Source: Diplocarpon mali (taxonomy: Eukaryota > Ascomycota > Leotiomycetes > Helotiales > Drepanopezizaceae). From it: 64,000 bases of DNA. Below the pieces are notes generated by a model. It did no database searches. It was not told the DNA's origin and was given only the letters and a program-made list of their open reading frames with translations. Made by a program: the position numbers and the translations under genes. Location: positions 3,679 through 67,678 of the forward strand of contig JAENRP010000130.1 of assembly GCA_024741835.1 (NCBI GenBank), written 5' to 3'. The first letter of the stretch is position 1; each line of letters starts with the position of its first letter. This document shows, in pieces, positions 1 to 64,000 of this stretch.

Positions 1-868
1 AAAAAAAAAAAAAAAAAAAAAAGGGGTGAAAAAATAAGGGTAAAAAGGGGGAGAAGGTATATATATATAAGGGTATATAAAGAGGTATTATATAGTTGTG
101 TTTTGCTAAGAAGCAGGTTTAAGATTAGAGAGATTGATTAAGTTAATCGATTCTAGGAATTGCTACTATAACAGAATCTAAAGGTATAGATACTAGTTCT
201 AGAGAGCTGAAGTAGTATATATACAAGGTTGGCTTACCAAGCCTTAGCCTCCGCTCTGTGCGGTAATCTCCGTACCTTGTATATTTCTAACAATAGTTAA
301 TGCGGTATTGTACTAAGCTAGGGTCTAGGCGATGTTATAGAATAATTTGAGGGCTTCTAGTGCCACTCTAAACTTAAAGAAGCTTAACAATACATCTTTC
401 TTGATTTGGCTTGCTATTCTATTGCTAGCAGCTACAATTGTATGATTTTTAAAGTGTAGCAAGAACAATTTTAAGTCGGGAGCAGTGCAAAATTTATAGA
501 TATTAAATGACATTTCTTCGTTAGTAATGCCTATTAATGCTAGCCCGCAGTGTAATGCATATTATCGTTTGTAAAGGGTATAAAACTTCTTAAAATAGAA
601 GTCTCTAAACATTCCTATTACAAATTTACTTAAGCGTATCTTTATCTTTAGTATTACCGTAACTCTAAATCTATTACTATGCTAAAGTATCATATTGATA
701 TTAAAGGGGACTTGATAACACTCTATAGAGATAATACTTATACTATCTTCAGGCTTCTCCTTAAGAATATAGTAGTCACCTTTCAATTTCTTATGCTTAA
801 TAAAGAATTGCATAATATTGTCTGCCGAATCAAGAGATTGCAGGTTCGATCCCTGCGTAGGTCACCAA
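1..868 (-). mobile_element. Element B1, internal region (5' part, truncated by window edge)
   Basis: This is AT-rich sequence adjoining the B-type LTR that starts at 869. The primer-binding site lies against that LTR on the minus strand, so B1 reads right to left and this is the start of its internal region. It begins with a 22-base A run. No domain can be recognised, and the short open frames at 325-513 and 679-873 look incidental in RIP-mutated DNA. It shares little with the internal region of the other B copy (50810-53784) beyond the primer-binding site. Confidence 0.6.
825..867 (-). promoter_or_regulatory. Primer-binding site of B1, extended tRNA complement
   Basis: Read on the plus strand this is the 3' half of a tRNA: a T-arm GCAGG/TTCGATC/CCTGC, a 7-nt acceptor strand GTAGGTC, discriminator A and CCA, ending one base before the LTR. 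On the minus strand it is therefore a primer-binding site, TGGTGACCTACGCAGGGA, continuing about 25 nt further into the tRNA. The CCGAA at 825-829 looks like the end of an anticodon loop and suggests tRNA-Arg(CCG), which is inference. It is not a tRNA gene, because no 5' half is present and the CCA is encoded. Confidence 0.7.
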
Positions 869-1053
869 TATAAAACTGAAGGGAGACAACACAAGAACAG
901 GCCTAAGGGAAGACCTAAAAACAAAAGGAGGAAGCACCACAAGCGGGCTCTCTAAGACAAGATGTTAGGAACAAGTCCTAAGTTAGGGGTATATTCGATG
1001 ACTATAGCGCTGCGCGCTTGTCTCTATGTATAGAAGAGGTCCCTTTTATCCTC
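869..1053 (-). repeat. B1 5' LTR, first part (interrupted by element C)
   Basis: This matches the start of the B2 LTRs (50810 and 53536): TATAA at the edge, then the GGCCTAAGGGAAGA block and the AAGCGGGCTCT block. The match breaks at 1053 where element C begins and resumes at 8872. The parts of 185 and 64 bp sum to 249 bp, exactly the length of each B2 LTR, which fixes the boundaries. Confidence 0.85.
1049..1053. repeat. Target-site duplication TCCTC, left copy (element C)
   Basis: TCCTC here is repeated at 8867-8871 directly after the 3' LTR of element C. Five bases is the usual Ty3/gypsy length. Confidence 0.85.
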
Positions 1054-1186
1054 TGTGAAGGGCTAGGCTCCATATGGCCTAGTTGCGCACGGACCTGCGC
1101 TTTCGTATATTTAGAATTTTCCTTGAGGCAACCCTTAAGAAAGTCATCAACTGCGTTTCAATTATAATAAAGCTATGCGTTCTTTT
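1054..1186 (+). repeat. Element C 5' LTR (133 bp)
   Basis: A direct repeat of 8734-8866 with the same length, differing mainly by C/T and G/A changes. It shares AAGGGCTAGGCTC near the start and GCGTTCTTTT at the end. Confidence 0.88.
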
Positions 1187-1203
1187 AATAACCTACGCAA
1201 GGA
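1186..1203 (+). promoter_or_regulatory. Element C primer-binding site (RIP-mutated)
   Basis: TAATAACCTACGCAAGGA matches TGGTGACCTACGCAGGGA at all but four positions, and all four are G-to-A changes. This is the 18-nt primer-binding site seen in B1, so C and B appear to use the same tRNA. The first T may be shared with the LTR end. Confidence 0.65.
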
Positions 1204-2099
1204 ATGCAATAGTGCAATTGTTTTATATCTCGATTCTAAAGTATTGTAAAGAAAGAAAGGAGATAAGCTAGAACTAGTCGCCTATTAGTAGTATGCAAGG
1301 CCAAGAACTATAAGATCAGTTAAGAAAGCCTATATCACTAGTTGCCTTAAAATTATAAAGATAAAGAAAAGCCTAGATAATTCAGCGAATGCAGATTAAT
1401 AAAGAATAGGCACTATAGTAGATGAGCGAAAGAAGCTTATCTAAAGCGTTTATATATATTTTAGGTTATTAAGTATAAAGGACTGTTTTATTTAAAGAAG
1501 GGCATATATATAAAGAGAATACTTGGAACGAAGGAAGCGGATGATTTGAACTAGCTTAGAGCAACTGTCAAAGTGCCCTTAGGGCCGATATTGGAATACT
1601 ACTTTAAAACTAAGTAGCGAAGGAATATCGCAACTGCAATCTAGATCGCTAAATAAGCCTCCCTCTTTAGGGAAATTGCATTATTAACCAAGTGGTAATA
1701 TTAAGCCATTTATTCGAAGAAGGAACGACTTATCCTACCTTAAAGATCCTAGGTATATAGGATTACTATATTGCTTTAAACTGAGAAGAGAGGAAGATAG
1801 GTTAAAAGGCACTATTACCAGCCTACCTAATATACCCCTCTTGCATTTAAAGAAGTATATATATACTTGCGATAGTAATTTGGCTAACTTAGATTCAACT
1901 TACAACTTACCCTCTTTATAGAGATAGGAAGAGGGAAGAGTAAGAGAGATCTTTATATACTCTCCTCCTACGCCCTTATTGGTAAGGTTTAAATAAGCTA
2001 TTAACCAAAGATTCTTACTATATAGAACACTTCTAAAGACGCACGCATATTAGCCACTTGTATTCTAGGCGCTATTTACGCCAGCTCTAGTAATAATAT

Positions 2100-3420
2100 A
2101 TTCCTAAAAGATGCTAAAGTTTAAAAGGTGTAAGGACTTTGATAGTAAGATGCCTATTAAGCTATAGCTAGATCGTCTCAACTATAACTTTGAGGTAGAT
2201 AACTAGTTTACCCCTTCCCTTTCTATTTACCTTCGAGCTATTGCTATCCTCTTAAGAGGAAAGGCCTCCTGTCGTTTCCGATCCAACCCTAGGATAAAGT
2301 CAATTATAGCTAATAAGAGTATAGCGATAGAAGAAGAGAAGCAGGAAGTTATTAAGTAGCTAAAGGTCCAGTTCCCGAATAATAATAACCTTATAGAGGA
2401 GATGGATATTATAATAAAGGTAGCTAATCTATAATAAGGCCTGTTTGAGAATCTCGCCTCCTACTACTAGTAAACCGTAGCCCTCCTTAAGAAGATAGGT
2501 AGGAAAGACCTAGATAGGAACGTTCCTCTTACTCTAGTGCCTACTTAAAAAGACTTTAATAAATATATTTTAAAATTAATCACTTCTGCATTTGTAAGAG
2601 GGATTTAGGATGATAAACTGCGTGTGTATACCCTAAGTAGCAATATCCTCTTAATACCTTGCCTTTAGAGAGCTTATGATATTTTGAATCTTTCTTATAT
2701 AGCTCTTAAAGCTTAAGAGAAGATTAAGGCCGAGATTGAAAAGCAGAGGTATTATAAACGCTTAGAATCCTATATTAAGAACCACTTTAGAGTCCCTGCT
2801 TTCATTGCCCTAGCTTTATTGAATAAGAAGAGCTATATTACCTACCCCTAGGGTAATGCAGAGCCTTAGCAGAGTCTAATAGAAATCATTATCCTATAGG
2901 TAATAGCCCTAGCTCTTAAAAGCAATCTAGTACCTTTGATCAAGCAAGAGAAACCATCTAAGAATAGAAATGGCAAGGCTCTTAGATATAACTCCTTAAT
3001 AGTCTTGCAATATAGCATATAGTATTAATATAACAATTATAAAGGTCTATATTAGAATAGCAATATCTCCTTAAATACCTTAGATTAGTATAGTATTAGG
3101 AAGTATCCTTCCTTTGCTTAGCACCCCTTAAGGCCAGCCTTTGACTTAAAGAATCCTTATATTAATAGATCGAGGGTTTATATCCTAGAGAGAGATAGGC
3201 CCTTATATATTAAGTGCAGTGACTGCAGATACTATAAGAGCAACTGCACTAGGGAACCTCTGCTGAGCTAGGAAAAGGCCTACCTTAAGGCTATTGTATT
3301 CTTAAACTTATTAGCGTTATCTTATTAGATTCAGATCTTATTAGAGATCTAGCAGTCTTGCCTTGCCTCTATAGTATTAGCACTAACGCAGAGAACTACT
3401 TTGCTAAAACGCCCTACGTC
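2100..3420 (+). pseudogene. Element C gag-like region
   Basis: This stretch reads in plus-strand frames broken by many TAG/TAA codons. Near 3214-3252 it keeps C-S-D-C-R-Y-Y-K-S-N-C, a possible metal-binding knuckle of the nucleocapsid part. Upstream there are short charged, coiled-coil-like pieces. The position between the primer-binding site and the pol domains supports gag. It is not translatable as it stands, and the bounds are approximate. Confidence 0.5.
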
Positions 3421-3999
3421 CAGACTATCTTTAACTAACGAGACCCGAATAACGCTTTACTAATTTAAGGAGCGAGCTAAAAAGGCGATTATAAAAGATA
3501 TTACTAATATAGAGCCTGCGGTTATCGCCTATATAAGAGAGGTTAGAGGCCTAAGATATTACAAGGTTGAGGAAGGCGGGAATGCTACTATAAATATCTT
3601 TTTAGCTAAGAAGAAGGGTGCTAAGAAGAGGGTATGCATTGCTAGCTTATCGGATAATACTACCTTAGCAGAGCCTAAGATATAGACTTGTTCCGCAGAT
3701 AGGGGCAAGAGGGGTACTAAGCAGCAGAAGAATGCAGGCAGGGAGAAGAAGCTACGCCAATTAAGGGAGATCGTAAGTAGGGAAGAGGACGGACCGATTA
3801 ATTATATCGATCTAGTATAGAAGTTTGAGGTTTCTATTAACCTCCTTAAGCTATTCTAGCTCTCTCTTAAGGTATTTAAGCAATTCCGAAAGATATCTAC
3901 TTGCTATAATAAGAGGAAGTAGAAGAAGTCGCCTCTATTAGCTGCAGCAGCTCTACTAGTTCCGGCCTCCGTAGCACCTAGGCCATTAGTAAGCTCTAA

Positions 4000-6900
4000 C
4001 CTTATAGGAGTAGCCTTATACATTCATCTAAATAATAAGGCCTAGAAAGTGCTTATATCTATTTAAGTGAAGGATAAGGATAAGAGTATAATTGTAGAGT
4101 TGCTAATAGGGATAAGCGCTATAGACTAAGGGAGTGATATTCTCTTGCTATTAGAGCGATTAAGGCAGAAGCTCCAGCTGCTAAATATCTCTTTAAATTC
4201 ATAGGGCTATTTAAGAGTTAGCTATAGTATAGCTGATAGAAAGATGTATTATCTCTTTAACTTTATATTATTCGAGATTAAGGTCTATAGCATTTAAAGG
4301 AAAGTAGACTCCTTTATCTATAATGCCAAAGGGCAAAAGGAGACTGAGTTATCCCTGCTACTAGGGCTTCTGTGGCTATATATAGTAGATGCGAAGCTAG
4401 ATATACGTAAGAGCACGCTTACTATTAGAGGTAATATTCTAAGGGAGAAGCCGGTTATTCTTACTGGCCCTTTATATACTCTATCGCTAGGGCTAAATCT
4501 GATTCTATACCTGAAGGTTAAGTCATATAGACCTTTAGATAACTTAATAGTCAAATTCCAGCTAGAGCAGTCAAACGCCTTTATAACTAAGGAGAGCAGT
4601 AGCGATAACGAATCTTTTGCTAGCGGATTAGAAGAAGAATCCGAAGAATCGACCTAATCGGATTTTTAAATTCTTAGAGCCGTCCTTAGAAGACGTTAAA
4701 CTCACCGAGAGGAGAGGCTACGCTAGACGTAAGTCCCCTCTAATAGCAAGCGCCTACTTCTGCTCTTAAGGCATTATACCTTTATTAAGGCGCTTATGCC
4801 TCCTTTCTTACCTCTGGCCGCGCTTCTTAAACGGAATAGCAAGGAAGAAAAACGCCTAGATCAAAGGCCTTATTAAATCTAGTAATCTAGGGCAGAGCAA
4901 GCGATGCAAGAGACCTTAAAGAAGATATCTAAGGTAATATGTAGAGCTTGCGAGAGGAGCTAATAGATAAAGCCTACTTAAACCCTTATAAGAAGAGAAT
5001 CTAATCCAGCTAGGCTATAGGGCCTAAAGCGCATTATAAAGCATTAAAGGCAAGTGTAGAAGAGGAGTCTAGATAGTTCGTCTTAATATTTCCTATTAAG
5101 CGAAGAATCACCCGACTTAAAATAGAATAGCTATTAGATATAGAGTTAGTAGAATAGATAAAAGGGTGCTAAGTTACCCTAGGCCTAGGAATCCCGCTTA
5201 AGAGAATAAGGGAGGTCTAAGTGCTGCTTTATATATATAGAAAGGTCAATTCTACTAACTTTATAAATATCCTATTTATCGATCTCTATATTTATAAATC
5301 TAGGATACCTAAAGGAGCTCCCTTAGTCGTAGATAATACCCCTTGAAGATATGCTCTAGTAAAGCTAGCGTAGTTGAATAAGATAGTAACCGATAGAATA
5401 GAATCCGGCATATTTGAAAGTACCTTTCTTACTAACGGAAGGTTGTCTAATTAGAATTCCTATCCTTACCTAATCGATAAGGGTGCAGAGAGTAAGGCGC
5501 TAACTAAGGAGTACTGTATTACCTTCAACTACTCTAAGATCAAGGAAGTCACCCTAGGCTATATAATAGTTAATATATTAAAGTGCTTAGAATATCTAAG
5601 CTATCCGAAGTATATAATGTTCATTTAGATAGATCTTAAATACGCTTATTAGTCAGTCGATCTCTTTCCGCCTTATAAGCACTATTACGCTTTCTCTATA
5701 CTAGGATATAAATAGCTATAGCCTACTTGAATGCCCTAGGGAGCCGCCTCCTCAGCCTTTTTGATAAATGAGCTAATAAAGCTTATACTTGGCCCGATTC
5801 CCCGATCTTAGTAAGTAGCAAGAGAGGGGAGAGATGATTCTAAACCTTTCCTATTCTCCCTTTATATTTAAGATAATAATATAATTCTTTAGCGCTTAAT
5901 ATATTATATAGATAATATTTTCAAAGGCTTTAAGGGTTTTAATAATGCATTTGCATTTCTATAGGATCATTTGCTCCCTTGTCTACTATAATCAGGATTA
6001 AAGCTCTTGTTTAAGAAGTGTTTGCTATTTATAATAGAGGTGCTAGTCTTAAGGGTTAGGTATAAAGTAGGTAGGAAAACTATTATTAAGTTGGAACGCA
6101 TAGCGAAAATCAAGGAATGGCCTACCCCCTCTTCTTAAATAGAAGTACAACGATTCCTTAGAGCCTTATAAATCACTTAAAGCTGGGCTAGAAACTTTGA
6201 AAAGATGGCTAGACCTTTAACCTAGTTGTATAAGTCTATAGACTAAAGATAGGAGGAAGCTAAGGCGATCTCCTTTGACCTTTTAAAGATTGTCTGCTTA
6301 GCAGTAGTAGAACGCTTAAGGTATATTCCTATAAATCCGATAATAATAAATATAAACGCAAGCGGCTATACGGGCGGATGTTGCATTATATAAAAGCAGA
6401 AGGGAAAGGCCTACCCGGTCCCTTTGCTATATAATAGCTTTACCTTCACCTGGCCTTAACGAAACTATAGCACTTATAAAAGAGAGCTCCTAACTATTAT
6501 AGAATTCTACTGCAAGTATCACCATATGCTCTATTGTAAAAAACCCAGTATCATTTATACCGACTATCAACTACTAACGTTTTTCCTTAAATCTAAGTCT
6601 ATCTAAGAGGGAATTTATACTAAGTGGGCCGCTGAGCTAAGAGCTTTAAATATTATAATCACCTATATTAAAGGAGAATAGAATAAAGTCGCAGACGCTT
6701 TATCTTGAACTATCTTCTTTAGGGACGATTGTAATAAAGGGGATTTCTTAAGCTTTGGATTGATATAATAGATCTCTAATAGAGAGATGGTATAGAAATA
6801 GAAGGATAGAATCGATAGGTATAAGCGGCTAGTAGTAGAAATTGCAGACCTAATGATTGCTAATAAAGAATCGAAGCTAAAGGCTATAAGGAAAATGCTA

Positions 6901-8530
6901 AATCCTATTAAGATTATATAATAGGCGGGATCTAAGGAGGAAGATATATCCTTTATATCGGCCCTATATAGGGTTAAGGATAAAGGGTATAATGCAGGCC
7001 TAGAGCCTTTATCTTTATATGCTAGGATCCTAGACGCGCCCTCCGAACTACCTAGTGTCTTTTGCAGATCGACCTATATTGCACTATAGCGGTCTAATAA
7101 TATCTAGGAAGCCTAAGACGCTTTCTTATCTTGCGACTAGTATACTAATATCTTATAGCTCCTTATCTATGGAGCTTTCCTTAAAGGTGCTAATAGGGTT
7201 AAGAAGAGAAGCCTATAGCAAAAGGCTTTGAAGTACAAATGGGAAAACAATGCTCTTTAGTATTACTAAAGAGGGAACTATAAGACCTATTTGATACCGG
7301 CCCTAGTCTCAGATGCTTTAAGAGCTGCCTATAATTATAAAGGGCACTTCGCTGCATTAATTATACTGCGAAAATTAAGATATATCTTTTAGCTATCGAT
7401 AGTTAGAGACACTATCCTATATATCCTTAGATGTCTTTAGTACTTAAAGCATAGACTAGCTCAAAGATCTTAGCCCTTATTAAGCGTAGTTGTATTAGGA
7501 CCGATAGAGCTGCTAAGAGCAGACTTCTATAGGCTATTTCCAAGGGTTTTAAAAGAGTATAAACACATCCTTATTATAATTGACTATTTTTCACAATTCA
7601 TCTAAGCGTTCCCTTATTCTATCCTAAGCTCTGCCTATATTATCTAGAGTTTAAAAAAGCTTTTCTAGCAAAAGGGAGTCCCTATTAGTTTTTATATCGA
7701 TCCTAGCAGTCATTTCGAAAAGAAGGTTCGAGATTTTATTAGAAAGTATAAGGTTCTTTAGACCAACTCTCCTTTTGCGTTAAAGAAGAGCATAGGCATA
7801 GCTAAAAAGGCGATCGATATTATACAAAGGGCAGTTGCTAAGACTTCTGGAGCCTTTAAGGATAAGCTCTAAAGGGTTGTCTTTAAGGTTAATGCAAGAG
7901 AGATCCCCTTCCTAGGGTACTCTCCTTTTAACATCTATTATAGGTATTAGCCTTAGTCTTCTATTGACTTAGCATTTCCTACTTATTACGCTTATATTAT
8001 CTATTATACCCTAACTGATTAAGGGTTCCCGGATGTCCTTTAGGGTGCAGATTCCTAATGTAATAAGGAATAGAGCAATGCTATTCTTAAGCATATAAGG
8101 AGGCAATGCAAGGTACTAGATAAAGTAGGCGCATTATTAGCTTATTAGAGAGAGTTAATAAAAGCTTAATATCAGTCCTAATTTATAAGCGAACCTAAAC
8201 GATTCCTCCCTAGGTCTATAGTTATACTATATAATACTAGAACAGCTAGGCAAAAGCTAAGGCCTTCTTAAAGGGGGCCTTTCCAAATGGCTAAAATAGG
8301 TAGAGAGCATAGGAAATCCTACCGATTAGAGCAAATAAATAGCAACCCTATTCTTAAGCATTTCTATATCAATTAGCTAAAACCGTTCTACCTTCGAACC
8401 TCCTACCTTATTACTAGAGAAGAGGAGAGGTTGCCTATATATCAGAACTTAAGGGCTAGAACCTTGATCCATTTGCTGCCTTCTAATATGCGGAGAAGTC
8501 TAGAGGAGAAGCTTAAGAGGGTTAGGACAA
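4000..8530 (+). pseudogene. Element C pol (PR-RT-RNaseH-IN), RIP-inactivated
   Basis: Read with stops ignored, pol domains appear in gypsy order. About 4.0-4.65 kb is a protease-type region followed by an acidic Glu/Ser stretch. RT lies at about 5.45-5.9 kb, with remnants such as IDLKYAY and, further on, a GAASSAFLINELI stretch. RNase H lies at about 6.33-6.72 kb and keeps KRELLTIIEF and YTDYQLLTF. Integrase follows at about 7.3-8.05 kb, then a C-terminal tail. Dozens of TAG/TAA codons replace Gln and Trp. The RT is like the F copy at 40.8-41.1 kb. Coordinates are approximate. Confidence 0.72.
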
Positions 8531-8733
8531 TTCTAAGAGTATAATAAGGAGGTTAGATAGTTGCTAATATAGGTTCCTTCGTCTAAGAACATCGAATACT
8601 AGTATCCTTATTATAGCTAGGGTGCTTTACAACTAAGGGCTATCTTTTTGTACTTATACGTCTACCTTTAGACTTATTGCTATTTCGGTCCTATTAAGCA
8701 GAGCTCGCAGGGCGCGAGGGTCTATCTAGGGCT

Positions 8734-8866
8734 TATGAAGGGCTAGGCTCTATATAGCCTAGTTGCGCACAGACCTGCGCTTTCGTATATTTAGAATTTT
8801 CCTTAAGGCAACCCTTGAGAAAGTCATCAACCGCGTTTCAACTACAACGAAGCCACGCGTTCTTTT
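8734..8866 (+). repeat. Element C 3' LTR (133 bp)
   Basis: This pairs with 1054-1186 and is followed at once by the TCCTC duplication. I see no clear polypurine tract before it. Confidence 0.88.
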
Positions 8867-8871
8867 TCCTC

Positions 8872-8935
8872 CTATCGTCTTGCGCTGATCATATGACTTA
8901 TATCACGTGATCCCATCCATTCCCAGGTCTCTATA
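8872..8935 (-). repeat. B1 5' LTR, second part
   Basis: These 64 bp complete the B LTR broken at 1053. Their match to 53721-53784 includes ATCATATGAC, TATATCAC and AGGTCTCTATA. This copy is little mutated and keeps an intact ATCACGTGAT. It is the last repeat-derived sequence before the gene island. Confidence 0.82.
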
Positions 8936-9387
8936 CCAAGAGATTGGCTTAGTCATTTGCAAAGGTGGCGGGAATAGGTGTGAATGATCCGGACTGAGAC
9001 AATACAAATGAAGGGGCGGTTGGAGAGATGTCTTTGCCAGCTAAGCGTGTTAAAGCAGCGAGCGAGCCTATTTTACCCGTTGAAAAGCTATAGAATCGTT
9101 CGTTAGTTACAGTGGTTTTTCTGAAATAATCACACATGTTTCTCATCACTAGAGAGATTTAACCCCTCTACTTTGATAGATCGATCAGGTCGATCAGAGA
9201 CTCTTTACTGGTATGCTGGGTAATATGATATATGGTATCAATATGAAGCAATATAAAGCAATATAAAGCACTATAAAGGTTATACCTGCCGTGACAAGGC
9301 TCTTATAATATCTTGGAATTGCTACGAGTACGTTCAAACAACTAAACACGGCTCGACGTCAGGAACCCCGAAAGCCGGTTCCGACGC
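8936..9387. other. Unique intergenic sequence with a 10-bp tandem repeat
   Basis: This gap lies between the B1 LTR and the 3' end of the MlrC-like gene. It holds four copies of a 10-bp unit (ATATRAAGCA) at 9241-9280, the last degenerate. The 66-codon minus-strand frame at 8949-9149 has no recognisable motif and I do not call it a gene. Confidence 0.6.
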
Positions 9388-10914
9388 CTACTCATCTGGC
9401 CCCGAGAGCGGCTCGTTCGAAGGGGAGATGATCCTCGCAGCCAGATCGGGCCGCGTCGCAAACTTCTTGTCAAACGGCCACATCGGCCTCCGAATGCGGT
9501 GGTGTCCCAGCCTCTCGATGTCTTGATCCACGCCCCCTGGCGTCAGTCCGAGCATCCAGTCGGCCGCCATGTCGTAGAGCTCCGGCTCCAGGTAGCCGAT
9601 CTTGACGACGACGATGTGCGCAGAGCGGGGGCTGAGACCCAGCTCCGTGAAGTCGCTCTCGTGGTGGTAGGGTTTCCGCAACCTGGTGAGGATGGCAAAG
9701 ACGCTTCCCACCTGGATGACCACCTCAACGACGGCATCTCTGTCGCCGTGCTTGATAGAGTGAACCCTCCCCGTCACGGTGACGGGTCCCGCGTGCAGGT
9801 TGTCAACCTCCGCGCCCGCGGTGACGGTCACAGTTGCGCCGACACCAGCTGCGACTGCCAGGCGGGTCGCCTCCGGACCTGGGAGGCTGGCGTAGATCAC
9901 CGTCGGATCCGAAGGCCTCTGGAACTCGGGGCGGGCGAGCAGTTGCGTGAGGCCCCAGGAAACATCGCCAGACCCCCCGGCGGTCGGGTTGTCGCCCGAG
10001 TCTGAGATGAAGTAGGGATGGCGGGCGCCCTTCACCAAGGCGGCATCGAGGCACTCCTTGAAAGAACCTGTGGGGGCCACAAACTTGAAGTCCTTGTGCG
10101 CATCCCAAAACCCCTCTGCCAGCTCCTCCGCTCCCCTGGAGACAGCCGCCTCGTCCCATCCCGTCACGACAACCGCAGCACGGTTCCGAGGCTCGTCTGC
10201 CCAGGCGTAGCCCACCCATACCGCCGCATCAGTGATCCCATCCGCAGCCTCCACGCCCGGGACCGCGTCGTAGATATGCCTGGCTGGCTCAAGCCGGGTC
10301 GAGGTCTGCTCTCCGGGGAGCAGGATAGGGATCGGAACCCAGGCTTTGAACGGCCTCAAAGGCCCGGCCCCGCGAGCGAACAGGTCGACGAGGTTCCGGC
10401 ACGCGCGCGTCCTCGTCTCCACGACGTCGACGTGAGGAGCAGTCCGGTAGCACGTGATCAGGTCCGTCTGGTGGACCAGCTCGCGCGACACGTTGCCGTG
10501 GAGATCCATCGACGCCGACACCAGCACGCCCTGCCCGACGACGGTCCTGATGCGCCTCAGCAGCTCCGCCTCGCTGTCGTCCATCCCCTCGACGCACATG
10601 GCGCCGTGGATGTCGAGCCACAGCCCGTCCAGCGGCCCGCCGTCGACGATGCGCGCGAGACGCGCGACGATTTCCCCGGCGAGCTCGTCGAATGCCGCCG
10701 GCGTGACCGCGCCGCCGGGGAGCGCGTGGCCGATCAGCGCGCCGCGCCACTCGGCCGCATTGCCCAGCGGCGTCCCTGGAGCGATGAACGTGTGCTTCGA
10801 GAAGATCTCGTCGCCGCGTTGGGGGTGGAAGGCTGGAGCGCGCGTTCGGGAGGGCGTGAAGGTTGAGGTCTCGCAGGCGAGTCCGGCCACTGCGATGACT
10901 GGCCTGCGTGTCAT
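9388..10914 (-). CDS. MlrC-like M81-family metallopeptidase (microcystinase C family)
   Basis: A 508-residue intact, intronless, GC-rich frame with an ATG start. Family motifs in order: ACETSTFTP (residues 13-21), LWLDIHGAM (98-106), SMDLHGN (135-141), YRTAPHVDVVET (156-167), ISDSGDNPTAGGSGD (303-317) and LGLSPRSAHIVVVK (425-438). These match the N-terminal catalytic and C-terminal domains of MlrC proteins, predicted zinc hydrolases typified by the bacterial enzyme that cleaves linearised microcystin. D137, H139 and H161 follow the D-x-H...H spacing of the metal ligands, and E15 is a possible fourth. About 500 residues is normal for the family. No signal peptide is evident, so a cytosolic location is likely. 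The fungal substrate is unknown; a peptide or amide hydrolase is the safest description. No RIP stops are present although repeats lie 450 bp away. Confidence 0.93.
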   Translation of the reverse strand: MTRRPVIAVAGLACETSTFTPSRTRAPAFHPQRGDEIFSKHTFIAPGTPLGNAAEWRGALIGHALPGGAVTPAAFDELAGEIVARLARIVDGGPLDGLWLDIHGAMCVEGMDDSEAELLRRIRTVVGQGVLVSASMDLHGNVSRELVHQTDLITCYRTAPHVDVVETRTRACRNLVDLFARGAGPLRPFKAWVPIPILLPGEQTSTRLEPARHIYDAVPGVEAADGITDAAVWVGYAWADEPRNRAAVVVTGWDEAAVSRGAEELAEGFWDAHKDFKFVAPTGSFKECLDAALVKGARHPYFISDSGDNPTAGGSGDVSWGLTQLLARPEFQRPSDPTVIYASLPGPEATRLAVAAGVGATVTVTAGAEVDNLHAGPVTVTGRVHSIKHGDRDAVVEVVIQVGSVFAILTRLRKPYHHESDFTELGLSPRSAHIVVVKIGYLEPELYDMAADWMLGLTPGGVDQDIERLGHHRIRRPMWPFDKKFATRPDLAARIISPSNEPLSGPDE

Positions 10915-13900
10915 GTTGTTGTGCGGTGCATGTTCTTGTCCTGAAGATCAGCTTCGTGGCGTGCGGTGTCGACGTTCGGCGCTTGTCCCACTTTCAAATA
11001 AGCTCTCCCTGGCGGGGTATGATTCTTCGCTTAAACCCCCCCTATCGGGCCCCACTTCTGAAGCGAGCTCTCGTGCTGAACGTCAACAATGGGAACATAT
11101 GGCTGATGATTGAAGTTACTATGAACCTTAGGCTATTACTTGAATCATATGGTCATTGCTCCAAAGGCTCCCTGTAGCGGGTGTTTGTCTTTTGATGCGG
11201 TCGGCTAGCCGAGGGGCACAGAGACTTACCAGTATTCTAAGCTGATTTGAAATATACTATCTTCTGCGTGCGCTATGATAGAGTGCAAGGATTATCGCCA
11301 GTGAACCCTCACCCATGTAGAGCTTGACAATTAGGGCAGCGAGGAATATCTTCTGCCATGGCCTCCCACATGTTGCCACACTAGAACACGATTTTTTCAA
11401 TGCCTTTATTGCTTTGCCGCTGCCTAGTACTACAGAGAATAAGTCTTGCAGCAACAAGACGTGTAGAGATCATCCTCAATTTATTCATCATCTTAGAAGA
11501 TCTTTTAGAGTACCTTGTAGGCTGTATGAGCTCCAAATTTGTTGATAGCTGTGGACCGATAGTGGCCGAAGAAGTGTGGGCAGTAGTGATAGCCTGTTCG
11601 GCTTGAGATTAACCGAGGGGGTAATCATCCATTTTAGGCCCAAGGAATTCTAATTTAGTTGTGTCGTAGATGTTACTTATATAACTATTATCTAGTGAAG
11701 ATATTCCCCAGCGTCTCTTTTATATCCGTGACTTGTTTTGTGATCATTGTAATTACATCTACAGATGAGAATCGATTACAATGAATGTATTTCTAATTCA
11801 TGATAAATACATATATTTCCACGGTATTATACTGAAGCTGCGTACTTACTTTTGAAACCCCAAGAGTCCGAAGATACGATACACCGGTTAACAACTATCA
11901 ATGACTTTTTCTTAATCAATTTGCAGATACTTATAGTCATTCTACAGTGATTCGCAGCATTTCCCTGGCCACTAAGTATAAAAATGCCGTCGTAGGGTCG
12001 ACGGAAAACTCGACTTGGCAAGACGAGTTTGTGGGGCGCGCAGTCGACTAGCATGATTTGACGATTTACACAGTTGGGCTCAAGCGGCAGGAAGAATGCA
12101 GACTCGTATGAAAACTCGCCGCAAAATCCACTCTCCGCAGTTCTGATTCTCATTTACAAGCTTCGTCCAACTTGCGACAGCTTGGTATCCAGAAATATTG
12201 GAGCGGTCATCATCCTGTCTCTCGACTTCTTCGTTTGGGGGACCAGACTCACTTATCAGAATCTGCCAGGAGTTGAGAATCGATTTCGACAACGTGAAAA
12301 AGTAGTTGACTCTCCCCAAGAAACCGCTGCTCTATCTTTCCAGAACCCTCGCCCTTCAGAATGCAAGTTTTCCAGAAGTTTCTCGTGCGCTCGGCTCAGG
12401 TGGCCGGCTTGGATAATATTCTATTTTTGATGAGTTTTGGTACCAGCCACCTGGGAAATGACGTCGGTCGGATCAAAAGGTTCGGGTGAAACGTACGACG
12501 GAAGCAGCGCGCACGGAGTGGTCGGAACCGAGCCACCCCCTGGAGCCGGCGACTTGGTCACGTCTGAGTATCATCCTATTCTTGCAAGGGTTTCGCTCGC
12601 AACAATAGTGCCACGTCCAGACTCGACATCAGCGAGACGGGGGCGAGTCCAACAAATGAGACGACGTGGAACAGAGCGATTTGCAAGCTTTATTTTCCGC
12701 GGGAGTCTTGCGATGCAGTGAGATAGTGACGTCGAGTGGATCTCTTTTGCGGAAGAAAAGAACAGAAAAAAATCCAAAAACGGTCGCTCATGGAATTGCG
12801 CTGCTGCACGGTAAATCTAAGCTCTCGCTCGAGTCGCCTAATCCTGGAGGCCAGATGGGCAAATAATCTCAAGAGGTGGCGCGTAAAGTGTTTCTCTGGC
12901 CTCACATGTTCTGATATCTGACTACCGGAGCGAGATTATAATCGATTTTAATAGTAAGGCGATGATTCTTTGCTCTTGCCATGTTTCCCTAGTCGCCAAG
13001 GGATCCAGTGTCGATTATTGCGGGGCTTTATTGACTTGGTCGCTTTTAAGCGAGACACGACTATTTTATTTTGCTCCTACAATACAGCATACATCAACTC
13101 ATAATCATTAAAATAAGTATTTGATGCGATCTGCAGTATATCTGGATGCCCGGGTATAGTATCAATCATTCAGAGTATTGCAGTTACATACTATGTACAA
13201 CCCAGGGTACACTACAGGTACCCCTTCAATGTTGCCTGGTTTGATCCTTGATTAGCGACACACGCTGGGCGAAGCTTTCCCGATGTACAACCAGATGCAG
13301 CGATCCACAGCCCAGAGTCCGCTGGCGCTAAAAAGTTTCCTCTGGAGTGGTTTCCCCGTTGTCACAATCTCAAGGTGCCAAGCGCATGATCCCAGCCGCT
13401 GAAAATACACGCTATCACCCAGTTGCCACGCCGCAAGAAAGGAGTTTCCGAGTCGAATCTTCGGATCTGCAAACACCACGATATGGGAATCGGCAGTCTC
13501 GGAGCCCGACTCCCGAGCGGTAACCTCCAACTACTCGCTTCGATCCTGGGACGTAGCTCAGGCATCAGAAATGAAGGCGGGAGCTCAGGACAGAAGACAA
13601 AAGTCGATATCCTTGCAACCATCTCCTGATCAGAGAGCTGATAGAGGAGCCTGTGGTAACGCGATAGGGAACATGAGACAAAGCGGAGGCTCGTGATTCT
13701 CGCGGCTGCGCTATCCGCTATGTCTGTGAGAATAGCTCAAGCTGCCAGGCCATGCAGGTGAAGAAAATATGAAAAGATAGCCTGGAAATCGGAGCCTAAA
13801 CATCTGATAGAGGATAATAGGACGTTATACCTATGATGGAGACTATCAGTGTGACTATCTCTTCAGAACAAGCCCCTTAGCATCACACGTGGGAAGATGG

Positions 13901-13999
13901 GTTTTGTGAGTGATTAATTTCGACATTAATTTACTTTTATCGTGGTTTCGGAGCCATTCGCTCAGACACAATTTTTTAATAAAAAACTTGGCCATCTAG
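10915..13999. other. 3.1-kb unique region without a recognisable gene
   Basis: This is moderate-GC sequence, presumably holding the MlrC-like promoter at its left end. Several short overlapping frames on both strands are present (11827-12153 minus, 12074-12430 plus, 12437-12721 plus, 13252-13530 minus, 13362-13622 minus). None has a domain, a convincing start with splice sites, or composition unlike its shadow frame. A 75-codon stop-to-stop frame on the minus strand at about 11388-11613 has gene-like composition and could be a fragment of a decayed gene. I find no repeats and no RIP-like bias. Confidence 0.5.
13252..13530 (-). CDS. Possible small hypothetical frame (weak)
   Basis: A 92-codon frame on the minus strand, bounded upstream by a stop and opened only by a TTG. 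The translation looks mixed hydrophobic and aromatic rather than repetitive (for example SFLAAWQLGDSVYFQRL), which is why it is listed. It has no ATG, no signal peptide and no evident partner exon. A neighbouring frame (13362-13622) starts with ATG but overlaps it out of register. It may be an exon or remnant; chance is about as likely. Confidence 0.15.
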   Translation of the reverse strand: MEVTARESGSETADSHIVVFADPKIRLGNSFLAAWQLGDSVYFQRLGSCAWHLEIVTTGKPLQRKLFSASGLWAVDRCIWLYIGKASPSVCR

Positions 14000-15390
14000 T
14001 CAGAACGCCGCCCCGATGAATATCTCCTCACCACTCGCTCTTCGAGAACTCATCGAGGTGATTGAGGATATTCTACAATGGCGCCGCATATACATCTTGA
14101 GATCGCTGGAAGCCCTGCGCGAAGATGCTCGCCCTGAGCCCGGAACAGACCCGAATGCCGACGCGGTACCAGCCGAGCCGGATAGCCATCGCTCGATATT
14201 CCCGCCCGACAGTTCCTGGAAATCTCTGAATGTGGTCTGGCTCAGGAACGAATGGTCTTTGATTCGAGGGGAGGTGAAATCATCCTCGTGTCTTGGAGAT
14301 TGAGGGGATTGCGGGAGCCCCAATTCGGATGCGTCATACGCGCCAGAAGATCTGCGTAGTAGCGCAAGAGGATAGGAGAGAGTAGGAGGGTTGCCTTTCA
14401 TGTCGATGGGGAATATCGTTCGCCTGGGCGTTTCTATTCTTCCGGCAGTCGTAGAGAGGGCCGCGGAGGAGTCTGGATATGACATCCGGCCAAAACCAAA
14501 TGTTGAGGGAGCTCGAAGGGCCGTGAGGCCGTTGGATGGGTATTCGCTAGTCGTAGACTCGTAGCTTGGTGAATGATGTCCGATACTTTCTTCGGACAAC
14601 GACCAGAAAGACCTTACTCGTCGGCGATCAGCCGAGAGCCGTGGCGAGCCAGGTGTTCTGGGAATGAGAATCATTGGCGGGGATGAGGGTCGGCGGGTTT
14701 GCATCGTAGTACTGGGAGCCATGGGCACCAAGCCACCGCGGTAGAACGATCTAAGCGAGGATGAAGAGGGATGGGAAGCCAATGGATGTCTCTCCTCATC
14801 CTCGTATATGTTAGGATATGAGATTGAGCCATGGCGTGCCCGGGAAGAAGAAATTCCAGGTCCCTTTTGGCGCGGGAGTGTTCGAGAACGCTTCATGTTG
14901 GGATTAAACAGTGCATGTGTTTCCACGAATGCTGTCACGGACGGCGTCATGGGAGCGTTCGACGCCATTGGTGTCATCGGAACCTGAAGAGTGGCTGGAG
15001 GCGACTGAAGAAATGGGTTTCGAACCAAAGGGCTTACAGCATCTTCGGTACCTATCGTGTATGACCCATCTTTCAGGCTCGAGTCTGACGGGCGGAAAGC
15101 CCTGGCCTCGTTGACCTCAATCAGACCTTCCTCAATATCGAATTGGCGTTTAGAGTTTATGCGTTGATACTGGCCATAAAAGGAGTAACCAGGAGTTACG
15201 ATGATAGAGAAAGCCACCACTCCGACTAAAACCAAGGCGAGTATTTGTTCTCGTTGTGCCTGAACCTCTGTAAATGAGGTCTAAGAACCAAGAGTCAGCA
15301 AGTGTTCAGGTAGTCTACTTCGAATCTAAAGCCACCGTGGGTTTGGTGGGATACTGACTGCTTCGGAGCGTAATGAATGAAGGGAGCCAT
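14000..15390 (-). CDS. Fungal single-pass membrane protein with long Ser/Pro/Arg-rich tail (two exons, predicted)
   Basis: The long open frame at 14000-15235 has no ATG at its start and extends upstream in frame. I model exon 1 at 15355-15390 (MAPFIHYAPKQS; ATG in a good context, GAAATGG) and exon 2 at 15280-14000, giving 438 residues. A transmembrane segment (about residues 24-40, ILALVLVGVVAFSIIV) lies near the N-terminus and no signal peptide is needed. The rest is low-complexity, rich in Ser, Pro and Arg, and probably disordered. It carries several R-R-x-S sites (RRPS, RRSS, RRASS, RRAS), consensus for PKA-type kinases. I do not recognise a family. A membrane-anchored regulatory or scaffold protein fits what is seen but is inference. 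No RIP damage. Confidence 0.65.
15281..15354 (-). other. Predicted 74-bp intron of the membrane-protein gene
   Basis: On the minus strand the donor is GTATCC (weak), the branch site is TTGCTGAC at about 15293-15300 and the acceptor is GTTCTTAG at 15281. This joins exon 1 and exon 2 in phase 0. Length and branch-to-acceptor distance are typical of filamentous ascomycetes. A second acceptor (TTTACAG, 15268-15274) would break the frame with this donor. The short 5' exon is the least certain part of the model. Confidence 0.45.
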
Positions 15391-16057
15391 TTCGAGTAAA
15401 AATATCGGAAAGCTCACGACAAAAAAAGTTCCAGCTCAATGATTGCGTGTGAGGCTTCTGCAATAAGCTGATGGGCGACATCCTTTGAAGTGATTCTCGT
15501 CGGGGGGAAAAAAGAGCTGGGATCGAAAGGTTGAAAGAGTATCCTTGAAGTGACCGTGTACTGCCTGGTTGGAAGATTGGTATTCAATCAGATATGAACC
15601 AGTAGAAGCGAATTGAGATAAGATATTTATTTCCTTGCTCTCGGTGGGAGCATCACATCAAATATGAAGACGGTCAGGCTACAACATAGCGGTAGAAGTT
15701 TTCGTGCCTGAACTTCGAGCTTCTGCGAGACCGAAGGCCTCGCATCTCGGGGAGTTCACACGGGACGAAACCGTTCGGTCCTGAGCATCATAATCAAACG
15801 CCTGCGTGCCTGGAGATCAAGAGCCAACTGGCAGATCAGATTTCCGCCGTGCATTAGAGCTGGTACGCAAGACAAGCAGACGCGCTCGTTCATTGAGCTC
15901 ACAGGTCCGATGGGCAAAGGGCTGAAACGAAACTCGAAGTCGGCCGAGAGCCAGAAGCTAAGTTATGACGATATTCTGACTGGGTTGGTCGGGCATGCGA
16001 CCATCCTTACATAACACAGAGCATAGTAGGGCCTGAAGGGGGCATCTCCAAATAACT
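15391..16057. other. Unique upstream region of the membrane-protein gene
   Basis: The likely promoter and 5' leader of the 14000-15390 gene. The minus-strand sequence just upstream is briefly open (AHQLIAEASHAIIELEL) and then hits a stop, so a longer 5' exon cannot be excluded. No other gene, repeat or RIP bias is seen. Composition drops to AT-rich near 16058. Confidence 0.5.
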
Positions 16058-16641
16058 GGTGTGATAGGGAGTTGTATTAGACTCGGAGGAGTAAACTCCG
16101 AGGGAAGATATTTATTGTACATCTAGGTGCCTGAGGCACCCTAAGTGCTGACTAATACCACCCTTTTCATTTAGGAAGGTATTTACTCCCCTTAGCACGC
16201 ACGAAGCCCCTTGAGTGATCTAGTGCCAGATACTATACTAGCTAGTAGAAAAGCAGCTAGTATATGGAAATAAGCAAAGAATAATAGACCGATTATAACT
16301 CATATCTTATAATAGGTCATATATACTAGACCTCTAGTCTATATCCTACCTAGTTAGTAAAATAAGCAAAGGATAGCTTATAGCATATATCTTGTCTTCT
16401 ATCCAGATATAGCTATAAAGATACTAGAGTTTAGTAACTCTATTATTAGTATTAATCCGCGCTCTATAATCGAGAAGGGCGAATAAAAACGCGTATATTA
16501 CAACTGGCTAGTAATAACCATCCTACGGGAATAGCGCGACTATCGCAGGAAAGCCGCCTAGATCTGAGTTTTTAATGATCTTATATATAGTAAGCCTTAG
16601 CAATCGAACGCACTGCTTTTGGCAATTTGAAGGCCGCATTG
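16058..16641 (-). mobile_element. Element F, 3' end (probable 3' LTR and downstream pol)
   Basis: Composition changes at about 16058, from unique DNA to AT-rich RIP-type sequence beginning TGTGATAGGGAG. F reads right to left (its RT, RNase H and integrase are on the minus strand further right), so its 3' LTR should lie here. The partner LTR is outside the window, so the boundary cannot be proved. Two perfect short hairpins lie near the edge: CTCGGAG/CTCCGAG (16082-16088, 16096-16102) and GGTGCC/GGCACC (16126-16131, 16135-16140). Confidence 0.5.
16637..16641. repeat. Target-site duplication CATTG, left copy (element G)
   Basis: CATTG precedes the G 5' LTR and recurs at 32855-32859 directly after the G 3' LTR. 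Confidence 0.85.
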
Positions 16642-16845
16642 TGTAACGGTTGTCACCTGACTAGGGATCACGTGCTTCGATCACCTGATTGGGCGTGCGC
16701 TTAGACTAGCGCCCTTGCTTAGCGCATATATATATATATACTGTAGATTCCTTATACCTTAGAGCTTCCCTCCTTAATTGAATATTCTAAGGATGAATCG
16801 GGCCCCTTGTATTGCGCAGTGCTGTATTATACTTGTGCTATCATA
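16642..16845 (+). repeat. Element G 5' LTR (204 bp)
   Basis: A direct repeat of 32651-32854, same length, differing mainly by transitions of RIP type. Contains one CACGTG and an alternating TA tract. Confidence 0.88.
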
Positions 16846-16877
16846 TTATATTTAATTCCTTAGTCTTTAAATGCAGG

Positions 16878-16882
16878 CTATA
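16878..16882. repeat. Target-site duplication CTATA, left copy (element D1)
   Basis: CTATA is repeated at 31804-31808 after the D1 3' LTR. Confidence 0.85.
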
Positions 16883-17142
16883 TGTTACGGCCGCATCACG
16901 TGCATATCACGTGAACGGTTATATCACGTGTCGAAGTCAGGTGCACGCTAATGCTAAGGTAGCGAGGTGGCTGGATCATGTGCACGCTAGCGAAGCACCT
17001 GTACTTATTCTGAAGGAGCTCTATTAGAGACTTTCTCTTCTTCTTTATCTTTTCTTCTTAATTATATAGCATACCTCTTAAGGTAATATAGTCAGCGTCA
17101 TTCGATTCTCGCCTTTTATACGCTTAAGAGCAAGTTGTAATA
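16883..17142 (+). repeat. D1 5' LTR (260 bp) with three CACGTG boxes
   Basis: Pairs with 31544-31803. CACGTG occurs at 16897, 16908 and 16925, within 34 bp. The 3' copy has lost most of them to TATG/TACG changes, as expected from RIP. Confidence 0.9.
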
Positions 17143-17143
17143 T

Positions 17144-17153
17144 AAGAAAAGAT
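17144..17153 (+). promoter_or_regulatory. D1 candidate self-priming site
   Basis: AAGAAAAGAT starts one base after the LTR and is the exact reverse complement of ATCTTTTCTT at 17047-17056 inside the same LTR. D2 has the same arrangement (41433-41442 against 41338-41347). No tRNA-like primer-binding site is seen. This is the layout of Tf1-type self-priming elements. The match is short and lies in a pyrimidine-rich tract, so chance is possible. Confidence 0.4.
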
Positions 17154-17431
17154 CAACTCAACCTCTGCTAAGAAGCTTAATATCTACTTCCTTTAGAATT
17201 GTCACTTCGAACTGCCTTAAGCAACTCGATCTCTCGATCTCGATACTTTTATTACAAACTGTCCTAAGCAACTCGTATATAGCGCCTAGATCTTACTAAT
17301 CTAGTTTTTAAAGAAAGCTGAGTAATAACCTTTAAATACGAGATTAGCTCGTTTTCTCGATTAATCTACTCTATTTTATAAATGGAAATTCACCTTTAAT
17401 TTTAATTTAAAAAAAAAAAATCATTTACTAT

Positions 17432-17625
17432 ATTGAGCTTAAGTGAGTCGGCGCAGTAGGTAACGGAAACTTCTAGAGGTCGATGGTCGATATATTGGTA
17501 AGAGTTAGGGAAGGAAGGTTACCCCTTTCTTACCTACAGCTATATACGTGTCAACATCCTACTGACTAAGCAGTAGGGTCACATGACAATACATCGGAGT
17601 GATGGCTGTATCACCCATCTCAACA
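17432..17625. mobile_element. 194-bp insertion in D1, absent from D2
   Basis: D1 carries this segment between two copies of TACTAT (17426-17431 and 17626-17631) where D2 (about 41.72 kb) has only one related site. The insert starts ATTGAG and ends CTCAACA, giving a short TTGAG/CTCAA terminal match. It contains a perfect CCTACTG/CAGTAGG hairpin near 17557-17576. It keeps many CpA and TpG steps, so it is less RIP-mutated than its host. It has no coding capacity. It could be a miniature inverted-repeat element or a SINE-like piece. Confidence 0.55.
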
Positions 17626-18531
17626 TACTATGCCCTCGCTTCGCTAGCGTAGGCTGCTACTTAGAGTAGTATAATAACTTTTCTCTTTTTAACTCTCTCC
17701 CTCCTTTATAAATACTTTATACTACTCTTTTTTATCGACCTTATACTTATTGATAATATACTTATTAATAACTCTCCTTATACTCTTTAATACTCTCCCT
17801 TTTTTGCGAAAGCTTTAAATATAATTCGACTCTTTGAAGACCCCTCCTTGCGAATAAGTCGTCGACCTTCTCTACACTTCCCGTTGACCTATACTTATTA
17901 ACAACTCTCCTTATACTCTTTAAAGCCTTTTACTCCTTCCTTCGAAACACTTAGGTACGAAACTAAAGGACCTATACTTATATATATATATAAAGACTTA
18001 GTTAGCCTTAGTAGGTTATACTATACTATTAGAGACTAAGTCAACTTTAGTAGAGTAATAAGCTTTAGATCCTTAAACCCTACTTCCCTAGATTTGCACT
18101 ATACCTTTAGGCAACCTTATTGCAACTCCTAATTAGTAAAGAGACGTGATCTTAAAGTAAAACCTTCTTTCTTAAGATCTATAAACCTACGATACCTTAA
18201 TATATACTCTACTAGAAGGCTTTAAGAATGTATATAGCTCTGCCTATATTGATCTTCCCCCTTTTAAATAGGTCACTATTTAATATTAGGTCCCTTTAGA
18301 TTAAATTAGATAATATAAAGAGAGTTAGTACTTATGACCTCTAATCTTATGCCACTTAAGAGAAGTGAAAGGTTAACTGCACCTCTACTACCAGGCCTTA
18401 CTACTATTAGTTCTATAGGCCTTACTACCACTAGTTCCATTAGTTCTATAAGTCTTACTGCTAACCCTAGTCTTAGAGATATTCCCTCTCTTAAGCCTAC
18501 TTAAAAAGAAACCTCTCTTAATACCGATTTC

Positions 18532-18554
18532 ACTCTTAGTCTTAGATTGCAAGT
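18532..18554 (+). repeat. 23-bp palindromic unit in D1 gag (degenerate)
   Basis: ACTCTTAGTCT, T, AGATTGCAAGT, encoding TLSLRLQV. The orthologous D2 unit (42450) keeps the better form. Confidence 0.7.
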
Positions 18555-20303
18555 GGATTCTTAAAATACTCCCTTTCTATCGATTAAAGTTAAGGAAAAA
18601 CTGACATCTACCTTTACTATATTAGCCCCTCTCTTTTTAGCTGCTTAATAGGCCGAAATCGCAAACCTTATTAGCGCTACTATAGCCGCTGCTCTTTAAA
18701 ATAATGCTACCGCCCCTTCTTCCTTAAGTGCTAGCCCTTAGAACACTTGGTCCTTTACCGCCGACTTGCTACCTCCCTTAGACTACTACCTCTTAATCAT
18801 CCGACCTTTAGTCTTAGCTATTAACCCTTATCAAATCAAATACCCTTAAACCCATTTTAGCAACTACTAAAGCGAAATTACTTATAATACTTAAAAGATA
18901 GCTATAAAGGTATTTATTTAAAAGTACTTAAGCAACTTCACTTTAGAAGAGGACTAGATTACTGCCTACTTTAAGTGTATAATAGGTAAAGCTTAGAACT
19001 TAATCTTATAATATATAGATCCTATCTTTATTAATAAGTTTATATACGCTATTGATATCCTTAGGGTCTTAGATTAAAGGTTCTTTAATTATAACTATAT
19101 TTAGTCTACTAAGCTTAAATATAGCAAGCTAACTATAGGTTTAATATTATATAATAAGTTCTGATTTAAGTTTATTACCTTTGCAATAGCTAGTAAGATT
19201 GATTAATCTTACTAATTCGATAACATTTATAAAAAGGTCTCCTTAGCCTTAAAAAACGACCTTTAAGTAAAGAAGTATAAAATGAATAATAATTATACTA
19301 CTTTAAATAAGTTCTTAGCTATTATAGACCGTAAGGCTTATAATATCAAATAAGAAGAAGCTTATAACGCTTGATAAGTCGCTCCTGCTATTGCATTCTC
19401 CCCTTTAAAGGACCGCGTCCTTAGCATACTAAAAAGGAAGTTATAAAGACCTATAGCTATAGCTACTTCCCTAGCTCCTTGCACTTATTCCCTCTTACCA
19501 GCGGCCTATTAAGAAAGGTCTGCCAGCCTAAAGCCGTCGTTTAGTCTCTATTATAACTATAAAGCCCTTGGTCACTATATAACAGACTGCCTTAAGTTAA
19601 AGAAGTAGGGCGAGTTTATAATAGCTAAAGTTAAGATAGAAAATGACCTACTATTAGGAAACTATTAAGCTATAGCAAAGAATCCTACTATAGTATAAGT
19701 TATAATTTATAAAAAGACTTAGATTTTAATTCCCGCCTATTAATAGGCGGCCGCTAGTTCTTAGTTCTTATAGAACTAGCTTAAAATAGATCATTTATTA
19801 AAATAGTTACTTATATTAATAATAGAGCTAATATTTTCAGTATTATTAAGACGTCTTTAGTATACTAGCTCTCTTAAAGACTTAGGGTGAAGTTTATTAA
19901 ACTGCTTAAACCGATTACCCCTATTAGCTATAATAGCCTTAAAGGAGAAACTATTTAATTCGCTATCTTACTTACCCTTATAATCGATAGGCGATAAATA
20001 AACTTCCCTTTCTTAATTATAAGCTTAGAAGCTACTGACGTTTTAATTAGTAGGAAGTTCCTAAAGTACTATAACCTTAAATAATCCTATAGAAAGGGAA
20101 AAAATAGTATCTTTTAACTTAAAGATATGCCTATTGTCCTCTACTTTAATTAATGCGTACTAATCGATCTCTTATAGCTAATAAAATCCCTAATGGCCTA
20201 GTAAGATATCGATTGTCAAGTAGCTATAATAGATACTAAGGACAAAGACCTAAGAATGGCCTAAGCCTAGCTCTTAGTGCTAGCAAGTAAGAACTCGAAT
20301 CCT

Positions 20304-20371
20304 ACTCCTAATCCTAGTTTGCAAGTGAAAACTGCAAACTTAAATTCCACTCCTAGTCCTAGCCTATAAGT
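20304..20371 (+). repeat. Two 23-bp palindromic units, D1 PR-RT linker
   Basis: Units at 20304-20326 and 20349-20371, 45 bp apart, in frame with the protease (TPNPSLQV, then TPSPSL-stop-V, a RIP stop at Arg or Gln). D2 has three units at this place. Confidence 0.85.
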
Positions 20372-20881
20372 GGCCTCTTATAGACTTAAGGATAGCAGTT
20401 TCTTTAAAGACTTAAAAAGAGATCTAAACTATATAAAGAAGGCCTTATTAAAAGTATTAAACTTCCTACTCCCTCTCTTAGTAAAGAGAACCGCTCCTTT
20501 GAAGACAGCTTGCTAGATTAGCCTGATTTTAGCCTTAGCAATCGGCGCCCTTTACTACCGCTTTATAACTAGGGCAAAACGAGCTATATAAACTTAAGAA
20601 CTGGCGCCTAAAGAGTTTATATTTATAAGCTTTATTTACGATTTAGATTAAGAAATCAATCGCCGAGAATCGGTTAAGCAAGCTGAAATTAGCTCCCTTA
20701 GCCTTAGTTCGGCGCTATAAGCTAAGTATAAGAGCAACAACGAGCTAATAGACTAGAAGCTCCCGCCTTAGTACGCTAAGTTTAAGAATATCTTTAGTCG
20801 CTAGGCCTTTAATCAGCTGTTAGAACCTAGACTAAGGGTAGATTATAAAATCGAGCTAATAGGTAAGAACAACTTAATAAT

Positions 20882-20886
20882 CAAAC
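20882..20886. repeat. Target-site duplication CAAAC, left copy (element A1)
   Basis: Repeated at 28465-28469. The uninterrupted D2 copy reads CGAACCCCTTTG at the same place, confirming the insertion point. Confidence 0.92.
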
Positions 20887-21202
20887 TGTAACGATACAGA
20901 ACCGCCAAAGTGCGAGATCAAGTATAGGAGTAAGAAGTGGTGCAAAAGGCGTATTCTATAGGTCTAATACGAAGGAAACGAAGAAGTTAGAGAGCCCTCC
21001 CTATAGGAGAGCCCTTCTCCCTTATATATATTAGCAGCTTAAGGCTCTTTGCCTATTTATATAATATTATATAAGAATATCCTTTTGCACCTTTAGGGTC
21101 GATTCGAAATAACCTTATATCGAATCGAGATTGTAAAACCTTAAAACGCTATAAATACTATACTCCTGGGTAATTGCATTAGTTGGGGGTGCAGCTATTA
21201 TA
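20887..21202 (-). repeat. A1 3' LTR (316 bp)
   Basis: Same length as 28149-28464. Its outer end is intact (TGTAACG) and its inner end is RIP-altered (ATTATA for GTTACA). Confidence 0.92.
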
Positions 21203-21559
21203 CTACCTCTCCCCTTTAAGAACGCTTGCTTATAAGCGTTAGTAGGTTGTAACGATTTTTATATAGTGATATACTTAGCGCGTTATTATGCGAATAGTAC
21301 TATTCTGTATTTGGTTTAGCGTAAGTCGCATTATATACTTAAATTTGTTTTTCCCTTTATAGGATCTTCCTTTCTTAGTATAATAACTATATATAATTGC
21401 ATAAGTCCCCTACTTCTACTACTATAGTATAGGGCTAATGTATAGTAGTAGAAATAATTACTACTACTACTACTAACTACTATAAGTAAGTTTACCTTAG
21501 TCTAGGGTCGAATCGCGTCTAATATATATAATGCCGATCCCTTTGCTATTAGGCGCCCT

Positions 21560-22130
21560 TATAGTAGCCTATTGCGTTTATTATTACTAGTGCGTGCGGC
21601 GTCTTATATGCAATATTGCATACAAATGCGAGTTTGAATTGGAGTATAGTAAGAAGTGCTACTAGTACTAGGAGCAAAAGGCGAAGTGCATTCCTATAAG
21701 TATCCCGAATTGAGTCTAAAGTTTTAGTTGCGCTAATACTTATTTATAGCTTCCCTCTTATATTAGTAAGGAGTTCGCGGCGCTATTCGCGGCCCTTAAG
21801 GAGTGGTAGGAGGAGGCTCTTTAGTAGCAAGAGGGGGATAACGATAAAGACGATGATAACGCGCGTGCGGTTTTAGTAAGGAACTGCGAGATGCTCTATT
21901 AAGAGGCAGTCTGGCGCGCTTAGATCTTTATTAACCTCCTACTAATGGCTAGCGTAGAGGCTCTGATTAGCTGCTCTTAATTAGAGTATACTAGCCTTGC
22001 GGAGCTCCGCTCTATAGCTAAGGCTATAGTAAGCTAGCTAGAGGGGGTCTAAGCGACAGTTGCTATAAGTTCAACCTAAATTAGTATTGAATTAATCGCT
22101 GACTTTTTAATAAGAGCGCGGCGACCTTAT
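21560..22130 (+). pseudogene. A1 antisense accessory frame with Cys-rich motif
   Basis: On the strand opposite A1's gag-pol, between integrase and the 3' LTR, a frame of about 190 codons can be read through RIP-type stops. It starts with a Cys-rich segment (C-V-R-R-L-I-C, then K-C-E-F, then K-K-C-Y ending in A-K-C). The last part fits C-x2-C-x6-C if one Tyr was Cys. That is half of a fungal Zn2Cys6-like cluster, though the first half has odd spacing. A Glu/Asp/Asn-rich stretch and a helical stretch follow. A5 has the same frame at about 59290-59860. Confidence 0.4.
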
Positions 22131-22689
22131 TAAGTCTTAGCTAGCAAGGTTAGAGCAATTTAGCTAAACTATACTAGGCCTTCTAGGGTTTATTACCATA
22201 TTAGTAGAGCGGACTACTATAGCGGCAGAGTCTCTTATAAGGAGAGGGGGGCTCGCAGTAACAAGGGTGGCGTTAGGCGCGGCGGCTAGTAGGGCGGCGC
22301 TAGTAGTAGCAAGAGGAGGTTAGGGTCGTTTTAAGCAGGGGCGTAGATAAGAGGCGAGCTCTAGCTTTAGAATAGAGTTAGAGCTTATCTCTTTAAGCGC
22401 AAAGGAAAAGGGGTTGGAGGAGTTATAAGGGGAGGAGGCAGTGGGCCTAGTGTTATTGTTTTTATGTTTTTTATTATTTTTCTCCTTTTTTTTTTTTTTT
22501 TTATTTGTATTTTTAGATTTATTTACCAACCTATTTCGCATTTAGCCTATTATCTTCTAAGTGATTGTAATTATTTATACTACTTTCCTAAGCCTTTAGC
22601 TAAGCTTATAGGTTCTAAGGTGGTCCTAGCTTTATAGGATTGGCCTAATGAAAGTCGCGAATCTTATATAAGGATCTTATAAAATTTAA

Positions 22690-25600
22690 GGCGTAATACT
22701 AACTTGAATCGGGGTTATAACTAATCCATTTGACCTAGTACTTTAGTTTCCCTTAAGATAGGCGTATACTTAGTATCTTAAACACTTTATACTCTTCCTA
22801 CCCTACGATCTTTTCTATAGTAGGCTAGGGTTATTCCTAACCTAGCAAAGGGTTCTGCAGATCTTTAAATAGTAGCTTTAGCGTAAAGATATCGTATATT
22901 ATAGAACCTATAGGCAGCTTGATTTGATATAAATTGCTTACCTTCTTAAGAACTTCAAAAGGGCTATCTTATTAATTGGCCAGTTTCCAGCTAAGGTAGT
23001 AGTTCTTAAGATTTTTTATTAAAAGGTAGACTATATCTCTAGGTTTCTAATCAATCTCCCTTTAGTATTAATTTATAGACTTATGCATTTTCTCCTAAGC
23101 GCATTTTATATTACCTTTCGCTACTTCCTAGGCTAAGTGCATCCTCTCTACTACTAGCCTAGCCTTTGCTTAGTTTAATCTCTCCTATAGACTAGACGGT
23201 TTTAAAGAGATCTAGTCTTAACTTATCTAAGGTGCAACTCTATACTTAAGCTAATATAAGGTTATACTAATAAAAGCGTAAGAGAGGGTAGATTGCGCAT
23301 AATCTATTAATAGAATTAGCTTACTCTAATTATCTTAATAGTAATTAATAGAAGGCCTTAGCCTTAAATCAATATACTTATTCATAATCTCCGTTTGGCT
23401 ATTAGTCTCCTTATAGTATACTATAGAGAGTTTGATCTTAATACTAATAATATGGCAGAACTCTCTTTAAAATAAGGAGACGAATTAAGGGCCTTGGTCT
23501 AAGGTAATTATCTTTAGAGTATAGCCGAATCGATAAATCTATTAAATAAATAGTCGGGCAGTTCCTTAAGCGTCGATATCTTTTTAATAAGGAATTGTAA
23601 TAGCGCTCTTATTAAGTCGGTCTATAAAAACTAGGATTCGATTAAAGCTGTGCTTATTAAGAGGGAAATCCTTAAAATCTATATATAAGTGCTATATAAG
23701 ATAGTTAGGAATAGGGAAGGGCTATAGGAGACTTAATTGCTTAATTGTTTTCAAATGCGAGAATTAATAAGGTCTGTAGTTTGCAATGAATCTTTTATAG
23801 TCTAAACCTATCCTGACCTAATAATACTTAGGAGTAAGTAGCTGATAGGTCTTTAAGCTATTAGGGTGCGCGCTTGAAGGTTGGTTATAAGCTTCTTAGA
23901 TTAAACGAGTATATAAGGGAGTATTATAGCATATGCAAAGACGCTCTTTAAAGTAAAGCAATCTGTCTTTTAAGGAGTAGTTCTTAAGGAGGTTGGTGCG
24001 AATCTCTTAAAAGGATTTGCAGTTATTTTAATAAAGCTTCTCGATTAAATTAAAGGAATCCTTAGATCGATTTAAGGTTAAATTAGGAGTATTGGTTGAT
24101 ATTAAGGCTAGGGTGCCTTTAGTAGATTCGGCGAGAAATTTGTCAGCCAGTTTAGTATTGATTCGGGTGTCCAATTGGGTAGGAGAAAGCAAAACTCAAG
24201 ATCGGCTATCTAGCTTCGCTTATTTATAAACTAGCATATCTTACTCTTAGTAGCTAAGAATATCAGCCTTTTAGTTATCTTTACTAAGAGTATATACAAT
24301 TCGAAAATTAAAGTCAGATAAAAATTCTATCTATTAGTACTATTTCGCAATTAGAACCTTAGTAGTTATAAAGTACTTAAAGGAGCGGTGATCTGAGTAA
24401 ATATTAACTCACTCCTTAAGTGATATAAGCTCCAGTCTCTATTTATAATAGGATTTAATAATAGTAAAGAGTTCTTTATTATATATTTCCTAATTAGGTT
24501 TGTGACCTAAGAGTATATACAAATAGAAGCCGATAGGGTACTATTGCTTATTAGAGTATTGCTAAGAAAGTACTCTAGCGATAATACTATTAGAAGTATC
24601 AGTTTCCAGCTTTATAAGCAAGTTGGGGTTAAAATGGTAAATCTGCTGAATCGATAGCAACTGCTTATAAAGCTCTTTAAAAGCGATTCGGCACTCTTCT
24701 ATTTAATTCTAGGGTACTATCGGTCGGGTTAGAATAGAGAGGGGTTTGGCGATTAGTCTAAAGTTGCAAATGAATTATTAGTAGAACTTGTAAAATCCTA
24801 GGTAGGACTTTACTTTAGTAATAGTTTTTAAGTACTTCTAATTATATAGTAGTTCGACCTTTTTAAGGTCTAGTTCAATCCTGGTTATTATTAAAACGTA
24901 TTTAAGATATTAAGTTTAAGTAATATAAAACTCGCACTTCTTAATATCTGCTTAAAGGCTAGCTTTTAAGAGTTGTTTTAGCACCTTTTCAATATGACCC
25001 TAGTGCTTTTTAATATTCTTAGAGTAAATTAAAATATCGTTTAAGTACGCTATATAAAAATTATCTAAGTAATTTAAAAGAATGTTATTTATATACTGCT
25101 AGTAAGTATTAGGTCTATTATAGAGGCCGAATGGGAGAACCTTGCATTTGTAGGATCTGTACTTTATTCGAAAGGTGGTATATTCCTTTAATTCGGGGTC
25201 CATTTATATTCGATTGAAAGCGGCCCGAATATCTAGTTTTATGAAAATTTTAGCTTTAGATACTTACTTTAAAAGCTCGTCTATCCTCGGAATCAGGTAA
25301 GCGTCTTTCTAAGTTAGTGCGTTTAGCTTCTGGTAGTTTATATAAAATCAGAGGCTACTATCGGCCTTTTTTATAAATAGTACTAGCGAAGCAAAGGGGC
25401 TAGTACTTGTCTTAATAAAGCCTTTGTCTAAATTCTTGAGTAAGTACTCCTTTATAACCTTGAGCTCCTTAGTAGATTGATAGTAGAAGGGCGAATAGGC
25501 GTTAGGCAAGGGCCCTTTTAGCTATATCTTATAATTGTAGTACTAATAGGAAGGGAGGGTATCTATATCCCTTTTTAAGAAGGCTTATCTTAGCGATCGG

Positions 25601-28100
25601 TACTATTTTAGGAGTTGATCGTTAATTAGCTTTTCGATATTAGGATTCTTAGGCTTATATCTTTCCTTTAGAATCCTATCTATTTTGTAAATATTAGTTT
25701 AAAAGAACTCAGTCTCCTTGCGCTTTATATTATAATAAAAGGCATTAGCGCTGATTTTGCAAATAGGAACCGCAGCTTTAGGGCATTTGCGAATAGGGTT
25801 AGAATATAGTCGATTTATATTAGACTATTTTCTTAGATCCGGCTTAGTTATAGGCAGGGGCGCTGGCTTAATAATAGTAATAAGGATCTCGCGCCTAGTT
25901 AGGATTACTAAATTAATGCTAGACTATCTTCTATTAATCTATTAAGCTTTGTTTATAGCTATTTCCTATTCTTTGCGATTAACGTTAGCTTAATAATCGG
26001 ATCGGATCCGAAGTCTTTTAAAAGGAGGAAGACGAATAACGATTTTCTTTACGAATCAGGGAGATAGGGGGTAATATAAAAGCTATACGAATCGGTTTTC
26101 CTTCGGATTAAGTTTAAGTCGGAATTAGCGTATCTATTTAACTCTAATAATAGCGTCGCGCTAGCTAAGGTTAAGAATAACCTAAGGGTAGTTGTAAATA
26201 CGCCTTCTATTAATTATTAAGTAAAAGTGCATATAGTATATAGCTTATGCGCAAACGGTATTTTAAAATCTATAGATAGGAATAAGGGCTAAAAGAGGAA
26301 GAATTTTAAAGCTAGTTGCTCTCGAAAGATGTATAGAAAGAGAACAATTTAAAAATAGGTAACTAAAGGCTTTAGTATTTGCTAAAGCTAATAATAATAC
26401 TCTAAGTCCATTTATACTAATAGTATAAGAGGTTAGGAATTGCTTCCTTTTTATTAAAGAGTTAAGATCTAGCTTTAATAAGTTGTACTTTCGCAAGCTT
26501 AAGTAGGAGTCTTTTCCTAGGCCTTTTCATTTTCCTAATCTTCTTCTATTTTAACCCTATTCTTAGTTGAGTTTAGAGTTGGATTAGCTTCCTTTGCATT
26601 TTTTAAGGCATTGATCTTGCTTGCAGAAGGACACTCGGTCTTATAGTGACCAGTTTTGCTATAGGTCTAGTAGGTGGCTTGCTTAAAGGGTAAAGTAGGA
26701 GAATTAGCCTTAGCTGGCGTATCTTAGCAAAAAGGGGTAGTCGGCTTTAAGGCTGGTGTCTTAGAAACTCAGGTGGTACTTTTAGCGCTCAGATTGCGAG
26801 CGGTCTTATTAAGGAGCGAACTAGATGTCTTCTAGTATAATACTAGGGTCGCTTTGCTTTTAGTTAAGGGATTAAGGAGTTAATTACTTTAACGTTCGGC
26901 ATTAAGGGCGTTTAATTAGTTGATTATAATAGTATAGTCCTTCCCTTAAGAGGCCTTAGCTAAGGCGTAGGTAGCTTTAAGCTAAGGGGTAATCTTATTC
27001 TATATAAAGAAGAACTACTTAGATCTTAAGACCTCTCCTTAGATTATAGTAGATTAGAATTAGGCTTGAAACTAAGGGAAAGTTTCTTTAAAATAACCGG
27101 CTTCCCTTATATAGAGGTAGTGGAAAGTAGATTAGAATAGGTCTACCTCTTAGCTAATTAAAAAGTAATTGCTTAATAGTTCTACTATTTCCTAATAGTT
27201 TTAAAAGGGGTTAGTCTTTAAGAGGTACTAGGGTTTAAGGTACGTTTAGGCTTATCTTATGGTAGATCCTTAAATAAGGGCTTAGCGAGCTTGCTTATTT
27301 AAGTATAAGTCTATATTAACTTACAATTGATCTTAGACTAAAGCTAACTACTGCTTATACATTAGGGAGGTCTTATTATTAAAGGGGGTAATCTTTTCGG
27401 TTAGCTGAATTTTCGTCTATTTTATATCTGTATCGACTTTTAGAGGAGGCTAAGTCTCGCTTCGTTAAGGGTAGGTGGATTCTCGCTTAGTAGTTTAATA
27501 TATACGCTAAGCTGTTTTTTAGCTTTAATAAGCTAGGGTCTTTAGGCTAAAGATAGTTTAGGCAATCTTACTAATCTCGCTTTGCAATTGTCGATTAGAT
27601 TGATCTTAGCGTTGTAAGAATTCCTTTAAACCTAAGACTGTTCCTTATAAGACGTTTAGGTTTAAAAAGTCTTAATCATCTCAATTAGCTCAGCTGTAGC
27701 GTTATGGTCTTTTGCCCTTAGCAGTAGAGAAAGGTCCGCCCTTAAGGGCTAGGGTAGGGGTACTCCTTATAGAAGCTAGTTCCTTAAACGAACCGGGTAT
27801 ATTTTATATTTGCTGACTTCTAGCTGGTAGGAAATTCATTTTACCGATTTTGGTTTCGGTAGTAATTTGGTTAAAAAAGGGGTTCTATAGAAAAAGGGTT
27901 CTAGTAGCGTAGTACTCTTTTAACTTCTACCTATAGTACTTTTACGAAAGGAGTGGTTGAGAAAATCCGGCTAATAAAAGCGTTCCTCGATTATACTAGT
28001 TAATAAGCTATACTTAAGCTCTTAGTTTATTTAAGAGATCTTTAGGATCCTGACTCTATCGAAAGTCGAAACAACTGCGAATCGATTTTCAAAAGGGGTA
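22690..28100 (-). pseudogene. A1 gag-pol (RIP-inactivated)
   Basis: Minus strand, right to left: gag from about 28.1 kb; zinc knuckle near 26640-26690, with Cys-to-Tyr changes before G-H-Y-K-T-E-C; protease near 26380, where the D-T-G active site reads N-T-K; RT about 24.8-25.46 kb with KLDIRAAFNRI and an N-D-I-L-I-Y version of the Y-x-D-D box; RNase H about 24.2-24.8 kb; integrase to about 22.7 kb. Asp-to-Asn, Gly-to-Lys, Cys-to-Tyr and Gln/Trp-to-stop are all G:C to A:T changes. Not functional. Confidence 0.82.
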
Positions 28101-28133
28101 GGATATTATTAAAAGCTGTCCTTAGCAGAGAAG

Positions 28134-28146
28134 AACTTCTTCGTTT
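28134..28146 (-). promoter_or_regulatory. A1 self-priming primer-binding site
   Basis: On the minus strand AAACGAAGAAGTT begins two bases inside the 5' LTR boundary. Its 13-nt reverse complement lies inside the LTR (28238-28250 on the plus strand reads AAACGAAGAAGTT). The same pair is intact in A4. This matches the Tf1 mechanism, in which the 5' end of the transcript folds back to prime reverse transcription. Confidence 0.7.
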
Positions 28147-28148
28147 AA

Positions 28149-28464
28149 TATAATAATATAAAACCGCTAAAGTGCAAGATCAAGTATAGGAGTAAGAAGT
28201 AGTATAAAAGGCGTATTCTATAGGTCTAATACAAAGGAAACGAAGAAGTTAGAGAGCCCTCCCTATAGGAGAGCCCTTCTCTCTTATATATATTAGCAGC
28301 TTAAGGCTCTTTGCCCGTTTATATAATATTATATAAGAATATCCTTTTGCACCTTTAGGGTCGATTCGAAATAACCTTGCATCGAATCGAGATTGCAAAA
28401 CCTTAAAACGCTATAAATGCTATACTCCTAGGTAATTGCATCAGTTGGGGGTGCAGCCGTTACA
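28149..28464 (-). repeat. A1 5' LTR (316 bp)
   Basis: Pairs with 20887-21202. Its outer end is CGTTACA, followed by the CAAAC duplication. Confidence 0.92.
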
Positions 28465-28469
28465 CAAAC

Positions 28470-31400
28470 CCCTTTACTGCCTTATTAATAAATAGCTCTT
28501 AGAGGTTAAGAGCTATATTCTTAAGAACCTATATAAAGGATTTATTAAAGCTTTAAGTTCCCCTTAGGCAGCCCTAATCCTCTTTATTAGAAAAGCTAAT
28601 AGCTCTTTACATTTATATATTAATTACTAGAAACTGAACGCCTTAATAAAGAAAGACCCCTACCTAATTCCACTTATCGATAAGATAATAGTATATATAT
28701 CGAAAGCTTGTATTTTTATAAAAATCGATATATAATAAGCCTTCTACTATATTTGCATATTAGCTGATGCAAAGGACCTAACTACCTTTCGCATGTGTTA
28801 TAGGACCTATAAATATAAGGTTTTGCCATTCGGGCTGATAAATGGGCCTGCTACCTTTTAGAGGTTTATTAATAATATTCTCCTTAACCACCTTAACGAT
28901 TTCTGCTCTACCTACTTAAATAATATTCTAATCTATTTAAAAAACTCCCTTGACTATGAGATTTATATTAAGAAGATCTTAGGAATTCTCTAACGCTATA
29001 GCCTATAAGTAGATATTAAGAAAAGCGAGTTCGGGGTTATTAAGACTAGGTTCCTAGGGTTTATTATTAGAGTTTATAGAATTGAGGTAGACCTTAATAA
29101 GGTTTTAGTCATTTAAGAGTAGAAATACACTAAGAATATATATAGTATATAAAGCTTCCTAGGGTTTTGTAATTTTTACCGAAGGTTTATTCAAGGCTAT
29201 AGCTATATCTGCCGACCTTTAATAGCTCTTATAGGAAACGTTCCTTTTAATTTTAATAACGCTTATAAGGAAGCTTAAGAAGCTCTACGCTTAAGCCTTT
29301 AAACGATCCCGATCTTATGCTACTATTACCTTTAGAAGTAGATAAGGCTTAAGACCGATGCCTCCGACAAAGTAGTTGCCGGCGTACTCTCCTAGCTTTA
29401 GGAAGACGATAACTACCACCTAATCAGGTACTTCTTGAAGACTATAAATGACGCCGAGCTAAATTACCCTATTTATAATAAGGAGCTCTTAGCGATTTTT
29501 AGATCGTTCTATTAGTATAAGGCAAAGCTACTCAAGGCCTAGAAAACAGTATATATATATATAGATCATAAAGCCCTTAAGTACTTTATAATAACTAAGG
29601 ACTTAATAGTCTGGTAAGCTTACTAGGCGGAGTTCTTTGCTAATTTCAACTTCCTTATTATATACTAAATAGGTATAACAAATACGCTAGCTAATATACT
29701 CTTATATCAAGACTAGGAGCTGACCCCTCTTAAGGCTAGGAAATGAGCTTTATGCTACTAGCAGCTCTTACCTAATAATAAGCTCTCTATAGAAGTACTT
29801 GCTACTAAAGGCAATTCTACTCCTGAGCCCGGCCTATAGGTAACTTTAGCGCAGATCAATTCTACTCCTAAGCCTGGCTTACGAGTAACGATTATGCTAA
29901 TCGCACTAATAGAGGCACCTGCTGACCTAATATCTAAGGTCGAGTATAATATAGCAAACTACTACATTATTAATAAAGTCATTTAAGCTAATAAGACCTC
30001 CTTTAAGCTATAGAAGTTCTAAGATAAGGCGCAGAGCTATAGCCTCGATTATAAACTTAGCTAAGGCAAACTCTTCTTCTAAGGTAGACTTGTTATACTA
30101 TCTTAACCTCTTGAACTGCAGATAGCCCTAATTTGTTATATATATAAGTAACCTTGCGTTATATACGCTGGAATTGGGAAAATAAGACTTCTAGTAGGAA
30201 GAAAATACTATTAGAAAAGCCTTGGCAGCGATATTAGTACTTATATCTAGAACTATTATTATTTGAAAATGAAAGCTTATTATAATAAGACCCCCGGTTT
30301 CCTATAACCCTTGCCAATTCCCGAATGAGCTTATTAACACTTAATAATGGATTTTATAGAGCTTCTGCTTAACGAACTTGGCTACGACTTTGCACTAGTA
30401 ATAATAGACCGATTGTTAAAGAAGGTAGTATCGATCCTATACTATAAGATAGTTAACGCAAAAGGCCTTATAAAGTTGTTTTTAATTCACTAGATATACT
30501 ATTTTAATATGCCTAACTCAATTCTGTTAAATAGAGGCGCCTAATTCGTCTCTACCTTTTAGAAAGAACTCTATCGGATACTAGGTATAAAGGTTAAGCT
30601 AATTATAGCTTATAATCCTAACGTTGATAGCCAAACTGAGATTATAAACTAGTACTTAAAATAATGCCTTAGACTGTTCTACTTATACTATTAAAACAAT
30701 TGGAGTTATCTCTTACCTTTAATAGATATTGCCTAATTGACCTTACCTTACGAATCGCTAGGGCAAATTTCCCCTTTCTAAGTGCTAAACGGCTATAAAG
30801 CTCGCTCCTCTTAGAATTTAATTAACCTAGAGCCTCTATAGATAGCAATTGAGAGAGTAAATCGTAAAACGGCGCTCCGTATAGCTATTAAAGCTTAAAA
30901 AGTAGTCCAATTCGCTTAATCATCTCTCTAAGTATAATAGGCTAAAATGAAACGGCTTATAGACCTCTACCGCCGGCCAGTTGATTAGACTATAGGAGAT
31001 GATGTACTAATTAGTATTAAAAACTGGAAGCTTGATCGGCTGAGCCGGAAGCTCTCTAATAAGTAGTATAGCCTAGTAAAAGTACTAGAAAAGCTAGGAG
31101 AAAGCTGGAAGCTATAATTGCCTGATTCGCTTTATTCGATCTACCCTATTTTCCACTTGCACTTATTATATAAATACGTTCCTAACCCTTTGCCAGGATA
31201 AGTTCAAGAACCTCCTACCTTAATTAAAGTACTACTAGAATAGGAGGAGTAGGAGATAGAAGTAATAATAGGATCTTATATTCGAGCTTAGAAGCTCGAA
31301 TATTAGATTAAGTAGAAAGGAGCTGATAAAGACCTTAAATAGTACCTATGCTCTAATGCTATAATGACGCTATATGCTATTCGAGATTTCCATTTAAAAA

Positions 31401-31543
31401 ACGTTTAAGCTAAGGGGCTACTAAGGGCGCTATTAAGCTAGCTTAGGTTATATAATAATAGAGTTGATGATTATAAGGACCTAGAGGATAATACGCCTAT
31501 GGATATAACTGCGCGGGCGCAGTTTTTCAAAGGGGGGAGGTAG
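28470..31543 (+). pseudogene. D1 pol: RT, RNase H, integrase, chromodomain-like C-terminus
   Basis: Continues the D1 frame after A1. RT is at about 28.57-29.2 kb; the Y-L-D-D box reads Y-L-N-N-I-L-I-Y near 28915. RNase H is at about 29.33-29.7 kb (KTDASD, NKELLAIF). A linker with two palindromic 23-bp units (29819, 29864) follows. Integrase is at about 30.1-30.95 kb (MDFIELLLNELGYDFALV, AYNPNVDSQTEI). A chromodomain-like segment lies at about 31.29-31.4 kb (IKWKGADKDL, AIRDFHLKN). The frame ends ARAQFFKGGR plus TAG at 31541-31543, directly against the LTR, so the purine tract codes for the last residues. Confidence 0.85.
29819..29886 (+). repeat. Two 23-bp palindromic units, D1 RNase H-integrase linker
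   Basis: Units at 29819-29841 and 29864-29886, 45 bp apart, in frame (TPEPGL, TPKPGLRV). Confidence 0.85.
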
Positions 31544-31803
31544 TATTACGGCCGTATTATATGCATATTACGTAAACGGTTATATCACGTATCGAAGTCA
31601 GGTGCACGCTAACGCTAAGGTAGCAAGGTAGCTAGATTATGTGCACGCTAGCAAAGCACCTGTACTTATTCTGGAGGAGCTTTATTAAAGACTCTCTCTT
31701 CTTCTTCATCTTTTCTTCTCAATTATATAGCGTACCTCTTGAGGTAATACAGTTAGCGTCATTCGATTCTCGCCTTCTGTACGCTCGAGAGCAAGTCGTG
31801 ACA
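31544..31803 (+). repeat. D1 3' LTR (260 bp)
   Basis: Preceded by the purine tract AAAGGGGGGAGGTAG and followed by CTATA. More RIP-mutated at its start than the 5' copy, but the end GTGACA is intact. Confidence 0.9.
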
Positions 31804-31808
31804 CTATA

Positions 31809-32650
31809 GTATACGTACGTTTATTTGTCTACGTTTGTTCGCTATAATACGTTTGTATATTTGTTTGGATTAGTGAATAAGTCGTTAACCTCTATTCTGA
31901 TCACCTACGTTTATTCATTCGTTCGTTTGCCCTTTAATACTCGAATACGCCTCCTTCTCCTGCTTCGACCTACTCTTGCTCGAATCGCCCTACTTAAGCA
32001 AATAAACCTTTTTTCACTTTAAACCGACTTCCTCTTACGCCAGCTCGAATATGCCATACTTCAAGCACTACTATTACTATGCTACCCTCTTAGCTACTAT
32101 AGCTTCTTCTTTTCGAATCGACCTCCTTTGAAAAAATCTTTTATTACGCCTTCTTACCTTCTTCTTCTTTAAGCTGCCATACTTCGAATACACCTCTTCG
32201 CAGTATGCTTCTTCGCTAAGCCTTTTGCAAATAACCTTCTGCAGCTTTTTTAGCAGACCTTTATAAAGCTTATATGCTGCTATACGCCTTCTTCTTCTTT
32301 AGCATCTTCGGAAGCCGTATCGACCTCGACTCGAGCCGTCACCCTTAAGCTACCTTTACCTCTATAGCATACCGACCTCCTTACTATACGATAGCTCTTT
32401 AGCACTTGTTTTTTGCGATAAACCTTAGGATTTTTCGACTAAGGGGCATAAGGGCTATATATATAAGGGTTATATAGGCTAGCTAGCATAGTAGCTGCAA
32501 GAGGATCCGGATATATAAGCTAAAGTACACTAGCGCTATAAAGTGTATAGGAAGGTATATAGATCTGCGATTTAGATAAAGGACCTAGGAATGACCTTTA
32601 GGAGTTCTTTAAGAAAGCTAGAGGCCAGCTTTTTTCAAAGGGGGGGATAA
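31809..32650 (+). mobile_element. Element G internal region, right part
   Basis: About 840 bp between the D1 3' LTR and the G 3' LTR. It is rich in CTTCTTC and CTTCGAATA blocks. No retrotransposon domain or convincing protein. Ends in the purine tract CAAAGGGGGGGATAA. Confidence 0.7.
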
Positions 32651-32854
32651 TGTAATAGTTATCACCTAATTAGGGATCATATGCTTCGATCACCTGATTA
32701 GGCGTGCGCTTAGACTAGCGCCCTCGCTTAGCGCATATATATATATATACTATAGATTCCTTATACCTTGGAGCTTCCCTCTTTAATTAAATATTCTAAG
32801 GATGAATCGGGCCCCTTGTATTACGCAGTGCTGTATTATGCTTATGCCGTCACA
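32651..32854 (+). repeat. Element G 3' LTR (204 bp)
   Basis: Pairs with 16642-16845 and is followed by CATTG at 32855-32859. Confidence 0.88.
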
Positions 32855-32859
32855 CATTG

Positions 32860-33190
32860 CCTAATCGAATATTTTAAAACATAAGAAGCTCTTATTCATT
32901 CGATATAACTAGGTAGCCTTCTTGCAATTGAAACGCTTTTAGGTAATCGCTATAAAAATAACCTTATATATTAGTGCTATCGATTTAGCGTAAGGTGTAT
33001 GATCTCCCTATCTCGCTAGTATAACCGATAATAATAAATAGACTACGCCATATAGCTTGCAGTTTCTTGCCTAATTGCCTCTTATTAAATAACATTACCA
33101 ATTGGCCTAGAATTAATATCTTATTTAAATAGACCCCTAGGTTATAGCGCTCCTTTGTATACTAGCGGGTAAGATTAGACCTAGCGTTAA
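32860..33190 (-). mobile_element. Element F, segment between G and E
   Basis: AT-rich RIP-type sequence. It belongs to F by position: it is flanked by the G and E target duplications and resumes at 38781. Too degraded to assign a domain. It should lie downstream of integrase in F. Confidence 0.5.
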
Positions 33191-33431
33191 TGTAGCAATG
33201 AAGGTTCTTTGATAGTAAACTTGATAGTAAACTAGAAGAGGGCACGAAGAAGTATGAGGTGCAAACGACGATGTTAGGTGTCTTATAACTTGATTCATAA
33301 GAGCTCTCTAACTATAAGCTATTTAATAAGGGCTGCTATTAAGTCATATAGCAAGTCATATGATATATTATATATATGATGTATTATATAACAGATCATA
33401 TAATAAATATATAACGGGTATTCCTATAATA
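33191..33431 (-). repeat. E 3' LTR (241 bp), heavily RIP-mutated
   Basis: Same length as 38535-38775. Where the right copy has CATATGACAC and TGTCATATGAC this one has mostly TA steps, so the two LTRs suffered RIP unequally. Confidence 0.9.
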
Positions 33432-33591
33432 TACCCCTCTAGGGAGACCTTTAAAGGTACTCGCCAGCAATACATATAATGTTATAACTTTTGTTATAGT
33501 CTACAGTTTCGTATAAAAAATCAACCTACAGATATAGGAAATAGAGTAGAGTTTGCTAGCGCGAAATCCACCCCTTAGTAAGTCAAAATCA

Positions 33592-33614
33592 ACTCGCGGG
33601 CCCGGCCCAGGAGT
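33592..33614. repeat. 23-bp palindromic unit (E, 3' untranslated region)
   Basis: Left arm ACTCGCGGGCC, centre C, right arm GGCCCAGGAGT. This is the least mutated copy in the window and the only one in E outside an apparent coding frame. Confidence 0.85.
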
Positions 33615-33623
33615 AAAAAAAAT

Positions 33624-33697
33624 CACCTCTTAATAGAAGTGCAAAAAAAATCACCCTATAATAGAGGTGCAAAAAAAATCACCCCTTAATCGAGGTG
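33624..33697. repeat. Three 18-bp hairpins in tandem (28-bp period)
   Basis: CACCTCTTAATAGAAGTG (33624-33641), CACCCTATAATAGAGGTG (33652-33669) and CACCCCTTAATCGAGGTG (33680-33697) are separated by identical 10-bp spacers CAAAAAAAAT. Each can fold with CACC/GGTG-type ends. Half-sites CACCCCTTA also occur at 33569 and 35620. The array lies between the end of E's RNase H and its 3' LTR, next to a 23-bp palindrome at 33592. Confidence 0.8.
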
Positions 33698-35498
33698 TAG
33701 AACCTTCATATTTAACAATTTGATAAAGGCGGCATAGTTAAAGCTATTTAAGCTCTTAGTAAGGCCGTCGGCGGCGTTGTCTTTGGTATTTGTATACTAG
33801 AGGTCCAAATGGCCTTTCTGAAGTTCTTACCGAATATAATAGAACTTGATATTAATATGCTTTATTCTCTAATGATATTCGGGGTTTTCAATAAGATAAA
33901 GGGCTCCTTAGTTATTGTAGATCATCTCGACTTTAGTGGTATTATCGCTAGCGTAGCCCATTTCCTTAAGTACCTAGCGTATCTAAGAGGCCTCTTATAC
34001 GAATTTGCATATAGCGATATACTCTGCTTCTATAGATAAGAGAGCGATAATAGTCTATCGCTTGAAGGAGGCGCTAATTACGCCATTATTAAGGAAGAAG
34101 ACGGCCTTAGAATAGGAGGCTCTACTTCCTCTATCACCTGCCTAGTCAGAATCGCAGTAGCTGTACAATTTCTAAAGCTCTAGGTCAGTTGTTTTGCTTT
34201 TAAAGGTAGTACAATAGAATTGCGTTCCTTGCAAGTACTATAAAACTCGTTTTAAAGCTACTATATATTATAGTAAAGGGTTAGTAAGGAATTTGCTAAG
34301 AATAGAGCAATAGTATAGTATATCCTAATGCGTATAGTGCGCAAGGTACTATAAAGAACCATAGATCTCTTAGTATAGCTTCACTTCCTATAGAGTGGCT
34401 TGGCCTTCAAATTTGACTATATAAACTTCATAGCTACTAGCAAAAGGCGTTAGTACGCTCTTGCAATTAGTTATATGAAAATGTTTAAGAACCTTATTAA
34501 TATAGGCGTCTTAATAAAGTGAGATCGTTCTATTTTATCGATTTCTGACTATATATACTCTTAAGAAGTAGTTAGCTGGTTCGCCACCTATGATTTCGAA
34601 GAGGTTGCGAAGATCTCTCTTAAACTTATTATATATATTACCCTTTTTTGCTATTATAAGGAAGTCGTCAACGTAGGTAATAATGAGAATCTGAGAGGCG
34701 CGGTTAATATATATGCAATTGTTAGTATTAAGAGGTTGAAAATCGAGCTTTTATAGCTCGGACTATAGCTTTTCTTACTATAGTTATAGAGATTGCTTTA
34801 AGTTATATAAGGCCTTAAGAAGCTTAAGACAGTAGTCTTAAGATAATAGAACGACCTTATCTTAAGTGTATCTAGGAGGTAATTTGATATAGATATTAGA
34901 GTTAGCTTTTAAATTAAGGAAAGCTGTCTTAATATCGAACTGATCTAGCTCGAAGTCATATAGTACTGCGAGCGCAATTGCGATCTTCTAAACTGCAGAT
35001 TTGCATACTCTAGCAAATATCTAATTGTAATCTCGACCTTATTATTATATATAGCCTTATATAACGAATCTGACCTTTTATTAGGAGATTTCCCTATTTT
35101 AGTCTCTTTTTATTTTGAAGATAAGCCTCGATCTAAGTACTTTATCGTCTTTAGAGAGTTTTAAGCGTTTCACTACTACCTATATATTCTTATAAGCGAG
35201 GGAATTGTACTTAAAGTTGATCGCAGATCGCTATTTATTAGCGTTAGCGCAAGAGAGGGCTTATTCGACTGTTTTCGGGTCATTTAGGTATAGAGAGTCA
35301 AGTAAGGCTATATAGAAGGCACCTAAATAGGCTTCTTTATTATTAGAGTTATTAGCTTTGAATCTAAGAGCATGAGTTAAGCGAGTAGCTCTCTTCTTAA
35401 AAGGCTGAGGGTAAGCCTTATTCTTTAAACTAAGAGGTCTTCCTCTCTTTCTTAGAGTTAGAAGCTCAGCTTTATTAGCTTCTCTTAAATCAGAATTG

Positions 35499-35614
35499 AC
35501 TCTTGGTCCTGGCCTAGGAGTGAAATTATTATAAGAGTCAGTATTAACTTGCGGTCCTAGCTTAGGAGTGAAATTGTAAGAGTGAGAATTAACTCGCGGT
35601 CCTGGACTAGGAGT
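35499..35614 (-). repeat. Three in-frame 23-bp palindromic units (E, integrase-RT linker)
   Basis: Units at 35499-35521, 35547-35569 and 35592-35614, spaced 48 and 45 bp. The element's coding strand reads ACTCCTA first in each. They encode TPRPGPRV, TPKLGPQV and TPSPGPRV inside an unbroken frame (35261-35704). In the third unit the inner arms are GTCC/GGAC instead of GGCC/GGCC, a paired change that keeps the stem. Confidence 0.85.
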
Positions 35615-37001
35615 CAAATCACCCCTTAATTGCGGCTTTATAATTAGGCCGTCTTTATCGAATCGAACGTAAGATGATCGAATAATCTTTTCACCTATTT
35701 GCAATAGTATATAGATCTAATAGATACTTCTACTATTAAATCCGATAAGAGTACCTACCTCTGCTCTTAAAGCGAGTTTATTGCTTTAAGTTCGCCTTTC
35801 TTTCTCGATTAGCACGTAGACGCGATAGCCTAGTACTCAGAGATGCTTAATAGAAGGAGTATAAGGCTTATTAGGCTCAATATTATCCTAAAAGACCTTA
35901 TATAGAGTCTTACCACCTAGAATATTAAAGGCAGTAAGATTGGTAATATATATTATTAAAAGAAGAAGGTAAGGCTAAAGAAAGGAAGGGATATTTTAGT
36001 CAATTATAGCTATTTGCAACTTTTCTATTAATATATGAATTGATTGTTCTAATCTACTATCTTATTTTGGTATATATAAAGTAGATTCCTTTAAAATTAT
36101 ACTAAGGTTTTCTATAAGTATTCGCATCTATATAAGAGAGTACTCTTTACCTCTATTAGTTCTCTATCGCTTAATTATGCGATTATACTAAGTTTATAAG
36201 AGGATGATCATCTTCTTATTTGCCTTAAAGGCATTAGATTTATTTATATAGGTCTATCCTTATCTAGCTATTATAACTGCGTAAGTGAAGATAGAAGCGT
36301 ATTTATAGCCGTTAAGGCCAATTGGCTTTAAATGAACCATATTGACATATAGCTTATCAAGTGCCTTTATAAGTCGAGGGCAAGCTGAACGTTTATTAAC
36401 GTATTAGAGAGGTCTGCCTTTCTTATAAGGAGCGCAAATTCGCATCTTCCTTAATTTTGTTTCTTTAATTTATATATTAGTAATAGCAGATTAAGTCTTT
36501 CTGACTATTTATAGGCCAGCGTAGCCTAATCGATAGTACTAGAGCTTAATATCAAGAGGTCTATTCTTAATAGCAGCTAAAAGAGCATATCCACTTATAT
36601 AACTAGAGGAGTTAATAGAAGGCTATTCCTTATTAATATATATATTATTATTAATAGTACAAATTTCCTTCTTATTAGATAGGAATAGCTTGCCATTTCG
36701 ATAGAAGCCTTTGATTTTATTAAGTTTGCCACTTAAGTATAAGCAGATAGGAGATTAAGGTATATAGAGAGTATTAATTAACTTAAGAATATATACCTTT
36801 CTATTAGATTTAAGTGCGTTGACTTTACAAGTGCTAATGCTAAGAGGTTGAATAGATCTATTAACTATACTTAAAGAGGGTAGATTATCTTAAGCAGTAT
36901 AGGAAGTGAACTTAGAGAGATTATTAGAGATATGCTTACTAGCACTTATATTATATAACTAACGATTCCTCAATTTTAATAAGAAGTAGGTAGAAGAACT
37001 G

Positions 37002-37078
37002 ACTCTTAGGCCCGGCTTGCGAGTGGAAATTGGCCCTAGGGAGGAGTTGGAATTGACTCCTAGGCCTGGCTCGCGAGT
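37002..37078 (-). repeat. Two in-frame 23-bp palindromic units, inverse orientation (E)
   Basis: Units at 37002-37024 and 37056-37078, 54 bp apart. On the coding strand they read ACTCGC first, so they are reversed relative to the 35.5-kb cluster, yet lie in frame: TRKPGLRV and TREPGLGV within the open stretch 36959-37195. Confidence 0.85.
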
Positions 37079-38522
37079 GAGAATTGGCCTTAGGGTTAGT
37101 AATGGCATAGTATGCCTAAAGAGGTTATTATCTGACTCTTTATCTTCCTTTTGAATCTTCTTAAAAGGCTTCTTGCCTTTTGGTAATAATAGCAAGGACT
37201 TATTGTCCTTGCCTTTAAGGTGATAGAATATATACTTCTTCTCTAAGTCCTTCTCCTAAGCCTCTCTTTTCGATTTGTTAATTGTAAAGCAATCTTCTGC
37301 CTTATAGTATAGCTCTAGTTGATTGCAATAAGGATAAGGGGAGTTAGAGGAGTTAGGGGAGTTAGTAGTATTCCTAGAGGTGCTCTTCTTTAAGTCTTTG
37401 AAACCTCTCTTATTATCTGACTTCTTATAGTTAGAGGAATGCGGCTTGCTAGCTGATTTATTATTATATAAGACGGTTCTGTTTATCTTTAAACTTTATA
37501 AGGCTTGAGCTTTGTTAGTAATATCTTTAATAAGAGCTTCGAGTATGATCTCTGATTTTCGTCCAGCTGCTATAGCTAAGCGAAGGTTAAAGCGTTATCG
37601 ATTTGCTTAAATGGGCCATCTATTAGAATAGCTAGTAATAAATATAATAGGGTGCTAGTAAGAGGGAGGGGCAGAGTCGAGAGCTTCCAATTTAGTAATC
37701 GAAAGCCTAAAAGCAACGACGTAAGCTTTAAGTGAATTGAAGTTATTATATTTAATAGTGACGTAAGTCTATATAGCATTATATTCAAGCACTGTTCCAG
37801 ATCCTTTATACTATTTTTAAAGAGCTTCCTATATATTTAAGGCAGATTTGTCGCCTTTTATATAAGCTAGTAGGCCTAGTTTGCAATTAAGTATAATAGC
37901 AAGCTTTATCTAAGATTCCTTAGCTTCCTATCTAACCTAATTGTCCCTTTCCTTATTTGTAATAGAATGGTCTTATAAGTCAACCTTAAGTAGAGTATAT
38001 ATTCTAGCTTTTATATAGAGATATATAGTTAAGGCGTTTGACTTTGCAAGGTTCAAAACCTTATTCCTCTACTAGCTATAGTCCTTTATACCTTTAAGCT
38101 TTTAAGACTTAAGGAGGCTAAGGGCAGCTGAAGACAATAATAATATTTTATTTATATATTTATATATAGAGTTGTCGAAAGGAGGAGAAGGAGGAGAAGG
38201 AGGAGATAAACTGTTGAATTTGAGTTTAGGGTACTATATATTAGTCCCTTTAAAAATAGGTGATTCAGGCAGTAGAGTACTTTTAGCAATTAAGCTAGTA
38301 ATCTCAGCTATTAGTCCTGATGATTCAGCTATAGTAATAAATCTTATATAAGCTTAGATTATTGCGTAGCGCTCCAGAAGGGGAGTAGCTACTGTTTTAT
38401 TATTAAGATAACGCTTATTATATATTATTAGTTGAGTAAAACTCAAAATGTCGATTAGCCTTTTCGTTTATAAAGGAGACTCTAATCAATGGAATTTATC
38501 GAATACTATTCATAGGCATATA

Positions 38523-38534
38523 GGGCTTATAACC
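38523..38534 (-). promoter_or_regulatory. E primer-binding site: initiator-tRNA anticodon loop
   Basis: GGGCTTATAACC on the plus strand abuts the 5' LTR exactly. With one CA-to-TA change undone it equals the initiator tRNA-Met anticodon arm GGGCTCATAACC. Internal half-tRNA priming of this kind is established for Drosophila copia and yeast Ty5. Confidence 0.7.
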
Positions 38535-38775
38535 TATAGCAATGAAGGTTCTTTGATAGTGAACTTAATAGTAAACTAGAAGAGGGCATAAAGAAGTATG
38601 AGGTATAAACGACGATATTAGGTGTCTTATATCTTGATTTATAAGAGCTCTTTAACTATAAGCTATTTAACAAGGGCTGCCACTAAGTCATGTGGCAAGT
38701 CATATGACACATTATGTGTATGATATGTCATATGACAGATCATATGATAAATATGTGACGGGCATTCCTGCAACA
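38535..38775 (-). repeat. E 5' LTR (241 bp), well preserved
   Basis: Pairs with 33191-33431. Contains clustered CATATG palindromes (GTCATATGAC twice) near its outer end. Followed by GTTAA. Confidence 0.9.
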
Positions 38776-38780
38776 GTTAA

Positions 38781-41166
38781 TAACCTCTCGGACTTCTTAT
38801 CTCTTGACTATATAATCGATTATAAGATTGGCATAGTCCTTAGTACTAGGTAGTATACTCTCTACTCCACTCTTTAGATCATTAATAAGCGCAGTTAATG
38901 ACTAACGCCGAAGTGGTGGAAACTGCTAGCTAACTATATTAGAGCCGTCGAAGCTAAGAAGAATCTCAAATAGACTATAGCTAAGATAGGCGATATAATA
39001 GTTATTAAAGTTATAGAGTGCTCGATTCAGCCACTCTAGCTACTATTATAGTATAGGGCAAATCTTTTTCAGGACTTGTTAGAATATATCTACTACTTTC
39101 TTAATTATTCTTATAGCTTTCTTAGCTTTAGATAGCGACGTAGTCCAGATCGTGCCTTATATTTATACCTATCTAATTACCTCTACTTTAAAATAAGGTC
39201 TAGGATTAGTATATATACTAACTAGGACGCTATATATATTAAATATATTAGATAAGAAGGAAATGACCGCGGCTGAATTATTAGTATTAAACGCCTTAGC
39301 TTACGTATAGTAGGAGAAGTAATCGATAATTAGCAGAATCTACCGAACTCTATTAGGTCGGTTGAAATCTAAAAAGGGACTAATCCAATCGGCGCTAAGT
39401 AACTCTATAATACTAGAAACTATAACTTTAGTAAGAGTCTAGGTACGCCGAGCTATGCCATACTAAGCGCAGCGCAAACAGCCGAGTATATAGTCCCTTA
39501 TATCCTTTGCTATGCTAGGCCAGTAGACCTTAGTCATTTTGCGTATAGTAATAGCGGCCTAAAAGTAACTACTATTATTATAGGCAGCTATTAGAATAGT
39601 TAATACTTTGCTAAGTAGGATGCAACGCTTTATAATACCCTTGATCTATATATATAAAACGCCTTAAGAGTTGGTGCTATACCAGTCTAGTCTTCTATAA
39701 AAGGCAGCTCTTTATATTTTCATAACGCACCAATCTAGGTATTCAGATAAGATTAAAAAGCTAGCAATCTCTAAGTACTACTTATATATGCGATATTTAG
39801 ATCGTAGTAGGAAACTTCGCCGGATAGCCTCTAATGCGAAAGATCGTAAGATAGTTAGAAAGTGCTTGGATTTTAACTATTTAATATATATAGGGTTAGC
39901 TTAATATAATCTAGCTATAAAGGATGATATATCTAGTAAAATAGCTGGGGACTCCCTTAGTATTATACGGCGCAATTCTTTATTATAAAGTAGTTCGCCG
40001 ACTTATCTTATTAGCTCTTTATAATTATTCTTCCTATCCTTCTAGACCTACTTTAGTTTAGCATTAGATAGATCAAGGTAGCTAAAGTCGTTAAGATAAT
40101 TGGAATCTCTATTTAGATTTAGGAAGATAGTTTTAAAGAGGGCGTCGGCTACCTTATTCCTAGAACCTAAGATCTAGCGTATCTCAATATTTAATTGACG
40201 CAACTTAAAGGCCTACCTTACGTAAATGCCTTCGATGCTAGATGACTTTAGAAAGTAGGTCAATAGCTAATAGTTAGTAAAGACAGTTGCTATAATTAGT
40301 CCTTAGAATATGTAGTCGAACTTGCGACTGAATTCTATAATTGCATATAACTCGCGTTTATATATCCTATAGTTGCATTATAACTTCGAGAATATAAAAG
40401 CATTATATAGGATTGCTACTTTAGCGCCTTCTTATTGCTAAGTAATATAATAACCAGCTTCTTATTTGCTTGCATTAGAGTAAAAGTAGATAGCAGATCT
40501 TTTGCTATCCTATTTATATATATTAAGGACATTTGAGCACTTCTGATGCAGTATCTTAAAGGACACTTGCTTAGCCTTCTCCTAACGCTAATCTATATTA
40601 TTAGTTAATTGTAATAGTAGCAATTTAATCTCTATAAAGTTTTTCATAAACTATTAGATAATGCTAATAGCACCGACGAACTTATAAACCTAAGTGGTAG
40701 ATTTAGGGACTGGCTATATTCAAATCTTATTTAATCGCTCCGGTTTTATTAAAATTAAGCCTTCTAATTTATAAATAACGCCTAGCGCAACGACTTCGTC
40801 TATAAACAATTCCATCTTTTTAAAGGATAGTCGTATATAAGCCTATGCTACTCTTAGAAATAATTCATTTGCTATAAAGCGGTAGCCTTCTTTAAAATCC
40901 TAGCAGCTGCCGAAGATATTATCAATATAGAAGCTATACTTAAGGAGCGAGTTCTTATTAAGAGCGACTATAACTGATAGTCGGCTAATAAAGTCACTTC
41001 CCTACCCTAGTTCTAATAGTAGTATTTAACCTAGTATAATATATATTAATTCAATTATACTATAGCTGGAAGTCATCGATCCTTATAGCATTCTAGTTTA
41101 TTAAAGCTGGCTGATACTAGAAATCGTAAAGGTAAAGTAATAACGATCTGCCAAGTGGATTAGTAC
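38781..41166 (-). pseudogene. Element F pol: integrase, RNase H and second part of RT
   Basis: Minus strand. Integrase-like sequence spans about 39.0-39.6 kb. RNase H at about 40.28-40.56 kb keeps IYKRELYAIIEFSR. RT lies at about 40.75-41.16 kb, with DRYYFTFTIS and a GSMTSSYSIIELIYIILG stretch, similar to element C. The RT is interrupted by D2 and its N-terminal part lies at 48440-48680. Heavily RIP-mutated. Confidence 0.7.
41162..41166. repeat. Target-site duplication AGTAC, left copy (element D2)
   Basis: Repeated at 48435-48439 after the D2 3' LTR. Confidence 0.85.
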
Positions 41167-41431
41167 TATTACGGCCGCATCACGTGCACCGCATCACGTG
41201 CACGGTTGTGCACGGGTATATCACGTGTCGAAGTCAGGTGCACGCTAAGGTAGCAAGGTGGCTAGATCATATGCACGCTAGTAAAGCACCTGTACTTATT
41301 CTAGAGGAGCTCTACTAAAGACTCTCTCTTCTTCTTTATCTTTTCTTCTTTATTATATAGTATACCTCTTAAGGTAATATAGTTAGCGTTCGATTCTTAA
41401 CCTACTATACGCTTTAGAGCAAGTCGTAATA
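41167..41431 (+). repeat. D2 5' LTR (265 bp)
   Basis: CACGTG at 41181, 41195 and 41222, with GTGCAC boxes between. The candidate self-priming site AAGAAAAGAT follows at 41433-41442. Confidence 0.9.
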
Positions 41432-42449
41432 TAAGAAAAGATCAATTCAACTTCTGCTAAGAAGCTTAATATCTACCTCCTTTAGAATCATTATTTCGAA
41501 CTGCTTTAAGCAACTCGATCTCTTAACCTTAACTCTCTTATTACAAACTGCCTTAAGCAACTTATATATAGTACCTAGATCTTACTAATCTAGTTTTTAA
41601 AGAAAGCTAAATAATAACCCTTAAATACAAGATTAGCTCGTTTTTTCGACCCTTTACCCACTCTACTTTGCAAACGGAAATTCACCTTTAATTTCAATTC
41701 GAAAAGAAAAAAATTATTCCTTATACCCTCGCTTTGCTAGTATAGGCTGCTGCCTAAAGTAGTATAATAACTTTTCTCTTCTTAACTCTCTCTCTCCCTT
41801 ATAAACACTCTATACTATATCGACCTATACTTATTAATAACTCTCTTACTCTTTAAAGCTCCTTACCTTTTTAAAGCTCCTTACTCCTTCCTTTAAAACA
41901 CTTAGGTACGAAACTAGAGGATCTATACCTATATATATATAAAGACTTAGTTAGCCTTAGTAGGTTATACTATACCATTTAAGACTAGGTCAACCTTAGT
42001 AGAGTGATAAGCTTTAAACCCTACTTCCTCGGATTTGCATTATACCCCTTCTTATATAACTTTATTATAACTCCTAATTAGTAAAGAGATATAATCCTAA
42101 AGTAAAACCTTCTCTTTTAAGATTTATAAACTTATAATACCTTAATATATACTCTATTAAAAGGCTTTAAGAATATATATAGCTTTACTTATATTAATCT
42201 TCCCCCTTTTAAATAGGTTACTATTTAGCATTAGGTCCCTTTAAACTAAATTAAATAATATAAAGAGAGTTAGTACTTATAACCTCTAATCTTATACTAC
42301 TTAAGAGAAGTGAAAGGTTAACTGTACCTCTATTACTAGGCCTTACTACTACCAATTCTAGTTCTATAGGCCTTATTGCCAACCCTAGTCCTAGAGATAT
42401 TCCCCCTCTTAAGCCTACTTAGGAAGTTACCTCCTCTAATACCGATTCT

Positions 42450-42472
42450 ACTCCTAGGCCTAGCTTATAAGT
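42450..42472 (+). repeat. 23-bp palindromic unit in D2 gag
   Basis: ACTCCTAGGCC, T, AGCTTATAAGT; the counterpart of the unit at 18532 in D1. Confidence 0.8.
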
Positions 42473-44239
42473 AGACTTTTAAAATACTCCTTTTCTATCG
42501 ATTGAAGTTAAGGAAGAAGATATACTCTCTCTAACGACATCTACTCTTACTATATCGGCCCCTCTTTTCTTAGCTACTTAATAGGCCGAAATCGCGAACC
42601 TCGTTAGTACTGCTATAGCCGCCGCTCTTTAAAATAATACTACTGCTCCTTCTTTCCTAAATGCTAGCCCTTAGAACACTCGATCCTTTACTACCGACTT
42701 ACTACCTCCCTTAGACTACTACCTTTTAATTATCCGACCTTTAATCTTAGCTATTGACTCCTATCGAATTAAGTACCTTTAAACCCATTTTAGCAACCAC
42801 TAGGGCGAAATCACTTATAACGCTTAGAAGATGGCTATAAAGGTATTTATTTAAAAGTACTTAGGCAACTTCACTTTAAGAGAGGACTAGATCACTACCT
42901 ACTTTAAGTATATAATAGGTAAAGCTTAAAACCTAATCTTATAATATATAGATCCTATCTTTGCTAATAAGTTTATATATGCTACTAATATCCTTAGGGT
43001 CTTAGATTAAAGGTTCTTTAACTATAACTATATTTAGTCTATTAAGCTTAAATACAATAGGCTAATTATAGGTTTATTATTATATAATAAGTTCTAATTT
43101 AAGTTTATTACCCTTACTATAGTTAATAAGATCGATCAGTCTCGCTAGTTCGATAATGTTTGTAAAAAGGTCTCCTTAGCCTTAAAGAACGACCTTCGAA
43201 TAGAGAAGTATAAAATAAATAATAATTATACTACTTTAGATAAGTTCTTAGCTATTGCAGACCGCAAGGCCTGTAATATTAAGTAAGAAGAAGCTTATAA
43301 CGCTTGATAAGTTGCCCCTACTATCGCATTCTCCCTTTTAAAGGACCGCGTTCTTAGTATACTAAAAAGGGAGTTATAAAGACCTATAGCTATAGCTACT
43401 TCCTTAGCTCCCTGCACTTGTTCCCCCTTGCCAGCGGCCTATTAAGAAAGGTCTGCTAGCCTAAAGCTATCGTCTAGTCTTTGCTATAATTATAGAGCCT
43501 TTAGTTACTATACAATAGACTGCTTAAAGCTAAAGAAGCAAGGCAAGTTTATAGTAGCTAAAGTTGAGATAGAAAACGACCTACTATTAAGAAACTGCTA
43601 AGCTATAGTAAAGACTCCTAATATAGTATAGATTATAATTTATAAAAAGACTTGGATTTTAATTCCTACCTATTAATAGGCAGCCGCTAGTTCTTAGTTC
43701 TTATAAAACTAGCTTAAAATAGATCATTTATTAAAACAGTTACTTATATTAATAGTAGAGCTAATATTTTTAGTATTATTAAGACGTCTTTAGTATACTA
43801 GCTCTCTTAAAGACTTAAGGTAAAGTTTATTAAACTGCTTAAACCGATTATCCCTATTGGCTATAATAGCCTTAAGGGAGAAACCATTCGATTTGCTATC
43901 TTACTTACCCTTATAATCAATAGGCAATAAATAAACTTCCCTTTCCTAATTATAAGCTTAAAAGCAACCGAAATTTTGATTAGTAGGAAGTTCTTAAAGT
44001 ATTATAACTTTAAATAATCCTATAGAAAGGGGAAAAATAGTATCTTTTAGCTTAAGGATATGCCTATTATTTCCTACTTTAATTAATATATATTAATCGA
44101 TCTCTTATAGCTAATAAAACCATTAATAGCTTAGTAAAACGTCGATTGTCAAATAGCTATAATAGACGCTAAGGACGAAGACCTAAGAATGGCCTAAGCC
44201 TAGCTCTTGGTGCTAGCAAGTAATAATGCCTCAAATTCT

Positions 44240-44352
44240 ACTCCTAGTCCTAGCCTACGAGTAAAAACCGCGAACTCGAATCTCACTCTTAGTCCTGGCC
44301 TATAAGTAAAAACTGCAAACTCGAATTCCACTCCTAAGCCCGGCTTACAAAT
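44240..44352 (+). repeat. Three 23-bp palindromic units, D2 PR-RT linker
   Basis: Units at 44240-44262, 44285-44307 and 44330-44352, exactly 45 bp apart, with spacers coding K-T-A-N-S-like residues. One more than in D1, an in-frame 45-bp difference. Confidence 0.88.
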
Positions 44353-46214
44353 AGCCTCTTATAAACCTAAGGATAGCAGTTTCTTTAAAGACTTGAAAAG
44401 AGATCTGAACTATATAAAGAAGGCCTTGCTAAGAATACTAGACTTTTTGCTCCCTCTTTTAATAAAGAGAAATGCTCCTTTAAAGACAGCTTATTAGATT
44501 AGCTTAATCTTAGCCTTAATAATCGGCGCCCTCTACTACCGCTTTATAACTAGGGTAAGATAAGCTATATAAACTTAAGAACTAGCACTTAAAGAGTTTA
44601 TATTTATAAGCTCTATTTATAATCTAAATTAAGAAATCAATTGCTAAGAATCGGTTAGGTAAGTTGAAATTAGCTCCCTTGGCCTTAGTTCGGCGCTATA
44701 AGCTAAGTATAAGAGTAATAATGAGTTAATAGATTAAAAGCTCCTGCCTTAGTACGCCGAATTTAAAAACGTTTTTAATCGCTAGGCCTTTGATCAATTG
44801 CCGGAACTTAAGCTAAGGGTAGATTATAAAATCGAGCTAATAGGCGAGAATAACTTAATAATCGAACCCCTTTGCCGCCTTACTAACGAATAGCTTTTAA
44901 AGGTTAAGAGCTATATTCTTAAGAACCTATACAAAGGATTTATTAAAGCTTTAAGTTTCCCTTAGGCAGCTCTAATCCTCTTTATTAGAAAAGCTAATAG
45001 CTCCTTACGTTTATATATCGATTATTAGAAACTAAACGCTTTAATAAAGAAAGACCCCTACCCGATTCTACTTATTAATAAGATAATAGCATATATATCG
45101 AAAGCTCGTATTTTTATAAAAATCGATATATAATAAGCCTTCTACTATATTTGCATATTAGCTAACACTAAGGACCTAACTACCTTTCGCATATGCTATA
45201 GGACCTATAAGTATAAGGTTTTGCTATTTAGGTTAATAAATAGGCCTACTACCTTTTAAAGGTTTATTAATAATATTCTCCTTAAGCACCTTAACGATTT
45301 CTACTCTACCTACTTAAATAATATTCTAATCTATTTAGAAAACTCCTTTAATTATAAGATTTATATTAAGAAGATCTTAGGAATTCTCTAATGCTATAGC
45401 CTTTAAGTAGATATTAAGAAAAGCGAGTTTAGGGTTATTAAGACTAGGTTCCTAGGGTTTATTATTAGAGTTTATAGAATTAAGGTAGACCTTAATAAGG
45501 TCTTAGTCATTTAGGAGTAGAAATACGCTAAGAACGTACATAGCATATAGAGCTTCTTAAGGTTTTATAACTTCTACTAAAGGTTTATTCAAAGCTATAG
45601 TCGTATCTACCGACCTTTAATAGCTCTTATAAGAAACGTTCCTTTTAATTTTAATAACACTTATAAGGAAGCTTAAGAAGCTTTATAATTAAGCCTTTAA
45701 ACGACTTCGATTTTATACTACTATTACCCTTAGAAGCAGATAAGGCTTAAGACCGATGCCTCTAATAATATAGTCGCTAGTATACTCTCCTAACTTTAAG
45801 AAGATAATAACTACTACCTAATCGGGTACTTTTTAAAGACGATGAATAACGCTAAGCTGAATTACCCTATTTATAATAAGGAGCTCCTAGCGATTTTTAA
45901 ATCGTTCTACTAATATAAGGCAGAGCTACTTAGGGCCTAGAAAATAGTATATATATATAGATCATAAAGCCCTTAAGTACTTTATAACAACTAAGGACTT
46001 AATAGCCTAATAGGCTCGCTAGGCAGAGTTCTTTGCTAACTTCAACTTCCTTATTATATATCGAATAAGTATAATAAATACGCTAGCTAATATACTCTTA
46101 TATTAAGACTAGGAGCTAACCCCTCTTAAGGCTAGGAAACGAGCTTTACGCCACTAGCAGCTCTTACCTAACGACAAGCTCTTTATAGAAGTACTTGCTA
46201 TTAGAGGCGATTCC

Positions 46215-46282
46215 ACTCCTAGGCCCAGCCTATAAGTGACTTTAGCGTAGATCAATTCCACTCCTAGGCCTAGCCTACAAGT
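46215..46282 (+). repeat. Two 23-bp palindromic units, D2 RNase H-integrase linker
   Basis: Units at 46215-46237 and 46260-46282, 45 bp apart; same number and place as in D1. Confidence 0.85.
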
Positions 46283-47939
46283 AACAATTATACCTATTGT
46301 ACTAATAGAGGTACCTACCGACCTAATATCTAGGGTCGAGTATAATATAGCAAACTACTATATTATCGACAAGGTCATTTAAGCTAATAAGACCTCCCCT
46401 AAGCTATAGAAGTTCTAAAACGAGGCGTAAAGACATAGCCTCGATTATAAACTCAGCTAAGGCAAACTCTTCTTTTAATATAGACTCGTTATACTATCCT
46501 AACCTCCCGAACTGCGAATAGCCTTAATTCGTCATATATATAAGCAACCCTATATTATATATATAGGAATTGGAAAGACCAGACTTCTAGTAGGAAGAAA
46601 ATACTATTAGAAAAGCCTTAGTAGCGACATTAGTACTTATATTTAAAACTATTATTATTTAAGAATAAAAGCTTATTATAATAAAACCTTAGGTTTCTTA
46701 TAACCCTTGCCAATTCCCAAATAAGCATATTAACACTTGATTATAGATTTTATAAAGCTCTTATTTAACGAACTCAGCTATAACTTTGCACTAGTAATAA
46801 TAGACCAATTGTTAAAGAAGGCAGTATCGATCTTATGCTATAAGACAGTTAATATAAAAGGCCTTGCAGAGTTGTTTTTAATTCACTAGATATGCTATTT
46901 CAGCATACCTGACTTAATTCTATTAGATAGAGGCGCCTAATTCGTCTCTATCTTTTAAAAAGAACTCTATCAGATACTAGGTATAAAGGTTAAGCTAACT
47001 ATAGCCTATAACCCTAATATCGACAGCCAAACTAAGATTATAAACTAATACTTAAAATAACGCCTTAGACTATTCTACTTATACTATTAAAATAATTAGA
47101 GTCGTCTCTTGCCTTTAATAGATATTGCCCAATTAACCTTACCTTATAAATCCCTAAGGCAAATTTCCCCTTTCTAAGTACTAAATAGCTATAAAGCTCG
47201 CTCCTCTTAGAATTTAATTAACCTAGAGCCTTTATAGATAGCAACTAAGAGAGTAAATTGTAAAACGGCGCTCTATATAACTACTAGAGCTTAAAAAGTA
47301 GTTCAATTCGCTTAATTATCTCTTTAAGTATAATAAGGTAAAATAAAATAGCTTGCAGATCTCTATTGCTAGCTAGTTAATTGGACTATAGGAGATAATA
47401 TACTAATTAGTACTAAAAATTGGAAACTGGACCGGCTGAGCCGAAAGCTCTCCGATAAGTAGTACAGCTTAGTAAAAGTACTAGAAAAGCTAAGAGAAAG
47501 CTAGAAGCTACAATTGCCTGATTCGCTCTATTCGATCTACCCTATATTCCATTCCTACTTACTGCGAAAATACATTCCCAACCCTCTGCTAGGCCAAGCT
47601 TAAGAACCTCCTACTTTAATTAAAGTATTGCTAAAACAAAAGGAGTAGGAGATATAAGAAATAATTAGATCTTATATTCAAGCTAGAAAGCTTAAATATT
47701 AGATTAAGTGGAAAGGGGCTAATAAAGACCTCGAATAGTACTTATGCTCTAATGCTATAACGGCGCCGCATGCTATTCGAGATTTCCATCTAAAGAACCC
47801 TTAAGCTAAGGGGCTACTAAGGGCGCTATTAAGCTGGCTTAGGTCATATAACAATAGGGTTAACGATTATAAGGACCTAGAGGATAATACACCTATAGAT
47901 ACAACTGCGCAGGCGCAGTTTTTCAAAGGGGAGAGGTAG

Positions 47940-48434
47940 TATTACGGCCGCATTATATGCACTACATTATATGCATAGTTATATATAGGTATATCACGTA
48001 TCGAAGTCAGGTGTACGCTAAGGTAGCGAGGTAGCTGGATTACGTATACGCTAGTAAAGCACCTGTACTTATTCTAGAGGAGCTCTACTAGAGACTCTCT
48101 CTTCTTCTTCATCTTTTCTTCTCCATTATATAGCGTACCTCTTAAGGTAATACAGTCAGCGTTCGATTCTCGACCCACTGTACGCTCCAGAGCAAGTCAC
48201 GTGCACGGTTGTGCACGGGTATATCACGTGTCGAAGTCAGGTGCACGCTAAGGTAGCGAGGTGGCTGGATCACGTGCACGCTAGTAAAGCACCTGTACTT
48301 ATTCTGGAGGAGCTCTACTAGAGACTCTCTCTTCTTCTTCATCTTTTCTTCTCTATTACATAGCGTACCTCTTGAGGTAATACAGTCAGCGTTCGATTCT
48401 CGACCCACTGTACGCTCCAGAGCAAGTCGTAACA
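47940..48434 (+). repeat. D2 3' LTR with 230-bp internal tandem duplication
   Basis: The first LTR copy runs to AGCAAGTC near 48197 and then jumps back to the CACGTGCACGG segment and repeats to the true end GTAACA at 48434. Length is 265 plus 230 bp. The second copy keeps CACGTG, GTGCAC and most CpA steps, while the start of the first is heavily mutated. The AGTAC duplication after it shows that both copies belong to one element. Confidence 0.85.
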
Positions 48435-48439
48435 AGTAC

Positions 48440-49805
48440 GCAATAATATACGTTTTTAAGGTCGAATTTAAGGAATAACTTATACGTAGGGTGGCCTAAG
48501 TAGTTATATAGCTTCGATAATAACTCTATATAGCAACCTGGCATTTGCTTTACTACGTTGCGGTAATTGAACGTAATTCGGGGTTTATCCTACGGCTAAG
48601 GGTCCTCTACTTTATCGACGACGACGGCTTGCGCGTTCCAGTTAGAAAGCCGTCTATTTGCTACTATCGTACGCTTATAGAAGCCGCAGCTCAATCCCTT
48701 ATTAATATATTATTATAGCTAGTATTCCTTCGCAGCTGGCCAGCGCTTTTATCAGGCTATTGAATATAGTTTAATACCTTCTTTTAAGCGAACTTTATAA
48801 GTATATAAGTCAGTTAGCAGCAGGTTCTACAGCTCTTTCGCATCTAGGTCCTAATATATATATAGTAGCCTTTTTATTCGGTTCTACTATCTATTGGTTA
48901 AATTTCCTATTTTAGTTCTAAGGGTTTAGAACCATTTATTAATAATTAGGTCTAATTCATTTAAGAGCGTTCGTTAGTATAGGCGTCGATGGGTTAGGTA
49001 TAGGATTATCATTTAGTTTAGACGTAGTCCTATCTTACTACCCAACTCCCTATAGTATAACGACTCCCTTAAGTCGATTACTATTTTAGAATCTCCTTTT
49101 TATATATTCAATCTGGTACTTAAGCTAAGTAGGCTATGGATTTATAGCTTAACCACATTTTCCTGGTCTTTCTTAATTAATTGTAGTATAATCGATTCTT
49201 TATAGTAGTATATTTCTTCAATCGTATCTTATAATACTTTAAATATTAGTCTTATTATTATAATCGGACTACTATTAGTGATTGCGGTACAACTACCTTA
49301 GGTAAGCTAGTTAATATCCCTTATACCACTATCTAGCGCATAGGTCGTTTATATGCTATTAATGCTTTTAATAACAATCTTAGGTCGATTATTTCCATCT
49401 AGTTTTCTAAGTTAGTAGATAAATCTATTTCTTTACTCTTACTAAAGCTAAAGCTAGTCTTTATCTTATCTTGTCTTTTAAACGTTCTAATAGGCGGTTT
49501 CTTCGGGGTTATTAACTCTAGGTTTAGGACTCTAGCTGAGTAAAGGAATAACTTATAGTATTTGAATAGTACGAACTTCAGGCCCTTAATAACTACTTTC
49601 TTCTTACCGTACGCTTAGTCGCCTATTATAGTTTGTAAATTGCGAATATCGATATTGCCGTCTACCTTCTATAGCTATAGCAAGCTAAGAAGTAGGTGAA
49701 GGTCGTCGCCGAAAGGTCGTACGAATGCCTTATCTTTACGCTATACTCTATGCGTTCCAACTTTAAACTCGACCTAGTATGTGAGTTCTGCCTCACCTTT
49801 ATTAG
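48440..49805 (-). pseudogene. Element F: N-terminal RT and protease region
   Basis: Minus strand. RT N-terminal part at about 48.45-48.68 kb (NWNAQAVVVDK; FNYRN-like and LGHPTYKLFLKF-like pieces), continuing across D2 to 41166. At about 49.4-49.8 kb lies a protease-like region (a T-H-R-V stretch, then RPFGDDLHLLLSLL). F is cut at 49805 by A3 and its 5' end is not in the window. Confidence 0.55.
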
Positions 49806-50112
49806 TATAACGGCTGCTCCTCCACTTAGTGCAATTACCTAGGAGTACGGCATTTTAAGGTTTTAGAATCGCGATTCGATATAGGGTTATTTCGAATCGA
49901 CCCCGAAGGTGCAAAAGGATATTCTTATATAATATTATATAAACGGGCAAAGAGCCTTAAGCTACTTATATATATAAGGGAGAAGGGCTCTCCTATAAGG
50001 AGGGTTCTTTAACTTCTTTATTTCTTTTATATTAGACCTATAGAATACGCCTTTTATACCACTTCTTACTACTATACTTGATCTTGCACTTCGGTAGTTC
50101 TATATCGTTATA
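49806..50112 (+). repeat. A3 5' LTR (307 bp)
   Basis: Reverse orientation relative to A1 LTRs. Starts TATAACGGCTG and ends GTTATA (RIP forms of TGTAACG and GTTACA). The self-priming site follows at 50115 as AAATGAAGAAGTT, one C-to-T change from A4. Confidence 0.88.
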
Positions 50113-50809
50113 TTAAATGAAGAAGTTCTTTTCTACTAAGGACGGCTTTTAATAATATCCTACCCCTTTTAAAAATCGATTTGCAGTTATATCGACTTTC
50201 GATAGAGTCAGGATCCTAAAGATCTCTTAAACAACTAAGAGCTTAAGTATAGCTTATTAACTAGTATAATCGAGGAACGCTTTTATTAGCCGGATTTTCT
50301 TAACCACTCCTTTTATAGAAGTACTATAGGCAGAAGTTAAAAGAGCATTATACTACTAGAACCCTTTTTCTATAGAACCCCTTTTTAACCAAATCACTAC
50401 CGAAACTAAGTTTGGTAAAATAAATTCCCTACTAGCTAGAAGTTAGTAAATACGGAATATATCTGGTTCGTTTAAGGAAGCAGCTTCCATAGGGAGTACC
50501 CCTACCCTAGCCCCTAAGGCCGGACCTTCCTCTGCCGCCAAGGGCAAAGGGCGATAATACTATAACTAAGCCAATTGAAATAACTGAGATTTTTCGAACC
50601 CAAACGTCTTATAAGGAATAGTCTTAGGTCTAAAGGAATCTTTATAATACTAAAATCAATCTAATCGATAATTGTAAAGCGAGATTAGTAGGATTGCTTA
50701 AGCTATCTTTAGCCTAAAGACTTTAGCTTATTAAAGCCAAAAGACGGCTTAGCGCGTATATTAGACTATTAAGTAGGAATCCACCTACCCTTAGCGAAGC
50801 AAGACCTAG

Positions 50810-51058
50810 TATAAGAGGAAGTAGGAACAACACCTAAGAATAGGCCTAAGGGAAGACCAAAGACAAAGAAGGAGGAAGCACTATAAGCGGGCTTTTTAAA
50901 GATAAGAACTAGGACAATTTACTAATTAAAGGTAGAATAGGTAATTAGCATTGCGCGCTATCTTTAAGTATAATAGTAGTCCTATATATACCCCTTTCTT
51001 AATCCTTATCTAATTATATGACCTATATTATAAGATCCTTTACTTCTAAGTCTTTATA
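50810..51058 (-). repeat. B2 3' LTR (249 bp)
   Basis: Pairs with 53536-53784 and with the split B1 LTR. Confidence 0.88.
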
Positions 51059-51223
51059 TATGCCTTAACTAACTTAAGTAGCGGCCTCTGCTATTATTAG
51101 TAAAGAATATAAGACTCTTGCAAGTCGAGAATACCAACTCCTATTTGTAAAAACAATAAGTATAAGTAAGGTTAGTACCTAAAGTCGTAAAGGTAAGGAG
51201 AAGAGAAAGGGTTTTTTTTTTTT

Positions 51224-51266
51224 NNNNNNNNNNNNNNNNNNNNNNNNNNNNNNNNNNNNNNNNNNN
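51224..51266. other. Assembly gap (43 N)
   Basis: Unknown bases directly after a T run and directly before a palindromic unit at 51270. Such a site is prone to assembly or polymerase failure. Any frame drawn across it is meaningless. Confidence 0.99.
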
Positions 51267-51269
51267 TTA

Positions 51270-52821
51270 ACTCGCGGGTTAGGCCTATAAGTGGATTTTA
51301 AAGAAATATATAAAGGGAGAGAGGGAAGGGGAGAGGTGCGGTAGTAAATGAATAAAAATGATAAAAACTCCTTTTCCTCCTTTAGTAATACGACTCCTAG
51401 GCTAGGCCTGCAAGTTAAAAGCTCAAAGTTATTAAAGCTATCAAATCGCAATTTTAAAGAAAATTCGAAGACAATTTTAAGTAATCCTAAGCATATATGC
51501 CTTAACTAACTTAAGAGGCGTCCTTATTAAAGAAAATCAGGCTTTATATAAAATTAAACTAATAATTTAGGAATTTCTTTAATATAGCTATATATAATTA
51601 TTAAGCCTTTCTAAGGTAATAACTCGCTTATTTAACCTAAAGGAAGCTAGATTTAAGTATTTAAAGTTCGTATATTGGTTTTTACCCTCTAAAGCCTATC
51701 GATTATTAAACTAAGAGGCGCGATAAGTTTCCTAAAGAAGGCCTTTAATTAAGGTTTCTAAACATTAGATATAGAGTTTAGAAAACTAGGCTTCGAGTTC
51801 TTTGATTTTTAAAGCAGATTTCACTCTTAAGCTAGAACTGCAAGTAAAGGGAATTACTACTGGATTTCTCTATGCCTCTTTAGTAACCTCTAGAGCCTTC
51901 GAATATTCTTATACTAAGCTTTTAAGATCTTTAGTAAAGGAGGAGGTAAGCTCTTTCTCCTTTTCTATTACCTCGATAGTCCTTTTGCTAAAGTCTGATT
52001 TTAAGGCGAAGATTAAGAAGTCTTCGAATTAAGCGTATATTATAAGATTACGCTTATTAATTCTAAAATGCTTAATAATCCTATTTCAAAGGCTAATAGG
52101 TAATTCAAATAAGAAAAGGCGTCCTCTTTCAACTTTATTAAGAATCTTCTAATTAATTAAGGTATTCGACACTTAAGTAAAGGTCCGATAGTAGTTTTTA
52201 AGTTCCTTAAGAGTATAAGTAATAAGAATAAACTCCTTTAGAAAGGCTAGAGTATTGCGAATCTACTATCTATTAAATTCTCGAAATTCAGATTTAAGAG
52301 CCTTAATAAGGAGTTCTTAAGATTTATAAAGCTTTTACTTAAGTAGAGATTTAATAATATCTTTATTAGTTTGGTCGCAGTAGTAAGGAAGTCGATTAAT
52401 TATCTTATTATATTTAATATTAAAATTATAATAAGTCTCTTTATATTATTTAAGGAAATTAATAATATTAACTCTAGTAAAATAAGAAGTACTAAAGGAA
52501 TTAAAGAAGGGAAAATGATTAATAATAGCTTTAAAGGCGGCTATTATCGCTTTATTCGTTTTAATAAGAGAGAAGCTAGGTCGAATATAAGGCTTAAGGT
52601 ATTCTAAAGAGTTTTCAAAATCTGAGTTAATCTTAAAGTAATTAAGATAGGCTTAAAAAGATTTAAGCAAAAGGTTAAAAGGAGGTTTAAAATTGATATT
52701 TTTAATATTTTCAAGTATTAATATTGAAAAAGCAGGTATAGTTATCAAAGGGGAAGGTAAAGAGCTTAAGTTATGTAAAATTGCATTTTTATATTCCTAC
52801 TCGCAGGCCTAGCCTAAGAGT
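51270..52821. repeat. Four dispersed 23-bp palindromic units in B2
   Basis: Units at 51270-51292 (ACTCGCGGGTT...CTATAAGT), 51393-51415 (ACTCCTAGGCT...CTGCAAGT), 51823-51845 (degenerate, inside an open frame at 51802-52032) and 52799-52821 (ACTCGCAGGCC...CTAAGAGT). Both orientations occur. Unlike those in D and E they are not in tandem. Confidence 0.8.
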
Positions 52822-53516
52822 GAAAATCCGGCTTCTATAGAAAGTTTATTTATACTTTGCTAAGACTTCTTTAATAAGTGTAAAGTAGCAAATAAGGGTA
52901 CTACAATTACTAGTAGTAAAAAAAGGTTTATTAAGTTAAAGACTAATTTCTAAGATAAAGTTTTTAAGAAAGATTCATCTTAGCTTCTAGGACAATTCCT
53001 ATTAGTTCTTAAAATTAATATATCCTAGGGATTATTTTTAAAGTAAAGAATAGAGTTTTATTAAGTAGAGGCGGCTAAAGTATCCGATTTAGCTTTTTAA
53101 GAAAACTAAAGAGATACTCCCAATTAGAGCTTTCGTTTAGTATTATATAAATACTCGAAACTGCTATTATTTAAAGTAGCTATTATAGCTAATTAAACTT
53201 CTTTATATTAGAAAGGCTAGAAACCCAACAATCGTACTAATAAGCTGACAATTTAAGCTTTTTAGATCAAAGGTAGGAGAGGCAGAATAGGGGCCGAAAT
53301 AGGAAAATCTAAGGTTATTAATAGTAAAGAGTGGCAATCGATAGTTCCAAATAACTAAATGATTATAAGGTCGATAATAGAGGAATAACAACCGATAGTT
53401 ATAAATAACTAAATGATTATTATTTTAAGAGGGGTTTTTAAAGGGTTGATCTCTTATCTACGAACTAAAAGAATTAAGAGGAGAAGTCGTATAAAGACGA
53501 AATCTCAAAGGAATTG

Positions 53517-53534
53517 TCCTTGCATAGGTCACCA
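53517..53534 (-). promoter_or_regulatory. B2 primer-binding site
   Basis: The minus strand reads TGGTGACCTATGCAAGGA next to the 5' LTR, the same 18-nt tRNA complement as in B1 with two RIP-type changes. Beyond 18 nt it no longer matches the tRNA, unlike B1. Confidence 0.65.
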
Positions 53535-53535
53535 A

Positions 53536-53784
53536 TATAAGAAGAAGCAGGAATAACACCTAAGAATAGGCCTAAGGGAAGAATAAAGACAAAGAGGGAG
53601 GAAGCACCATAAGCGGGCTCTCTAAAGACAAGAACTAAGACAATTCACTAATTAGGGGTAGAATAGGTAGTTGGCATTGCGCGCTGTCTTTAAGTACAAC
53701 AGTGGTCCTATATATACCCCTTTCTTGGTCCTTATCCAATCATATGACCTATATCACAAGATCCTCTACTTCTAGGTCTCTATA
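53536..53784 (-). repeat. B2 5' LTR (249 bp)
   Basis: Less mutated than the left copy. Contains ATCATATGAC and ends AGGTCTCTATA before the CTAG duplication. Confidence 0.88.
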
Positions 53785-56700
53785 CTAGGCTCCTTTAAAA
53801 GTCGATATAGATGCAAAATAGATAAAAATTCAACTAATCGAAAAGATCACCCCCTTTAATAATAGAACCTCCCTAATATATAAGCAATAGTTAGCTTTAA
53901 TCCAAGATCATTTATAAGTTAACGCCGACTTATATCCGAATAAGCGAGCTCGCCGAGCTCTTATTTAAAGATCTACTATAGGATAAGCCCAAATGTACCT
54001 CGAACCTTAATACCTTTTAAAAACCAACCCCTTTTGGAATTGCTAAGAAATGATAGAATTGCTAAGCAGTTAATTCTTAACTAACTAAGAGGTAGACCTA
54101 TTCCAATCTACTTTCTATTACCTTTATATAAGAGAAGCCGGTCACTTTAAAGAAACTTTCCTTTAGTTTTAAGCCTAATTCTAATTAACTACAATTTAAA
54201 GAGAGGTCTTAAGATTTGAGTAGTTCTTCTTTATATAAAATAAGATTACCCCTTAGCTTAAAGCTATATATGCATTAGTAAAGGCCTTTTAAGAGAAGGA
54301 CTATACTATTATAATTAACTAATTGAATACCCTTAATGCCGAACGCTAAAGTAACTAACTTCTTAACCCTTTAATTAGAAGTAAGGCAATCCTGGTATTA
54401 TATTAGAAGACATCTGGTTCGCTCTTTAATAAGACCGCTTATAGTCTAAGCGCCAGAAGTACCACTTAAGCTTCTAAGCTATTAGCCTTAAAGCCTACTA
54501 CCCCTTTTCGCCAAGATATACCAGCTAAGGCTAGTTCTCCTACTTTACCCCTTAAGCAAGCTACCTACTAGATCTATAGTAAAACTAATCACTATAAGAC
54601 TAAGTGCCCTTTTATAAATAAGATTAATACCTTAGAAGATATAAAGGAAGCTGATCTGACTTTAGACTTAATTAAAAATAGGATCGAAATAAAAGAAGAT
54701 TAAGAAAACGAAAAGGCTTAGGAAAAGACTCCTATTTAAGCTTACGAAAGTGCGACTTATTAAAGCTAGATCTTAACTCTTTAATAAAAGGGAAGCAATT
54801 CCTAACCTCTTATACTATTAGTATAAATAGACTTAGAGTATTATTATTAACTTTAGTAAATACTAGAGCCTTTAGTTACCTATTTTTAAATCGTTCCCTT
54901 TTTATATATCTTTCGAAAGCGACTGGCTTTAAAATTCTTCTTTTTTTAACCCTTATTCCTATCTGTAGATTTTAAAATACCATTTACGCATAAGCTACGC
55001 ATTATATACGCTTTCATTTAACAATTGATAAAAGGCGTGTTTACAACTGCCCTTAGGTTATTCTTAACCTTAGCTAGCGCGATACTATTATTAAAGTTAA
55101 ATGGATATATCAATTTCGACTTAAACTTAACCTAAAGGAAAACCGATTCATATAGCCTTTGTATTATCCCCTATCTCTCCGATTTATAAAGGAAATCCTT
55201 ATCCGTCTTTCCCCTTTTAAAGGACTTCGGATCCGATCCGATTATTAAGCTGATATCAATTGTAGAGAATATAAAATAGCTATAGATAAAGTGCAATAGA
55301 TTAATAAAAGATAGTCTTATATTAATTTAATAGTTTTAGCTAAGCGCAAGATCCCTATTACTATTATAAGGCTAGTACCTCTACTTATAACTAAGCTAGA
55401 TCTAGAAAAATAGTCTAATATAAATCGACTATATTATAACTCTATTTGCAAATGTTCTAAAGCTGCAGTTCCTATTTGCGAAATTAATACTAATGCCTTT
55501 TATTATAATATAAAGTGTAAGAAGATTAAGTTCTTTTAAATTAATATTTATAAAGTAGATAGGATTTTAAAGGAAAGATATAAGTCTAAGAATCCTAATA
55601 TTGAAAAGCTAATTAATAATCGACTTTTAAAATAGTACTAATCTCTAAGATAAGCCTTTTTAAAAAGGGATATAGATACCCTTCTTTCCTATTAGTATTA
55701 CAATTATAAGATATAGCTAAAAGGGCCTTTGCCTAACGCTTATTCGCCCTTCTACTATCAATCTACTAAGGAGCTTAAGGTTATAAAGGAGTACTTACTT
55801 GAGAATTTAGACAAAGGCTTTATTAAGACAAGTACTAGCCCTTTCGCTTCGCTAGTACTATTTATAAAGAAGGCCGATAGTAGCCTCTGATTTTATATAA
55901 ACTACCAGAAGCTAAACGCCTTAACTTAGAAAGACGCTTACCCAATTCTAAGGATAGACGAGCTTTTAAGGTGAGTATTTAAAGCTAAGATTTTTATAAA
56001 ATTGGATATTTGAGCCGCTTTTAATCGAATATAAATAGACCCTGAATTAGACGAATATACTACCTTTCGAATAAGGAATAGATCCTATAAATGCAAGGTT
56101 CTCCTATTCGGCCTTTATAATAGACTTAATACTTATTAGTAGTATATAAATAATATTCTTTTAAATTACTTAAATGATTTTTATATAGCTTATTTAAATA
56201 ATATTTTAATTTACTTTAAAAATATAAAAGAGCACTAGGATTATATTAAAAAGGTATTAAAACAACTCTTAAAGGCTAGCCTTTAAGTAGATATTAAAAA
56301 GTACGAGTCTTATATTACTTAAACTTAATATCTTAGATATATTCTAATAATAACTAGGATCAAACTAGACTTTGAAAAGGTTGAACTACTATGCAATTAA
56401 AAGTACTTAAAAACTATTATTAAAGTGAAGTCCTATCTAGGATTTTATAAGTTCTATTAATAATTTATTTACAACTTTAGGCTAATTGCCAAACCTCTTT
56501 CTATTCTAACTCAACTAATAGTACCTTAGGATTAGATAGAAAAGTACTAAATTGCTTTTAAAGAGCTTTATAAGCAGTTGCTCTTAATTTAGTAAATATA
56601 CTATTTTAACCTTAACTTACTTATAAAGCTGGAAACTAATACTTTTAATAATATTATCGCTAGAGTACTTTCTTAGTAATACTCCAATAAGTAATAGTAC

Positions 56701-57173
56701 CTAATTGGCTTTTATTCGCATATATTCTCTAGCTACGAACCTAATTAGGAAATATATAATAAGGAACTCTTTACTATTATTAAATCCTATTATAAATAGA
56801 GACCTAAGCTTATATCGCTTAAGGAATGAGTTAATATTTACTTAGATTACCGCTCCTTTAAGTACTTTATAACTACTAAGGTTTTAATTGTAAAATAGTG
56901 CTAATAGATAGAATTTCTATTTAACTTCAATTTTCGAATTGTATATACTCTTAGTAAAGACAATCGGAAGGCTAATATCCTTAGCTGCTAAGAGTAGGAT
57001 ATGCCGGTTTATAAATAAGCGAAGCTAGATAGCTGATCCTAGGTTTTAATTTCCCTTACTTAGCTAGACATTTGAATCAATACCGAACTAGCTGAAAAAT
57101 TTCTCGCCGAATCTGCTAAAGGCACACTTGCCCTAATATCAACTAATACCCTTAATTCGACTTTAAATCGACC
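53785..57173 (+). pseudogene. A3 gag-pol (part), RIP-inactivated
   Basis: Zinc knuckle near 54570-54620 (Cys-to-Tyr and Cys-to-Ser-like losses before H-Y-K-T-K-C). Protease near 54850, where D-T-G reads N-T-R. RT about 55.8-56.4 kb (FASLVLFIKKADSSL; N-N-I-L-I-Y form of the catalytic box). RNase H about 56.6-57.0 kb. Cut before integrase. All losses are G:C to A:T. Confidence 0.78.
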
Positions 57174-58309
57174 TATAACAGTTGCACCCCTAACTGGTGC
57201 AATTACCTAGGAGTATAGCGTTTTAAGGTTTTGCAATCTCGATTTAATATAAGGTTATTTCGAATCGACCCTAAAGGTATAAAAGGATATTCTTATATAA
57301 TATTATATAAATAGGCAAAGAGCTTAGAGCTACTTATATATATAAGGAAGAAGGGCTCTCTTATAAGAAGGGCTCTTTAACTTCTTCGTTTCCTTTATAC
57401 TAGACCTATAGAATACGCCTTTTGTACTACTTCTTACTCCTATACTTAATCTTGCATTTTAGTAGTTCTATATCATTATATTAAACGAAGAAGTTCTCTT
57501 CTACTAAGGACGACTTTTAATAATATCCTACTCCTTTTGAAAATCGATTCGTAGTTATTTCGACTTTCAATAGAGTTAAGATCCTAAAGATCTCTTAGAT
57601 AAACTAGGAGCTTAAGTATAGCTTATTAACTAGTATAATTAAGGAACGCTTTTATTAGCCGGATTTTCTTAACCACTCCTTTTATAAAAGTACTATAGGC
57701 AGAAGTTAAAAGAGCACTATGCTACTAGAACCCTTTTTCTATAGAACCCCTTTTTAACCGAATTACTATTAAAACCAAAATCGGTAAAATGAATTCCCTA
57801 CTAATTAGAAGTTAGCAAATACAGAATATACCCAGTTTATTTAAAGAAGCAGCTTCCATAGGGAGTACCCCTACCCTAGCCCTTAGGGCCGGACCTTCCT
57901 TTGCTACTAAAGGCAAAAGATAATAATACTATAGCTAAGCCAACTAAGATAAATAAGACTTTTCGAACCCGAACGTCTTATAAGGAATAGTCTTAAGTTT
58001 AAAGGAATCCTTATAATGCTAAGATTAATCTAATTGATAATTGCAAAGCGAGATTAGCAAGATTGCCTAGGCTATCTTTAGCTTAAAGACCCTAGCTTAT
58101 TAAAGCTAAGAGACGGCTTAGCGCGTATATTAGACTACCGAGCGAGAATCCACCTACCCTTAATAAAGCGAGACCTAGCTTCCTTCGGAAGTCGATATAG
58201 ATATAAAATAGATAAAAATTCAGCTAATCGAAAAGATCACCTTTTTTAATAATAGGACCTTTTTAATATATAAGTAGTAGTTAGCTTTAGTCTAAGACTA
58301 ATTGCAAGT
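57174..58309 (+). mobile_element. Element A4: 5' LTR and first 0.8 kb, nested in A3
   Basis: LTR 57174-57480 (307 bp), then internal sequence homologous to 50113-50809 plus the start of 53785 onward, without the B2 insertion. It is cut at 58309 by an A-type LTR of opposite orientation. The intact self-priming pair is best seen here: AACTTCTTCGTTT at 57379-57391 in the LTR and AAACGAAGAAGTT at 57483-57495. A TATATATATAAGG box lies about 40 bp upstream of the LTR site. Confidence 0.82.
57483..57495 (+). promoter_or_regulatory. A4 self-priming primer-binding site
   Basis: 13-nt perfect reverse complement of 57379-57391 within the LTR, two bases after the LTR end at 57480. The spacing from the TATA-like box would place the LTR copy near the start of the transcript, as the Tf1 model requires. 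Confidence 0.72.
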
Positions 58310-58608
58310 TGTAACGACACAGAACCACCGAAATGCGAGATCAAGTATGGGAGCAAGAAGTAGTGCAAAAGGCGTATTCTATAGGTCTAATACAAAGGAA
58401 ACGAAGAAGTTAGAGAGCCCTCCCTATAGGAGAGCCCTTCTCCTTATATGCATAAGTAGCTCTAAGCTCTTTGCCTATTTATATGATATTATATAAGAAT
58501 ATCCTTTTGCACCTTTAGGGTCGATTCGAAATAACCTTATATCGAATCGAGATTGCAAAACCTTAAAACGCTATACTCCTAGGTAATTATACTAGTTAAG
58601 GGTATAAC
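58310..58608 (-). repeat. A-family LTR lacking its last bases, in A4
   Basis: Starts TGTAACGACAC after CAAGT (58305-58309) and runs to GTATAAC, where the next LTR starts. The last few bases (about TGTTACA) are missing. The likely cause is insertion of A5 close to its end. Whether it is a solo LTR or heads a whole element cannot be seen. Confidence 0.75.
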
Positions 58609-58915
58609 TGTAACGACATAGAACCGCCGAAGTGCGAGATCAAGTATAGGAGCAAGAAGTGGTGCAAAAGGCGTATTCTATAGGTCTAATACGAAGGAAA
58701 CGAAGAAGTTAAGGAGCCCTCCTTAGGGGAGAGCCCTTCTTCCTTATATATATAAGTAGCTCAAGGCTCTTTATCCGTTTATATAATATTATATAAGAAT
58801 ATCCTTTTGCACCTTTAGGGTCGATTTGAAAAAACCCTATATTAAATCGAGATTGCAAAACCTTAAAATGCCATACTCCTAGGTAATTGCATTAAGTGGA
58901 GGTATAGCTGTTACA
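58609..58915 (-). repeat. A5 3' LTR (307 bp)
   Basis: Both terminal heptamer-like ends (TGTAACG, GTTACA) are intact. Shorter than A1's LTR by 9 bp, as are those of A3 and A4. Confidence 0.88.
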
Positions 58916-59289
58916 CTACCCCCCCCCTTTGAGAACGCTTGCCTATAAGCGTTAGTAGGTTGAGATGATTTTCATATAGTAACGTACTTAGCGCATTATT
59001 ATACAAATGGTACTATTCTATATTTGGTTTAGCATAAGTCGCATTATGCACTCAAATTTGTTTTTTCCTTTTGCAGGATCTTCCTTCCTTAATATAATAA
59101 CTATATATAACCGCATAGGTCCCTTACTCTTACTACTATAGCGCAGGGCTAATGCATAGTAGTAGAAACAATTACTACTACCACTATTAACTACTATAAG
59201 TAAGTTTGCCCTAGTCTGGGGTCGAATCGCATCTAATACGTATAATGCTAATTCCCCTGCTATCAAGCACCTTCGCAGTAGCCTACTGC

Positions 59290-59860
59290 ATTTATTATTA
59301 CTAGTGCATATAGCGCCTTATATGCGATATTGCGCATAAGTGCGAGTTTGAATTAGAATATAGTAAGAAGTGCTACTAGTACTAGGAGCAGAAGGCAAAG
59401 TGCATCCTTATAAGTACCTCGAATTAAGTCCAAAGTTCTAATTGCCCTAATACTTATTTATAGCTTCTCTCTTATATTAGTAAGGAGTTCGCAGCGCTGT
59501 CCGCGGCCCTTAAGGAGTGGCGGAAGGAGGCTGCCTAGTAGCAAGAGGAGGATAATAGCAGCAATAATAATAATAACGACGCTTGGGCGGTTTCGGCAAG
59601 GAACCGCGAGATACTCTATTAAGAGGCGGTCCGGCGCGCCTAGGTCCTTATCAACCTCTTGCTAATGGCTAGCGCAGAGGCTCCGATTAGCTGCTTTTAA
59701 ATTGAGCGTGCTAGCCTTGCGGAGCTCTGCTTTATAGCTAAGGCTATAGTAAGCCAGCTAAAGGGGGTCCGGGCGATAGTTACTATAAGTTAAACCTAAA
59801 TTAGTATTAAATCGATCGCTGACTTTCTAATAGAAGCGCAGCGACCTTATTAAGTCTTAG
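59290..59860 (+). pseudogene. A5 antisense accessory frame with Cys-rich motif
   Basis: Counterpart of 21560-22130 in A1, with the same reading: L-I-C-D-I-A-H-K-C-E-F, then K-K-C-Y and A-K-C-I, then an acidic Asn-rich stretch and a helical segment. The frame is kept between the copies and their differences are mostly transitions. Confidence 0.4.
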
Positions 59861-60499
59861 CTAGTAAGGTTAGAGCAATTTAGCCGAACTATACTAGGCC
59901 TCTTAAGGTCTATTGCTATATTAGTAGAGCGGACTGCTATAGTAGTAGAGTCTTTTATAAGGGAAGGGGGGCTTGTAGTAGCGAGGGTAGCATTAGGCGC
60001 AGCAGCTAATAAGGCGGCGCTAGCGGCAGCAAGAGGAGGTCGGGGTCGTTCTAAGTAGGGGCGTGTTCGGGAGGCGAGCTCTAGCTTTAGAATAGAATTA
60101 GAGCTTATCTCCCTTAGCGCAAAGGAGGAGGGGTCGAAGGAGTTGTAAAGGGAGAGGGCAGTAGGCCTGGTGTTATTGTTTTTATTATTTTTCTCCTTTT
60201 TTTTTTTTTTTTATTTGTATTTTTAGATTTGTTTACCAACCTATTTCGCGTCTGGCCTATTATCTTCTAAGTGATTATAATCATCTATACCGCTTTCCTA
60301 AGCCTTTAGCCAAGCTTATAAGTTCTAAAGTAGTCCTAGCTTTATAGGATTAGCCTGATAAAAGTCGCGAATCTTATGCAAGGACTTTGCAAAATTTGAT
60401 ACGTGATACTAACCTAAATTAGGGTTATAATTAGTCCATTTGACTTAGTACTTTAGTTTCCCTTAAGATAGGCGTATACTTAGTATCTTAGATACTTTA

Positions 60500-63400
60500 T
60501 ATTCTTCTTACTTAGCGATCTTTTCTATAGTAGGCTAAGGTTATTCCTAACTTAGCAAAGGGTTCTATAGGTCTTTAAATAGTAGCTCTAGCGCAAAGAT
60601 ATTATATATTATAGAACCTATAAGCAGCTTGATCTAATATAAATTGCCTACCTTCTTAAGAACCTTAAAAGGGCTATCCTATTAATTGGCCAGTTTCCTA
60701 TTAAGATAGTAGTTCTTAAGATTTTTTATTAAAAGGTAGACTATATCTTTAGGTTTCTAATCAATCTCCCTTTAGTATTGATTTATAGACTTACGCATTT
60801 TCTCTTAGGCGCGTTCTATATTGCCTTTTGCTACTTCCTAAGCTGCGTATATCCTTTCTATTATAAGCCTAGCCTTTGCTTAATTCAATTTCTCTTATAG
60901 GCTGGACGTTTTTAATAAGATCTAGTCCTAACTTATCTAAGGCGCAACTCTATATTTAAGCTAATATAGGGTTATACCGATTGAAATATAAGAGAGAGTC
61001 GATTGCATACAATCTATTAACGGAATCAGTTTACTCCAATTATCTTAATAGTAATTAATAAAAGGCTATAGCCTTAAATTAATATACTTATTCATAATCT
61101 CCGTTTGGCCGTTAGTCTCTTTATAGTATGCTATAAAGAGTTTAATCTTAATACTAATAATATAGCAGAACTCTCTCTAAAATAAGGAGACGAATTAAGG
61201 GCCTCGGTCGGAGGTAATTATCTCTAAAGTATGGCCGAATCGATATATCTATTAAACGAATAATCGGGCAGTTCCTTAAGCGTCGATATCTTTATAACAA
61301 GGGATTATAATAGCGCTCTTACTAAGTCGGTCTATAAAAACCAGGATTCGATCAAAACCGTACTTATTAAAAGGGAAATCCTTAAAATCTATATATAAGT
61401 GCTATATAAGATAGTTAGGAATAGGGAGAGGCTGCAAAAGGCCTTATTGTTTAGTTGTCTTTAAATATGAGAATTAATAAGGTCTATAGTTTGCAATAAA
61501 TCTTTTATAGTTTGAACCTATCCTAACCTAGTAGTATTTAAGAGCGAGTAGCTAATAGGTCTTTAAGCTACTAAGGTGCGCGCTTAAAGGTTGGTCATAA
61601 GCTTCTTAGATTAGACAAATGCATAAGGGAGTATTATAGCGTACGTAAAGACGCTTCTTAAAGTAAAGTAATCTGTCTTTTAAGGAGTAGTTCTTAGGGA
61701 GGTTGGCGCGAATCTCTTAAAAGGATTCGCAATTATCTTAATAAAGCTTTTCAATTAAATCAAAGGAATCCTTAGGTCGATTTAGAGTCGAATCGGGAGT
61801 ATTAGTTAATATTAGGGCAAGGGTACCTTCGGCAGATTCGGCGAGAAATTTTTCAGCTAATTCGGTATTAATTCAAGGGTCCAATTAGGCTAGGGAAATC
61901 AAAACCTAAGATCGGCTATCTAGCTTCGCTTATTTATAAACTGGTATATCTTACTCTTAGCAGCTAAGAATATTAGCCTTCCAGTTGTCTTTACTTAAGG
62001 TATATACGATTCGAAAATTAAAGTCAGATAGGAATTCCATCTATTAGTACTATTTCGCAGTTAGAACCTTAATAGTTATAAAGTACTTAAGGGAGTAGTG
62101 ATTTGAGTAAATATCAACTTACTTCTTAAGTGATATAAGCTTAGGTCTCTATTTATAGTAGGATTCTATAATAGTAAAGAGTTCCTTATTATATATTTCC
62201 TAATTAGGTTTATAGCTAAAGAGTATATATAAATAGAAGCCAATTAGGTACTATTGCTTATTAGAGTATTATTAAGAAAGTACTCTAGCGATAATGCTAT
62301 TAGAAGTATTAGTTTCCAGCTTTATAAGCAAGTCAGGGTTAAAATAGTAAATCTGCTAAATCGAAAGCAGCTGTTTGCAAAGCTCTTTAAAAGCGATTCG
62401 GCACTCTTCTATCCAATTCTAAAGTACTATCAGTTGGGTTAGAATAAAAAGGGGTTTGGCGATTAGCCTAAAGTTGCAAATAAATTATTAGTAAAACTTA
62501 TAAAATCTTAAGTAGGATTTCACTTTAGTAATAGTTTCTAAGTACTTCTAATTGCATAGTAGTTCGACTTTTTTAAGATCTAGTTCGATCTTAATTATTA
62601 TTAGAATATATTTAAGATATTGAGTTTAAGTAATATAGAACTTATACTTCTTAATATTTGCTTAAAGGCTAGCCTTTAAGAGTCGTTTTAATACCTTTTT
62701 AATATGATCCTAATGCTCTTTAATATTCTTAAAGTAAATTAAAATATCGTTTAAGTACGCTATATAAAAATCATTTAAGTAATTTAAAAGAATATTATTT
62801 ATATACTACTAGTAAGTACTAGGTCTATTATAGAGGCTGAATAGGAGAACCTTATATTTGTAAGATCTATACCTTATTCGAAAGGTAGTATATTCCTTTA
62901 ATTTAAGGTCTATTTATATTCGATTGAAAGCGGCTTGAATATCCAGTTTTGTAAAAATCTTAGCTTTAGATACTCGCCCTAAGAGCTTATCTATCCTTAG
63001 AATCAGGTAAGCGTCCTTTTAAGTTAGTACATTTAGCTTTCGATAGTTTATATAAAATCGAAGGCTACTATCGGCCTTCTTTATAAATAGCACTAGCGAA
63101 GCAAAAGGGCTAGTACTTATCTTAATAAAGCCTTTGTCTAAATTCTCGAGTAAGTATTCCTTTATAACCTTAAGCTCCTTAGTTAATTAATAGTAAAGGG
63201 GCGAATAGGCATTAGGCAGAGGCCCTTCTAGCTATATCTTATAATTATAGTACTAATAGGGAAGGAGGGTATCCGCATCCCTTTTTAAGAAGGCTTATCT
63301 TAGAGATTAGTACTATTTCGGGAGTCGATTGTTAATTAGCTTTTCGATATTAGGACTCTTAAGCTTATATCTTTCCTTTAAAATCCTATCCACTTTATAA

Positions 63401-64000
63401 ATACTGGTTTAAAAGAACTCAGTCTCCTTACGCTTTATATTATAATAAAAGGCGTTAGTACTAATTTTATAAATAGGAACTGCAGCTTTAGGGCATTTGC
63501 AAATAGGGTTAGAATATAGTCGATTTATATTAAGTGGTATTCTTAAATCTGGCTTAGTCAAAGGCAGGGGCGTTAGTCTAGTAATAATAATAAGGATCTT
63601 GCGCTTAGCTAAAACTATTAAATTAATGCAAGACTATCTTCTATTAATCTATTAAGCTTTATCTATAGCTATTTCCTATTCTCTATAATTAACGTTAGCT
63701 TAATAATCGGATCGGATCTAGAGTCCTTTAAAAGGGGGAAAACGAATGACGATTTCCTTTGCGAATTAAGGAGATAAAGGGTAATATAAAGGCTATATAA
63801 ATCGGTTTTCCTTTAAGTTAAGTTTAAGTCTAAATCAGCATATCCATTTAACTCTAATAATAGCATTGCGCTAGCCTAAGTTGAGAATAACCCAAGGGCA
63901 ATTATAAATATACCTTTTATCAATTGTTAAATAAAAGTATATATAATGCGTAGCTTATACGCAAATGGTATTTTAAAATCTATAGATAGGAATAAGGGCT
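60500..64000 (-). pseudogene. A5 pol (integrase, RNase H, RT, protease start), RIP-inactivated
   Basis: Collinear with A1 22.7-26.3 kb on the minus strand. The KKADSSL RT segment at about 63075 and the RNase H part at about 62.1-62.4 kb can be matched. Many TAG/TAA codons at Gln and Trp positions. Gag and the 5' LTR are outside the window. Confidence 0.75.

Follow-up and report, generated by a model that had tools for sequence, protein, structure and literature searches.

A short asymmetric dyad repeat with rigid geometry in several retrotransposon families of Diplocarpon mali

The window, that is, the whole 64,000-nucleotide stretch of a Diplocarpon mali contig analyzed here, contains two copies of a Ty3-like retrotransposon, D, the first of which is interrupted by a nested element at about 20887-28465, together with element E, which is copia-like by its protein relatives, and the LTR-flanked sequence B2. 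An earlier note had listed 21 copies of a 23-bp repeat in these elements, and direct look-up found all 21 of the 23-mers in the window at their listed starts (Table 1).

Table 1. Elements of the window and the copies of the repeat that they carry.
Feature	Position	Strand	Details
Element D copy 1	16885..31799	+	LTRs 16885-17138, 31546-31799
Element E	33193..38769	-	LTRs 33193-33425, 38537-38769; copia-like
Element D copy 2	41194..48432	+	LTRs 41194-41429, 48197-48432; RNase H domain between
Element B2	50810..53784		LTRs 50810-51058, 53536-53784
D copy 1, 5' region	18532..18554	+	same site as 42450
D copy 1, gag	20304..20326	+
D copy 1, gag	20349..20371	+
D copy 1, RNase H-integrase linker	29819..29841	+	frame 0, TPEPGL*V
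D copy 1, RNase H-integrase linker	29864..29886	+	TPKPGLRV
E, 167 bp inside LTR 33193-33425	33592..33614	-	no clear frame, probably non-coding
E, integrase-RT linker	35499..35521		both arms alpha type
E, integrase-RT linker	35547..35569	-
E, integrase-RT linker	35592..35614	-	TPSPGPRV, frame 0
E, gag	37002..37024	+	reverse to gene
E, gag	37056..37078	+	minus-strand reading TREPGLGV, frame 0
D copy 2, 5' region	42450..42472	+	frame 0 (left clear, right tied)
D copy 2, gag	44240..44262	+	TPSPSLRV
D copy 2, gag	44285..44307	+
D copy 2, gag	44330..44352	+
D copy 2, RNase H-integrase linker	46215..46237	+
D copy 2, RNase H-integrase linker	46260..46282	+
B2, 212 bp inside left LTR	51270..51292		mixed arm class
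B2, inside left LTR	51393..51415	+
B2	51823..51845	+
B2	52799..52821	-

A sample of 327 kb, made up of 11 gene-rich loci (110 kb) and another 217 kb, was screened with a symmetric weight matrix trained on the one-mismatch pattern matches in that sample, which included the window, so that the search is partly circular. At a score of at least 13, the matrix recovers exactly the 21 listed copies in the window. The same cut-off gave 161 hits in the real sample and none in one Markov-1 random copy of it. All 161 hits are located in the 217 kb, and none in the 11 gene-rich loci, whose 110 kb are a small part of 49 Mb. One of these loci (L036) has a single two-mismatch pattern match, which falls under the matrix cut-off. 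A degenerate pattern derived from the listed copies, allowing up to two mismatches, gave 33 strand hits in the window versus 0.38 expected. Genome-wide, exact class patterns identified 6,575 copies, and reversed-pattern controls none. At gathering score, Rfam returned no matches in window positions 16000-54000. A scan of viral contigs with a pattern of 14 fixed bases yielded 85 stretches, each at one place, which are probably chance matches.

The repeat is an asymmetric dyad with rigid spacing, in which two unlike half-sites, ACTC-CTAGG-CC and, on the opposite strand, ACTC-GCGGK-CC, surround one free base in a core of 23 bp. All 105 exact converging half-site pairs detected in the range of 14-60 bp have a length of 23 bp, and the 30 unpaired half-sites come close to the 20 of the reversed control; both results count in favor of an origin by insertion. 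The copies had been described as 11-1-11 palindromes of exactly 23 bp with ACTC/GAGT ends. The 23-bp geometry is indeed rigid, but a perfect palindrome as the type form is ruled out by the genome-wide class counts (alpha-beta 5,730, beta-beta 793, alpha-alpha 52), and the arms of the 21 window copies form 4 to 10 of 11 Watson-Crick pairs, none of them being perfect. GAGT is the 3' end of nine of these copies, whereas ten end in AAGT, one in AGGT and one in AAAT. Moreover, conservation continues for about 6 bp past each end of the core as weaker symmetric flanks, RATTYN and NRAWTY, giving about 35 bp in all. In each of the 36 non-array flank classes, which are non-independent because one position may yield several classes, position -2 is Y and +2 is R, and this symmetry also counts for insertion; no covariation between the flanks was found in these classes. 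Free bases are present at -1, +1 and the centre, and the centre, which is also a third codon position, is the only position at which all four bases are common.

A paired GTCC/GGAC change at 35592 had been taken as a sign of selection on a hairpin. This reading is not supported, the paired change being a minority form: 76 of 149 copies are mismatched (G-A or T-C) at this pair and two more are otherwise unpaired. Pairs 5-19 and 9-15 are matched in 9 and 71 of the 149 copies, respectively, both below their shuffled means, and pair 8-16 is matched in 95, above its shuffled mean of 80.1 (highest of 200 shuffles, 97). Folding gave a mean z of -0.75, with z < -2 in 40 of 148 copies, and most pairs do not covary. 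Given the two pairs below their shuffled means and the flanks that do not covary, a hairpin kept paired by selection is unsupported. The excess at pair 8-16, which leans towards pairing, and the 40 low-z folds count against insertion.

Reading frames were scored on one strand per element; stop counts on both strands are misleading because antisense frames can be open. Fourteen of the 15 coding sites that are best open in one frame on both sides are in phase 0, three of them by narrow margins, and the in-frame placement claimed before therefore stands except for K3, the lone phase-1 site; this bias counts for insertion. Similarly, T-x-x-P-G-x-x-V is the usual peptide but not a universal one, since K3 reads LASLACEL. 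Both orientations relative to the genes occur, as had been claimed, with the motif alpha-first in D, H and the integrase-RT linker of E, and beta-first in E gag and K1; this counts for insertion. The copy at 33592 is probably non-coding, and the motif is also kept in 3' stretches without a clear open frame, where its copies are probably non-coding too. Neighboring copies less than 130 bp apart in the window are spaced by 45, 48, 54 or 123 bp, all multiples of three as claimed. Of 87 spacings, the 6 that break this rule are all in the 3' trio of H, which counts for insertion. Units are mostly 39, 45, 48 or 54 bp apart (mostly 13 to 18 residues), and H forms a tandem peptide array, with nine units in locus L049.

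The carriers comprise at least four retrotransposon families (Ty3-like D and K, copia-like E and H), LTR-flanked B2 and the unclassified J, pieces of which gave nothing convincing in Pfam. The view that one repeat is dispersed at linkers of unrelated retrotransposons is supported. The motif occupies 23 named positions, some of them divided among 59 flank classes, and these belong to six groups of the sample (D, E, H, J, K and B). No flank sharing between groups was found past the motif and its near flanks: between-group flank pairs scoring at least 10 numbered 2, versus 13 in a null taken 14 bp out, and those scoring at least 8 numbered 30 in both. The mean score is higher beside the motif (1.71 versus 0.99 in the null), as would be expected from the conserved near flanks. 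Both the number of positions and the unshared flanks count for insertion. Within E, the 3' copy and an integrase-RT copy have about 15 bp of flank in common, as judged by eye, and therefore at least one copy spread with its flank inside an element, which counts against insertion. Gain and loss of units were common among the matches listed.

Precise empty sites had been proposed as support for mobility. C108 and C100 aside, none of 91 junction-spanning matches could be confirmed as an empty site of the precise kind expected of MITEs within a tested family, where each search scored the 40 best of about 170-180 candidates; this counts against insertion. C100 is 16 bp longer than the joined flanks, and C108, which crosses the junction by 10 bp, is 2 bp shorter. 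C159, which falls 5 bp short of the joined flanks, is actually occupied, the difference reflecting fewer A-rich repeats. Between element A and D, which are distant Ty3 relatives, the linker is too divergent for alignment by eye. Unlike MITEs, the repeat shows no excess of target-site duplications of 1 to 9 bp in the 36 classes, which counts against insertion. In Rhynchosporium graminicola, a homologue of the E linker (P0122) is without the peptide (QNRGDI-ESTD versus QLRGDL-TPGPGPRV-NSQ), in favor of insertion, with the gap placed by eye where automatic alignment puts it elsewhere; that this outside comparison consists of one relative with a usable alignment, at 37% or 47% identity depending on the alignment, counts against it.

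The Rickettsia palindromic elements (RPE), proposed before as the closest analogue, are described in the available parts of two papers (PMC3767692, PMC10969869) as dispersed palindromic repeats that lie in frame in unrelated coding sequences, encode a conserved peptide and often occupy the same site in orthologs. The analogy is fair, as the fungal repeat is likewise in frame with a conserved peptide, but RPE are about 100-150 bp long and reside in bacterial genes, whereas the fungal repeat is far shorter, nuclear and so far placed in retrotransposons or LTR-flanked sequence. It appears to work like an RPE and is not a member of that group. PARCELs, according to the accessible text of PMC2996958, are tandem coding repeats with DNA dyad symmetry, found in bacteria and some eukaryotic microbes and associated with mobile elements in some taxa. 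The H array resembles them in being a coding tandem repeat with dyad symmetry, but a PARCEL is a 25-residue amphipathic repeat, whereas the fungal peptide has 8 residues rich in proline and glycine, in units spaced mostly by 13 to 18 residues. In fungal mitochondria, very short palindromes have also been proposed to be mobile, as indicated by parts of PMC7218506 for intergenic A/T palindromes of Fusarium and by titles cited there for Neurospora palindromes and ultra-short invasive elements; unlike these, the present repeat belongs to the nuclear genome and lies for the most part in coding linkers. VANC target motifs of VANDAL transposons, in the sections available of PMC5735166, are often tandem in related transposons, as here, and acted on by a sequence-specific protein, but VANC21 localizes in non-coding regions, and the present repeat has no known binding protein.

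We tentatively favor the reading that a short DNA repeat, putatively recognized by a protein, was inserted and was in place before each tested family multiplied. A protein recognizing or moving the dyad would have put it into several retrotransposons, at numerous places unrelated to each other, ahead of the multiplication of the carrier families. The coding insertions that survived would be mostly those in linkers and in the phase giving a proline- and glycine-rich peptide; afterwards, the repeat would have been inherited with each element, with gain or loss of motif-plus-spacer units and decay by transitions. The distribution, the rigid geometry, the two orientations, the phase bias and the gain and loss of units are observed, whereas insertion as the origin, recognition by a protein and any enzyme are inferred. 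The reading has no candidate enzyme, which counts against it, and it would be unusual for a free mover to keep to retrotransposon sequence, even if the gene-rich sample covers only 110 kb. It is doubtful that the repeat is a parasite of parasites, that is, a nuclear mini-element some 35 bp long that a sequence-specific protein would move and that would colonize both LTR superfamilies in frame and ride their amplification as a eukaryotic counterpart of RPE.

Alternatively, though we consider it rather unlikely, the repeat may be a putative cis-acting protein-binding site retained as helpful to retrotransposons, its spread being secondary; a host or element factor that affects transcription or silencing could, for instance, land on it, much as in the case of VANC target motifs. 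Rigid spacing, half-sites that vary while most of their pairs do not covary, conserved flanks arranged symmetrically around free bases and copies in probably non-coding 3' stretches all fit such a site, and every family copy that could be read has the motif. Between orthologous copies (123 non-independent pairs), transversions are rarer in the motif than in the flanks (0.0014 versus 0.0049 per site), but the motif figure is biased downwards by the entry score of at least 20, and the difference may stem from this cut-off or from recent shared ancestry. Many copies in coding linkers, in both orientations, are awkward for regulatory sites, and no binding factor is known.

A peptide repeat, in which a flexible TxxPGxxV polyprotein linker was selected and the DNA symmetry is a codon by-product, seems very improbable. 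The strong phase bias, the tandem arrays of H and the coincidence of the sole four-base position with a third codon position agree with it; however, the same DNA word occurs in 3' stretches without a clear open frame, and positions 3 and 21, both of them third codon positions, hardly vary (133/133 and 128/133). The probably non-coding copies and phase-1 K3 thus weaken a peptide-only origin. Template switching, in which the symmetric word would stall reverse transcriptase, cause a jump and so multiply within or between retrotransposons, we regard as quite unlikely: weak folding overall, the absence of long flank sharing between families and rigid ends, unexpected from template jumps, oppose it, whereas the low-z folds, the gain and loss of units, the E copy that moved with its flank, a K pair with one half-site replaced and 0 transversions in 80 bp of flank, and the fact that all classifiable carriers (D, E, H and K) are retrotransposons speak for it.

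In-frame palindromic coding repeats have been reported in bacteria and, as PARCELs, also in some eukaryotic microbes, as far as the consulted parts of these reports go. Among the papers listed, titles and the starts of abstracts revealed none in retrotransposon polyproteins, and the word stem 'palindrom' is absent from the main text, as available, of two genome papers on Diplocarpon coronariae (Marssonina coronaria). The repeat resembles a small unit that was inserted, or a putative landing site for a protein. If insertion was its origin, it is an example of how a very small piece of DNA can be distributed among unrelated polyproteins and leave them intact; as a binding site, it would be a handle common to many retrotransposons in a lineage associated with plants. 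On either reading, the rigid geometry of its two half-sites makes it a clean bait for finding the protein.

The earlier note had counted 21 copies of the 23-bp motif in the window, and all 21 words are present where it had placed them. A weight matrix trained on one-mismatch pattern matches from our sample recovered the same 21 at a score of at least 13. This sample of 327 kb comprises the window and fetched loci with overlaps merged (L001, L002, L023 and L024 are contained in larger loci), and is non-random because the loci were picked around motif matches or along contig C1. At the same cut-off it contains 161 words, and one Markov-1 random copy of it contains none. All 161 lie in 217 kb of the sample; the other 110 kb, made up of 11 gene-rich loci, has no matrix match, and one of these loci (L036) has a two-mismatch pattern match under the cut-off. 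Next, the whole genome (49.4 Mb, 676 contigs) was searched. A looser pattern gave 1,527 and 1,579 strand matches (reversed control, 0), a near-perfect palindrome pattern 653 places (control, 1), and three class patterns 5,730, 52 and 793 copies (controls, 0), an exact class-pattern total of 6,575 that decayed copies escape.

The claim that the motif is a hairpin under selection to keep its pairs found no support in the 149 copies scoring at least 20. Pair 5-19 is Watson-Crick in 9 of these, against 39.5 when columns are shuffled, and pair 9-15 in 71, against 81.6. Counts for pairs 4-20 and 6-18 are likewise under the shuffled means, pair 7-17 is slightly over, and the remaining pairs are within about 2; the sole result tending towards pairing is pair 8-16 (95 of 149; shuffled mean 80.1, highest shuffle 97). 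Bases 5 and 19 are mostly of the same class (YY 78, RR 55, RY 14, YR 2), and therefore most copies consist of one alpha and one beta half-site and have a direction; genome-wide, alpha-beta copies make up 5,730 of the 6,575. Converging exact half-sites span 23 bp in 105 of 105 cases, and when one mismatch per arm is permitted in 155 of 171 pairs, with 6 of the remainder at 18 bp.

Flanks were compared in 36 classes (59 minus 10 lacking an orientation, 2 containing N and 11 from the array; one position may yield several classes). Their conservation is symmetric, being strongest at -2 and +2 (36/36 classes each) and weaker out to position 6, while -1 and +1 are free. Neither a target-site duplication nor flank covariation was found in these 36 classes. 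RNA folding of 148 35-mers gave a weak mean z of -0.75, yet 40 of the 148 are below -2. On balance, geometry and folding fit recognition by a protein, a step that we infer, better than a folded RNA.

Elements carrying the motif
Element	Feature	Position	Remark
D	LTRs	window:41194-41429 and 48197-48432	second copy split by nested element
E	LTRs	window:33193-33425 and 38537-38769	minus strand
B2	LTRs	window:50810-51058 and 53536-53784	
H	motif array	L049:4901-5322; L031:43-512; L050:5312-5694	in polyprotein; nine copies in L049

Pfam searches detected an RNase H domain of the kind accompanying Ty3-type reverse transcriptases in window element D and in sample group K, and the copia-type RVT_2 in group H; group J gave no Pfam match. 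Both protein relatives of E carry PF25597 and PF07727, which we take to be a copia association. Because beta-beta sites repeat at a constant 4,083 to 4,088 bp in contigs C1, C7, C12, C19 and C24, a spacing subtracted from match coordinates alone, K and J probably form a single large element of more than 10 kb (for example, C1:397862-408019). Two J pieces resemble each other by eye. The H array follows a Pol_BBD-like stretch scoring under the Pfam cut-off, and its copy number differs from one genomic copy to another. Tandem units of 230 and 300 bp that resemble LTRs (window:47988-48428 and 58310-58888) look as if inter-LTR recombination had occurred.

Placement in frame, which the earlier note had described for D and E, held at 14 sites, where phase 0 (the frame of the usual T-x-x-P-G-x-x-V peptide) is best open to left and right of the motif in one or more copies: three in D, E gag, E integrase-RT, the H array, K1, K2, K5, J1, J2, J3, J4 and J6. 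One strand was used per element; the domains indicated it in D, E, H and K, and for J and B it was assumed. Margins are narrow at three of the 14: on the right of D 5' the frames are tied in the window copy; on the right of D RNase H-integrase phase 0 is tied or worse in two of three copies, a single open frame nonetheless running through the linker; and on the left of J6 the stops number 6 versus 7. K3, in both of its copies, is in phase 1 to left and right, and the eight other sites are unclear or non-coding (E 3', H 3' a to c, K4, J5, B a and B b). Spacing by multiples of three holds for 81 of the 87 spacings below 130 bp, but not always: the six exceptions all belong to the H 3' trio, where the motif core varies too.

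Empty sites were sought with joined flanks, the best 40 of about 170-180 candidates being scored in each search. At D 5', 36 of 37 junction-spanning matches among these 40 exceed the joined flanks by 23 to 27 bp, and the other (in C108; 10 bp across the junction), known from its alignment alone, is 2 bp shorter. All 14 spanning matches among the best 40 at D RNase H-integrase are 23 bp longer, and at E 3' 38 of the best 40 are longer by 21 bp or more, with one, known from its alignment alone, 16 bp longer. As most matches at these three sites are longer than the joined flanks, the motif is probably older than the amplification of each tested family. An E 3' match 5 bp shorter was rejected as an empty site, since its sequence contains the motif. 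E gag gave no spanning match among its best 40.

Within families, the differences listed are whole motif-plus-spacer units; what different families share is confined to the motif and its near flanks. About 15 bp of flank are common to the E 3' and E integrase-RT copies, so within E the motif has also been copied locally together with flanking sequence. A 27-28 bp tandem repeat resembling the E integrase-RT flank adjoins the E 3' copy (window:33615-33697), and L137 has fewer units of it. Most differences between orthologous copies are transitions, both in the motif and in its flanks. One orthologous K site (C1_431850:3468, that is C1:435317, versus C4:9481) has its left half-site swapped en bloc, beta versus alpha; the 80 bp of flank in this pair contain no transversion. 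By their appearance, the A+T-rich stretches, whose decay is rich in transitions, resemble the outcome of repeat-induced point mutation.

Outside the genome, the sole match to a gag piece with two motif copies is a protein of Diplocarpon coronariae (82%, covering 51% of the query), which stops short of the motif. One Rhynchosporium protein, P0122, spans the same E linker without the motif peptide, the gap being set by eye after RGDL/RGDI where the automatic alignment differs. The window also holds an intact MlrC-like metallopeptidase gene (9391-10947), its closest named matches (84%) being from Cadophora sp. and Drepanopeziza brunnea, both Helotiales. The host is thus likely to be a Diplocarpon or a near relative of that genus, with D. 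coronariae the probable species.

Among known kinds, RPE, PARCEL, mitochondrial palindromes and VANC targets are each partly alike, and none matches every feature; titles and abstract openings in a collection of open-licence papers yielded no nuclear fungal equivalent. The repeat is real, abundant and unusual, its geometry firm and its origin unproved. At somewhat under even confidence, we favour insertion of a mini-repeat recognised by a protein. That the motif is a retained binding site we consider rather unlikely, and rank below insertion of the mini-repeat; the two can hold together.
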